Shown here: positions 1 through 64,000 of the stretch, in pieces
How the letters are laid out: every line of letters starts with the position of its first letter
Numbering within the stretch: the stretch's first letter is position 1
Source: Hyalella azteca
Taxonomy: Eukaryota > Arthropoda > Malacostraca > Amphipoda > Hyalellidae
Assembly: GCF_000764305.2 (NCBI RefSeq)
Contig: NW_025934708.1
Location: 20,541 to 84,540, forward strand
Direction of reading: 5' to 3'
Length of the DNA: 64,000 nt
Made by a program: the position numbers and the translations under genes
The notes under the pieces: generated by a model
What the model was told of the DNA's origin: nothing
The model's database searches: none
The model's input: only the letters and a program-made list of their open reading frames with translations

Positions 1-987
1 CAAGCACTGAGAAATGTGTTAAGGGGAAATGTTTTCTGCAGTCTTGTTTGGCAACAAATATTGGAACAGTTAGAGGGTCCCAAGCTCACCACTCAAGGCC
101 CTAACAAGCGATATATTTTTTTTTTTGTATAAATTTTCTTCAATCCTGGTCTTGCCAAGATAAAAGACCATGAAAAAGCCAAAAATCCTAGTTTGTCATG
201 ACTCATGACTGTCATACTTATGTCAATTTCAGGCATTTCTAACAAAATTTTTGCAATGAATTATCTTGACTCTTGATGAGTCCTTTTATTGAATATAATT
301 CCTTATCTTGTCTGCAGAATTTTATTTCATTTTATTACACTAAGTATCTTTATTAAATAAAATTCATAAAGAATTCTGACATTTTTGAGAAACACTCCTA
401 AAAAAATAGTTTTCATCTAAAATTTTTTAAGAATTCTGTCCCAGATTGGCATGTTAGTGTTGACTGGCAGGTTTTTTCACTCATTCACTAATCTGAAGAT
501 GAAAAGTATGGATTTGAACCAATCAGGAACTTGCTAGAATTTTCTTAAAAATGGGTGAAAATGAACTGAAAATGGGGCAATTTTTGAAAATGTTGAAAAA
601 ATTATCTTATTATTATAATATAAATTAGGTAAGTTATATGGGGGAATGAATAAGTAAGCATGGGTGAAAATAGATGCCTGCATGGGCATTTGTCATATTC
701 ATAGATGGCTTCTGCAAGGTTGTCCAATTTTCCGTTAAGGATTTGAATACTCGGAACTCACCCTCTAGATTAAAGTTTTTCTCCTTATGAATGAAATATT
801 GTGGCTTAAAAGATTCCAATTTTTTATACAGTGGAATCTTGCCTAAAATTATGATGTCAGCATGCACTGAATGGCTTCTAATTTAACAGCATGGCTTGAA
901 TGCTTGATTAAAAATTTGTAAAATAACATATTCTGTTGAATTTTTTTTCTATCATGTATGATGCTTAGTACTTGATTTATTTTACAG
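1..987. other. AT-rich non-coding sequence upstream of first recognised exon
   Basis: I see no convincing coding exon here. The stretch ends with the 3' splice site tttacag (981-987). The first recognised exon of the adaptor gene therefore probably has an upstream untranslated exon, either inside this stretch or to the left of the window. Confidence 0.5.
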
Positions 988-998
988 AAATTTTCAAA

Positions 999-3900
999 AT
1001 GGTTCAACAGGAAGATAATTTTTCAAAAAATAACTATAAAGCAGAGAAAGGAATCATGGGTCAAGCTGTTTGTGGTGCTCCTCCCCTCTCTGATCCCCCC
1101 TCACCAGGCTCACCCATGGCTTCTGTTGAGAGTAACGGCAACAACCCGAGCTCTCCGTGTGAACGCACAGCTGCTGAAGTTCAGGTTATACTTTGTGAAC
1201 TATTAAGCTGTTAGTTCTTGACTCAAACTGCAGGAATACCAAATAGATACAGTAGATGGATTGTTTTACTGTTTTTTTTTCAGCAGAATATCCTTTTCTC
1301 ATATTTTTAACCTGCTTATATGTTTTTTATGGTTCTCTTCAAAATTGTAGATTAGATATTGAGGTTTACATTAGATAATAAATGTTCCTTCTCATCAGAC
1401 TGAAAGCAGTTGGAAAATTTAATTTGCTTATTTACTCATTTACCCTAGTAGATGTCAAAGATTTAAATTTTTTTCTTGAAGGATGGTAAAATAAATGGTC
1501 ATGTATTTTCAGGAAACTCTGTCAAGTTTGTCAGCAGTTGATGGGGTCTCAAAAGAAGACCTGATTGCCAAGCTCCGTACTGTTGTCACTAAGAACCTGG
1601 AGCTAAAAGGTAGGCAACGGCTTTACAATTTCACCCACACACACTCTATTTTTAGTTCAATTTAATATGTTTGTAGAATTATAATAATTTGCTGCAAAAA
1701 TAATTGTTAGTATTGTTTGACATTAACTAAACAGTTTAATAAAGTTCTCATTTTACACCAAAGGATGGCCATGAGGGAAAATGAACCATGATTTTCCATC
1801 CTTCATACCTTATCTTTTCTTTTATTGTGTCAAAAATATTCTCTCACCCTTCAAATGTACACAAGCCTACAAGTTGAAATCATGATAGTCATGGTATGCA
1901 AATGTGGGATGGATTTAAACACATTTTTTGTTGTATATTAAAACTCCTATTTTTAAACAAGTCAGAAAATGTTTGTTTGATCAGTGGCTAAGAAAATGAC
2001 AGTGGCAGAATTTACTACGTCAATTAAACTTCTTCAATATATATAGTATATATTTATTTTTATGTGGTTCTGATCTCACTTCAGAGTCTCGGACACAATA
2101 ACATCCATTAAATATGAATGATGTAACTGAAGTTTTCCAGGCCTTCAGTTATCTATGGTGCACAATTGTTTTACTCTTAAAACAGAAACTCTGGCGCAAA
2201 ATAATCTTGCCTTACGCCATCAACTTGCATTGGTGGTGCGCTGGAGTCAGCAGTCCCAGCTGCAGAAACAGCAACAGCACCAAAATTTATCCAGGGCTGC
2301 CATGCAGATCTCTGCTCTGCAGCATGAAAATGCTGCTCTGAAGAGTGCAGCCAAGGTAAATGGGGTCAATTTTGAGCTGGATTGCAATGATATTTCTCAA
2401 TGATTTTCTTGTAGTTGGATGAAATTGAATGTTCTTTTCTTGAAATTTAATGTTCTGCTCATGTTGTTGCAGAGAACTTTCATTTCATTGCAGTGTATTT
2501 GTTAATGGATAGTTGTAATTAAAAAATTATTCTTGTTAACTGTTGAAGCTGTTCTAAACATTAACTGCTGATTAGCGTGATGGAGCGGCCAGTGGAGGGG
2601 ATTGCAGTGCAGAGATATTGGCTTTGCAAGCTCGCCTGTCATCCGCTGTGCAGCAAATGCAGCAGCTGCAGCAAGAAAAAGACAAGATGGACGCTCTCAG
2701 AGCTAGACTGGAGGGAGACATCACTCTTCTTAAGGTCTGCTGATAAACTCCATTAAATTTAAATATAATAATTATTTGATCAGTTCCTACATTTCATTAA
2801 GAAAGAAATGAACTAATTTCCTTTTGTGGTAGAAATTTTCAAAGTATCTATTTTCATTTACAATTATTCTACTTTTGTATAATTGAGATTGTAAAAGACC
2901 AAATGTTTTCATTGGGTACTTCAATTTGTCTCGACTTTGAGCTGGCAATTAGTGTTCATACATTTCATTAAGAAAGAAATAAATAAATTCCCTTCTGTGA
3001 TAGAAATTTTCAAAGTATCTATTTTCATATACAATTATTCTACTTTTGTATAATTGAGATTGTAAAAGACCAAATATTTTCATTGGGTTCTTGAATTTGT
3101 CTCGACTTTGAGCTGGCAATTAGTGTTCATACATTTCATTAGGAAAGAAATAAACAAATTCTCTTCTGTGGTAGAAATTTTCAAAGTATCTATTTTCATT
3201 TACAATTATTCTACTTTTGAATAATTGAGATTGTAAAAGACCAAATATTTTCATTGGGTACTTCAATTTGTCTCAACTTTGAGCTTGCAATTAGTGTATT
3301 GCAGCATTTCCTTGAGCAGTGTGATATAAGCACCCTCCGACGTGACCACGAGCGTTCTGAGATGGAGCGCTCACACTTGCAAGCCATCAACTCTAAGCTC
3401 AAGCAGCAGCTGCGCCTGCACCACATGTCGCTGCAAGACCAGCAGCACGGTGAGCGTCACAGTTTCTACTGAAATACAGCTGCTTCATACGTAGTAGTTT
3501 GTATTGTCTGGGAATATCGATGTGTTTCAAACGTTTCAGTACCGTATGTACTGCCAATACCACCAAAGAGAGCTGTATTGATCTTAGAAAAAATTCTGCT
3601 GAGAAAATTCTTTTATCCTTGAACAAACATTATTATGATAAACTTTTTATTTATTACTAGTTGTAAATTAATAATTAAATCTTCCTTCGTTGACTTGCAT
3701 TATCCAGCAGCTGGTGGCGAAGGTGACGAAGCCTCTAGTGAGTTGAACTCGACACTACAGAGAGAGGCGGAGGCAGCACGGGTGCAGGTTGAGGCTCTAC
3801 AGTGCGACCTGCAGCGAGCGCGCCACAAAATAGCTTTGCTCGAGAGCGCCGCCGGTGCTTCCAAAATGGTGTGTACAACTGATTCAGGCTGCACGAATGT

Positions 3901-6900
3901 TAATTCAATGGGAAGAGATATTGCTACTCTTCCTTCTAATGATACTTCTTATTTTATGAAAATTTCAAAACAAATTTGTATCTCTTGCATGTTTCTCCTA
4001 TCTGCGTTTTCTTTTATGTGTTTTTTTATTAAAAGGTTGAACTTGCTAGTACTTCTACTGTTTATGGTTTATCGGATCCAAGTAAGGTTGAAAACATTGA
4101 ATGATAAAATGATTTTTTTACGTTTGTGATTTTTCATTGTGCACTAAGATTAGTGTTATTGTTGTCTGATTCTTAGATTTTTTACTACATTTGAAGTGTT
4201 GAGTTTACTGCGAATAATGAGAGTAGACAGCAATAATATCAATGGACTCCAAAATATAAAAATATTAAATTTCAGGATATGGGGATCCCTCTGGATCAGG
4301 TGAAGCTGCAGGAAGAAGCTTCTCTGCTGAAAGAAGACGTGAGTTATGACTGGAAGTGTCTTGTGTTTTGAGTATAATATATGAACGAATTGTTTCAATT
4401 TTGCGTCGTACCGTAACTTTTTCTAATGAGATATTCTTTACTTTTGAGTTTGACTTGTATGGTTGCTGATAACATAAATGAAACGAGAGCCATACTTAGA
4501 GCCAAGATGGTCTAGAGATGCATCTTATACCAATATGCAAGAAAAATTACACTATCTTTACTAGACCCAGTACAGGAGCATACAGAGTATCCCCCACCAT
4601 CAGCCTCTAGGCAGAGAGCGGAAAACCTCCACTGGATCTCCGCCGTGCGCAGCTCACTCTCTAGATGAATGTCCGCCTCGAACAACTACCATTATCTCCA
4701 ATATGGCTCACTGTTATGACCGAAAACCAAGCAAACCCATTTACTTACATTACATAATCTGAAGACTGCGGAACACTCTTTACAGCAGCACAGGTCCAAA
4801 CGATGCTTGCTTGTTACTTTTGAGGAAACTCCGAAGTTATGAATCCCCATCAGCACCTTCCCGCTAAAGTGCGCATTACAGGCAACCACCTGAAAAGCCT
4901 TTTCTTGAACCACGCAACTACAAAGCATGCAAACTCGACGCCATAAATACACTGACGGCACAAAATCGGATGGCGCGATGGGGTGTGCGGCTGCGACCGT
5001 CACAACAACATCGAGACGAGTCTCAACGCATCAATTTACACCGAGGATCTATCTGGTATCCTTTGTGCCCTGGTCCTTATATATTAAAATCCCGGACAAG
5101 AATTCAAGATATTTGTTGACTCCGAAAGTGTAGTGCAAGCCCTGAGAATATACAAAGGCAAGTATCCCATCATCGGGGTAAACATGGCTGGACATATGGG
5201 GGTGCGGAGCAGCGACAGCGCGGATGAGGCGGCGGTGTGCGCTGCTTCGTCAGACATGACTATTTATTTTAAGGACGTCCCATGCCACGACCACTATCCC
5301 CACATCAGGGTGTTCTCCATATGTGGCGCGAGCTGTGGCTGAACATGAGAAACAATAAACTGAGAACAATCAAGGACAGCATAGAGGAACAATAAACTGA
5401 GAACAATCAAGGACAGCATAGAGAAACAATAAACTGAGAACAATCAAGGACAGCATAGAGAAACAATAAACTGAAAACAATCGCAGACAGCATATCAGCA
5501 TGGAGCTCGTTGGACCAGAGATCTTGACGGATGAAGGTAGCGCACTCTTAACTGAGGATCGGTCATATGCGCCTCACCCACAGCTAATTGATTGAGCGCC
5601 GCCCTATACCATATTATGACTGCGATGTCTGCCTGCTACTCCAGACAATACTGCGTCTTAGCAGTGTCCTAGCCACAGCGACATCCGACGAACTGTTACT
5701 CCAACACATCAGCCCTTCACCGCCAAGTCGTTCCTCAGAATGTTAAGGGCGGACCAGCGCAGCAACTTCGGAACCGACAACCTTGGACGATATTTGATAG
5801 AATGCAACCTACTTCCAGAGATCTAGCATGATCCCATGATAGCACCGCCTTGCGGCCATTTGCCGGGAAACTAATTGCTCCTAGCCCATCTCCCTGATCA
5901 AGCCCCACTTGCTCGACAATGGAGTTTTTATATGAAGCCGAAGCAGACTCTCGCTCCATGAACAGAGAATCTACCGCCCAACCCCTGCACCTAAAGGGAT
6001 AAGGCTGCAAGCCTTTAAGACGGAAGAAATCAAATACTACTGACGTAACTGAAGATGGTACTTCCGGCGCGAGTTAGATAGCTATCTGAAGCGCTAGCAA
6101 ACCTTCCACTACTACTGGTACTACATCAAACGAGCATCAAACATGCTTCTTGTCACAAGACAACGAATGCTATGCATTTAATATATTATCAGACCATAAT
6201 AGTTTTATTCAAACCTTCATCATCAAAATGAATGTCATTTTGAGTTTTGTTGTACCATTTTTGAACTAATAGGATGTTATTTTTAACGAATTGTAAAGGT
6301 TGAGGTGCTGGAGAAGACGCTGGCTGCAGAGCGCATCAAGTTGGCCGAGGAGCGGCAGGAGAGGAGCAAGGCAGCGGCCGAGGTGACTGCGCTGCGCACG
6401 GAGCTACAGGAAGCGAGGGACGTAATCCACCGCAACTCCAACACTGACCAGTACTACCAGGCCAAGGTGCGGCAAGCATCCTACATGTTATTACTTTTAT
6501 TTCTGCTATTCACGTTATTAAATACAATTATAATCGTTATAAGTTCTACTTAGTCATGCGCCTGTCTGTGGTGCTAGTTCAAGGTTTATTTAGCAAACGC
6601 GTGTAGTGAACAATAAAATTGTATTAGATGAGTTGTGGATTAGATTTTGGACGATATCCAAAGAAAATATTATATTTCATTGCTTCTTAGACACAAATGA
6701 TTCACAATAAATTCGAAGACTTGTCTATTAACATTTTGAATGATTGCAAAAGAGGACATCTTGTTCAGTTGACTTAACTCGCGTAATTTTCAGATAAAAA
6801 GCATCAACGAGCAGCACGACGCGGTCACTGCCAAGCTTTTGTCCTACGAGGAACTTCTTTCGGCCAAGAACGATGAGCTGGCCAAGCTGAAGAAAGACTG

Positions 6901-9900
6901 CGGGCAAGCCAAGGCGAAGCTGGCGGAGTTCCAGAGCGAGGGAGAAACTATCTCCATTCTGCGAGCTCAGGTAAGCGCGGGGTGTTGATGCTGCCAGCTC
7001 AGGTAAGCGCGGCGTGTTGATGTTGCCAGCTCAGGTAAGCAAGCTCAGGTAAGCGCGGCGTGTTGATGTTACGAGCTCAGGTAAGCGCGGCGTGTTGATG
7101 TTGCCAGCTCAGGTAAGCGCTGCGTGTTGATGTTGCCAGCTCAGGTAAGCGCGGCGTGCTGATGTTACGAGCTCAGGTAAGCGCGGCGTGTTGATGTTGT
7201 CAGCTCAACTAAGCACGGCTTTCGTGTTTAATACAAGCCAAGTGTTGATGTGTTAATGTTAGTAGATTGCAGACTGAACCTAAGTTGATTGTGACGTAAT
7301 TTAGTCGAGCGAGGATGCGTGCAAGCTTCCCCAAGCATATTTCGTGCTATATACTTCATCTCTGTCGGCTGTTTCTCATGATCGTTTCTTGCCTCCATTG
7401 TTTTTGAAATGGGTTCGATAGTCAGCTTTTCTTTTCTGATATATAAATATCTTAATAACACGAACACATTTAATTTTCATCTCTTGCACCAGAAGTTTGA
7501 TTTTATATTCGAACCGTTCACGGTTTTGACATGAAACGAATCGCTATTTGAGTGTTTGTTCGCCAGTACCTAGTGAGCTTAGAATATAAATTGATAATAG
7601 TGACAGTTCAATGATAAAGTATTGTCTACGTTACCTGGAACGTGAAGCAGGGCAGGTTCATTTCACTAAAAACTTAAAAGCAAAGAAAACTCCACATAAA
7701 TTCATAGTATCTTTAAAGAAAACGTTTACTTTAAATATACTATAAATTTTTGTAGAGTTTTCTTTGCTTTTAAGTTTTTAGTGAATTTGCGATTCAAGCG
7801 AACGAGTGACATTATTACTTTTATAGGTTCATTAACACGTTTTTCTTTACTCAGCTTCGCGTTTGTTTGTTTGTTTGTTGTTAACATTGATAACGAAAAT
7901 TAGCCCACTTCTGATTGCTCTAGAGATCTGAAATTCGGCATGCAGGCTATTTTCGCCTAACAATTTCAGATACAATCATAAAAACTAGCAATTAGAGACC
8001 TAAATTAGCTTAATTGACTAAAGTATATATATACCTATAGTATATATATAGTGTGGCGTGCGGGCGCTGACGTTATAGACGAGCAGGTGCTGACGCTGTG
8101 TATCATCGATACGTACGTCAAGTCATACTTAATCAAGTCTTAATCGTTTTTCTTGTGGACTAAAAAGTAGAAAATAAAATACTTAAAAAAACTTTCTAAA
8201 GAACCACGTTTTTCTTGTGGACTAAAAAGTAGAAAATAAATTATGGCTCGCCCCAAAAAACGTGGGTCGGGCTGTACGTTCACTATCAAATTTTCAAAAT
8301 TCCTGTATTGTGTGCTTTTCGCTTTAATCATAAATCTGCCCGACACACGTTTTTTGGGGGCGAGCCATAATTTATTTTCTACTTTTTAGTCCACAAGAAA
8401 AACGTGGTTTTTTAAAAAGTTTTTTTTAAGTATTTTATTTTAATGTTGGAACAGGTGGAGGTGTACCAGGGCGACTTCCGTGCTGAGCGGGAGGCGCGTG
8501 AAGCGTTGGCGAGCGAGCGCGAGCAGCTGCGCGACGACATCAGGCAGCTGCAGCACCGCAACACGCAGCTGCTGGACGAGCTACAGGCCGCCCAGCACGT
8601 CACTTACTCGGCTAGGTAACATATCGGCAGTAGTACATATCGGCTAGGTGCATACATATTGGCTAGGTAACATATCGGCAGTACGGTAGTACATATCGGC
8701 TAGGTGCATACATATTGGCTAGGTAACATATCGGCTAGGGGCATACATATTGGCTGTAACATGGTTGAGCAATATCCTCATGCAGCTGTAAGGGGAACAC
8801 GCAGCTGCTGGACGAGCCATAGGCCGCCCAGCACGTCACTTACTCGGCTAGGTAACATATTGGCAGTAGTACATATTGGCTGTAACATGGATGGACAATT
8901 TCCTCATGGAGCTGTAAGGGGCTAGGGGCTTGTCCAGGCTTGGAACATGTGAATGAAAAAAATAGTGTATTGCAAGAAGAGACTTATCGTCAATTTTACG
9001 TCTGGAGCGAAATAGCCATGCCGTTATTGGCTTAATCTATACTTTTTGGAGAAGGTACTATGGGAGCAAACACTTTGCAGAAGAAGAGTGTCATTTTCTT
9101 CCGAAAATATTCTGTCTTTGACTTGGCAGCCAAAGCAAAAATAAAGATTTCTTGACAGTTTGAAGCAATATTTTTCATAAGTGAGCGAGACCTCTCTGGA
9201 TATATGGATAGCCGGTAATGGGCGAAGGCCTGATAGTACAACGTTACGTAGCTTTCAGAAAGACGAGGTCTGGTTAACCACTTAAGTAGTGACTTTAAGT
9301 AGTGGTAGTAGTAGTGACTTTACAATTAACATCAGTTTGTCATCGTGATTGTTTTTGGTCTACAGAAAGAGCGGTTCTCGGGCTGGGTCTCAGGAGCCCC
9401 AAGAGTCCCTGACGCCGCCACCGTCGCTGAGCATCACCAGCCGCGGGGGCGACGCTACAGGAGCGCTGTCCCTGGACCAGCTCTCGCACAACCTGGAGAC
9501 TAGGGTGCGGGTGACGTCATAACCTTCTTGTTTATCATAGAATTCATTTACATGAATACTGACACTAATTAGCATTTTGTTCGTTTATTTCTCAGTGAGA
9601 ACGGCTCTCTTGGTTGATCGCGCCATTGTATGGTCACCGCCATTTCGTTGGACGCAGAATAACAAATAACCATACATTAATATTTTTTAGACGCCAGTAT
9701 TTATTGTAGTTCGAAGTACATTACGAGTTGCACGTTGGAATGAAGTGTCTAAGCACAATCTAGATATGAGGGTTTTGCTACCTACTTCGCTTTGAGACCC
9801 TTATAAATGTAACGTAACTCTGTTGTACTAACTCGGGTACAATCACGTGAACCAACCTTCGTTTCGAAAAATAACGGCGTGGCGATTATTTCACGAAATG

Positions 9901-11688
9901 GACAAAAACTCTTCACGGAAACTGAGAACATTACCTCTGAAGGCATCATCGAAATTTGAGTAGCACGCTGCACAACGTGTGTGTAAGTCGAAGTATTTTG
10001 CGCTTAACTCTCAACGATATATTCTATCAGATTAATTTCGAATCACGGCTAACTAGCAGGTTAGCACGGCGGTGCCGGGCTCTATAATTCCTGCAATTTT
10101 GGAATCGTGCCAATTCTTTTGTTCTTAAAATATAATATAAATATAGTAAAGCTTAAGTGTGCTAATTAAACTATCTGTTCAAGCCAACATTTGACATGGA
10201 ACATATACCAAGTATCTGACTCGTACGAAAACATATTTTACTCCATCAAAGGTAAAATTTTCAGAATTTCCAGAATCATTCTTAAATTTTCGACTTTCCC
10301 ATCCAATCCTTGCCTCCCAGTTTTGTACTGCCTTTTCATTCTCCCACATAAATGAATTTTCAGGTCCAGGAAATATCCCCGACACGATAAGTATCGTGGA
10401 TACGCGCTCGAACAGCCCATATATACAGTGGGGGGAAATAAATATTCGTACACTTGAAAAATCGTATTTTAATGTATGTTAGTACACAAACTGAACAGGA
10501 AAAGTGATTTAAATTATGTATAGAGACGCATAGTATTCAAAAATACTATCAAAAGAAATTAAATCTCAATGCAACAGCTTTTTGGGAAAAGGTTCTTTGG
10601 ACGGACGAAACAAAAATTGAGCTTTTCGGTCGAAATTATCGTCGCAATGTGTGGAGGAAAGACGGTGAGTTTGGTGTGAGTGAGTGAGTTTGGTGAGTTT
10701 GGTGTGTAAAGTTTGGTGGTGGCAACATCATGATCTGGGGCTGTTTCTCCGCAAAAGGTGTTGGTAACATGTCACTTATAGATGGTAGGATGAATGCTGC
10801 AAACTACCAGAGCATCCTGGAAAATAATTTTACGACTTCTGTTGAGAAACTAGAGCTACCTGGTGATTGGATTTTCTAGCAGGATAACGATCCTAAGCAC
10901 ACTGCAAGATCCACAAAGAAATGGTTCGCTGATAGAAATGTACACGTTATGGAATGGCCAAGCCAGTCGCCGGACTAAAATCCGATTGAAAATTTGTGGC
11001 GGTATTTGAAGATTCTAATTAAGAAAAGGCCCCCAACAAACATTGAGAATCTAAAGGTGGTGTGCCAAGAAGAATGGTATAAAATACCAGTCAGCATCTG
11101 CAAATCATTGGTCGAGACGTATAGAAATAGACTGGTGTCTGTTGAGCTGAATAAAGGGTATTCAACCAAGTATTAAATTAAAATAATGCGGATTTATTGT
11201 TTTGTACGAATACTTTTTTCACCCCGAAAAGTGAACATGTTGCATTGTTTTTTGTTGCATTGAGATTTAATTTCTTTTGATAGTATTTTTGAATACTATG
11301 CGTCTCTATACATAATTTAAATCACTTTTCCTGTTAAGTTTGTGTACTTACATACATTAAAATACGATTTTTCAAGTGTACGAATATTTATTTCCCCCCA
11401 CTGTATGTGCGACTCAAGCCAAGCTTCAGACACAAACATTGACGAATTTAACTAAGATTATACATTTCATTCAACTCATCACTTTTTCGTCTGTTAGGAA
11501 CCTCTTTCATCAATTCGGTTAAAAACCCCCAAGCCATTAAAAATTTTTGTGAGCAGGACGGCGAGAGGAGCAAGGCGAACGAGGAGGTGTTGGATGAATC
11601 GCTATTTTATTGCCCCAAGTGCAATAAGTCCTTCGCTGAGCTCAGGCCACTGGAGGAACACGTCAATCGCTGCCTCGATGAAGATTGA
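999..11688 (+). CDS. OPTN: Optineurin/NEMO-family ubiquitin-binding coiled-coil adaptor, 12 coding exons, 584 aa
   Basis: Coding exons: 999-1184, 1513-1609, 2186-2355, 2576-2734, 3305-3449, 3711-3868, 4276-4338, 6299-6466, 6794-6970, 8455-8615, 9366-9504, 11557-11688. All junctions are GT-AG, the phases agree, and the sum is 585 codons including TGA. The N-terminal part resembles the NEMO-like dimer helix ([20 protein letters not shown]). Residues about 95-480 are mostly heptad coiled coil. Residues 442-457 ([16 protein letters not shown]) are the UBAN motif that binds linear/K63 polyubiquitin, with D448-F449 at the key position. The C-terminus is a C2HC zinc finger: C560, C563, H576, C580, with NEMO spacing. 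Length is close to human optineurin (577 aa) rather than NEMO (419 aa). I saw no clear optineurin-type LC3-interacting motif. Family role: cytosolic adaptor linking ubiquitin chains to IKK/TBK1 signalling or selective autophagy. The choice between optineurin and IKK-gamma/Kenny is inference. The start is the first ATG after the acceptor at 987. A poly-A signal lies at 12150. The exon 6 acceptor could be 3 bases earlier (3708). Confidence 0.9.
2786..3304 (+). repeat. 171-bp tandem repeat, three copies, running into the exon 5 splice acceptor
   Basis: Three near-identical units begin with CATTTCATTAAG-like sequence near 2790, 2961 and 3132, a period of 171 bp. One further step of 173 lands on the start of exon 5, CATTTCCTTGAG at 3305, which matches the unit start at about 10 of 12 bases. 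The array therefore appears to have grown from the 3' splice junction. Everything upstream of the acceptor for about 520 bp is array. Confidence 0.85.
4530..6050 (+). pseudogene. Decayed non-LTR retrotransposon (RT thumb, RNase H, C-terminal region) in adaptor intron 7
   Basis: Broken reading frames on the plus strand follow the order of a Jockey/I/R1-type ORF2 C-terminus. A thumb-like stretch near 4570-4660 reads [20 protein letters not shown], typical of 'EAGxxPL..RR'. An RNase H-like start [18 protein letters not shown] follows near 4950, then [14 protein letters not shown] near 5130 and [15 protein letters not shown] near 5190-5240. A cysteine-containing tail (YYDCDVC near 5615) comes next. 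Stops and frameshifts separate the pieces, and a 37-bp tandem repeat interrupts them. This is a dead insertion. The clade assignment rests on the RNase H domain and is inference. Confidence 0.7.
5351..5497 (+). repeat. 37-bp tandem repeat, four copies, inside the LINE remnant
   Basis: AACAATAAACTGAGAACAAT begins at 5351, 5388, 5425 and 5462. The first three units are nearly identical and the fourth has diverged. The array lies after the RNase H-like segment of the retrotransposon remnant. Confidence 0.9.
6963..7215 (+). repeat. 32-bp tandem array of 5' splice sites continuing the exon 9 donor
   Basis: Exon 9 ends at 6970 with GAGCTCAG|GTAAGC. The intron then repeats GCTCAG|GTAAGCGCGGCG plus TGTTGATGTTGCC. 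Perfect CAG|GTAAGC sites have GT at 6971, 7003, 7035, 7049, 7081, 7113, 7145 and 7177, and a decayed one lies near 7209. Spacing is 32 bp except for one 14-bp step. Reading past the true donor meets TGA within six codons. Because 32 is not a multiple of three, use of most downstream copies would also shift the frame. Confidence 0.95.
7662..7785. repeat. Hairpin: two about 48-bp inverted arms around a short loop
   Basis: The left arm starts TTCACTAAAAACTTAAAAGC at 7662. The right arm ends with its reverse complement at 7785. The arms are nearly perfect and about 27 bases separate them. It lies in adaptor intron 9. It could be a small foldback/MITE remnant; I see no coding sequence. Confidence 0.9.
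8172..8441. mobile_element. Foldback element with about 95-bp inverted arms, ending 14 bp before exon 10
   Basis: The left arm (8172-8264) and right arm (8345-8441) are inverted copies. Both contain CCACGTTTTTCTTGTGGACT, AGTAGAAAATAAATTATGGC and a run ending in CACG. The unpaired centre is about 80 bp. An extra partial left copy precedes it (8147-8180). Related sequence occurs at 26350-26750 and 58325-58735. The right arm supplies nearly all sequence just upstream of the exon 10 acceptor (8454). Confidence 0.85.
8595..8935 (+). repeat. Tandem and partial-exon duplications after the exon 10 donor
   Basis: Exon 10 ends at 8615 with TCGGCTAG|GTAAC. GGCTAGGTAACATAT-type units follow for about 130 bp. 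At 8794-8864 about 70 bases of the exon 10 3' end plus its donor reappear (AACACGCAGCTGCTGGACGA onwards). This copy has an in-frame TAG and no obvious acceptor, so it is a dead exon fragment. Flanking ACATATTGGCTGTAACATGG occurs at 8745 and 8871, a 126-bp period. Confidence 0.88.
10426..11403 (+). mobile_element. Tc1-like DNA transposon, 978 bp, inactive, with long terminal inverted repeats
   Basis: The ends are CAGTGGGGGGAAATAAATAT and its reverse complement, flanked by TA on both sides (10424-10425 and 11404-11405). The inverted repeats are about 140 bp. The interior encodes the C-terminal part of a DD34E transposase: [40 protein letters not shown] and [11 protein letters not shown]. The N-terminal DNA-binding region is absent. 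Stops at 10877-10879 and 10976-10978 break the frame; the sister copy near 17 kb reads through both sites. The element sits in the last intron of the adaptor gene. Confidence 0.93.
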
Positions 11689-12149
11689 AACCAACGCGAC
11701 TCTAGCAGCCTGCCCAGTGTCGGAAGAAAGACGGCGCCAGCTTGGAATAACCGCTTCGTGTGTGCAATTTTAGCTAATATCGGTTATTTTGGCAACAAAG
11801 TAAAGAATGCTTGTGAAATTCAACGGGGGCTTTTCCTACTACAGTAGGGTGGATAAAAATTTCCTTTCACAAGTTTAAATACGGTTCGTCTATCACTAAA
11901 CCCACGTCGTAATTATGTTAAAGTCGAAATGTGGTACACGCATATTTCTTCATGACTATGTCAATTTAGATTCAGGCTCGTGTGTGAAATCAACACTGAT
12001 AAATGTATTGAAGAATCGTACCATCATAACAAACTAGTCATAAATTAGTTACGATTAATTAAGTTTCAAAATACTAATAGTACGTAGTGTGCAAGTCCTT
12101 ACTATAAGTTCAATAGGAAAGTTGTTTCTATGCATGGCGGAAAAACGTA

Positions 12150-12155
12150 AATAAA
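12150..12155 (+). terminator. Candidate poly-A signal of the adaptor gene
   Basis: AATAAA lies 462 bases after the stop codon of the optineurin-like gene and before the convergent ATP synthase e gene. It is the first canonical hexamer I noticed downstream. Confidence 0.6.
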
Positions 12156-12263
12156 GACTGAAATCAACTTCAGTCTTTGCAGATTAACTGTTCAACGCTT
12201 ACTAATTCGCCTGCAGCTCGTTACTAACATGTTGCTAAATAAAATATATAATTAATATCTCAT

Positions 12264-12269
12264 TTTATT
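12264..12269 (-). terminator. Candidate poly-A signal of ATP synthase subunit e
   Basis: TTTATT on the plus strand is AATAAA on the minus strand, 48 bases past the ATP synthase e stop codon. The two convergent genes therefore have poly-A signals only about 110 bp apart. Confidence 0.7.
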
Positions 12270-12316
12270 AAAGACGTTCTTTTATACAGACGCAACTCTC
12301 GACGAAAGCCGCAGAT

Positions 12317-15300
12317 TTAAAAGCCTGGTGGCACTGGAACTCCACTTTCCTTGGCCAAGTATAGCATCTCCTCTGCAAGAAAATATAGAATTCGTTTTTG
12401 AACATGACAGAAATATTGATCGCTGAAAAATCAGGATAATATTTCACTCTAATTACAATCCTGCCACACTAAATTTACAAGAATAAATATTTTTGCAGTT
12501 ATTGTTACAAATGTATGATTAAAGAACAAATTGTACCAGGTATGGAATCTCAACGGCCCTGATAATAGCAATTAGCAAAGGCAAATTAACGTTCGCACTC
12601 GACTCCACTCACCCCTATTGGCTTTACTCTTCAGTTCAGCCGCCAGCTTTTGCCTTGCAGGGGCCAGTCTCGCCTCCTCCTCTCTGAAGGCATTCTCCTT
12701 CTTCTGCAGAGACTTGAAATGCACGGAGCCGTACAGAACACCCAGCAGGAGAGCAGACCACCTCGCAGTCTGAACAAAATATAAGAGAGAACAATCAGAA
12801 ATTCCCCGGTGGCAAATTGAGCAGGTGGAATTTATTCCAGAAATTTACGTCATCAAGATGCATAATCATAAATAGAGATGCATACCTTCAATGACGTTTC
12901 AGCATTAATAATGAAATTATATATGAAGTTTACATGAATTTGAATATTCACATACGGCAAAAAAAAAAAAAAAACTCCACGTGGGTATTAGTTGTTAAAA
13001 GATTGGAATCATTAAGGGATAGGAATATTTTCTGTAAAATTTACTATCTGAGTCATAGCAGTTGAGGCGCTTACTTCAACTAAATAAACATTTCAGCATA
13101 ACTAACGCTTCAGTGTGTTTTATATACATACCTATACATAATCCCTACCTACCAACCTTGTAAGATAAATACATGGAATAACTTATATTTCCTCTTGGAA
13201 TAGAATCCAAGTTATTGAATGCTATAATCAGCTTCAGCGTGGATGAAATGAATTCAATGAAGCAGTCCATTTCACTAGATCACCATTGATCTAGTGAATG
13301 GGGCGCGGATGACGCACGATTAAACACGTTTTATTTTCCATTGCAGTAGAACAGTGTGGAACCTGTCAGTCTTTAGGTAATAATATAATAACAAAAGGGA
13401 AGTTTACGGACAGGAATCAGAATAGCATAACGTGCAAAGCTTCATTTTAGCATGGCCTTTTTAATGTTCATTGATATAGATAAAGAGTAAGTTTGCTTAT
13501 TGAATACTTCTACAGCAATAATCTGTCAGCAGGCATGCCTTCACCTTGACTGCAGATTGGCATCCAAGCCAATTTGCAGTTCTGCAACAAATGCTAAAAT
13601 GTCATTAATAATTGCTCTCCTGTAGAATTCATTATTGAATTTTAGGCAATGCAGAGTGATCACAATCCGAAGTACGATTGCATTAAAAACATTTTATTTT
13701 CAAATTGGCTATCCTGACTATGATTTTAATTTATGCAGTAGTGTGGACACAGGTCTGCTAAATGAACCTTCTTCAAAAGATTTTTCAATCAAACAATTTC
13801 TGAAACTTCCACACAGCCATCGAGAATTCAAAAGTGCAATTCTTAATGTAATTTTGCCATCAATCCTCAATTTTGAATGCTCAACACATTTACGGAGTTT
13901 ATATTTTCCAAGTGGTAAATAGGTATCCAATATTCAATTATGAAATATTAAGGGGAGCATGTAGGCAAAAATCTATTTTCTATATATATGGTAGAATCAT
14001 CTCCAAACTTGGTACACATATGTAAAATCAAAAATGATTACTATTTTGTTCGTGTGATTTTTTTGAAAAAAGTGAAGGAAAACGTGAAATTCATAGAAAA
14101 CGGCAAAAAAGGGGGTACTCCAAAAAAATTTATGACCGTTGCAAATTATATGCTACAACATCGAGACACGTATCATTCGATGCGTAAAGACCATGTCTAG
14201 CGATTCTCGAAACACTTTTTCAATTTTTTCCTTGGTTCTCTTGTTATGATTTTTCTGAAATTTTGCGATTTTTCAACAAATTTTTTTATTTTTCCCTCTT
14301 TTTTCAAAATATTTTCAAAACTAAAATGAAATCGAAAAAAAATGGTTTGAGAATCGCTAGATATTTTAATTGCGGATCGAATGGTATATGTCTCATTGCT
14401 TTAGCTTCAAAACTCTAGGAGTTATAAAGTTTGTTGTGACATTAAGTGTGAATGTTCAGGAGGACGCGACAAAGTCCCAGTGCACCGCAATAGGCGGTCA
14501 ATGTAGCATAGATGCCAATGTAAACGTTTCTGGAGCTTGATTCCAATCAAGGATGGTGGGAGCGACTACATGCGCACGTCCCCGTACGACGCCCGGAGGC
14601 ACACTGGCTTACACTTTCTAAAAACACTGTATTTGTAGTGCGAGGCAGCGAATTTCCCTCAATGTAATTACTGAAAGAACTCCCCCCCCCCTGTCCCCCT
14701 TTCATGAAGTGTGGTGTACGTCAAAATTCACGTACAGAGACGGTAATGATACCATTGGATAGCTCAGAATGTCAGCTTTAAGATGAGACTAAACACGTAA
14801 CTGCAGCACAACTCAAATAGACACTATATTCAAAGAGCTCAGCAGCTAATTAGTGCCTATCTAATTACTTAAAGAACTCCCCCACCCGCCCCCCTTTCAT
14901 GAAGTGTCGTGAATCTAAAAATGGACGTACAGAGATGGTAATGGTACCGTTGAATAGAACAGAAAATCAGCTTTAAGAGTAGATTAAAAACCGGAAAAGC
15001 CGAAATCCAAAATTTTTGCCTACATGCTCCCTTAAGTCTAATATGAACTACCAAAGCTAAGAGGCGCTTCCAGATTAATACGTACTACTTGGCTGCCGGT
15101 GCAGAGAGCAAGCAAATATCTGACTTTCTTTGGTGACATAAAAATCTAAATCTGTGTCTTCAAAAAATTTTGACAGCACAATACCTTCTTACACTTAAGT
15201 ATACTAAGACAAAAATCTTTATTGAGTTAGTTCTCAACTTCAGGCTTTTGGCAAATTGGTAACAAAACCTCAATAATAATGGTAACACATTAGGCCTAAA

Positions 15301-18300
15301 AACCAAATCTTGGCAACACAATTACTAAACTCAGCATAGTGACTGGCAGTAGGATTAGAACTTTTCTTACTTTCTACAGCTCAAAAAGTAGCTAGCTATA
15401 TTCCATGCCTGGATGGCACTCAGCCTAGTGGCATAAATATTAAATAATATAGGTAAACGCACCATATTCCGACACTGGGGGTAAATCCAACACCATTAAA
15501 CTTTTCCCTTTATATAAAGCTTGGTCTTAGTTCCATGCATGCATAGATGGTTGAAATGGTCACGTCATACTATTGCGCGCAAGATTTCTGCAAAACACTA
15601 GGCCTAGCGGGAAAATGTTAAGATCCGCAGAGCGAAAGTCCAAGTCAGCTAGTGAGAACATCGAAACGTGTATGAAAGTTGATAGTTGACCTTGCTTTAC
15701 TAAACAGTGATAAAATGTTTGTGCAGAAAGAATATTATGGTTTGAGACTTTTAAATAAGTCTGTGAATGTATTAGAAATCCTTTAAGTATACTTGTATTT
15801 GCTGATTTTAAGTGGTAAATAAATTAATAGATGATTGATTTAAGAGACGGTTTTTGACACATAAAACTAATTCCGACACAGGGTGTCAAAATTACGACAC
15901 ACAAGGTGTCAGAATTACAAATTACAATTTTGAAGCGCTGTCTAAATTCGTCTCACAATATGCCGCATTTCGTCAGTGTCGGAATTCAGCAATTTTGTAG
16001 ATTTGAATTCAAAAGGCTTCTAAATAAATATGGCAACAGTTTGTGACGTTTCATCATTGCTGGCGCACAGTGTGGTGTTTTGAGAGTGACGTAAACCAAT
16101 CAGAACTCGAGTTACGCATACGGTGATCTACTTACAGAGGTGGGCAGTAGCGCACTACATTTTCAGTAACACGCTACATTTTCAGTAGCTGTAGCGGCAC
16201 TACATTTAAGGCAATGTAGTGGTAGCGGTAGCACCCGCTACATATTTAAGTAGCGATACGATGTTTTGCCACTACAGCACTACTGCTACATTTATAGATA
16301 AAGCTTTTAGATTTTACTTAATAGTATTAAATATTATTTAAAAACCAGCATGATATATACATAATATAAATTACAGAATAAAACTACAAAAGATTTCTGT
16401 GTAATGTTGACAACCTCATCCTGTTACTAGTGTCAACATGTTAGTTGTTACTTGTTAAGTTATTACCAGTTACCAATTACAGGTATTTCTCCATGTTTCA
16501 GTTTGCTTACAGTTATTTTTAACAGTTATTTTATGTTTCACCTTCCTTACATGGATGTCTACTTTAATCTACCAATCTAAAAAATAATCCACATATACCT
16601 ATACAAATAAAAGATTTTTTTATATGTACAGTGGGGGGAAATAAATATTCGTACACTTGAAAAATCGTATTTTAATGTATGTAAGTACACAAACTTAACA
16701 GGAAAAGTGATTTAAATTATGTATAGAGACGCATAGTTTTCAAAAATACTATCAAAAGAAATTAAATCTAAATGCAACAAAAAACAATGCAACATGTTCA
16801 CTTCTTCGGTGAAAAAAGTATTCATACAAAACAATAAATCCGCATTATTTTAATTTAATACTTGGTTGAATACCCTTTATTCAGCATTTCTGCTCAACAG
16901 ATACCAGTCTATTTCTATACGTCTCGACCAATGATTTGCAGATGCTGACTGGTATTTTATACCATTCTTTATGGCACACCACCTTAAGATTCTCAATGTT
17001 TGTTGGGGACCTTTTCTTAATTTGAATCTTCAAATACCGCCACAAATTTTCAATCGGATTTAAGTCCGGCGACTGGCTTGGCCATTCCATAACGTGTACA
17101 TTTCTATCAGCGAACCATTTCTTTGTGGATCTTGCAGTATGCTTAGGATCGTTATCCTGCTGGAAAATCCAATCACCAGGTAGCTCTAGTTTCTCAACAG
17201 AAGTCGTCAAATTATTTTCCAGGATGCTCTGGTAGTTTGCAGCATTCATCCTACCATCTATAAGTGATATGTTACCAACACCTTTTGCGGAGAAACAGCC
17301 CCAGATCATGATGTTGTCACCACCAAACTTTACAGTAGAGTATAAAAAACTCTCTGCTTTGCCACTATGCTGCAACCTTGTAGTAAATAAGTTTGTGGCT
17401 TGTAAATAGTTTTTCATTACTCAGCGTAAATTGCTTTTCATTAAAAATTACCAGGCGACTCATCTTGAAAATGGTTGGTGACGCTTTGGGCTTAAAAACC
17501 CATATAGTGGCGACGCTGCTTCCAACTTCTGCACCCTGGCCAAAATTAATTCATTTTTCCAGTTAAGCACACATTCTTTGAAGAAAGTGGATTGGAGATT
17601 TTATACTGGCCTGGAAATTCTCCAGAAATCAATCCCATTGAAAACTTATTGGCTATAATCAAAAAAGACTTCTGAAGTTCTGAAACAAGACTGTTTGACA
17701 ATGGCAAAGCTAATTTGTGCTGTAATTAGGACCTGGTATCATGATGATTTATTGATGAGCAACTGAATAAAATGTGTTCAACTTTGGTCAAATCCATGCC
17801 AAAACAGCCAAATTGTGTTGAAATGCTTGTAGAAGAAAAGGAGGTCATATCTCCTATTAATTATATCACAGTACCCTACCACTGGCATGTTTTTCAAATA
17901 AAACTTCAATGTGGCTGCTTGTGGCATATAGCTAATTGTGTTATTTCAACCACTGTCTAAACTAATTTGCATAATAGGCCTAGTGTATGATATTGATTGA
18001 ATTTTTAAGATCAAGGAACTTTGTTGGTTGTAAAGCATTTACACGTTAATTCTACCTACGTTTATTTCTACCTGATTAAGTCTGTTCCAATTGAATCAAA
18101 CTTTCTAGTTGAGTGATATAAAAATATTTTTCATCAATCCACTGTTATTCAACTTCAAGTGCCAGTTTGCTAGAATTGAAGCCAGTTTGAGTTACATTAA
18201 GCCACTAAGTTACTGACTAACTGCATAAGGCTTAGGCTCTTAGCCTACGGCAATAAATTTAATTTAGACAGCATTACTGGGACATCGAAAACGTAACTAA

Positions 18301-18386
18301 GCAAAATAATAGACTAAATAACTACTCAATCGAATTACCTTTATAACTGGAGATACACGAACGGCAGGCTTTAGAACGACTGGCAT
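12317..18386 (-). CDS. ATP5ME: Mitochondrial ATP synthase subunit e (F0), 3 exons, 86 aa
   Basis: Exons on the minus strand: 18339-18386 (MPVVLKPAVRVSPVIK), 12613-12769 (TARWSALLLGVLYGSVHFKS onward) and 12317-12372 (ending SGVPVPPGF, stop). The phases (0, then 1) join cleanly to 261 nt. VRVSPxIK followed by a single membrane segment with a GxxxG-like GVLYG, then a charged amphipathic tail (KKENAFREEEARLAPARQKL), is the subunit e pattern. Family role: a small inner-membrane F0 subunit needed for ATP synthase dimerisation. The ATG is at 18384-18386. The first intron is about 5.6 kb and holds a TTAA-flanked element, a Tc1 copy, a second Tc1 fragment and a hAT-like end, which is large for so small a gene. 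Confidence 0.9.
13948..15035. mobile_element. TTAA-flanked non-autonomous element, copy A (about 1.09 kb)
   Basis: TTAA flanks each end (13948-13951 and 15032-15035). The terminal inverted repeats read GGGGAGCATGTAGGCAAAAAT on the left against ATTTTTGCCTACATGCTCCC on the right, differing by one G/C. The interior has no long ORF. It contains an AT-rich hairpin-like centre and two related blocks with CCCCCTTTCATGAAGTGTCG (near 14690 and 14890). Copy B at 27646-28734 matches along its length and is one base longer. A TTAA target is typical of piggyBac-like elements, but the termini differ from the usual CCC start. Confidence 0.88.
15466..15990. repeat. Possible small inverted-repeat element
   Basis: TTCCGACACTG near 15468 recurs inverted as CAGTGTCGGAATTC near 15974. 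GACACAGGGTGTC-type palindromic pieces lie between them (about 15875-15910). There is no ORF. This may be a decayed MITE; support is weak. Confidence 0.3.
16135..16330. mobile_element. Solo hAT-like terminus
   Basis: CAGAGGTGGGCAGTAGCG starts at 16135 and is followed by alternating CACTAC/GTAGC repeats. This resembles the 5' end of many hAT (Charlie/hobo-like) elements. I found no matching CCCACCTCTG end nearby. The other half may have been lost or disrupted by the Tc1 copy starting at 16629. Confidence 0.5.
16629..17560 (-). mobile_element. Second Tc1-like copy, 5'-truncated, with a longer open transposase frame
   Basis: The right end (plus-strand CAGTGGGGGGAAATAAATAT at 16629, TA before it) is the same inverted repeat as the element at 10426. 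The minus strand holds an open frame at 16881-17417 (178 codons) with [46 protein letters not shown] and the family C-terminus. It lacks both stops seen in the other copy, but also lacks the N-terminal DNA-binding region and the first catalytic Asp block. I could not find the opposite terminal repeat; sequence above about 17560 belongs to a different Tc1 fragment. Confidence 0.85.
17560..17840 (+). pseudogene. C-terminal transposase fragment of a second Tc1 family
   Basis: On the plus strand broken frames read GLEILYWPGNSPEINPIENL, then IIKKDF and a stop, then further pieces ending LVKSMPKQPNCVEM. This is the classic Tc1 'WPxxSPDLNPIENLW ... SMPRR' C-terminus, but it differs in sequence from the copies at 10426 and 16629. 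It is oriented opposite to its neighbour. Confidence 0.75.
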
Positions 18387-20757
18387 ACTGAAATATTGTA
18401 CTTCTTTATTTTAACAAAATTCCTGCCCCGACCAAAGCACCTCAAACAACTGAGCCGGACTGACAGACTATCGAGATCCGAGTACCGACGGCAGTCCACA
18501 GTCAACAGAGCCTGCCAGAGCTAAAATTTACACCGACCAATTATTTTCTCTAGTAACTTATTCCCATTAAATTTCATATCATTTTTGAGCACAATGCAAA
18601 ATATTTGTAATATGAAATTACAAATCAAAAATCCCTATTATAGTTTCATATGAATCGTTTTTTTCAAACAAGAGGGGATAAAGAGATAATTGCCAATATT
18701 CCTCGCTTCTGATTAGACCGCGTCGACATTTTTTGGTTATAATTTCGGACGGTATTGAGTCTAAAATTTTGTAGTGCAAATCGTTCGTGTGCAACTCACT
18801 CAAACCGATAAAATTTTATGAAATTACCAAACACTACACCGTCGAATTAAAACGTCTGGAATGTAGGACGAGAGAAATAAAAGGTCGGGATCATTCCTTC
18901 CTCAAGCGCCACGCTCTGAGATGCGTGCGGTTGGAGAACCCATTATTAGATGCCCAATTTGCAACATGAAGTAATGAAACGATGAGAAATTTCGTTCATA
19001 ACTGTTGCAGTTCACCAATAAGATATAACTAGACATCTCAGTACGTTAATGTAAAACACGCATAGCCTCAAGAAATTTCAAATGAAAATCTACTTTAGCT
19101 CAGCCTGAATCATTTATCAGCCAAGTCGCTATAACTAGCGCGGCGTACTGTGCAGCTGTATTGACTACTCCACCAAGTTTGTGGGATTAGTTTACTGCCA
19201 GTTATGATCATGGCCAATTTAATCATTGCCGGTAATGATAACGGACGATCGTAGCCAGTTATGTAAACTGACATTTGGATATCATGAGTCTAAAATTGTC
19301 AGAATAATTCTCGATACTGGTTGTGAGCGAGGCTAGGCATCAGCAAGTTTAACAAACGTACAATGAGCAAGAGTCGTCGACAACATGTTTGCCATTCACG
19401 ATTTATATGTATCGTTCTTAGTCTCATTATTTACTAAGAAAAGTGAAGTGCGTAATTCAAAACATAACTGAGGTCATTTCAATGGCAATAACGTAGATCT
19501 GTAAAAATGATAATCTTACTTTTAGAGGGTACCAAAATCAAAAGCAAATTAATATTAAATAATTTAATATATAAATTGTACAAAATAAAACGGTTAAATA
19601 CACAATTTGCAGGGAGCATCGACTAAAGCACATACATATTTAATGATTTTGCTTCAGAAGATAATGTGGCTAAACGTGGAGTTTTCAGCGTGTGAATACC
19701 GTCAATGAGTCTGGCAACAATGCCCACGAAAACAAGATGCAGTGCACGGCTTCAATATCTTTCAGGTAAGATTTACGGTCGTAATAAAAGCTGCCATATT
19801 CATATGAATAGAACAGAATATGAACTGATAATTAATGATGCAACTCGATGAATTAGGAGGGTTGAAATGTGTGCATGAGAGGGTAGTATGTGGCGATGAA
19901 ATAAAGAGGTCACCCTCACATCCATCTGGATCAGAAGTAGGAAGAATTTTCGAGCAACATTTAAATGGAATATAATATTTAAAACATATGAAATATAAGA
20001 AAAAAAATTATTTTAATAATTACTCAATAAGACATAGAAATTATCTCTGGCCCAGCTGAGTAAATTTAATTAAAATTAAAATAGCGATTTATAATTCATA
20101 AAATTCATCGGCGAAATGAAATTAGGTTAAAATTAAAATATCGATGTTACTACAGTAACAGACCCAACTTCTGGGATCAGTGCAGAAGTAGGGGCCTTCG
20201 GGGTCTTCGGTAGCAAACGTCTTCATATCAGCAAGAGTACTAACATGCTGAAAATATCGAATCCGTTTCTGACCGACTCTCGGCAGTTTTTATGCATTAC
20301 ACAAACAGAGATCAGTCTAATCTCCTCTTAGATAAGCAACCCTGATATTGTTGATCACCCACGGGCTTTAGACAAGATTTAAAAGTGATATACACGGCTA
20401 ACCTAAAATAAAGTTTAATAAATGAAAACCTAGACGTCAGTGTTCTCAATCGTGTTATTGAATTAGCCTCTCATAGCTACAAGTTATTGCGAATAACATC
20501 TCCAACATAACAATAAACAGCACCATAAAATGTTTTCAACACGAAATTCTAAATGGATGCTCAACTCTTAAAATACAGAATTGGATTGAAAACCCATGCA
20601 GGTCAACAGAAAGATATAGCTGCAAAAATTATATAATTAGAACAATTTCTAAAAGGTAGTGGCCAAGTGTCAGTCAGCAAATAGCATACAGAATTCGAAC
20701 TAAATGATGCAGAAAACCTTAAAATAGCTAAGCGCGTAAAAGAGTGGAATGAAGGTT
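18387..20757. other. Intergenic, no recognised gene
   Basis: This lies between the 5' end of ATP synthase subunit e and the 3' end of the GH27 gene. It should hold the ATP synthase promoter and the GH27 3' UTR. I recognise no exon, RNA gene or transposon. Confidence 0.4.
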
Positions 20758-23700
20758 TCACCGCTTGCCAGGGAAACCGCGCTGTGCAGGAAAGATCACG
20801 TTATTGGTCAGTGGGTTGACCCTATGGGTGACTGCAGGCACGGCCAGGTTGTGGAAGTTGTTGTTGGAGTGACGGAAGATGTTGTTGCGATGCGCCCTGA
20901 ATGATGCTGCGAGGTCACACCTTACCAGGACAACGCCTGAGGGGTTCACGTCCACCTTGAAGCGCTTCGACGGCTCCACAACTCCGTAATTTACGCCGTC
21001 AAAAAGGTCGGTGATGGTATAGCCATTGGGGTAAGTCAGACCAAGCTCTGCTAGCGTCACAGAAACCTGGAAGAAAGTAAGATGTTGGGTAAATATTTGA
21101 GGTCACGTAATTCATCTTTATCAGGCCATGCCTTAACATTCGGAATGGGCATCGCAATGTAATGCGCATATTAAAATACCTATGTATGGTAAATGGAGCC
21201 AATAAGTTGATGGCATGACAGGCTTGCAACTGCAGCGCGCAAATCTTTGAAGCACATTGTGAGAGAAGTTGTCCAAAGGATTTACGAGATGCTTCAATCC
21301 TCACCATACCATTAAATTTTTCACATAAACCAGCGTGGATCGACAGCTTAAGGTTAAACATAAGTAGTAGTAGTAGTAGGGAGAGGTTTCTAGCGCTTCA
21401 GATGAGTGTCGTCTATTTCGCGCCGAAGGTCCAATATTCGTTTTGCAGGGTCAGGCTTCTTCGTTGGTTTCAGGCTCGTAGCCTGATCCATCTGGTCTAG
21501 GGTGTATGCTTCTTTATTTCCAAGGCGCAGGTTCTATCCGTCTTCTGCTATTTCATCTCAACCAGTAATATGATGACANTCCAATTTGACGTAGTCAACT
21601 TGCCAGTCAGCAAAGGTCTGAGCATCAACCTGCAGGTGTCCCAATATGCCAGGGTAGCCCGCGCACGTGTAGTTGCCGTAGTCTTCGTAGATACCAAATG
21701 TCAGACCGCGACTGTGCATCTGAAACAGCAAACATTCATTCTATACCCTAGTCAAATTTTCTGATGTATCACTTCGAATGTCAAGCCAGCAAAATGCCTA
21801 TATAAAAAAGAAATGCTTAATTGACGTTAGACATATTTCGAATCAAAACTCTCCCAACTCCTATAATGGTCTAATTGTAAAGTAAATTTAAAGATTTTTT
21901 AAATCCATAAGTGATTGGATCCAAGGATTATAATTAGTGTCAATCCAGATCAAGAGTGAGCTTTTTCAACATCCCATAGAAGACTCACATAATCAGCCAA
22001 AGCAGGAATACCGGAAGGGAAGCGTGTAAAGTCAGGCTGTAGTCTGCCTTGAGCATCTCTGTCACGAGCCAGCCAGCAGTCATCCAGGGACACCATGCTG
22101 TAGCCTGCCTGTAGGTAGCCTTCTGACACTATGATGTCCGCCATCTGCATGAACAGCGTCTCACTGCAACCAATATAAAAAACAGTAATCATGCGCATTT
22201 ATAAAGGGAATCATTTATGCAAGATCCTCTTTGAAATTAATGCCCTTTGAACAATATGTATCTGTTCCTAAGTGATATCTACCTAAAAATAAGAGGGTTG
22301 TGCCAACAATTCATGAGCCCATAACATATGGTTTCCATTTATAATTAGTGACCTAATTAGTACAAGCTTCCATTCACAATTGCTGATCTACTAACAACAG
22401 GTCTCTGTTCATGCCTAGTAACAATAATGAAATCTTGGCAACAATAATATTAGTTTAGTCTGATGCAAGTTTTTCCAACTAAATTTCGTTAATAATGGTA
22501 GCAGAACTGAGGCAAATAAGATGGTGAAGGTATATAAATAAGAAACTAGTTTGATTGATGAGGCATTTTGGATAATTTTCAAAATAATAATTTTTATTTT
22601 GATCATCTGATACAGCAAAACTGAAGGATAAAATTGCCTTTCTAACCCCGCATATAATAATCTTCCTAGAAAGTAAGGTTACTTCTCAAATACTTCAAGA
22701 ATAAAACAGACAACAGCAAATCAAAAAGTGAGTACAGTCAAGTATGTTGCACTGTATTGACTGAAGGAGATTAGGAAAAGAGATCAGAAGTTCTAACAAT
22801 TCAATGCAAAGTGTAAAGAATGGGAAGGTCAAAATAACTCAGTCATTTGCCTGCTGCAATTTTGAGTGGGATTGGTGTCGTGTTCCTTATTTTGTATTGC
22901 ATAACCAACCAATAAGAAATTATATTAAGAAATATTAAATACATACCTACTGTCATTATGAATCAGCTGTAATTTTGCTGATTTTTAAGGTTGAATCATT
23001 CTGACAGTCACACTATCAATTCAATTGATGATAACAAAGAATAAGAAGTGTACTTAAGAATTGACAATCTGGAGTAATTTTGATAGTTCAGAATTGATTT
23101 AATCGGTGATAAGTGTCAAATAAGTGTACTGAACTATTATTAGCATTAGATGATGGAATTTTCTTGTTGAAACACAAATGATTAATGACCAGATAATGCA
23201 TTATATTCCAATTTTAAACTTTTAATCTTCAGCAAGTCAAAAAATTCTACAGATGACATTAATAGATCAAATGGCAGGTCGCAGCAAGTACTTATAATAT
23301 ATTTAACTATGTTTCGAATGTATCAACATTTATTTTCAAATAACAAGACCCATTGAACAATGAAATTTTGGTGGATATAAGTACATAATAGGGGTAAATA
23401 GGATACAACAAGGAAATTTTCAAATGGATAATGCCTCTGAAAACTATCTCACAGTTCAGACAAAGCAAACTATTACGCATTACAAACTTTTTATTATTGA
23501 CATGATGCTATCTATTACTTGGATCATTTTGGCAGTCATAATTGTCAGTTAAGTTAGTTTTACCAATGGATCTTACATATAAGCATCATGAAATGTGTAT
23601 AATTTACCTGATGCAGTTATTTGGATCATTCTGCCAGTCATAATTGTCAGTTAAGTTAGTTTTACCAATGGAACCTAACTATAAGCATCAAGAAATTTGT

Positions 23701-23873
23701 ATAATTTACCTGATGCAGTTATTTGGATCATTCTGACAGTCTGTGTTGCATCTGAACCTCTGCCAGGCCAGCCACCCCATTGGGGGCGTTCTGGCCAGGC
23801 CATTTTCTAGAGCACTCACACCCAGGACTATGAGCACCAGGAGTGCTAAACTACTTCTGCCACATCCATCCAT
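20758..23873 (-). CDS. Secreted GH27 alpha-galactosidase / alpha-N-acetylgalactosaminidase, middle missing
   Basis: Minus-strand exons: 23710-23873 (MDGCGRSS plus a hydrophobic signal peptide, then [19 protein letters not shown]), 21989-22163 ([14 protein letters not shown] ... VSLDDCWL ... [11 protein letters not shown]), 21580-21719 ([20 protein letters not shown] ... WQVDYVKLD) and a last exon 20758-21066 ([20 protein letters not shown] ... [11 protein letters not shown], stop TGA). Family role: lysosomal or secreted removal of terminal alpha-galactosyl residues from glycans. VDYVKLD carries the catalytic nucleophile Asp, about residue 160. After it, sequence expected to encode the catalytic acid/base Asp and the rest of the (beta/alpha)8 barrel is absent; only the C-terminal beta domain returns. 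The substrate-choosing loop is in the missing part, so galactosidase versus N-acetylgalactosaminidase cannot be settled. An acceptor just before the ATG suggests a 5' UTR exon upstream. Confidence 0.9.
21579..21579. other. Single N at the homology break of the GH27 gene
   Basis: The GH27 reading frame runs GTC AAA TTG GAN on the minus strand, with N as the third base of the nucleophile codon. The following bases do not encode the usual Gly-Cys. This is the only ambiguous base I noticed, and it probably marks an unsized assembly join. Confidence 0.8.
23325..23465 (+). repeat. Dispersed repeat, copy 1 (copy 2 at 32836-32985)
   Basis: GAAATTTTGGTGGATATAAG near 23361 and the flanking 140 bases recur, diverged, at 32836-32985 (GAAATTTTGGTGGAAATAAG). 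Both copies end with AACTATCTCACAGTTCAG-like sequence. No coding sequence is seen. Copy 1 lies in GH27 intron 1. Confidence 0.7.
23519..23740 (-). repeat. 102-bp tandem repeat made from the GH27 exon 1 donor region
   Basis: GGATCATT occurs at 23521, 23623 and 23725, and AATTTACCTGATGCAG at 23601 and 23703, a period of 102. The rightmost copy is the real 3' end of exon 1 plus its donor (gt at 23708-23709). The next copy repeats about 40 exon bases and the donor inside the intron. The third is partial. Confidence 0.9.
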
Positions 23874-25379
23874 GATCTGGAAAAAAATATACACATTAGA
23901 AACTTGCCAAGTGAAATATCAACAAACTGGAGCATGAGAAATATGAGCTGAATGATTTACAATACTATACTGCTTTGCAGAATGCATGCAGGTTTATCTA
24001 TTTGTACTAAGCTAAGTCCCAGTATGCAGTATCAAGTAACAAACCTAGAATAAAAACTATTAAACTCAAGGTTGTTATACATTTAAAGTAGAACTTTAGA
24101 GTTTTTCTCCTCTGACCTTAATGCCTGCTAGGCTTATAGGGCACAGGCTACTACTAACTGAAGTTGCCAGCTCATGTCCAACTACACAAATTAATTGTGT
24201 ATCACAATTCACAATAGCCAATCTGTTTATTTAATAGGTACTCCACTCACAAACACATCAGTTAATTAGTATACGTAATCATCTTTCATGTCATGAACTC
24301 ATGATGATGATGTCCAAGACTTGAAGACTGAGAGTCTAAGACTTATGCTTTTCATCAAGATGAAAAGGGAAACAATCCATAAGATAAACACAACTTTACC
24401 AGTCCATAGAAATAATTCATAGCATTAGTTCCATGTTCATGTTGTAACTGTCAGTGGATCAGATCAGAGTTATGGTAGTATTAATCTCTCCCCAAAATAA
24501 ATTATCATCATTAAAAATACTTGACCTGATTTAAACCCGAAAAATTTTCTGAATTAATAAATAGCTGGAAAGATTGGAGATAACATGCTTCTTTCTACAT
24601 CTTTTGTCGCAAAAACCGATACGGTTTTTCCCGATTCACGCTGGAGTGGCATGAAAGTTTATACATATAAGTTGCATACACAACAAACTCAACAGTTGCA
24701 TCTGTGACCTGTTAAACAACGCTATTCTTTTCAAAGTTCCTAAGTGAAGGAATTAATCAAGGTTACCATATTTACCTTGACTCGAGTCTTGCTAGTGTGA
24801 AAAAAATGTTTATGTTGGTATAAACACAGCACAAGAGCTCATACTAGAGCTTATTACTGTTACTACGATGCATAAAAGACAGCGAAACTTCGCACACATG
24901 TTAAGCATCCGGTAGTTGCCGCTATACTAAACCTAAATATGGGAAATTGGCAAGTACTTTGGAGTTAGGATGCCTCCCGGCAATTTGCATTCTCACGCAG
25001 CAACATGAATCCATGCACCGCATCGACGCATTCAAACAGCATTCAACACTCGTATATGATATTTGCTGAGAAAATAGGGATTCACTTTGTAACTAGTTAA
25101 AAATACAATAAAAATTGAGGTGTTAGAGATTATTTACATTGAGGTGTTAGATAAACCACATTATAGTACTGTAGTGGTTTATATTAACAGAAACTGTTTT
25201 TATCCCTATGCAATGTTGGATCGGTGCAAAACATGGAATTCGATAGTTTCCTAACATAATATTGGTTGTTTAATCCGATTCGACAATGAAAAATAAATTG
25301 TTCATTATTCTCGCAGTAAAAAATAATGATAAACCGGGAAAATAATGTCTTAGAAACTCCGCGTGCAAACCAATCATAG
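23874..25379. other. GH27 upstream region, no recognised gene
   Basis: AT-rich sequence upstream of the GH27 signal-peptide exon. It should contain its 5' UTR exon and promoter. I see no coding exon and no named repeat. Confidence 0.4.
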
Positions 25380-25625
25380 TCAGGCAGGGTGGTCCAGGGG
25401 TTACAGTGCAGTTCTGCAGTATCAAATAGGAACAGAAAGGTGCGGGTCCGATCCCAGCTCTGTGCGCCAGTTTCTGGTCAGAATCGGCAAGGAGGCCCAG
25501 GCGGGCAAAGAAATTTTGAAGCAGTGGCCAGTGAGTTGCGAGTTCGAGCCCGCAACAAGCTTCGGATGTTCTGCGATGTCAAAGAATCGGCGACAGGCCT
25601 ACGGCCAAATTAACAGCAAAAAGGC
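25380..25625 (+). mobile_element. tRNA-derived SINE with a LINE-like 3' tail
   Basis: The head has a pol III A-box-like stretch (GGTCCAGGGGTTACAGTGC near 25391) and a B-box-like GCGGGTCCGATCCCAGC (about 25442). A second B-box-like GAGTTCGAGCCCGC lies near 25540. Near the end, AAAGAATCGGCGACAGGCC (25581-25599) is identical to the 3' region of the LINE fragment at 50986-51004. Sharing a tail with a LINE is how SINEs borrow LINE enzymes; the partnership is inference. Confidence 0.7.
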
Positions 25626-26349
25626 TATTTATTTGTTTAAAAATAAACATGGAGAAAGTTATCTCACTCGACGACAATGAATCCTGCGGACATGACGTGA
25701 ACGCGTTGGTCGTTGGCTGTCGGAGGTAAAATAAGACACACGTACAGCCTGCAGGCAACAGAGAGCGCGCTTAGGTTGCGTCAAGTCAACCTTCACACGC
25801 AGCAGTTCAGTGCAACGACAGTCACGCGTCTCACGCTCCATTTCACCGCTCACACCCTTAGCCGTTTATGGTCACCTAAATCATTGGTTATTGTCGTCGT
25901 CGCCCGAGCAAACGTCGAAATTTGTGAATCTGAACTGCATAATTATCTGTGATTACTGTGAAGCTTGCAATTTTCCACTTAATGATATTTGCATGATAGC
26001 TCGTTTAGTGTCGAAAATATCCGTGAGAATTTCGTTTTATTGACGCTATTTTAGTTATTGGAGTAGTAAACTATCCAAGAATTGAAACGTCTTAAGAAAA
26101 TACAGCAGCAACGTTTTCGATTATCTCGAACCGAAGTGTAACACTTAAACCTAATCGAAAGTATCAAGGTATTAATTTAAAGTACCTGCGGGGAAAGAAG
26201 TTGAAATAATGAAACGAGTATTACGTTTTAAAATGCTTAAAATGCGCTATCTTTTCTAATTTTTATATTGGGGTCGGCGCAGAAGAATAAGCCCATTTTA
26301 TCTTGATTTCCTGTGTAAGATTTTGATTGCAACATGACAATTTGTTACG

Positions 26350-26750
26350 ATAAATAAAATGTATAAAAAAAATTTTTAAAGACCACGTTTTTCATGTGGA
26401 CTCAAAAGTAGAAAATAATTTTACGGCAGCTACTGATCTCCGTTTGATTTCATTCTCTTGGTCTTTTGTATTTCAGTTAAAATATTTTACATCTAAAACA
26501 AAAAACGTGGGGCGCATCTTCATTTAGGCATGCCTTAATTTCAATTTTGAATTCAACCACTATTTCGAATTTTTCTATCACTATTCGTTACTCCATATAT
26601 TGTATTGTTATCGGGAGATGAGCTTCCCTAAAAGTTTCAGAGTGCTAGCTAGCGGGAAAGTTGGTGAAATGTCGATTGCAAGATTTGATCATCACAGACA
26701 GACAGACACGAAAGCGAGCTAAGAAAAACGTGGTAAAAAAAGAGTTGTTT
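26350..26750 (+). mobile_element. MITE-like repeat with CCACGTTTTT ends, copy 1
   Basis: It begins near GACCACGTTTTTCATGTGGA (26380) and ends near AAGAAAAACGTGGTAAA (26735), so its short ends are inverted. The interior matches 58325-58735 in the opposite orientation, including AAGTTTCAGAGTGCTAGCTA and ATCATCACAGAC-type blocks. It is related to the foldback at 8172-8441 through the shared end block. No ORF is seen. Confidence 0.75.
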
Positions 26751-27645
26751 ATATGATCATAATAGATAGTCAAGCGAAACATCTCACATAACAAGAAGAG
26801 GTTACCCAAGTTGTCGGAGCAAGTTCCAGCCTGTTATCTTCTAAGAGTTGTGCCACAGTTCTTACGCCATTCTAAAATATTAGCATTTGCATACAAAATT
26901 AAAAGCATGGAACGTGTTTTAGGAATCTCATTATGCATTTCGCATATAGTACTGCAAATGGCATGCACCAACAAAGACCAGTTCAGTTCACGTGCTTTGT
27001 GTACATAAGGGAGCGTTTGACTTGGTCCGACAGAGCGAAATAATATGACAGTTCATATATACATATAAGCGGCTCTCACAGCAGTCGGGTGTATAGCAGA
27101 ATCTTGGTCTAGATATCAATGCTTGTTTGCAGCACCAGCGTGATGATTATTTTGACCAGCTTAAGTTAGAATTCTTTTTCTTCTGGCGATCATGCTACGC
27201 TTTGTCGTGTATAATTACACTCATCCAAGTAATAACTGAAGTTTTTTTTAGCCGTGACGAGAGAATATACATAAAATTACTGTTGTAATAACAGCTGTTA
27301 GAAATCACCAAAAACTGTAATTATCGTACAAATGATTGAGGCTCGGCAACTTCAGTTAACCTCTCTCTGTTTGCATGATCGTTAGTAATTCTTTCCCACC
27401 GAACACAGCACGGATTCGAAGAGAAACTTACTCAGCAAGCATGAAATAAGATTGCAAAAATCAAGGGTTAACGTCTTAATCATTAATTACGACAATTGAG
27501 TGACACGAATTATTTCTCGCCGTTGACATTAATAACTTGAATGTTAATGAGCTGCTTAAATAATTATAAACCATGACCTGGAAAATGGTCTCGTGCCGAT
27601 ATGCGAAAGCGATATTGCCGGCTAAATAATGGAATGGATGCGAGA
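26751..27645. other. Intergenic, nothing recognised
   Basis: I see no exon, RNA gene or repeat here that I can name. The short open frames have no family motif. Confidence 0.4.
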
Positions 27646-28734
27646 TTAAGGGGAGCGTCTGCCCCAAAAATTATCTCGGCTATTTACAGACGGATCACTT
27701 TGAAACTTGGTACACATATGTAAAATCAAAAAATAGACAGCTTTTATTCGTGTCAATTTTTCGAAAAAAATGAAAGAAAACGTGAAATTCTTAGAAAACG
27801 GCCAAAAAAGGGGGTACTGTAGAAATCTATCTCCTCCTAGAATTTTCAAGCTACAACATCAAGACGCATATCATTCGATGCGTAAGGACCATATCTATCG
27901 ATTCGTCGTAGCTTTTTTCGAATTTCGAATTTTTGTGAATGTGGGAGCATTTTTCCCAAAATTTTCGAAAATTTTTCGATTTTCCCCAATTTCCCTTCCC
28001 TTTTTTCAAATTATTTTCAAAACTATAACGAAATTGAAAAAAAGCTACGACGAATCTCTAGATATTTCAATTGCAAATCGAATGGTATATGTCTCATTGT
28101 TGGAGCTTCAAAACTCTAGGAGGAGATAGGTTTTCCGTGACAATAAGTGTGAATGTTGAGGAGAGCGCGACAAAGTCCGCGCGCACCACAATATGCGCTC
28201 AATGTAGCATAGATTCCGAACTAAACGTTTCTGGAGCTTGATTCCACTCAAGGATGATGGGAGCAACTACATGCGCATCTCTCCCTACAAAGCCCGGAGG
28301 CACACTGAGTCGGACCTCACAAAAACACTATATTTGTAGTGGTGGACAGCGAATTATCTCGTATCTAATTACTGAAAGAATTACCCCCCCGCCCCCCTTT
28401 CATGAAGTGTCGTGTACGTGAAAATCGACGTACAGAGATGGTAGTGGTACCATTGGATAGGCCAGAATGTCAGCTTTAAGATGAGACTAAACACGTAACT
28501 GCAGCACAACTCAAGTAGACACTATATTTAAAGAGCTCAGCAGCTAATTAGTTCCTATCTAATTACTTAAAGAACTCCCCCACCCGCCCCCCTTTCATGA
28601 AATGTCGTGAAATCATAAATCAACGTAGAGAGATGGCAGTGGTACCGTTGGATAGGGCAGAATGTCAGCTTTAAAATTAGTATAAAAACCGAAAAAGTAA
28701 AAATTTTCAATTTTAGGGTAGACGCTCCCCTTAA
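27646..28734. mobile_element. TTAA-flanked non-autonomous element, copy B (1089 bp)
   Basis: TTAA lies at 27646-27649 and 28731-28734. The ends are GGGGAGCGTCTGCCC on the left and GGTAGACGCTCCCC on the right. The interior is collinear with copy A at 13948: TTGGTACACATATGTAAAAT, GGAGCTTGATTCCA and the doubled CCCCCTTTCATGAAGTGTCG block. Like copy A it lacks a credible transposase, so it must be moved in trans if it is or was mobile. Confidence 0.88.
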
Positions 28735-29683
28735 CAGGTAACAACAAATCAAACAAAGGAGTTCTCTCAGCCCTGCCTGCCTTCAATTTGATGCTATCAT
28801 CAAATCGAGAGCGTCCAATCTTCGTCTGATTAGGTGACTTCGACCAATTCGGTGTGGCTAATTGAATGTTAGATAAGCTAATATATATTTCTTTCGATGC
28901 CTATAGGAAGTTCTTGCAATGAGGTGAAGCCGCGCAAACCGTATAGCTGATTCAGATGTCAGTACGATAGACACTACGTTTCAAGCATGAAAATACAATG
29001 GATGATGCTATAAAACTATAAAATACAATAGATGATGCTCTGTGATGCTATAAAACTTGCTGTTTTGTTTCTACGTTCAGTATTACTGTGCGCCTTAAAT
29101 TCTCAACATGACAGGTCCCTTCATTTGCGCACAAGAGGGACACCATGCTGTAGGCTACTACAAACTGTCATTATATTTTTAAAAACTTAATACTGCTTTT
29201 AATACTACTTGTTTATATTATTACTTTTAAAAACTTAACACTAAGTCTGTGCAATTCGTACGGACTTTACTCGTTCGACATCCGGTTTTATCTTCCAGCA
29301 ATTAGTGAGGTCCGCGCCGTGACATATTGATCATTATTTACAGCAGCTCCGTAGAACCTCGTGTAACAACTTCCACGTATTTCCGGTAGTATGCAATTGA
29401 AGGTCCCATTATTAGTTACTGATATTGCTTTTCGCTTTAAATAGGATGATTTATGTTCAACAAATAGAGAGGCGTGGGTACTTATACGATTAATTCGAGG
29501 CTTGAAGTACTGTAATCGTAACCAATAGTGTTGCATGGGATTTAAAGAATTACAAGTGCGTGCACTGGGTCAGGGTCAAGTGTGCGCCGGACTAACCTGA
29601 GCCGGACTGAACAAGGAGTGTTCAAGGCTGCAGAACCAATCCTAGTTGAAATTATGCACGAAAACGTCAACACTACAACGTCA
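28735..29683. other. Intergenic, nothing recognised
   Basis: I see a short local duplication near 28985-29050 (ACAATGGATGATGCTATAAA and a variant) and no gene. Confidence 0.35.
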
Positions 29684-29830
29684 TTTTTAGCGCATTTTCT
29701 CATTTATGGAAAAAATGCACTAATGTGCTCGCCATGTCCGTCCGTCTGTCCGTCCGTGACTTCACGTTTTCGTCAACGAGAAAATGCTCTCTCTGTCACT
29801 CACTGCAGTGAGTACTGAGTTATATTTTTT
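29684..29830 (+). repeat. Dispersed 150-bp repeat with CCGT/CTGT core, copy 1
   Basis: TTTTTAGCGCATTTTCTCAT followed by a CCGTCCGTCTGTCCGTCC microsatellite, then GAGAAAATGCTCTCTCTGTC and CACTGCAGTGAGTACTGAG. The same order and near-identical sequence occur at 59273-59427. AGCGCATTTTCTC and GAGAAAATGCGCT form an internal inverted pair, so the unit can fold. Confidence 0.85.
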
Positions 29831-32800
29831 GATAAAGCAACCGGCATGTACATTTGTCCTCTTGTCCTCCCTAAACTAAGATACTGAGTGAACATTAGAC
29901 ATCACAGCGTAGTTTTTCAATAGTCAACTTCGTACAGCGATAATTGCTCATGAACTGTGTAATATAAACAGAAATATCTTTTTGAAAAATGACGATTCCT
30001 GAAACTAAGAGTGTGGAAAGGAAATCGCCATGGCGACTGCGCGTTGTCTCCCACAAGGAATACGACTAAATGCGCAACGAGCACGAACGTTCAGGAAGGA
30101 TTTTCAAGAATAGTAACGCGTGAAAAGTTGAACGCAAATGCCACACAGTTTTTGTAAATTCTGCATCCCAAACACAAACGGCATTGAGAAAGTTCCGCAA
30201 TCCATAGAAACAATTTATGATCAATCAATTTAAACGATTCAGCCATCAAGCACTTCATTGGTGGCTTAAGATAAAAAGGCTACGCCAAAATAGACATGAA
30301 TAATTTTGAATGCCAAAAAGAGCGATCTAGCACTAGACCACTTGATTTATATTTTCAACGTCGAACTTATTTCAAGTAACTACATTCATGCAGTGTTAAA
30401 ACGCGATTCCCGAGCTATTCATTATTTTATGAACCAAACGGATACGTCAGGATGCCTTTTTTGTAGACACTGCGTCAGGGATACAATTTTCAACACTAGA
30501 ATTTTATTCATGAAGTGTCATTTGTAACCTGAAACCAAATTGCAAAGTTGCAACTCTGAAAAATATTAAGTTGAGTACAGGGCATATAATATGAATAATG
30601 CGAACATATGAGAGACATACCTTGAAATAATGATGCATGTTATTGCAACTCTGGAGTCAGTCAATATAACTATTTACGCAAGAAATTTTTTTTCCACGTG
30701 CTGGAGCCAACTTCTTGGCCAAATTTTGTTCTAGCTGAGAACACTTAGAGCTTGCGCCGCTAATGTCCAAAAGCAATTTGCAACATCTTTACCTAAAAGG
30801 TACGAGCGATCATGCGAAGGGGTGTACAGGCCGCAGGCGTGAGCAGGTAAAATGATAAAAACTAAATGACCATTACTATCCTATCTGGCTTCCGGATGTG
30901 GGTGATAAACAGGACCAGAAAACAATAATAAATAATTCATAACATTAGTTCATCAATAAAACATCCCAAAAGTAAATAAATTTACGTAATATTTGCATCA
31001 TAAATAGTATGCATATTACTTATTCGAGACCAATTATGTTTAGGTATTTAAAATAATGCGAGTAAAAGGCTGCACGGCTCATGTATTTAGTTCCACGAAT
31101 CAATGGTGAATGGAACAACAAACATTGCTCTTCTAATCAAGAGACCCTCAAGCTACACAGGTTGATGTAGTGAATGAAATAAGACAGAAAGGAACCGATA
31201 TTCTATTCTATTCGATATGAATCTTGTTCGGACAAAATTCCATTCAAATAGCAACGCTATCATCAATTCATACTCGGTGTGTCAACGCGTTATCTGACAT
31301 TTATTCATAATGCAACCAAGGTGACGTTCTGCTACAAAACTTTGCCAAGAACGCAGTGCCGAAGCATGGTGTTGCGTGCTGGAGTGTCTCTATAGAGGCA
31401 ATGGAGCCTCAAGGCATGAAAAGGTTGCCTATACAGTCCAGAATGATGAAATTCTTGCCACACGCACCTCGGCGTGACGACATAGAGCAGCAATGCAGAG
31501 ACTAGGCAGTTATAATGACCGTCAACTGTAATGAGTGTCATGCAAATAAGGCGTGCTGCGGTGCTGAAGTCAATGCCCTAATTATCGTGCCGAGACATTG
31601 TATTCTATTCAAGGGAGGCCGATGCATTATAATACGTGCAATGAACTTAACCGGTTAACCAGAATGTAAACGCCCCTTACCAAGGGCAAGATAACGTCAC
31701 GCCAACACGAGACCTGAAAGAGGGAACAAACATTACGCAGCTTGCATGGAAAATGATCGATGACTCATCAGAACTCTCACATGTACAGCGATCGCAAGAA
31801 CTACTCTGGCGACCAAACGAAATACATGAGGATTTTTATATAATTTCGTAATTTTGTATGAAGTATTTACTTGCTGAACAGATGCAAATTTTATGATACA
31901 TTACCTAGCACGAGAGTAGAAATCTCATCCCCCGCACTGGTAAGATTAGCAGTAAAACGCGAATCAAAATTACGCACGAATATTAATTTCAATGCATTAT
32001 TTGTTTTTTATTGCGATCAATTACTATTTCGAAACAAAAAATAAGGGAAAGAAAACGTTACGTGATATTTTTGAACTATTTACTTCATTTATTGTTGTGA
32101 GCAACCGCCCCTCCAATGTCACTGTAGGGCGTTGACAAGGAAATTGTCGCGACGCAATTATGTCATCGTCATCAGAGTGGCGGCAGGCAGTAATGGTCTC
32201 GCTTAATGCGAATAGTAACAGCAAGATATGATAAGCAATGCTGGTGAGAAATACCCAGCACAGGTTATCAAACAAGGAACCAATCGCGTCGCACTAACTC
32301 ACGACACTCCATTTGCTCGCATTATTAATAATTTAAACAGAGCAAAACCCACCTATCAAAGAGAATACGTTAACGTAAATTTGTTTCCTGGCGCACGTTG
32401 ACGGATAGTAATGAACGGGAAATCCAGTTTATCTTGAAATTTATGGTCACTCTCACGGTTGACATAATAAGCTTAAGCTATGAGTCGAGTGAACACAAAG
32501 CTTAAATTAGCTCCACCATAATTATTTACCATCAATAATTTGTTTTTTGAACACTTGATAACAAACAAATGTTGTACACAAAGTCAAGTGACACCCGAAA
32601 ACGCTAATGCATGTATAATTTTTTATTCCGAAAAAATGCACGCTCATTTCGAGCATGTTCGTTCTGGACTCGTTCATTCCGAACCCGATCCTACCGAAGT
32701 ACTCCACTTATTATCGGAATTGTGTACATATGTACATAGATTGAAATTATCAGGGTCGGACAATTCTTCAGATGACGTTGGTAGATCGAAGGGCATATTT

Positions 32801-33063
32801 CCGGAAGAAGTTTTAGTTTATTAACGACTTTTAAAATGCAACATTCATTTTCAAGTTACAAGAAGCATTGAATATTGAAATTTTGGTGGAAATAAGTACA
32901 TATTATACGCAAATAGAATACTACATTAAAATTTTTTTAGCTAGAAAAATCACTCTGAAACCATCTCAAAGTTCAGGCAAATCCGGTAGTCAGGAGAAAG
33001 ATAGCTGGCGTCCAGTCCGCAGAGACGAGGGTGGTCAGCCATCGCCGGTAGAGCGATGTCAGG
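29831..33063. other. Gene-poor stretch; dispersed repeat copy 2 at 32836-32985
   Basis: I see no exon with family support. It holds the second copy of the 23325 repeat. One open stretch on the minus strand (about 32088-32275) encodes a hydrophobic, signal-like segment but opens with TTG, so I did not call it a gene. Confidence 0.35.
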
Positions 33064-33168
33064 TCACTGCTTGATGACAATGCTGGTGGGTTCCTTCAGC
33101 ACAATGCGTGTGACGGTCTGGTTGTGAGCTTGTCTCATGTGGTTCACTAGCCCTCCGGGTTGAAGGTA
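33064..33168 (-). CDS. Candidate last exon ending in half a C2H2-type zinc finger, 34 aa
   Basis: The minus strand reads YLQPGGLVNHMRQAHN, then QTVTRIVLKEPTSIVIKQ and TGA. It follows a possible acceptor (TTAG before TAC at 33168). L-x2-H-x4-H spacing (GLVNHMRQAH) fits the C-terminal half of a C2H2 zinc finger; the Cys pair would be on an upstream exon I could not find. Decayed copies of the TGAGACAAGCTC core occur at about 33400-33435 (same orientation) and 33708-33740 (inverted). The exon may therefore have seeded, or be part of, a local foldback. It could instead be transposon-derived. Confidence 0.4.
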   Translation of the reverse strand, partial: YLQPGGLVNHMRQAHNQTVTRIVLKEPTSIVIKQ

Positions 33169-33204
33169 CTAACTAATGAGACAGAGGCTCGGTGTCCTTG
33201 TTGT

Positions 33205-33745
33205 TGATCCAATTTGTCCGATGTAGTCCAAATGATGAAGTCTACAACCTTTTTTAAGCAAAATTTCTAGACTACACCGGCCTCTCGGATAATTCCCGCG
33301 TTTTTGCAAGGGCCGTTATTGCGTTGAGTTCAGAGTTTACGTTGTTGTAACGGAGCCGGTTGAATTCATCGACAATCTTGAGATGATGTTGCTTGTTGGT
33401 AACCTGGTCTGGTTGCGAGCTTGTCTCAGGCGGAAGGAAAAAATGCGAAGTTTCGCGACTTCGAGATCTCGAGATCGTCGATGAATTCTGCGGGCTTCGT
33501 GACACCCTTCAAAACAGCGTCAAAACCCGGAATATACGCAACAATTGTCCCTGCAAAGAAGCGAGAGTTCTCCAAGAGACAGGTCTATTCTATAAATTTT
33601 GCTTCAAAGAAGGTTGTAGACTTCTTCATTATTTGGATTACATTTGAGTTTTTGGACATTGTTGAACTGCCAATGTCACAATTGTGACATTGAACTGCCG
33701 TTTCTCCTGCCACCTGAGGCAAGCTCACAACCAGATCAGGTCTCA
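33205..33745. repeat. Foldback made of two inverted blocks
   Basis: CCAAATGATGAAGTCTACAA (33229) and ACCTGGTCTGGTTGCGAGCT (33402) recur inverted as GTTGTAGACTTCTTCATTAT near 33614 and AGCTCACAACCAGATCAGGT near 33722. The arms are about 200 and 155 bp and imperfect. The second block also resembles the putative zinc-finger exon at 33064-33168. Confidence 0.7.
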
Positions 33746-36636
33746 AAGCATTACAATCAAGCAACTTTATCTCACGATCCACAATGAATTCAATAATCAT
33801 ATATATATCTCTGATTCTTCTCAAGTTGGACTACTACGCATCAGTATTTTGTTCATTGAGAGTAATTTTAATCCATAACTGATTCTGAAGCTTCATTTCT
33901 GCAGTTTATAGGCGTCAGTATTTAGCTTTTCTCGAGCACTGTTATAACGCATTATCTATTATTCTTCTTAGATTTAAGTAATGAGCGTCCGTATTTAGGT
34001 AATTATGAGTACAGGTATACCGTGCCTGTTGTTTATCTTGCAGTTCTTTAACATCAGTATTATATTGCAGTTGCAAGACTGTGTTATGTTCGCGGCTTAG
34101 GAAGCAGGTCGAGGACAAGGACATACCATGCAGGCATTCCTGCGAACACGCCGACTATCCTGACTTCCCGGGATGAAGGATGTGTGGCATTTTCAAAGAA
34201 TGACAGATGATGATTATTATTTATGTTACCCGCTTCCGTTTATTTTTTTATCGTTACTAGAGTTACGGATTTTTTCAGTGGAAATTATCAGTGAATAATT
34301 CAGCTTGTTTATTGAACTGAGAATTAAATTAGACGGGCACGACTTCATTTAAATTTTAACAGCTCATGAAGCCGGCGATTCAGCGCATTTAACAGTCATC
34401 AGAATATAATAAGATATATAAATCAAAATTGAAAATTTGTTAATTTTCATTCTAGACACTCAATACAATTTCAATATAAACGTCTGTACTTCTCTTTCGG
34501 GCAGCTCCTTAGCTTGCGAAGTCCTTACCATGCAAGATTACGAGTACACCAGCGTTTACACTATCAAGATTATTGGTGACCCACACTCACCTTGAGTTCC
34601 TTCACTTAATCGGTCAGAGAGATTTCAGCCAAAGAGAGAGGAGAGGATGTTCAACGCTATCAATAAAATTCAAATTGATACAGATTCAAGAACGAACAGA
34701 TGACAGTAGTTTTCAACAGTACAGTCGCTCTAGCCCTGCAGCCTCGCAATGTATCACACGACGGGAGCAGTCAGGCAATAAGTACCTACCTAGCTAGCCG
34801 CGCTGCTGCTCAAGAGCACGCCACTTGCTGATAGTCGCTGGTTCCCAGCGCGTCAACGCAAGTTGGCGAGGAAAAAAGATTTCGTCCAAAGTTTAATGGG
34901 GGGGGGTATGTGCTCCCTAGCGATACACAACAACCGATAAAAAGATAGTCAGTCTTATTTTCCTGTTTGTGTTTAGATAAAACGATACTTATGAATATAG
35001 ATGGGAGTGACTTACCTAATCAAACCTAATTTTTAGCCCACTGGAGAACTTATTGCTGATTTATATAGAACTGAAAAACGAGAAACATGCTTTTATCACT
35101 CATTTACGATATCTGGTCGTTTTTCAAAACTTCCTACAAGAAGAAAACGATGAGAAATTTTGAACGTTCAAGCAAAAAATTAAAAGCTTGAATGAGCCGA
35201 ACTAATAATAAAGTTCACAATATTAAGGATACGCGGACATTTCTAGCTGAACGCCGGCGTCTTAAAGGAGCAGGGATGCATGCAGGGTGCTGCTGGCTCC
35301 AGAGGAGGTCCAGGGTTCTGGAACGGATGCTGCCAAGGACTCGGCGAGCGAACGCACGTCGAGAAGTTGCGTTCATCCAAAAGGGAAGCCTGCGTGATAC
35401 TCTTATATACATATCGATGTAAAGTGTATCCTATTTACTTGTATCATGTACTTATTTCCATCAAAATTTCTGTATTCAATGCTTCCTGTAACTTGAAAAT
35501 GAATGTTGTTACATTCGAAACGTCGTTAATAAAGTGATATTACTCCCTTGAACCTGCAATTTGATCAACTAATGTCATCTGAAGAATATTGTTTGGCCCT
35601 GAAAATTTAAATTGAAGAATTCTCTGGCCATTAACCACACGTGTTGAAACAAGCTGATTCTGCCTTCTGATACTAACTTATATACATATACAGACCAGTC
35701 AACAGTCACGTACCAGCGACCAGCACTTCATTAAATAAGTCCAGGCTAGCGGTTGTATTGTTAGATAAGCATTCGCAATTTAAATATTTATGCAACAGTT
35801 TTGGCGATGTAGATTCTAGAACAACAATGATATATTATAGACACAGTGGTTGTTCAAGTAAAATCGCAATCAATTGGAGATGAATTTTTTATGGAATATT
35901 AGCACAGTAAATTTATGACAAAGTCTAAACCCTGAATACATCATCGTAGCGAGGACAATGGAGTTAAAATAAAATTTTATTTTAGATCCACCTGTGAGAT
36001 TTTCTGGCACTACAGGTATCGCAGATACATGCTCGAGTAGTCCTCATATATTTCCATTGACAGGCTTCAAACAAACAACGCAAAAACGCACAACCTCCCT
36101 CTGAAATGCAAAATAAATACATATTGTGGTTCTACTGACAATAACTCAAGCACTTGCCCGAATTAAATGTGAAATAATTTCGTTTAACAAAGATGGAACA
36201 GAGAAATAATCACACGTGGATGAATTTGGAACCCTGCAGTTTTAACGACAAAAATCAGCATTGTGTTCTGCTTACTTACAAAAAATGGCACAACGCCGCT
36301 ACATAAAGAGCATGCTATTCATACCTTAATATCCCCTCGCTGATAAAAAAAACAGTTGATGACACAAATGAACATCTCGGAGGATGCAGCAAATTATCAG
36401 TAATTATAAAAAATAATTCAAGAAATTACAATTTGGGAGACGCCTGCATTTCTTCTTAAACGGTTTAATGGTACCCCATTTCACTAGCTTAATTGCACAA
36501 ACAATTTCAGGGACAAATAAAAACTATTCTTAGTTTGCCTTCCTACTTTTCAACTGTGATGGGAACAATCAGGCCTTACATAAGCCCCATCCTGCGGTGC
36601 TCTATACTTGAGTTGATCTCATTTTTGCCTCGGCAA
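33746..36636. other. Intergenic, no recognised gene
   Basis: It contains a G8 run near 34901 and a GC-richer patch near 34730-34860 that could be promoter or 5' UTR sequence. Nothing has gene-family support. Confidence 0.35.
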
Positions 36637-36956
36637 CCCCAACGCTGAGCAGCAGCCGGTGCTCAGCCGTATTGACCTGTTTGCCGCGGCAGCCCCAACG
36701 CTAAGCAGCAGCAGGTGCTCAGCCGTATTGACCTGTTTGCCGCCGCAGCCCCAACGCTGAGCAGCAGCAGGTGCTCAGCCGTATTGACCTGCTTGCCGCC
36801 GCAGCCCCAACGTTGAGCAGCAACAGGTGCTCAGCCGTATTGACCTGCTTGCCGCCGCAGCCCCAACGCTGAGCAGCAGCAGGTGCTCAGCCGTCTTGAC
36901 CTGTTTGCCGCGGCAGGCCCGACGCTGAGCAGCAGCAGGTGCTCAGCCGTCTTGAC
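36637..36956 (-). repeat. 56-bp minisatellite, about six copies, abutting a possible splice donor
   Basis: CCCCAACGCTGAGCAGCAGC-type units start at 36637, 36693, 36749, 36805 and 36861, with a variant at 36917; period exactly 56. On the minus strand each unit contains ACAG|GTCAA, the same junction as the end of the candidate exon at 36957. Confidence 0.92.
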
Positions 36957-37020
36957 CTGTTTCGTTTGCACGAGGTTGAGGACCGCGTGAGAGACACCCA
37001 TGTGCGCGGCACCGATTGCC
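36957..37020 (-). CDS. Weak exon candidate before the 56-bp array
   Basis: The minus strand reads AIGAAHMGVSHAVLNLVQTK plus Q, ending ACAG|GTCAAG, with a possible acceptor AG at 37021-37022. The composition looks coding and the array pattern matches real exons elsewhere in the window. I do not recognise the family and found no partner exon. Confidence 0.25.
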
Positions 37021-40000
37021 CTCAAGTATAGCACGAAAGAGAACGTTCGGCAAGATATGTCTCGCTATTTCTCTACATGCTTACGAATAATTCGACAAGA
37101 TAGACTACTAATTTTCGTTATTTGCAGCGTACACTGTGTAACGTTTTTGTGATAAGGAAATAGAATAATTTGTATTTTTCTAGCCTTACCGAAAAAAGAT
37201 TTTAGCCTTACCGAAGAAACAGCTTGAAAAAAATGAAGGCCGGTATTGAAGTAGCAACTGAAATGGATATTTGAGTGCAAGATACTTCTGTGTACCTAAG
37301 CTTGGTTTGTCAGCGTACCGTGTAAATATTTTTAGCGAACCTTTTGTTAGCTTAGTTTTAATAGTCTATTTTTTTATGCGCTCCTATGATTTACTTGTTA
37401 ATCCGACCTTTTGAGTGTGTAGATAGTCGACAACGTATCAATAGTTTCATGTTAGCTCAGTTCGTAGCCCGCGTCAAAACTGCCCACAATATTTCGGTGC
37501 GTAGATTTATGCCTTCCTACAAGTTGTTTATTGTTCTGATTATTATTTGTTATATTTGAATATTATAAGCATACAATGAAGTTCATAGGGCTAATATATT
37601 TGTTTGTTCTTACAGATACAAGTTTTTAATCCAATAAACGGGATATTTGTTGTTGAAACCGTGGTTATCCTTGAAAACGCGGACTTACGTCAAACCAAAA
37701 CCCAACAAAAACGAACAGCGTTTTTACATACCGTTTATACGAAACTCTGAATCGTGGTCGGAACAGCGCATGCGCGAGTCGCAGAACATTATACACATAG
37801 AGCGCTGAATATGCGCACTGAAGCTCGCATCACGCTGCAATTACCGAGATGGAAAGTGAAGCAGGAAGCAGAGCGGCAAAAGTGTTTGACACGACTATCC
37901 CTTTCATTACAATCTTCATTATATTGCGAAGTATATCTTACGAGAGGGCGTTATCTGGCTCGCGCAACTTGATTAACAAAATAATAATAATATTAAATCG
38001 ACAGTCAACTGTCGACAGAAAATTATTAGTTAGATAAATCTATTTTACAGAGTAAAGCTGCAGATGAAATTGTAGGTTATATGATGAACTGGCGGATCAA
38101 AGCTATTTCTGAGGAATGAAGCTGCAGCATATATATAAGCAGTCACCTGCATCCTTAACAAAGTGCCGCACACAACGGAGAATATGATGCTAAAACGAAC
38201 CGTGACAATTATAATTTTTTGACTATTTTGCACTTGAAATGAAATTGAAAATGTAAATGCCAATTTAAATGAAAATGCACTTGAAAATGTACTTTGAATT
38301 CGTACTTCAAATTATTTAAACGAAGTAGATGTGGCTCAATAACAGATTAAAATCAACGATGATCTAAATTTAGGAATGAGGGTAGATTTATCTAGATTCC
38401 AGGAACACGGATATTTTTAAAAAGACGAGAATTAAAAATGCATACATTTTTACCGTTCCATTGATCTTTTAGGGTCGGAATTACAGAAATGATGGAAATC
38501 CAAACTGCGGGTCGATTACTAGAAATTTATTTATTTTTCACACAAATCGCTCGTGATAAACTTCATTACATGCGCATATATTCAGGAGGAACGTTTTAGT
38601 TAGTACACAAACTTGGAGAGCAGGCATCGGCCAATCCAGGAACCTTCATAATACCACGTGATACGAGTAGTACACTCATTTTCATCGCCCCGCATGTTTA
38701 TATATAAAACCGTGGATTATCACAACATAACATTATATTAAGATATTTTGTGAATATACGCTCAGATTAAACCTGATAGGAAATAAAAATTTTTACGACC
38801 AATTAATAGAAAGAAGCATAACGAAGTAATACTAACCCTGGCGTCTTATTACTATATTTCTAAGGATTTACTTTTGTATTTTTAAGTGCTCAGATGTTCA
38901 GTTTTGCACCAGGGCGTAAATTTGTGCGAACCGCATTGACTTTCAGTCCCCAGTTTGAGCAGCAGCGTGCAAACCATAATAAAGTCGTGCAAAAATAATT
39001 CCCACACGAGAAACCGTGCCGAACACCAACAGATGGTTTGTGAACTCATGTGCGAATAGAAAGCCCATATATCTCGAACGCGTCAATTCGTTCATGCCAA
39101 ACGTAGGGGAAACGAATTAGAAAATATTTATGGTTGATTGAACTGAACACTATTTTGCTGGTACAAGCAGAACTTCGCAATTCTCTTCTAGACAAACTAG
39201 TACACATAAAAGACTGAGCAACTGAAAAGTTTAAAGAGCCCCATAAATTCTCAGATAAGCGGCACATTTTCTCTTGTTATTCAGTTGTGGTGGTCGCATA
39301 AACACATTCCTTTCTTTCAAGTGGACGCACCGCATCCGATGTTCTCTAGGTAATTATTCGAGGCTTTTAGATAACAAAACTACATATGCTCTTCACGTCA
39401 TCGAATGATGTAATTATTCAAGACCAATAATTAATTTTTCGTTTGGGAACAAAATGAGTGACCATGATCTTGCATGCGATGAAAACGATCTCTTTTAATA
39501 CGAAATAGCTTTAGGTTGAGAAAATTCTCAATCCTTAAGAACTTTATGCAGAAAATATACTTGAATCTCTTTGCTCGAACAACTCGCTTTGTTCGGATTG
39601 CTCGGTAAGGTTTCAACCTTTTGCAAAGTGCCTGCAAAAAGCACAGTTCGCGCACAACAGTTCGCGCAGACGAAGAAGACCTTGCCACTCCCTAGAAGTC
39701 AAGATTGAAGCATGGTTTGAAGCTCACCGATCAGCTCGTCACGGGGAAGCTCTAAGAAATTAGGTGTCGAAACGCGGAACTGTTCCGCGCGGAAATTAGG
39801 GGAACAGTGAGGAACTGTTCGATGAGAAACTTTAATTAATCAAGTTGGATTAATTAAGTTTAATTACTGCGAGTATGTCCAATTATGCACATACTCACAG
39901 TCATACGAAATTGCACCCTGACGTTTAGCATGAATAGGATTAAAAACTTAAAACTACTACGGAATTAAAATGAATTAAAAACCTCCAGAAGGCAATCTAC

Positions 40001-43000
40001 GACGTTACCTGTATGGATGATATTCTATACTCCAATCTTAAAGACACCTCCTCTCCTAGCCTGGTTATACTAGTTTTGATTGGTCTAGATGATACACATT
40101 CCCACTCCATACATTTTGCCACACTGTAACAATTCATTTGAATATTTTATGAACGAGGCGTCAAGATAGGTGATTCAAGCGGGTAACTGAAGTGTATTGA
40201 GAGTTGCGTCACCTGCCAACTGCCAGTGTGACCAAATCGCTTATTCTGGGTCGCGGCTCTTGTGCTTAAATATGATGTAGACTACAGTATTAATGATCAA
40301 CTGCGGGTCACTGCTGGCTTCGGCAGCTTCCAGACTACACGGCCGTACATCCTTCGCGGGCAAATGGACAACACGCAACGTGCAAGTTCGCAACCGTTGC
40401 GGTTGCAAACGTTGACAGCCTGAGGTTGTGAGAGTGAAAGTCAAGCGTGAGGCGGAGTCTTCTTCTTCCGGACGGTCCGACTGCGTAACCTAATCGGCGC
40501 GACGGTTATATGGAAATTATTTCATGAAATATCCTAAACAATTTTGTATAGCACGGAAAAATCACGTAAACTGTTCGTCTTTTCGAGTAAATAATTGTGT
40601 CAGTTATCATCGCTGTCGCTGTCATAATTCGAGCATCAAGTTGTTTGTAAACCGCCGAATTTAGTCATTGGTTTACGCAGTCATCGAAAACGATGGTGTT
40701 GATAAAACATAGTTTCTGGGAATTGGGGCTCATAATTGACAAATTTGATTTCATGAAATCGTTTCGTTCAATTGAAATTGCAGGGCGTTAATTATTTATG
40801 AGATTAACACTTCCACGGAACTATTATTGTTTAACCAGACTTTCGCGCTAACGGCATTTGCACGGGCGAATGCGTTCTTCTAAAATAATGAATCAAATCG
40901 TGCATTTCTTTTCATAAGAGTTGAACAAATTCAAACTCTTTATTCCTGATTAGGAAAGCGGCTAATTTAAAAGTAGAGACAGCCAATCAATGTAACAGAA
41001 GAGAAGAGGTAGCTGAAGGCAGACCAAGTGGACTAACCAGACACGAGCGCGCATGTTGCGTTACTTTTAGCTACAAGTGATGCAAATCTTTGGTTAGGCG
41101 AACAGGCTGTAAAATGTAAATCATAATAGTATAGTCGTTACAGGCCAAGCTTCCAAAAATCAGCCTAAAGTTATTTTTGGACAAATAAGGCCATTGGAGA
41201 GAAATTTAGGACTTGCGAACTACACGCAACACAATTATCAAGGGCAAACGATTAACTTCGTTGGTTTTGACCTCGATCAACCGTGATAATGGAATTTACC
41301 AATCGCTGTTCATAAATTTCAATTCTCAGATTTTGTAATAAACTGACCACAGAAACGTGTGCAAGTGTGCTTTTAGAAACGTGTGCTTTTATACAAACAA
41401 CTCTTCACAAGTGGCAGGGATGATTATCGTTGTACGAAGACGGTCACCACAAGAAACCGTTTCGAAACAAGGCTCTGCCTCGCTGACGTCAAACAGCGGA
41501 TTCGATCGACTTGATTAGGCAGCTTGAGTGTGTATATACGAAGGCACGACGTCATGCTCGCGACCACACTGATGACAGAGCTGCGACATCCTCTCGTGCA
41601 GCTTCATAGCGCGTGCGCCAGGCCACGATATAGACAGTAAGCGCGCGATGCTTCGACCTTTACGATGAACAACTTTGCAAACGCGTCGGATTACAAGTTG
41701 GTCAAAGCATCGTGAGGTTGAGAAAGACCTTTAGAATTTCAAGAGTTATCCCCTCACATCGTTAATCCTGGTTTCCTACCTTTTAGTAGCAGCTGCCAAT
41801 TTATTTAATTCAACATTCTTTGCAAAATTGCAATAGAGTTCGTACCTACATACAGTTCAAGTTGCATGAAAAATATCGGAAATAGCATTACAAAAAGAAT
41901 TAAAACAGTGAGAAAGGTCTAAGCTAGACACTCAGTAATTTCTCTCTTCCAATAAAAATAAATATGATCGAAATGATACGGATCAGCTTTACCAGAGCGA
42001 TAACCAGAAGATCGCTAAGACGGTGGTTTCTAAGGGCCATAATGTAACTGAAAGTTTACCCATTTCTTTTTGGTTTTGCAAATTTATAAAAAAAAAAACT
42101 AAAATTCTCCAAACAAAATGTCTCAAAAATTTCCTAACAAACTTTGAGAACATTTTTCGAGGCTACTTCAAACATTTTAATGTTGAGCCCTGACACCAAT
42201 CCTTAGTCGGTGATACCATGATGCAGGCTGTCATTCTGAGACAACCTTTATACATTTCTTAAATATTTGTATGAGACATAAAATACATACATCGCATAAA
42301 ATTAGATAATTTGTAGCATTCATGTGCATAACTGAATTCAAATAGGTGACTATTAAAACACGTTGACTACGTATTGGTACATATGCGAACCACGAAATGT
42401 ATTTCTCCAGGAGGTAGTGGTACATAATTCAGGTTGCCTAAAATCGGCCAAATCCGAGAACAAAAAAGGCCAAAAAGGCCGATAATTCAATATATACTAG
42501 TTTATTTGTAGGTTCCGCTATAAAAATTCCATTTATTTTCTTTTTGCATTATTTAAAATTTAATTAGAAAGTACACCTATCATAAATTGTAGCCAGCCAA
42601 CGCAATTGAGAAAAACTAAATCACGGAATTTGTCCGGAAAAAATGACCGTCTGGCAACCCTGCCGCTTAAAAAAGTACAAAAAATGAAATAATAGTACAA
42701 GATGAAGCAATCGTAGTCAACGTGTTAAGGTTTCAAGAAACTTGACATTGACCACATCCACAATCGCGGATGAACACTAACCCTTGAAATTGATATTATT
42801 TTACGGTGCTGAGACATGAGAAATCGCGGCATCAAGTCCTCAAGCCACGGAACAACGTTTGCACGCGCGTGTTTCACCAAAACGTCTCACGAATTTCTAT
42901 CTGTGTTAAAGGTTCTCATAGACTATTTTTACGCACATTGAAATTTTTCTTCAGCAGGCACAACAGTGATTATCCAAGTTGAATATCTTTTAGGACATCA

Positions 43001-45205
43001 GCACGGAATTGAACACTCTCATCCTAATAATATTGTGTTGGTACTACTTGGTAGCCTCAAGTTGTGAGTCGCTTGATGTGAATGTGACAATCTAAAAATC
43101 TTATCATTCCGTGTTCATTCGGAATTTTCGCACATCAAACTTCCATTGCTGCTTATCTGACAATTGTTTTTTTTTCTCCATCATTCTTTTCATGTCCAAG
43201 AACAAAGAAAATATATGCCTTACACTTTTTTGGAATTTGGACAGAGGGATTGGTAACGTCGATTATTCTTCGAAGAACCGGCATATATAATTGGGTGGCC
43301 GGTGGATATACCCGGCATGTGTCTTTATTAAATTTATTTACCTATGAGGCTATGAACGTTATTCAATTAGACGTTTTCAAATCAAAGCAAGCATATATAA
43401 TTTTTAATGCACGAGAAGGGAAACATTACTGCCAATTAATCACTGACGCTCAGAAAATACAGACAGATAGGCCTAAACGGTAAACGCAGACTTTATGTAA
43501 TTTTAAGGAAAGAATAATTTTCATGAAGAAACAGACTCACGTAATAATCCTTCTGTAGATGGCGTTTCTTGACGAATACGAATATTGAAAAAAATTACGC
43601 ACGGATTTAAAAATTGAAACAAAAAATACTTAGAAGAGGCATGGGTTTGTTGGCACAGATAGTGAATTTATAGGTAAGTAGTTCAAAATTGAAAAAAGCG
43701 GATCAAACGAAAACGTTATTAAGACTTTCATGACTGTTCAAGTTTATAAATGTACGTAACTATAATTTGCAGAATTATTAAGCATAAGTTTTTAATTTTT
43801 CTTCGTCGACAGCAAACGCCAACGGAGTGCACTGAACTTCGATGAGGTCTTAGAATTTTAAAATAGCAGCGGGTGGCTCACGGACAACTCCTTTTATAAA
43901 CACACTCAACCAAGTCACCATGCGTACTGAACAGCGAATGAGGAATGAGCTACGAGTCCGTTGAGCCGAGCGACGTGCTGACGCTTCGTTTACCGCGGCA
44001 AGCCCGGAACGGTTCATAAATTTGCATTCATATAGGACAAGAATGCTATTGTTTGTATTCCATACTATGGAAAAGATTGCTATTGTTTGTAATCTATTCT
44101 TTAATAGTTTACTTCACGAAATCAGCCTTCTACATGTGTGCAAAGCAATAGCTAATTTGATCCATAGTTTCTCATTTGCCGTGATGTAATAAGGCTCAAT
44201 GAGTGCCGGAAAACCAGCATTGAAAGTTGTGTGCAAGAGTCATGACCACGGAGTGATAAATAGACTAGAAAAGTGTCATATTTTGGTGAGATCCAATGCC
44301 ATTATCCTGATGACACTAAAGTTACATATGAATGCTTTCTGAATTGGAGATCTTCTACTGACTCATGAACAAAATGAAGGTTCTTGATAGTTCGCTAAAA
44401 ACAACGAATTTGCGACTATCACATTGTTATTTTCAATTGTCGATTTGCTAACACAATTTTGTGCCTACCAATATTAGAATTAGAGCTCCTCCTGGTAAGC
44501 ATCATAAATCTTTGGGATGCTCAATTGAAAATCGAATTGCAACCTCTTGAAAGAATTTAAAGTTTTGTCGAACGAAGTAATGACTAGTTGACTACATTAT
44601 TCACTCGATCTCTTTACACTTGATCGAAAACCTTAGTAAAGCGTCCAACCGTGTAGAACTATGAATTGGATTTGCAATTTTTCAGTTCTGATAAAGCTAA
44701 CATCCGAAAACCTATCATCGAAACACTAATACGTATTACTGATCCTACGGTAGGTTTACTGATGGTTTAGCACGAACACGATTCTGCACTTCGTCTGTCT
44801 GTTGATAGCTTTTCGAAATCTGAGATGACTGCGACAATTGAGCCGATGATGAAAAAGCTAATATTTAAATGATGATAATTGATATTAAATGAACGAGTTG
44901 TATGCAAATGATGCAAACAATTAAAAATGCTGCCCTTCTCCTGCCGCCCTATGGTAATTGCCGTGATTTGTGATTATTCCTGAAAGTGCTCATGAGCGAG
45001 AGGGTTTCGCAGTCGGTCTGTTTTGACTTACGCTACGAGGCTCGGGAGCGCAGCCGTGGGTAACAAAATTGACTCGTAAACAGGCCCTGGGCCTAACGCC
45101 AACCATCAGCATGCAATAGCTACATATACCCTCAGATCAATGAGCTGTGGGTAACTCCGGCTAACAGGAAATCCGCTGTGCACAACACAGCCACTGCTTC
45201 ACAGC
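37021..45205. other. 8-kb stretch with no recognised gene
   Basis: No exon, transposase or RNA gene could be supported. A GC-richer patch near 40220-40500 could be promoter or untranslated sequence. The remainder is AT-rich single-copy-looking DNA. Confidence 0.4.
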
Positions 45206-45327
45206 GCCGGAGCGCAACAGTGAACAGGCCCTACCGTAACAGGCGGCGCAGGTTAGGTTAGGTTAGTTAAGTTACGTTAGGAGTAGCTGTTGCGGTAGGG
45301 CCCGTTGCGCTCCGGCCTGTATGCGCT
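45206..45327. repeat. Inverted repeat with a TTAGG telomere-type core
   Basis: The left arm CCGGAGCGCAACAGTGAAC then GGCCCTACCGTAACAGG matches, inverted, CTGTTGCGGTAGGGCCCGTT then GCGCTCCGG. In the centre lies AGGTTAGGTTAGGTTAG (45250-45266) followed by decayed GTTACGTTAGG. TTAGG is the ancestral arthropod telomere repeat. Confidence 0.75.
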
Positions 45328-46610
45328 GCGGCCTGTGATTGAACGGCGCTGTTGTGGTGGGCGCTTTGTGTCAAAAGCCGTGAAGATGCCCGGCTGCGTT
45401 ACGCTCGGGAAGGTATATGAATCGCACTGTGGACTTAGGCTATGCTGACCTCTAGCCATCCACCCCGAGGCTCTGCCAAATGAAAGTACGATGAACGTCA
45501 GTTCTTCTTATTGGAAAACTTTTTAGCGATACTCACAAAGTTTAGAAATTGTAAAACTGTTCACCGTTTACTATCATTCAAAATTGTTGAGGTCTCAGGA
45601 GGGGAGGATGCCTGACCAGGCTCGTCGCCTTTCGTTAAGTAGCGCCATCAAAAAAGTGGCCTAGCGCCTCTGTGCCTACATTGAGTTTGCTGGCGACTAA
45701 AGTGCAATGACAAAAATAATTAAGTTATAATGTGTAAATAGTGACAATTTCTGGACGTTGCACCGATACGAACTTTTGCCGTGCTAAACTGGTTCCTGAT
45801 GACTCACACCAGTGCAAAAAGTGCATCGCATTTTGGACGATTAAGACTATTTTTGTTAGGTGAATTCAGTCGTAATGTGAAATAAGCTCTTATTTATAAT
45901 TTATTCTCAATAAATGTTGGAAAACCATACTATAGACTCAAGAAAAGTACATTCATTAATCATCTGCTTTACTTATATCATTATATTATCTTTATTATAT
46001 AATTTGTTTCATACCTCATTGATATCCTATGAATAAGAAATATTAAATTGAAGAATGCGATGTAGTTCTGCCATTTTTTACAGTAATCATACATATCAGT
46101 TTATGTTTGAGTTAGGCGTGTTTAGCCTGTACCAGTTGTGAACTCGAGATTGGGCAGGATACGCCTTCATATTTTAGTGTCTCTGTGGTCGCCGTAATGC
46201 CTGAACCCTCTATCATTCTAAGCTATTATCAGCACATGGACTGTACTCGATTTCTACCGCTTGACATAAATCGATAGTTTAATGATCTTTAATTATCACA
46301 GTGAACTAAAGAGTCTTTTTCTCCCGTATAAAGTATTTTTAGGAAAAAATCTTTATAGTCATAAGGTGAATTTTCATCATGATATTTGTTTCTGAAGCAC
46401 AAGATAATAATACGCACACATAATTTGATGTAATTAAATAGACATTGGTTGTATCAGTTGACGTCGGTGCGTGCGCTGAGAGTGAGTGAACAGAGCGCCT
46501 CCTGGTGGTGTGAGCGGCACAACAGCGAGAGTCGCAGGTGCTGAGGCTCGCGCTCTGCTGCGTATATCGCTGGATCACTCAGCGCTCCATGCCCGGCCTT
46601 GTAGCCAAGA

Positions 46611-46800
46611 ACGGCAACAGCCTGTAACGATAATTGCTAAGTAAGCAACAGTCTACACGAAAATTGGTGAGTAAGCAACTACCTGTCACGGTAATCAATA
46701 AGTAATCACAGACTGTCTCGAAAATTGTTATGTTAACAAAAGCCTGTCACACTTACTAGTAATTTAACAAGAGCCTGTCACTGTAATTTTTACTATTATA
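46611..46800 (+). repeat. Degenerate tandem repeat of about 31 bp, six units
   Basis: Units begin CAACAGCCTGTAACGATAAT, then CAACAGTCTACACGAAAATT, CAACTACCTGTCACGGTAAT and so on, many ending in AAGTAAG. Divergence increases to the right. No adjacent exon was proven, so I cannot say whether it is junction-anchored. Confidence 0.75.
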
Positions 46801-46899
46801 ATTATTCTACGAAGCAATTTTCGTGGCGCCTGGTTCAAACGAATTTCGAGGGCACCTCACGCATAAGATTAATAGCAAGCGAAAAAAATAAATAGACAC

Positions 46900-48670
46900 A
46901 CGAAGGGATGGGAACGGATACAATGACTAAGGGCTAGATTCATAGGCTATGTGAAATAGTTCAGTCTTTAGGCGTCGACGAAACACCTACAACGGAGTCA
47001 ATATTGCGGAAGCCGGCAGACAGTTCCAGGTTCTGGTGGCGGCGATCGGGAACGCTTCTTCACCGACGGTAGATAGACGTGTAGATGGAACGAGGTCCGC
47101 TGTTGATGCCGAACGCATTCGTCTCTCAGAAGGCAGTTCCGACATGCGCTGCAGACATTCCGTGAGATAAGGAGGTGCCAGACCGTGAAGGTGTCGGAAC
47201 GTCAGAAGAGCGACCTTGAACTGTCTGTGCTGCTACATGCGCAGCCAGTTAGGATCGCGAAATATCGGCTTCACATGTGGTCGAAGTTTCGCTTATTTCT
47301 CACGAGGCGCGCAGCGGAGTTCATTTCGGATTGCAGTTTATTTAGATCCGTTGTCGGAAGTCTAAAGAATATGGCATGACCATAGTTTAATCAGGTCAAA
47401 AAGAGCGCCTCTACGAGGGGCTCGAGGACCGGCCTCGAGAGACAGCGGCTGACGCTACGTACTTGTCGCAGAGCGCTAAAACAAGAGGTTGTGACTTTGG
47501 CGATGTGATTGTTCATAGAGTTCTGAGTTCAGTAGAATGCTGAAGTTACGAACCTAAGACGCAGGCGGGACGAACTCGTTGCCTACGCGAACAAGGTGGG
47601 CCGGAAGCTGATGCTGGCACCGAGCAGTACGTGGCAAACCAAATCAAGTCAGTTTTTATGCATTGAGCTGGAGCCGGTGGCTCATCCAGTCTGAGACGGC
47701 ATCCATGCAGACAGACATCTGGTCCTGTAACGCTGCAGCGTCAGCCGGTGCATAGTAGACATAAATTTGAGTGTCGATGGCGAACATATGCGGATTCAAA
47801 CTTGTGAATCAATTATATGCAAGACGTCGACAGTAGCCTATATAACAGGAAGAGGATCGGGCCGAGAACTGATCTCTGTGGTACGCCGCAAGTGACCAAT
47901 AATAGCGTAGAAGAAGAGTTCACGCGTCGAATGCATTGGAATCTATGGCTGCGATAAGACTCGAACCACCGCAGCAATTTGCGTGCAGGCCGAATGAAAC
48001 GTCAAGTCGACGCAAGAAAGTAGCGTTGTCGACGCGTCCGACAAGTCGAGTAAAGCCAGTGCCGCAATTTCGCCGCGGCCTACTGCTCGCAGAATGTCTG
48101 AGAGCACCTTCAGCACGGCAGTTTCCGACGAGTTGAGATGACGGTATGTAGACTGGAGGCGAGGCTTGACACCAAACTATTGAAGATGGCTGTACAGCTG
48201 TCGGACCACAATGTGTTCCATGAGTTTCGACAAAATCGACAGGTTGGAGATGGATCGATATAATTTGGGATCAGAAGCGTCAATATCTGCTTTTTTTCAA
48301 TAGAGGCGTAATGTTAGCTGATTTGGAGATCATCGGAACAACACCGTCGGTGAGGAAGCCGTTGAGTAGCTCGACCAGAAAATGTGACAGGCTTGCGACA
48401 TTCCCCTTAATTAACGATGTTTGCAGCGAATCGCTGACACACTACTATATAGTTAGGCAGCGAGCGCACCGCCGCGACGACATCTTCAGCTGTGATGCAA
48501 GCGAATTCTTGGAGCACAAAGACGAACGGGCACGGTGTATATGTTGCTGGCGGAGCATCGGCTGACGACGCTCACACAGCAGAAATTTTGTTTTCGAAAA
48601 CCGCATGAAATTCCTCTACGCTAACGTCTCCCGAAACATCTGTATGACCTCTTCCCACGAATTTATATAA
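46900..48670 (-). pseudogene. Decayed non-LTR retrotransposon reverse transcriptase
   Basis: On the minus strand, in order: YRSISNLSILSK, then RLQSTYRHLNSSETAVLKVL, LALLDLSDAS, VTCGVPQRSVLGPILFLLYI (the GxPQGSxLGP RT motif, near 47840-47900), DTQIYVYYAPADAAALQDQM (YADDTQ block, near 47750), WMSHRLQLNA, and tail pieces such as LNYGHAIFF. Frameshifts and stops separate them. The catalytic YADD appears changed. The order of motifs is that of a CR1/Jockey-type RT, and the 3' end lies near 46900. Confidence 0.85.
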
Positions 48671-49033
48671 ACTCCTCAAGCATCTCCTGAGGCAATCGCA
48701 CACGAGCAGCTAACCAATAACTTAGTGTTGTATTAGCCAGCCAGCCTGTATGCGCATCTACTTAAGACTGCTCAGGCAATCGTGTTTAACGTGATAGTGT
48801 CGAAATTACTACCTTGTCGATTCCATTAATAATACCTCACCATGTCTAACTTTAAATACGTAAAACTTAAAATTCAACTCTCTTTATTCATCCTTCATGT
48901 CTTAATTAGGACATCATCTAGAACCTATCGGGCCTCGGCAATAAATTAAGAATTCAATTAAACTAATCATTAAATCAACGAGTGTCATAGAAACGACATC
49001 ATTAGCTGTGCTCACGACGAGGTCTGGACAATA

Positions 49034-49178
49034 CACGAACCGCTGTAAAATAATAATTCCTAAATTTAATACTCCTATGAAATAGCAGTATTTACTAAAA
49101 AATTTGCACACGAACCGCTGTAGAATAATAATTTCTAAATTTAATACCCCCATGACATAGCAATGTTCACTAAAAATT
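49034..49178. repeat. 75-bp duplication
   Basis: CACGAACCGCTGTAAAATAA begins at 49034 and CACGAACCGCTGTAGAATAA at 49109. Both are followed by the same AT-rich block ending in ACTAAAAA. Confidence 0.9.
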
Positions 49179-49194
49179 GTGGTACTGTATCAGT

Positions 49195-49575
49195 TTATTC
49201 GGGCTCCAGGTTTGAGGGGGCAAAGCTGCTGTGATGTACTTGTATATAGCACTGCACCTGAGGCGGGATGAGCTGCTGTGATGTACTTGTATATAGCACT
49301 GCACCTGAGGCGGGAGGAGCTGCTGTGATGTACTTGTATATAGCACTGCACCTGAGGCGGGAGGAGCTGCTGTGATGTACTTGTATATAGCACTGCACCT
49401 GAGGCGGGAGATGTACTTGTATATAGCACTGCACCTGAGGCGGGATGAGCTGCTGTGATGTACTTGTATATAGCACTGCACCTGAGGCGGGATGAGCTGC
49501 TGTGATGTACTTGTATATAGCACTGCACCTGAGGCGGGATGAGCTGCTGTGATGTACTTGTATATAGCACTGCAC
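49195..49575 (-). repeat. 47-bp tandem array, about eight units, continuing a splice donor
   Basis: On the minus strand the exon ends TCATCCCGCCTCAG|GTGCAG at 49576. The array then repeats TCATCCCGCCTCAG|GTGCAG plus TGCTATATACAAGTACATCAC with a 47-bp period; one unit is 8 bp short (near 49409). Since 47 is not a multiple of three and the unit has no stop in any phase, all three minus-strand frames stay open across the array, for 155 to 201 codons. Confidence 0.93.
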
Positions 49576-49665
49576 CTGAGGCGGGATGACGTCGGGATGC
49601 TGTGTGGAGAGGTGCGTGAGGACTTGCAATGCACCGTCCACATCGGTGGCGCTCCACTCAAGAAA
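49576..49665 (-). CDS. Exon of 30 codons downstream of the DNase gene, possibly its C-terminal extension
   Basis: The minus strand reads FLEWSATDVDGALQVLTHLS then TQHPDVIPPQ. It follows acceptor ATACAG and ends at CAG|GTGCAG, phase 0 at both ends. The DNase gene's last exon could splice here from a weak donor at 50000 (CTCAA|GTAGCC, also phase 0), which would skip the stop at 49943. In that case the enzyme would carry a longer C-terminal domain. Otherwise this belongs to a separate downstream gene. No family was recognised. It may also read on into the open 47-bp array. Confidence 0.55.
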
Positions 49666-49942
49666 CTGTATATTGTAGAATATTTTAAACATTGAAATGC
49701 AGCATTTATAAAAAAACGCCTTGTCACGAATGACGTTCGGATTCTTGGATAGATGACTTCACAATGTAATCTCATGTATTATAATAAGTTTTTAAAGCAA
49801 TGAAAGTAATTATGCAGTCATTAAGTATTATTCCAACTTAAATGCTGAGTTAATGAAAAAATAATATTTAAATATTAGCGCTCATATTTAGCAAATTATA
49901 TTCACTCAAATGTTAAGTCTAAAAAGCCTATATATTAAATTT

Positions 49943-52900
49943 TTAATGTAAGTCAAAAATACTCGAGCAACTGACAGCGAGGTTGGAAGATATGGCTACT
50001 TGAGGTGATAATTCAGATAATCCATGGACTGGGCAGCCTTCCTGACTTTCGGAAGTCCATCCTTGCATCAAATTGAATACTTTAGACCAGCAAGGCTGGC
50101 TCGGCAGGTCGACGCTGACGCTCACTCGAACTTCGCTAGGAGGCGCGCGTGGTTCGCTCGAGTTGGCGCTTGACGAGCTGTACAAATCCGACACGGAGGC
50201 GGGCACGGAGCCTCGTATCATTACGCCGACCGGGTAGTGGTCGCTGATGTCTTGAATCTGTTTTAAAATTATTATCAGAAGAATGGGTGAGAAATACACA
50301 TTTGCTGACTACACGCTGTTAATTTTCCACTGAGGAGAGTGTGGTATTGTGATGAAAGTGTTCTAATTGTAACATAATGCAAGTCCTATTTTCATTAGAG
50401 GGTGCGGAAGTTCAGTTGTTTCTAGGTCTTAAAGTTTTCAGAGAAAATTGAAAATAGTTTGCAATTTTAAAAAGACACAGAAAAAGTGTGGTGGGTCGAA
50501 TCATGTTCGGGTACTGCCCTGCTGGATCATTCAGCTGAACTTGAAACAATAAAAGCGTGCCGAACAGGAAACTGGTTTCTACTATAATTATGAAAACTGG
50601 TTTGAACAGTTTTTCACTCATTTTATGAAATTCCACTACCACGCGTACCGGCAGCAAAACTTTCTGAACGAAATAATACGAAGATAAATTAGCTGGCATG
50701 TTGGGAATGGAACAAAGGTGGAAAGGTAATCCCTGCATGATTGTTTGTACAAGAACTATTTTCCAGTTTAACTACGGGAATTTCGAAATTTTACTAAGAA
50801 CTACGAGCAAGGTCCCTGAAGGGTTACTAGAATTTGAAACAAGAACCAACACCAGGGGCCACGGCTATAAGCTAAAAAAATTGCGCTGCAACTTCTCCAC
50901 GCGACAAAATTTCTTCTCGCTTCGAATCACCGACATGTGGAACAGCCTCCCCGATATTAGATCTATGAACAAGGCACGAAATGGAAAAGAATCGGCGACA
51001 GGCCACATCAGGCCTACACTTCAGAGCCGACATCACTATGTTATGTTATGTTATTATTTAGAAGGCTGTAGTGTTACTCGCCAAGTCAGAGTTTGATTTG
51101 ATGCCGAGAACTTCATCGAAGTAGTAAGTGGTGGCAGTCTTGTAGTACGCTGCCTTCTGCAGGGTGGAGCCCGCCAGGATGATCCTATGCCAGATATCAG
51201 AGAGAAAATCAAGAGCAAATTCAATGGAACAACGGAAAAAGGTTAAAGCATTGCATTATGTCTTCCCATCCAAGAACAAAATTCAGTCCATCGATTTTAT
51301 CACTCAATGTCCAGACAACAACTGGTATGAAATAATGAGTTTAACATTGACTCTCATCTTCGTGCTTAGCCTCTGTCGTTAAGTTACAACAGAATTCTTG
51401 TTAAATTGTAAACAAGTGTGCGTTGCGTTTGTAATCCGTGTATGTAATTGTAACATGACGTTCAAGGCGTATAATATAGAGCTAGAGAGTATTTTTAATG
51501 TATTTCTCTAATAAACTCAGAGAAATGAGTGGGTAATGGTCCACTTATTTATCCACTCACGCAGTAATTTTTTATCAACAGTTCGAGCAAAGCGCGAGTG
51601 TATTGCAGTTACGCACTTAATGCCTGGCAAAATTGGGTTTTGAAGAACCACTTAAGAACAAGTGGGTGAAAAAGAATTTTTTTATAATGGCTCGTTCATT
51701 TATCGTAGAGTGGAAGCAAATTCAAATCAAATATTTCAAAGATCTATGTAGTCATTAGTTGCAATAAAACGCACCCTACTAAGTTCAAAGTAGTTTGGAC
51801 ATACTCTGCATGTTTCGGATTCCATCATCGTTGTCCTTGCTACCACTGGAAGTCTGGAACTATTCAGTATATGTTCAGAAAGCGTGGAAGATACTTGGCT
51901 AGCGTGGTGCAGTCGGTATATGTTTATACCTACCCTTCGTATGCAAAGGACGTGGTCTTCGTGGTGGTGCCGGTGAAAGTATACCACCAGCCTGTCGCAT
52001 GGGCAAAATGTGTTTTTGTGGTGTGGTTCAGTATACTCGTAAATCTATACCCCACCTGTTGCATGGATAAGACGTGGTCTTCGAGGTGGCGTCCGCGTAA
52101 CTATATACGCACCTGTCATATGGACAAGACGTAGTCTTTGTTGTGGTGTCAGCGTGGTCAGAAATGAGCCAATGGAAGCGTGGGTCTGTGTAGAGTCTCA
52201 TTTGTTCGTACTCCTCTTGTACGATGTAGTTGCAGCCAGCGTTGAAGTCTCCAAGAATTATCGTATCTGTATACAGAAATTTAGACAATGGCCTCACCAT
52301 CACAGCTTGCACAATCGGAGTACTTGAAATCTATTTCCCGATTCAACCTTGGATTACCAGCATACGTTTACCACACTTAATCCAAGACCTCTAAAGATTC
52401 CTCTATTTTTAAATGCACCTTGGTTGCATCAGATTACCCGTAGGCTCAATTGAACTGAGGACAACCAGCGTGGTTTTGACCCTTCCTATAGTTGATCCAT
52501 TCTCTTGATCCTAGAGCCAGGTAATTTCACAAAAAAAAAACTAAGCCTGCGAGCTAAGGAAATAAATTGCGCTTAGCTGCTCATGGTCCAAGCCCGCTTA
52601 CAGTCTTAGCTTCAGAATCAAACTACTTGAATACTACGTTCTGATTCAACCTAGAAAATTCACCTCACTTAGTTCTAGACAACTCTAAGTTTGACTAGAC
52701 GATTACCAGCACAGTTTAGGAGCCTCAAGCCTGTTTACCAATTGAACTTGATACGACCACCATAGTTTGCCTCAAGTAAAGGAAAGAAATTAAGCTGTAA
52801 TATTGAAGCCTTTACCAGCACGGTACACCTAAGAAATTTCTTTCGATTATTGATTAGATTATTCCAAATATCAGAATGGCTAATATATAATCATTTGGCA

Positions 52901-55900
52901 CTCCTTTTCATACAATAAATTTTTTGCCTGAGTATATATCCCTCTCGAATTAGGAATATAACAACTATTTTCGAAATATTCTATCAGAGAGTTTGGTTGA
53001 CGCTCCTCTGTAAATTGTCAATATATTCGACAATCTTAACATTCTGGGAAATATAATTTGGAAATCAATCAACGATTTGATTTCTTATATCCCATCGAAT
53101 ACGCTCTTACACCACTTGTACTCAAGCTGATGGGTTAACTTAATTGCTACGAATGACGGGTTTTTGAAATCAAAATTTATTTCGCTAAATTTTAAAGCAA
53201 CGTTTTTTTTTTTCACTGTTAACGATGTTCTTACTATCAGGCACTTCCACTAAACGAACAAAAGCGAAATAATTTTTTTGTATGCTGCATAGTGATGTCG
53301 GTGCTGAAGAATAGGCCAGATGTGGTCGGTCGCCGATGTTTTTATTATAGTCTCGAACTCGGTAACACATCCAATCATTCGAAAAATTGATAAATTTGTA
53401 TCGTAAATCCATTCACCTATTGTATAACGAAGAGCCCTCGTCGTAAAAACTCATATCAACCATCATCTCATTGTTAACTTATACCCAAGTAGGTAGGGTA
53501 CCAATCATGGATTTTTCTGCCAAAGAACACACAACGAGCACCCGGCAGCAGTGATCAAACCTTCAATTCCTAAGTCAAGAATCATCTGATCGTAGACGTC
53601 CACAAGGGCGTCCATTTCGACGAGAGCGTCGGAGGGCTTGGCATGCAGGGGAATGACGGCAAACTCGCGCAGGGGCCCCGTGCTGTTGCTGGTGAAGTGC
53701 GCGATGAAAGGCTCCACTTGGAACACGTCCGACTGCTCCACGTACTTGTAGCCGTTCACGAACGTCATGCGGCTTGGCATATACACGAACACATATCTGC
53801 ACATAGGGGTTTGACGTAAAAAAACCGAGCAAATATTACATTAGTTTAACTGCTGCTGACGCACTGAAGACCTGATGAAGTGTAGAGATGAAAATTTCAG
53901 CACAATGCTTCGCGATCTTCTATTTTGGCGAGTAAGCGTGCATATAGAGACGTGGACACAGTCGTGGACAAAACTTTTGTCGCAACTGATATTTTTTGTA
54001 TTGTTCAATTATGAGGTCTAAAACACAATCAGGAAACGTCAAATATTTATTTTTCAACTTGAACATAAAAAAATATTAAAATGAACGAAATCCTACACGA
54101 AAAATTCGAAATACGGCAAATTTCCTCAAGGTATCAATATTTGCAGTGCTGACCCCTATTACGAAGAACCTCTTCTATTCTCTTTGATTCAGTTGATTCA
54201 GTACTGAATTGTTATAATTGACTCACTGTTCCTTATAAGAATTTCTTCCTATCCTCGGCGACTCAACAGCCACGTAGAGATTCTCGCTGCCCATGTAAGT
54301 GTTGATAGCCGTGATCAGCGCAGGTACGGCCGTGCCCGTCGTATCCGTCACTTCTTGCAGTACGATCAAATCGTAGTTAGAAATGACCTGGAAAACAGCC
54401 GTAGTCGCAGTTGTGTTCCAGGAAATTCCTAATATATATAAAGGAATGAGTCTGATCGTTCGAATAGTGACACACTTTCGAAAATGAGGAACAATTAATT
54501 TGGCTCCTTATTGTTACAGTGCTCGACTCGGCATGAGTTGAAGTTTTGAGTGGCGGTGAGCCAGCAATCATTTGCACCGTGGTGCAGCAATTTATGATCA
54601 ACACTCAAGAATTTTTCATACCATTCAATTTGGAATAATTTTAATGCCATCCTCGCAGAAATTAAGCGAGTAACCAAGTTTCGGGGCTGCTGGAAAACAT
54701 TTTGGCAGGACCCTGATCTGAACAAAGTATTGACGATCGTGGCCATGGCTAATTTCTTCAAGGAATCTCAATGCTTGAGGTGTCCACTGGCGCGAAAGTT
54801 TACTTATTAAGACTACGTATGTAGATGCGTGTTTCCGGGAGCACTTTTGGATAAATCTAAAGCAAATACTTCGTTTATTTTACTTCTATCTTGCCCTAAC
54901 GCGATAAATACAGTATCCATCCATATAATAGTGGAGTGACCGGGATCAGGAAGTTTACTTGTGAACCACGGCATGCTGTCCAGCCATCTGATGGACGGCT
55001 GATCTCTGTACGTTGCTTGGCTACCTGAATTCACAATTCTTATATCCGTTCACCTGGTCCGTCACGTTGCAGCTGCTGGCTGCTCACCTGGACAGTGACG
55101 TCCATCACGAGCTGGTCCATCACGAGCTGGTCCATCACGTTACAGCTGCTGGCTGCCCACCTGGACAATGATGTCCATCACGAGCTGGTCCGTCACGTTG
55201 CAGCTGCTGGCTGCTCACCTGGACAATGACGTCCATCACGAGCTGGTCCGACACGTTGCAGCTGCTGGCTGCTTACCTGGACAATGACGTCCATCAAGAG
55301 CTGGTCCATCACGAGCTGGTCCATCACGTTGCAGCTACTGGCTGCTCACCTGGACAATGACGTCCCATCAGGAGCTGGTCCATCACGTTGCAGCTGCTGG
55401 CTGCTCACCTGGACAATGACGTCCATCACGAGCTGGTCCGACACGTTGCAGCTGCTGGCTGCTCACCTGGACAATGACGTCCATCACGAGCTGGTCCATC
55501 ACGAGCTGGTCCATCACGTTGCAGCTACTGGCTGCTCACCTGGACAATGACGTCCCATCAGGAGCTGGTCCGTGACGTTGCAGCTGCTGGCTGCTCACCT
55601 GGACAATGACGTCCATCACAAGTTCGTTCTTCATCTTGGCGACGCCGTAGCGCTGTAGGTTCCAGCAGCCGATGCGTACAGGCTCGTCGAGGCAGTGTTG
55701 CCAGCGGAGGGCAGAACAGAAGTCCACCATTAAGGGGTACACGCCACCTGTTTCCTTGAATGCCTTTGCCCTCTGACCAGGTACCTTTTGATGAAAGATA
55801 ATGACTCTCACAGATTTAAAAACCTTAGTTTTTAAGGTAAGGTAATTTTATGTTCTTCAATTTATATTATATTTTGACACAGTATTATCCTGGAATTGGT

Positions 55901-56176
55901 AGCAAAAGACTACAGTTTCAAATTATTCTCAACTTGAAATTACTTACAATTGGCTTCTAATAAAACTCTATCTGTTACATTATTTTCATGCGTTTTACTT
56001 AAAGATCAAGGCGAACGTGCACCATATAAATGATTTATCAGCTAGATCGATTTTCCGTGCTCATACAAAGTTAACTCAAAACTCCTTATCTGTTAGCTGA
56101 GTACACCAGTCGCTATTACCTCTTTTTCCGCTGACATGGAGACTACGAGAAGTACGAATAATGCCCAAATAAACAT
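49943..56176 (-). CDS. DNASE1: Secreted DNase I-family endonuclease, 7 exons, about 402 aa
   Basis: Minus-strand exons: 56120-56176 (signal peptide MFIWALFVLLVVSMSA), 55599-55784, 54227-54387, 53561-53796, 52113-52266, 51078-51184, 49943-50250. Phases agree throughout. The mature start is VRIGCWNLQRYGVAKM. Catalytic and metal residues of DNase I are all visible: Glu93 in LIVLQEVTD, His186 in REFAVIPLHAKP, Asp220 and Asn222 in ILGDFNAGCNYI, Asp264 in TSCPYDR, and Asp304-His305 in ISDHYPVGVMI. NSYKEQYVFVYMP matches the vertebrate NSYKE block. Family role: Ca/Mg-dependent secreted nuclease that nicks double-stranded DNA in digestion or extracellular DNA clearance. Human DNase I is 282 aa; this one adds about 95 Ser/Pro-rich residues at the C-terminus. 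The last acceptor is ambiguous: ACATCAGC at 50250 keeps frame, but ATTCAAG just upstream looks a better site. Two introns begin with arrays made from the donor. Confidence 0.92.
50770..51050 (+). pseudogene. LINE ORF2 C-terminus and 3' tail
   Basis: The plus-strand frame reads TRGHGYKLKKLRCNFSTRQN then FFSLRITDMWNSLPD. This is the 'RGH..KL ... R..FFS.RVV..WNSLP' ending of CR1/RTE-type reverse transcriptases. It is followed by AAAGAATCGGCGACAGGCC and an AT-rich TGTTATGTTATG end. It sits immediately downstream (on the minus-strand gene) of DNase exon 6. The same tail appears inverted at 53286-53340 and 56703-56800. Confidence 0.85.
51932..52112 (-). repeat. About 60-bp repeats of the DNase exon 5 end and donor
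   Basis: The true junction on the minus strand is CCATATGACAG|GTGCG (donor at 52111-52112). Downstream come TCCATGCAACAG|GTGGGG (about 52054), GCCCATGCGACAG|GCTGG (about 51990) and CATACGAAG|GGTAGG (about 51932). Each is preceded by a copy of the exon's ACCACNACGAAGACCACGTC block. Spacing is 57 to 64 bp and decay grows with distance from the exon. Confidence 0.85.
53286..53340 (-). mobile_element. LINE 3' tail fragment
   Basis: The minus strand carries ATCGGCGACCGACCACATCT, then GGCCTATTCTTCAGCACCGA and CATCACTATGC, a diverged copy of the tail at 50986-51045. Confidence 0.75.
55085..55598 (-). repeat. 58/73-bp higher-order array of DNase exon 2 donors
   Basis: Exon 2 ends GACGTCATTGTCCAG|GTGAGCAGCC at 55599. 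The same junction recurs eight more times downstream on the minus strand (CACCTGGAC on the plus strand at 55537, 55464, 55406, 55347, 55216, 55158 and 55085; TACCTGG at 55274). Steps are 58-59 or 73 bp; the longer step has an extra CATCACGAGCTGGTC. The order 73, 58, 58 gives a higher-order unit of about 190 bp. Reading past the true donor meets TGA after about 20 codons. Confidence 0.95.
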
Positions 56177-58324
56177 TCTAATTTAGAATGATTTTTAGTT
56201 TTACAGTCATTTGTTGATTCTAGGATTGAAATGTCCGAGAATGTAACGTATTGACGCATAGAAAAATATAGATGTAGAATAAACACGGCAAATGTCCATA
56301 TTCATCAATGCCTAGCTTAACTGTGTTAATACCAGGGATAACTATGATCAAGGCAGGGATAACTTTTTGTTATCCCAAGGAAAAGTTATCTCAAGGCAGG
56401 GATAACTTCTCCAGGGATAACTGCGAACAATTGGAGGCGAGTCGATTTCTTAAGTCCGTTAAACAGTCATTATCGTATTTTAAGTTAACTATGTCGATGT
56501 ATGATTAATTGTTGTATCCTCCCACTTTAAATATGCAAACCAAGTTACAAAAGCTTGAGAGTTTTCTTGAAATGCTTATGAGAAAAAGTGTCCGATTAAA
56601 AACCATAACTCAGTTACCCCGGGAAGGGAATGACGCGGCATGATTGAAAGACACGAGCAGTTTGGTGCGCGCGCCTGACACGATATATATGCCAGAATTA
56701 ATAGCATAGTGATGTCGGCGCTGAAGTGTAGGCCTGATGTGGCCTGTCGCCGATTCTTTTCCTTTTCGTGCCTTGTTCACAGATCTAAACTCGTGTCATT
56801 TGACCGGATCTTTTCATGACTGGCGATAGTTTGAAATAGCTACTAGACTTCCACCGGGTAAATATTTTGAAAAGCAGAGCAACAGCGACAATACTCAGCA
56901 AACTTCCTCGTTGATTCCGCCGCAAGCTCGCATTCAAATTGTGTTATATTGTCTCATCAGATGATTCAAGCCCAGCTTCATTGTTGAGTTTTTTAAATTC
57001 CCGTTCATAGTCAAGAATTATACTATCCCAATGCCTTAATTTGATTCAAGTTGAAATGTACTTGTGCCGAAAACATCTTACTTTTAAAATCTATTTTGTC
57101 ACGTTAAGTTCAACTTTTCTTTACGTATAAAAATAATAATAACAGTTTTGTATGGAACTATTTTTCACGAGAAAAAATCCTCAAATTATCAAGTTTTAAT
57201 AATTGTAACATTCCATGAGCTACAGCAAAACATGTTTTGAGCGTCCCGACCTTCCTAAAAAAACGACTTGCTGCCGTACATTTGCAGGCCCCCTAACAAA
57301 CGAAAGATCTCTAGACAGAAAGGCTTACGCAACAGCGAGTTGAGTGGGTCAGACAAACATGAAACAGGATATACAATTTGTCCTGTTAAGAGGACAGCAG
57401 GAGCAGCATATGGGATGGTCCTGATGGGTGGAGATTGGTGGAGGGATTGCGAGATGAGATACTCTCGTGATTAAGGTGGAGTAATTAATAGTGTTATAAA
57501 CTATTAAAATGGTTTGGCCATGTCCAGATAAGATCTCAAATTTATTTAATTATTATAAGCCTGAAATTTCGTCTTGAGCTCATTTTCTATTGTTTTACGA
57601 AGAAATTAGTCTCCTTGTAAAAAGTTTGGTGTGATCTCTACTCATTCCGAAAGAGCCAAGCCTGAACATGAATCTGCACTTCGAATATAGAACAAGCAAC
57701 ATAGACGTGCCACACAAGTGTCGTGTGAAATTATTATTGATTCTACAACAACTATCACATGACAATTAAGCGTATCTCTCTAGACTAGACTCTAGAGGAT
57801 TTTTTTTAAAGAATATGCTCATGCTTTCGATCTTCGTCACGCGTAACAATGTTCATTTCGAGATCATATTAAAATATTTTCTTTAATCTTATATCACGTT
57901 GCACTTATCCTACACTTGCTAAATGACGCTTCAAGTGAAGTTCTTCTGAATTGAAAATTTTAAATACTATATGCATCCTGCACAAAAATTGCTCATATAA
58001 GAAATGGGACTTTCTAGATAATATTAATTGTCAATTAACTAAAATAGTAACGTGTACTCCTAAAACGAGTCGAACGTTTATTCGATTGGGGAAATTTGAT
58101 AACTCGATTCGTTCTTTGATTCATGATCATTTATATGAAATTATAATTCCCCTTATTTAGGTACAATTATAATTTCTCCTCGATAAAAAAAATTCCTCCT
58201 CAAAATAATTTTCCATTTGCTAAAGTATGCAGTGCGTCGTACGGATTTAAGTGAGAAAATGAGGTTGTCTTGCAGTGATGGTTATATAGGTTCTTAACCT
58301 TCACTTGCATCGCACGTCAATAAG
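56177..58324. other. Upstream of DNase gene; LINE tail and a GGGATAAC cluster, no gene
   Basis: It holds a minus-oriented LINE tail (56703-56800) and a cluster of CAGGGATAACT at 56333, 56354, 56397 and 56412 with one inverted GTTATCCC at 56370. The DNase promoter should lie at the left end. I see no coding exon. Confidence 0.4.
56703..56800 (-). mobile_element. LINE C-terminal/3' tail fragment
   Basis: On the minus strand the sequence is nearly identical to 50960-51045 (GAACAAGGCACGAAA, GGAAAAGAATCGGCGACAGG, CCACATCAGGCCTACACTTC). It contains the 19-base block shared with the SINE at 25581 (here 56741-56759, inverted). Confidence 0.85.
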
Positions 58325-58735
58325 CTATATTACCACGTTTTTCTTAGCTCGCTTTCGTGTCTGTGATGATCAAATCTTGCAATCGATATTTCACCAACTT
58401 TCCCATTAGCTAGCGCACTGAAACTTTTAGGGAAGCTCAGCTCCCGGTAACAATACAATAATCAATAATTTGTTGCACGTTTCCAGGCGTATAAACTCTA
58501 AAGGAACTCACAAGCAGGGGTTGGAACCTTTAATGCACGTCATCCTCGAGAGGATATTCGTGTTTAGACTGCGTATATCGATGATACGCTTCGTATCATC
58601 GATACGTACATCAAGTCAAGTAAATTGGACAAGAGAATGAAAGCAAACAGAGATCAGTAGCTGCCGAAAAATTATTTTCTACTTTTGAGTCCACATGAAA
58701 AACGTGATCTTTAAAAAATTTTTTTATACGTTTTA
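58325..58735 (-). mobile_element. MITE-like repeat with CCACGTTTTT ends, copy 2 (inverted)
   Basis: Reverse-oriented copy of 26350-26750, with an added insert near 58480-58620. The insert contains a perfect hairpin, TATCGATGATACG and its complement (58573-58602). ATCATCGATACGTAC in it also occurs near 8102 next to the foldback in the adaptor gene, linking the three loci. Confidence 0.75.
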
Positions 58736-59272
58736 TTTTTAACAATTTAACAATATCGGTCTTTGATTACGGATGTTTGAATTTTATCTACTAAACACAT
58801 ATTCATTTGTTTCAGTTAATATTTTTTTGTTTGTTGATATGAATGACAACATAACTATTGTGTGAAATCACACAAGAAAACTGGAATTGAGACCAGATGA
58901 ATGTGATTCCGGAGAACGGTTTAACTTCAATCGAAGTAATTGATTGCTTTATCTTCCCTTGGAAGCTGCCACGAGCTGATGGTGACACTAACAACTGAAC
59001 GGCACCATAAGCGCTTGTCTGTCGTCCGAGGCCGTCGGCTCACAACTGATCAGCGTTGCAAACTATATCAATTATTTTCAAGCTAAAATTTGACATTTTC
59101 AAGCATAAATACCCTAAATATTCTATTATGTAACTGAAAAAATAATGTAATCATATTTTACATATATCTTCCCGCTGAATGCGTTGAAAATACGCTAAAT
59201 CTAGCGAGAAAATAGCTCAAATGACAACACTGCACCTGATGCTACCTAACCGCTACTCTCTGCGACAGTGTC
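58736..59272. other. Intergenic, nothing recognised
   Basis: I see no exon or known element. AATACGCTAAATCTAGCGAG near 59190 may be the outer edge of the repeat starting at 59273. Confidence 0.35.
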
Positions 59273-59427
59273 TTTTTAGCGCATTTTCTCATTTACGGAA
59301 AAAATGCACTATTGTGCTCGCCATTTCCGTCCGTCCGTCTGTCTGTCTGTCCGTGACCTCAAGTTTTCGTCGACGAGAAAATGCGCTCTCTGTCACTCAC
59401 TGCAGTGAGTACTGAGTTATATTTTTA
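59273..59427 (+). repeat. Dispersed 150-bp repeat with CCGT/CTGT core, copy 2
   Basis: Near-identical to 29684-29830 in the same orientation, with a slightly longer CCGTCCGTCTGTCTGTCTGT core. Confidence 0.85.
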
Positions 59428-60965
59428 ACAACAATGCGTGCAGATGTCAAATTCCATAAGAATCGTACTTAGCGAGTGTAAATGTTTCTCCATTAATAAT
59501 ATTCTCAACTTGAGTCACATTATTAAAAGTTAGACATTTTATTGTCCAATTTATTAACTGTAAATAATAGATTGTTGAGACTGCATTCGAATCCCGGAAA
59601 GGGAAGGCATAATCGTTAAACTTTTGAATTCGTTTATGAAAAATGATTACTTCTTATAGCTATAATAACTAAATAAGCCTTCTGAATACTATGATATAAG
59701 ATTGCGTCAATAATTCTTAGATGGAACAACGAAACATTATTTAAATTAAAACCTACTGTTTAAGTACAAATAGCTTTCGTCTTTGTTCGTGTCGGGTTAG
59801 ATTTATCATTGGCTTATTGTGAGGAGTCCATCCACAATTGAGAAATTATGTGATTTCCGCACCTCCGGATATTCAGAAAAATATTTCCACATTTCTGTAA
59901 AAGACTTTTTCTTCAATTCCGCCACTTTGCTCAGTGCTGGGTCTCCTGAATAAAATTGTCGACCCTTTTATATCCCACACTGAGCAGGTGAGCTTATAAG
60001 CGTGGGGGCAATATATGTGTCTTTGTGTATCTTAGAATAAAACTATGGATGTTCGCATTTATGCTTTGGTAATAGAACGAAATTAAGACATACCCTATCA
60101 ATATAATTGCATCGATATTAATTTAGGCTTATATCTTGAGCAGGTCAGATCTTTAGGACTGAACCATGTCCCACGAGTTCACTTACCTATTTATAGTCAC
60201 GTTGTACCATTATCCATTATATTCCCTCGTATCCTGTCTACTTTAAGCCCGTAACGTTAACCGTAATTTATAAATGCAACCTGCCTACTTGAATTTGATT
60301 TGCATACCCCCTAAATATAATTCCGAACCGACGTTCCCTGACACTTATATCATGAACTAATACTAAATTGGATCTAAATAAGGCAGCCCTGTGTGGCCAA
60401 CGCGACGTCCCATCAGTGAAACAGAGTGCATTTATATACTAGTTCGCTCAGCTGCTGTGGCTGCGGCCATGCAGGGCGGCGGGCTACAACTAAATCCTTT
60501 TAAGTTGTTGTGGTTCCCAGGTCTCCCTTTTACAAGAGACCTTCGTTTTACAGTTTAAGAGCTACGTAGATGCGTCTCCACAGAGCTCAAAAAGCCACTA
60601 AATGGACGTAGAAAAAAAGGAAATATATCGCAATAGTCAACATTTCCACAGCTAGCACGCTGCAGTCGATAAATGATATTCTGAAGGAATTTCAAAAGAT
60701 CATTCACTTCACTAATTATTCAACTAAAGTGTCTGATAACTCTGATTGCATCAGTGCGGCATGTGTTGCTTGAAACATTCAGTAATATGAGGAGCAGCGT
60801 GGATTGAACGTGTTATGCAGTTGTGCTCGATCTCTTAACATGACGGATTCCTAAGACATTTTCTGTTAAATCTCAGCATCATACGGCGTGCAGAATAGCG
60901 CCAGTGCTGCAATACCTCAACATCATACGGCGTGCTGTAGAGCACGACATGGTTCCTATCAATAC
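59428..60965. other. Downstream of the ionotropic receptor exons; no exon recognised
   Basis: ATTCGAATCCCGG near 59586 resembles a pol III B-box, but no tRNA body surrounds it. A 44-bp duplication (ATCATACGGCGTGC at about 60877 and 60921) lies just past receptor exon B. The channel and second ligand-binding exons expected downstream were not found. Confidence 0.4.
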
Positions 60966-61728
60966 TGCGAGGAAAAAATCGCCAACCCCGAGGTCGGCGC
61001 GGGAGCTGTTCACCATCCCCACCATGCCCGTCCACTCTGCCCCCTGCTGCCATCTCCAGAACTCTCCTGAACGGGGAAACAGCAGCCAGTTTGTTTAGAA
61101 ACGCCGAGAAGGGGAACGCTTTACTTTGTTGAGGAACGCTAAGTAAAACCAAAAAGACGTCTGTGTTACAAATGTACACAAACTTCATAACGTCTGTGAG
61201 GAAGAATTGGTACCTTAAAGTTCCCGGAGTACACTTGAGTAAAAGCCGAATGACTGAGTGGGTACACTTAATTAAGGGCACTAGAGTACATCTATGGAAG
61301 AGACCTTAAGGATACTTCAAGAATTCTAGGAAGATATAGCGTGGCATGGAAGTGAGTGAATACAATGATATATGAGCGTTGTGTACGACAACACTAACGA
61401 ATAGACGTTGTACGGCAATGCAGTCTATGAGAACACTGAACAATTGATTGTGTACGACAGCGCTGTGAATGATAACACTGAAGAATGGAAGTTATAAGTT
61501 ATGCAGTAACGTTTTCATGGTGCAAAGCTACTTTGCAGTCCTAATGCTCACTCTACGCACCTGCAGGAGGCTCCAAGAACACGACCGTGAAGTTGAGGGC
61601 GGCAGCGAGGGCCTTCACCACCTGCACGTCCAAGCCATAACTCGGCACGTTGCGACCATCGCCGTCAGGGGCGTAGAAAACTTTGGGCTTCCACTCGAAG
61701 GTGGCCACTTGATCGCGCGTGTGCAGGT
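60966..61728 (-). CDS. Ionotropic receptor (iGluR superfamily), two ligand-binding-domain exons, partial
   Basis: Exon A (61561-61728, minus) reads LHTRDQVATFEWKPKVFYAP, then YGLDVQVVKALAAALNFTVV and FLEPPA, ending CTGCAG|GTGCGT in phase 1. Exon B (60966-61066) continues in frame: GEFWRWQQGAEWTGMVGMVN then SSRADLGVGDFFLA, ending CTCGCA|GTATTG. 'GLDVxLVKALAxxLNFT' and 'WTGMVGxVxxxRADLGVGxF' are the two hallmark strands of the ligand-binding lobe in arthropod ionotropic receptors. Family role: ligand-gated cation channels in chemosensation or synaptic signalling. The N-terminus and the channel segments lie outside or were not recognised. The donor of exon B is not strong, so its end is less sure. 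The acceptor of exon A at 61729 avoids an in-frame TGA just upstream. Confidence 0.78.
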
Positions 61729-63635
61729 CTCAGCTGAAAATAATTTTGATAGAACGGCAGACCAAAGCTATGAAGAGGAATTTATCACCTAACGATTATA
61801 GCATATAGCATACCTGAGGAGCTCAGAAGATGAAAGCGTTAATAAGGTTCAAAGACAACAGTATTATATCTTACATTGTTATTATATCTTAATTTCATCC
61901 ACGCTTGTTACCTAACGCCTGTGTATCCTCTATTTTACAAACTTTTTATTTAAATTCAGTTCGTGTTACTCCGGCAGTTTTTTCTTCATACAACCTGAAT
62001 AAATTAGAAGGTTCATTCAAATCCATTCCATGTTATTCAGGCCGTCAAAGAGGTCCTCAATGAACTGTGCAGCGTTCAATTGCTATGAGGCCTGTTCGAG
62101 GTATTTAAATGAATACAAGGGAATAATGCATACGACTAGAACTGATTATTTCTTGTAAGCTTTACGATTACCCATTATATTACGGCATCATGACGCACAT
62201 GTATGAATACTGCTCATGAGACTAGTGAAGGTCATGAGTATTCAGCATGTCGGAATCGGACCAACTTAGGAATTATTATTATTTTTCATATCATTATTCA
62301 AATACATATTTTTATTCATATCCAAATTATTAGTCAGTTTTACAGATGGCGTTTCCATGAACGAGGAAGCAAATCTTGATCTGATTGATAACACAGGATA
62401 AATTAAAATGGCACGCAGTTTGCAAAATAAGGACAAATGGTAGAAGCCAGCAAATAATGTATGTCCTTCACGGCATAAATTCACGAAATAAAGATACTTG
62501 GGCTGTGGTGAAAATAAATGAAAAAGTGCGGTGCTCAGCTGTTATAATATAAGCTGCACCCACGAAAGTACAGAACAAATGTACGACATTCGTAGACGTA
62601 CGTTTTAATTCAGACTTCCTAGCATAATACTGAGTTCTGATCAATTATTTGAAGTATACAGTAACAAATTGGAAACCATTGCTTCTATCAAATGTCTCGG
62701 CTGTAGGCGCTGTGGCCGTAACATTGCAGCGTATGTTTATGAACTTGAGACTTTAGTGCTCGAGTGACTTGACGTAAAGAAATTTAAATTACACATTAAA
62801 ATGTGCATTAAATTTGTATCAGGTAGAAAAAATTAAAAATGAAAAACTAATTATAATGAGTCAGTCAGAATGAATCCTAATATTATCGTGTCAATTGGAT
62901 CTTGGCAGCATTTTTGCACGACGATTCCTGGTACTTTTTTTAGCAGACCTCGTTTACACGCTCTAATAATCCAGCACAAGCAGTGACAATGTAGGCTAAC
63001 AATAAAAACACAGCTTTTGATGTTGCTGACTAAATGTATCAAAAATTTATCATTGCATAATTCTTGATGATATGTCGGCATAAATTTCAACCAAGTTATC
63101 TTGAAAATTCGGTCTCATTATCAATTCTGGACTGGTGTCATCACATATCTACATCGATGTGTTGGTTTTTCTTTGTTTCCAGTTCAGCAAGTTATTGAGG
63201 CCGATAACCGTATAAATTTTGAGAATATCATAAACGCTTGGCAATAAAGAATACGAAACGATGACAAATTTTGAACTGGGATATAATATATCACATTTTT
63301 AGGAATTGATAAAGCTTAAAGCCAAAGATAATGAACAAATTCATTTGAAGTTTCAAAATAGTAATTTTGATGGCAAAAACTAAAGATCTGTGATTTATTT
63401 AGTATATAGAAAATAAAAATAAAATTAATAGATAATGCAGGAATATTTCAAAATATTGATATACCTTGAATTCTTTCATATCGGTCGCGTACTCAATTGT
63501 ATGAACGACACTGTTTAATATCCCGCATATCTGGGAGACTTGATTTAAATGATAAACAGGAAACTATTAATTAAAACAGTTATCCGTATGAAAACATTCT
63601 CAGGTAGAAAGAAGACAAAGAAATTATTTTAAGTG
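61729..63635. other. No recognised exon upstream of the receptor exons
   Basis: This is probably an intron of the ionotropic receptor gene. It is AT-rich with no family-supported coding sequence. Confidence 0.35.
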
Positions 63636-63639
63636 AGGA

Positions 63640-63850
63640 GGGACTCAATCCGTGACCGCCATGACTCTACAGTCCCTCCCGTGCAAGGCCCCGCCGGCCA
63701 CGCGGTAGGTGGTCATCGTGGCCAACAGCTCCACCGTCAGCGGCGCATCGGTTCATTCCCAGAGAATTTTGCCCGACGCTGGATTCTTTATGAAGCCCAA
63801 CCCCGTCACCCATTAAAGTCACCTCAGCTCATGGAACCTTCTTTGATGTC
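63640..63850 (+). mobile_element. Possible tRNA-derived SINE
   Basis: GTGGCCAACAGCTCC (about 63719) and GGTTCATTCCC (about 63750) fit degenerate pol III A and B boxes at suitable spacing. The downstream TTGATGTCAAAGAAACGTCT resembles the tail of the SINE at 25570-25590. The minus strand also has a short coding-like stretch, so an exon is the alternative. Confidence 0.35.
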
Positions 63851-64000
63851 AAAGAAACGTCTGAAACTTTCCTGGCGATGTCAAAAGCTATATTTCTATT
63901 TTACATTCCTTACAATTTAATTTCATTCATCACAGAAAAGGTTAGAAGAGACGAAAAAGTAACGGAAATGCGCTTTCAGGTCATATCCACGTCCGAAATC

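Follow-up and report, generated by a model that had tools for sequence, protein, structure and literature searches.

Tandem arrays across exon-intron boundaries of the amphipod Hyalella azteca resemble the mirages of amphioxus and look like a by-product of genome-wide repeat birth

Tandem arrays whose repeat unit joins the end of an exon, its donor and the start of the intron were found at 6 of the 23 modelled donors (one of them by eye) in the 64-kb stretch of Hyalella azteca DNA analyzed here (the window, which was chosen for displaying this pattern), and units likewise holding exon and intron sequence lay at 5 of 40 boundaries in a sample of kinase exons. We consider these arrays to be, probably, mirages, i.e., the outcome of a genome-wide tandem duplication that is purged in exons and tolerated at exon ends through use of the proximal splice site, and the repeats at exon ends look like a by-product of repeat birth across the genome rather than of a process aimed at splice sites. 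An earlier note on this DNA had placed array starts at the junctions of optineurin exons 9 and 10, GH27 exon 1, DNase exons 2 and 5, and the exon at 49576, which was borne out at six donors (given by their last exon base):

6970, plus strand: donor spanned by an array with a 32-bp unit
8615, plus strand: donor spanned, unit about 51/56 bp
23710, minus strand: donor spanned, unit 102 bp
55599, minus strand: donor spanned, units 58/59/73 bp
49576, minus strand: donor spanned, unit 47 bp
52113, minus strand: donor spanned, unit about 60 bp

These exon 3' ends belong to exons 9 and 10 of an optineurin gene, exon 1 of a GH27 gene, and three exons of a DNase I-like gene. Five of the 23 donors were detected within arrays by TRF, the sixth (52113) being recognized by eye and from a copied peptide, and none of the 27 modelled window acceptors lay in a TRF array. 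The repeats do copy real junctions, with the exon identities supported by homology (GLA, DNase, optineurin), and GT is intact in most array copies. A decay that grows away from the exon, also noted earlier, was seen in the distal copies of some arrays, but not clearly at the DNase exon ends 55599 and 49576.

In the optineurin gene, the features were as follows (a slash marks a junction):

2783 to 3297, plus strand: 171-bp x3 array (TRF, database protein P0241), occupying most of intron 4, not junction-spanning
5347 to 5494, plus strand: 37-bp x4 array within an intron, off the junction and hence a counter-example (TRF, gene model)
6794 to 6970, plus strand: exon 9 (gene model), RAQ/V junction colinear with NEMO, P0241 100% identical here
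6959 to 7219, plus strand: exon 9 array (TRF), 32-bp unit of about 8 nt exon and 24 nt intron
8455 to 8615, plus strand: exon 10 (gene model, P0241)
8608 to 8890, plus strand: exon 10 donor-spanning array (TRF), short copies at 8608 to 8755

The exon 9 array holds nine donor-like sites, eight of them with GT intact, and the exon 10 array includes a longer copy of exon end plus donor at about 8795 to 8890 (limits by eye). An acceptor case proposed earlier for exon 5 of this gene, then called an adaptor, fell away: P0241 puts the acceptor at 3319/3320, with exon 5 beginning at 3320, and the intron 4 array stops 22 bp short of it without containing it. The candidate acceptor at 3304 was rejected on the same protein. 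Like the array at 5347 to 5494, those at 44021 to 44091 and 49033 to 49176 adjoin no modelled junction in the window.

The GH27 gene contributes one junction:

23710 to 23876, minus strand: GH27 exon 1 (gene model), aligning colinearly with human GLA through the CIS/E junction
23515 to 23741, minus strand: exon 1 donor-spanning array, 102-bp unit of about 32 nt exon and 70 nt intron

By alignment, GH27 intron 1 agrees in residue and phase with intron 1 of human GLA, where exon 1 ends with base c.194, in Ser65; this placement uses what we take to be a 31-residue offset of the GLA chain numbering. Because position and phase coincide, this intron is, judged from sequence, an old one made longer and not one gained, in keeping with the earlier view that existing introns were extended. 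A second GH27 gene on the same contig (piece L015, 2845 to 3187) carries a related array with more copies (2.4 to 3.4, versus 2.2 in the window).

The remaining junctions lie in the DNase I-like gene:

55599 to 55784, minus strand: DNase I-like exon, exon 2 of the earlier note (gene model, homologue alignment)
55054 to 55619, minus strand: array at the 55599 donor (TRF), 58/59/73-bp units with about 21 nt exon, nine intact GT donors
52113 to 52266, minus strand: DNase I-like exon, exon 5 of the earlier note (gene model, homologue alignments)
51940 to 52155, minus strand: degenerate donor-spanning array at 52113, unit about 60 bp, about four copies by eye
49576 to 49665, minus strand: DNase I-like exon ending HPDVIPPQ (gene model, homologues)
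49224 to 49589, minus strand: array at the 49576 donor (TRF), 47-bp unit with about 13 nt exon, eight copies
49033 to 49176, no strand assigned: 75-bp x1.9 array lying in the final intron of the DNase gene, off the junction and a counter-example (TRF, gene models)
46454 to 46621, minus strand: last DNase I-like exon, AVAVLGYKAGHG, from homologues continuing after PPQ

Homology confirmed the exon junctions IVQ/V and YDR/I. TRF misses the array at 52113, where the weak self-match (19/30) is at a level reached by 12% of window positions, and the exon peptide ADTTTKTTSCPYDR recurs in a copy as ADATSKTTSYPCNR (open frames; P0001). All three gene-strand frames are open through the array at 49224 to 49589, with AATAAA after it, and a coding reading of this array was refuted by homologues that continue VAVLGYKAGHG, located at 46621 to 46454; as the last exon, found from homologues, lies there, 49576 is an exon end. 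The annotation P0001 includes translated array sequence and terminates early.

As to which splice site is used, the 419-residue protein P0121, from the second GH27 gene, and the queried part of P0241 (optineurin) agree with 100% identity with models that use the exon-proximal donors of five arrays. Normal exon joining despite copied splice sites was thereby seen at the level of protein models, P0001 instead reading array sequence, and these models together with homology suggest that the splice falls at the exon-proximal copy.

We then compared the units with one another and with other sequence. The earlier note had listed 36957 as a possible further case; the array is real, and no gene was demonstrated there:

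36624 to 36962, no strand assigned: 56-bp x6.1 array (TRF)

Its view that the units are unrelated and form no single transposon family agreed with a comparison of 10 window arrays against the window and 11 further pieces, in which nine matched nothing lying more than 200 bp away from themselves and the tenth (GH27) matched its paralogue only. For the exon 9 unit, a 27-base core (up to one mismatch) gave seven matches in the 519-Mb assembly, all inside the exon 9 array, in a search whose tool skipped very common words. The H. azteca genome is minisatellite-rich, with arrays making up 6.7% of the 165 kb sampled; for Trinorchestia, a related amphipod, PMC7062882 gives tandem repeats as the largest repeat portion (6.18%).

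Mechanistically, we envisage a high rate of tandem duplication, in which a duplication that happened to straddle an exon-intron boundary would then grow as a minisatellite, probably by slippage or unequal exchange. Selection would clear arrays inside exons, intronic arrays would be neutral, and arrays starting inside an exon within a few tens of bases of either end would be tolerated because splicing uses the site beside the intact exon, presumably by exon definition, in which the innermost acceptor-donor pair wins. The copies would become intron, making it longer by as much as the array measures. One array in L017 (3121 to 3492), which seems to run across a stop codon, fits tolerance at any coding boundary.

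Several other explanations were weighed against this one. The gain of new introns through tandemly duplicated AGGT segments (Rogers model) is documented elsewhere, in the relevant parts of PMC4974935 and PMC3443670, and the units do hold AG/GT, but it is extremely unlikely here, given that GH27 intron 1 occupies the human GLA position rather than a new one and that the acceptors belonging to the introns lie outside the arrays. That arrays recur at junctions could also reflect a dispersed element, an introner or transposon, inserting there; this reading is virtually untenable, as the units are unrelated, each opens with its own exon sequence, and related copies at many loci were found neither in the whole assembly for the exon 9 core nor in the sampled sequence for the other units compared. 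That the assembler made or enlarged the repeats might be suspected from the draft state of the assembly, with a single-N break at 21579 and adaptor-like palindromes on this contig (L015, 1429 to 1466 and 4555 to 4592), and array copy numbers may indeed be wrong; still, point changes and indels distinguish the units and the GH27 array is present in the second gene at a different copy number, which makes an assembly artefact very unlikely. Intact GT in most copies would suit donors retained for alternative splicing or expression, but young or homogenized arrays are also expected to keep it, and translation continued into the array reaches a stop within 21 codons for eight of the nine donor arrays tested (a set without 52113), so that such a role is highly improbable.

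The strongest competitor to mirages by tolerance is junction-targeted growth, as the earlier note proposed, in which donors seed tandem duplication (e.g., through transcription-linked slippage) and arrays start far more often at donors. In its favor, arrays lay at 8 of 35 donors in the first-modelled genes, where 1.75 would be expected (P=0.00015 by circular shift), and at 1 of 41 acceptors, counts that include some boundaries from open frames alone (four donors and five acceptors on C1300, whose genes we take to be astacin-like and WD40-like; a receptor-like exon without Pfam match), omit the GH27b exon 1 donor as paralogue of a window donor, and draw on an astacin contig whose inclusion was biased, as it was extended after an array was seen in random piece L016. 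Across the genome, CAGGTAAG, the donor octamer, is scarcely more frequent than its reverse (10,501 versus 9,627), yet its triples number 235 versus 58; in distinct arrays with triples the excess is about twofold (26 versus 11 up to contig C2319), and distinct octamer arrays number 28 versus 17 up to C1206, both by hand count among the first 100 entries. Twenty of these 28 were inspected (left out were C135, C289, C455, C507, C546, C916, the second C1060 place and C1199, already known), seven by eye and 13 by score alone, one of these 13 (L036, N upstream) being not judgeable. Coding-like upstream sequence (score at least 0.35) was found for 6 of the 20 versus 0 of 20 single octamers (P=0.01), a score that is confounded by GC, passes 11-15% of non-coding AGGT sites and fails 25-42% of 12 true or modelled donors, depending on threshold. 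Only 3 of the 20, however, are clear exon donors; Pfam gave no match in the three forward frames of L010 and one weak match (Maelstrom, E=0.058) among six candidate exons upstream of arrays.

Also against targeting, one donor and four acceptors of 20 rule-chosen kinase exons lay in arrays, i.e., 12.5% of boundaries, compared with 15.3% of the flanking non-exon sequence covered by arrays (P=0.83), in a sample where donors were chosen by PWM, acceptors were the start of the domain match, and E-value order favors well-scoring exons. The 118 array bases inside exon matches all come from the five boundary arrays. Pooled samples gave 9 of 55 donors versus 5 of 61 acceptors (P=0.25), and among the 29 arrays lying away from both discovery regions the donor-motif test reached P<=0.05 in three, with a median P of 0.49, a low-power test in which a true donor array in L016 scored P=0.72; the PWM behind it and the kinase donors was built on assumed frequencies. 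The absence of junction enrichment, which the earlier note itself had named as telling against its claim, is thus what the small kinase sample showed, and the window was selected because the pattern was visible; on balance, we regard targeting as unlikely. Both kinds of boundary are affected, with acceptor-spanning arrays in L016 (7512 to 7747), L062, L067, L073 and L077, all outside the window, and one intron in L016 has mirages at its acceptor and donor ends. A donor-bias mechanism, with the first transcribed donor used and acceptor arrays not tolerated, was dropped in view of the four acceptor arrays in the kinase exons.

The earlier note knew of no annotation class for such arrays, yet a name exists. 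Mirages are described in amphioxus (Adh3, globins BflGb6 and BflGb9, TnC, PGBD5), in the relevant passages of PMC3087553 and PMC3902484, as minisatellite-like tandem duplications over exon-intron boundaries, donor or acceptor, with locus-dependent unit length, AG or GT kept in many copies, and regular splicing reported undisturbed. The H. azteca arrays share the boundary duplication, locus-specific units and many copies with splice site, in a crustacean rather than a cephalochordate host, and the rule-chosen exons yield a rate (5/40 boundaries), where those passages give none. Introns from AGGT duplication in ATP2A1 and potato RdRp likewise arose by tandem duplication of an AGGT segment, according to the part of PMC4974935 concerned, but are new, whereas the arrays here lengthen an existing intron; ordinary intronic minisatellites are the same kind of array without exon ends and splice sites.

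New here are the host lineage, a crustacean instead of amphioxus, and the density, with roughly one in eight boundaries of the kinase sample affected (95% interval 4-27%). It is rather doubtful that, besides duplicated splice sites at about an eighth of boundaries, donors in some neighborhoods are struck several times more than flanking intron; if true, this would be a running, junction-biased engine lengthening introns, and would keep a reserve of alternative splice sites at hand. In practice, gene predictors can run into the arrays, as in P0001. With a mirage at one end of 5 of 20 rule-chosen exons, our data suggest that mirages are common rather than a curiosity, and the many naturally duplicated donors and acceptors offer a system for studying intron lengthening and the choice of the spliceosome among copies.

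Six donor splice sites in the window run into tandem arrays, five of which were detected by TRF:

optineurin exon 9 donor, 32-bp unit
optineurin exon 10 donor, ~51/56-bp unit
GH27 exon 1 donor, 102-bp unit
DNase exon end at 55599, 58/59/73-bp units
DNase exon end at 52113, ~60-bp unit, degenerate and recognised by eye
DNase exon end at 49576, 47-bp unit (49224-49589)

The earlier note's core observation, that arrays open at exon ends, is borne out. The note knew of no annotation class for them, but the phenomenon belongs to a known kind, the boundary-spanning minisatellites called mirages, described in amphioxus genes (PMC3087553, PMC3902484). Across nine donor arrays, of which five belong to the window, three to the second GH27 gene and one to an astacin-like gene, the exonic share of the unit was 6 to 54 nt with limits set by eye, and most array copies retain GT. 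Nine of the ten window arrays compared had no match in the other sequence examined, and the remaining one matched its own paralogue. No report of mirages in a crustacean was found among the papers listed from a collection that omits most subscription papers; the novelty lies in the lineage and in an initial density estimate.

The window lies in an 84,540-bp contig of the 519-Mb assembly and holds the following gene models:

988-11688, + strand, optineurin
minus strand, ATP synthase e
minus strand, GH27, middle exons absent at the N at 21579
55784-46454, - strand, DNase I-like

GH27 exon 3 stops at this single N (21579), and since the subsequent catalytic exons were not found, the true gap probably exceeds one base. 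Two sequences with similar ends, which we take to be mariner/Tc1-like copies, lie at ~10440-11400 (inside an optineurin intron) and ~16630-17330. A DNase exon at ~51080 has an apparent GC donor (TTG/GCGAGT), judged from phase and homologues.

Splicing at the exon-proximal donor yields proteins colinear with solved homologues (GLA, CIS/E; DNase, IVQ/V and YDR/I; optineurin, RAQ/V; slashes mark junctions). Crustacean proteins agree with exon-proximal splicing in optineurin and with a DNase exon ending in HPDVIPPQ, after which homologues continue as VAVLGYKAGHG. The H. azteca database proteins P0121 (second GH27 gene; 100% identity over 419 aa) and P0241 (optineurin; 100% identity over the 286 aa used as query) also match these splices. 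Read-through from the exon reaches a stop codon no more than 21 codons into eight of the nine donor arrays, the ninth (49576) having none. All three gene-strand frames of this 47-bp array are open, so read-through would add repeats rather than a stop.

Arrays made up 6.7% of the 165 kb examined (n = 44 arrays). In the genes modelled first, 8 of 35 donors lay in arrays (1.75 expected) as against 1 of 41 acceptors (2.06 expected); with the window excluded, the donor count was 3 of 12 (P = 0.07). Because these regions could not be counted as independent of the pattern, which had led both to the choice of the window and to the extension of the astacin-like piece, C1300, kinase exons were taken by rule: the list of 138 PF00069 matches was followed in order, and 20 that ended by domain position 212, had no stops and lay in open frames of at most 200 aa were kept. 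In this sample arrays crossed one of the 20 donors and four of the 20 acceptors, or 5 of 40 boundaries (12.5%, 95% interval 4-27%), and covered 15.3% of flanking non-exon sequence versus 2.4% of exon matches, the latter bases all coming from the five boundary arrays. All five are recognisable by eye; in one (L077), the acceptor and start of the DFG-coding exon are repeated upstream. Among these exons arrays enter the junction about as freely as they do the intron, but not the exon interior, and the junction targeting proposed in the earlier note finds no support in this fairer sample. Pooled counts were 9 of 55 donors and 5 of 61 acceptors (P = 0.25).

Genome-wide, the donor octamer CAGGTAAG occurred 10,501 times versus 9,627 for its reverse, with 406 versus 149 pairs spaced 28-58 bp and 235 versus 58 triples. 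This excess shrinks when distinct arrays are counted by hand (28 versus 17 up to contig C1206; for triples, 26 versus 11 up to C2319). Among 20 donor-octamer arrays fetched, three were clear exon donors (L021, L022, and L027) and one a possible donor (L026), while in L019 an exon is present with the array 260 bp away. Coding-like sequence lay upstream of 6 of 20 octamer arrays versus 0 of 20 single octamers, by a coding score confounded with GC content. These results leave room for a modest donor excess.

Other boundaries are also crossed. A 92-bp x4 array (L017, 3121-3492) apparently spans a stop codon, beginning in the last 15 nt of an apparent coding exon, deduced from its open frame, and continuing into the presumed 3' untranslated region; an astacin-like intron carries arrays at both its ends, one at the donor and one at the acceptor. 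Both fit a general rule in which duplication is tolerated if one functional copy remains beside the coding sequence. The second GH27 gene, just upstream of the window (L015, contig 541-10540; L014, contig 10541-20540), has duplicated exons and three donor arrays:

exon 1 donor
L015 9663-9771, 34-bp unit
L014 746-973, 84-bp unit

No array was found at the duplicated sister of the 34-bp-array exon (ending at L015 8241). Palindromic sequence that we take to be transposase-adaptor-like, at L015 1429-1466 and 4555-4592 and, incomplete, at L017 ~172-198, points to artefacts of the assembly or the library.

The last base of human GLA exon 1 is c.194, in Ser65, as given in a passage of PMC9737616. In H. 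azteca, GH27 exon 1 stops in the same phase, at the serine that aligns with Ser65; this match uses a numbering offset that we assume for the GLA chain. On the simplest reading of this common position and phase, GH27 intron 1 would predate the arthropod/vertebrate split and have been lengthened later by its array, in keeping with the earlier suggestion that arrays extend existing introns. Such arrays can also corrupt gene models: the public DNase I-like annotation P0001 (HAZT_HAZT004340), compared with window 55054-55784 and 51940-52266, translates the arrays as exonic sequence at two of the donors listed above and ends early.
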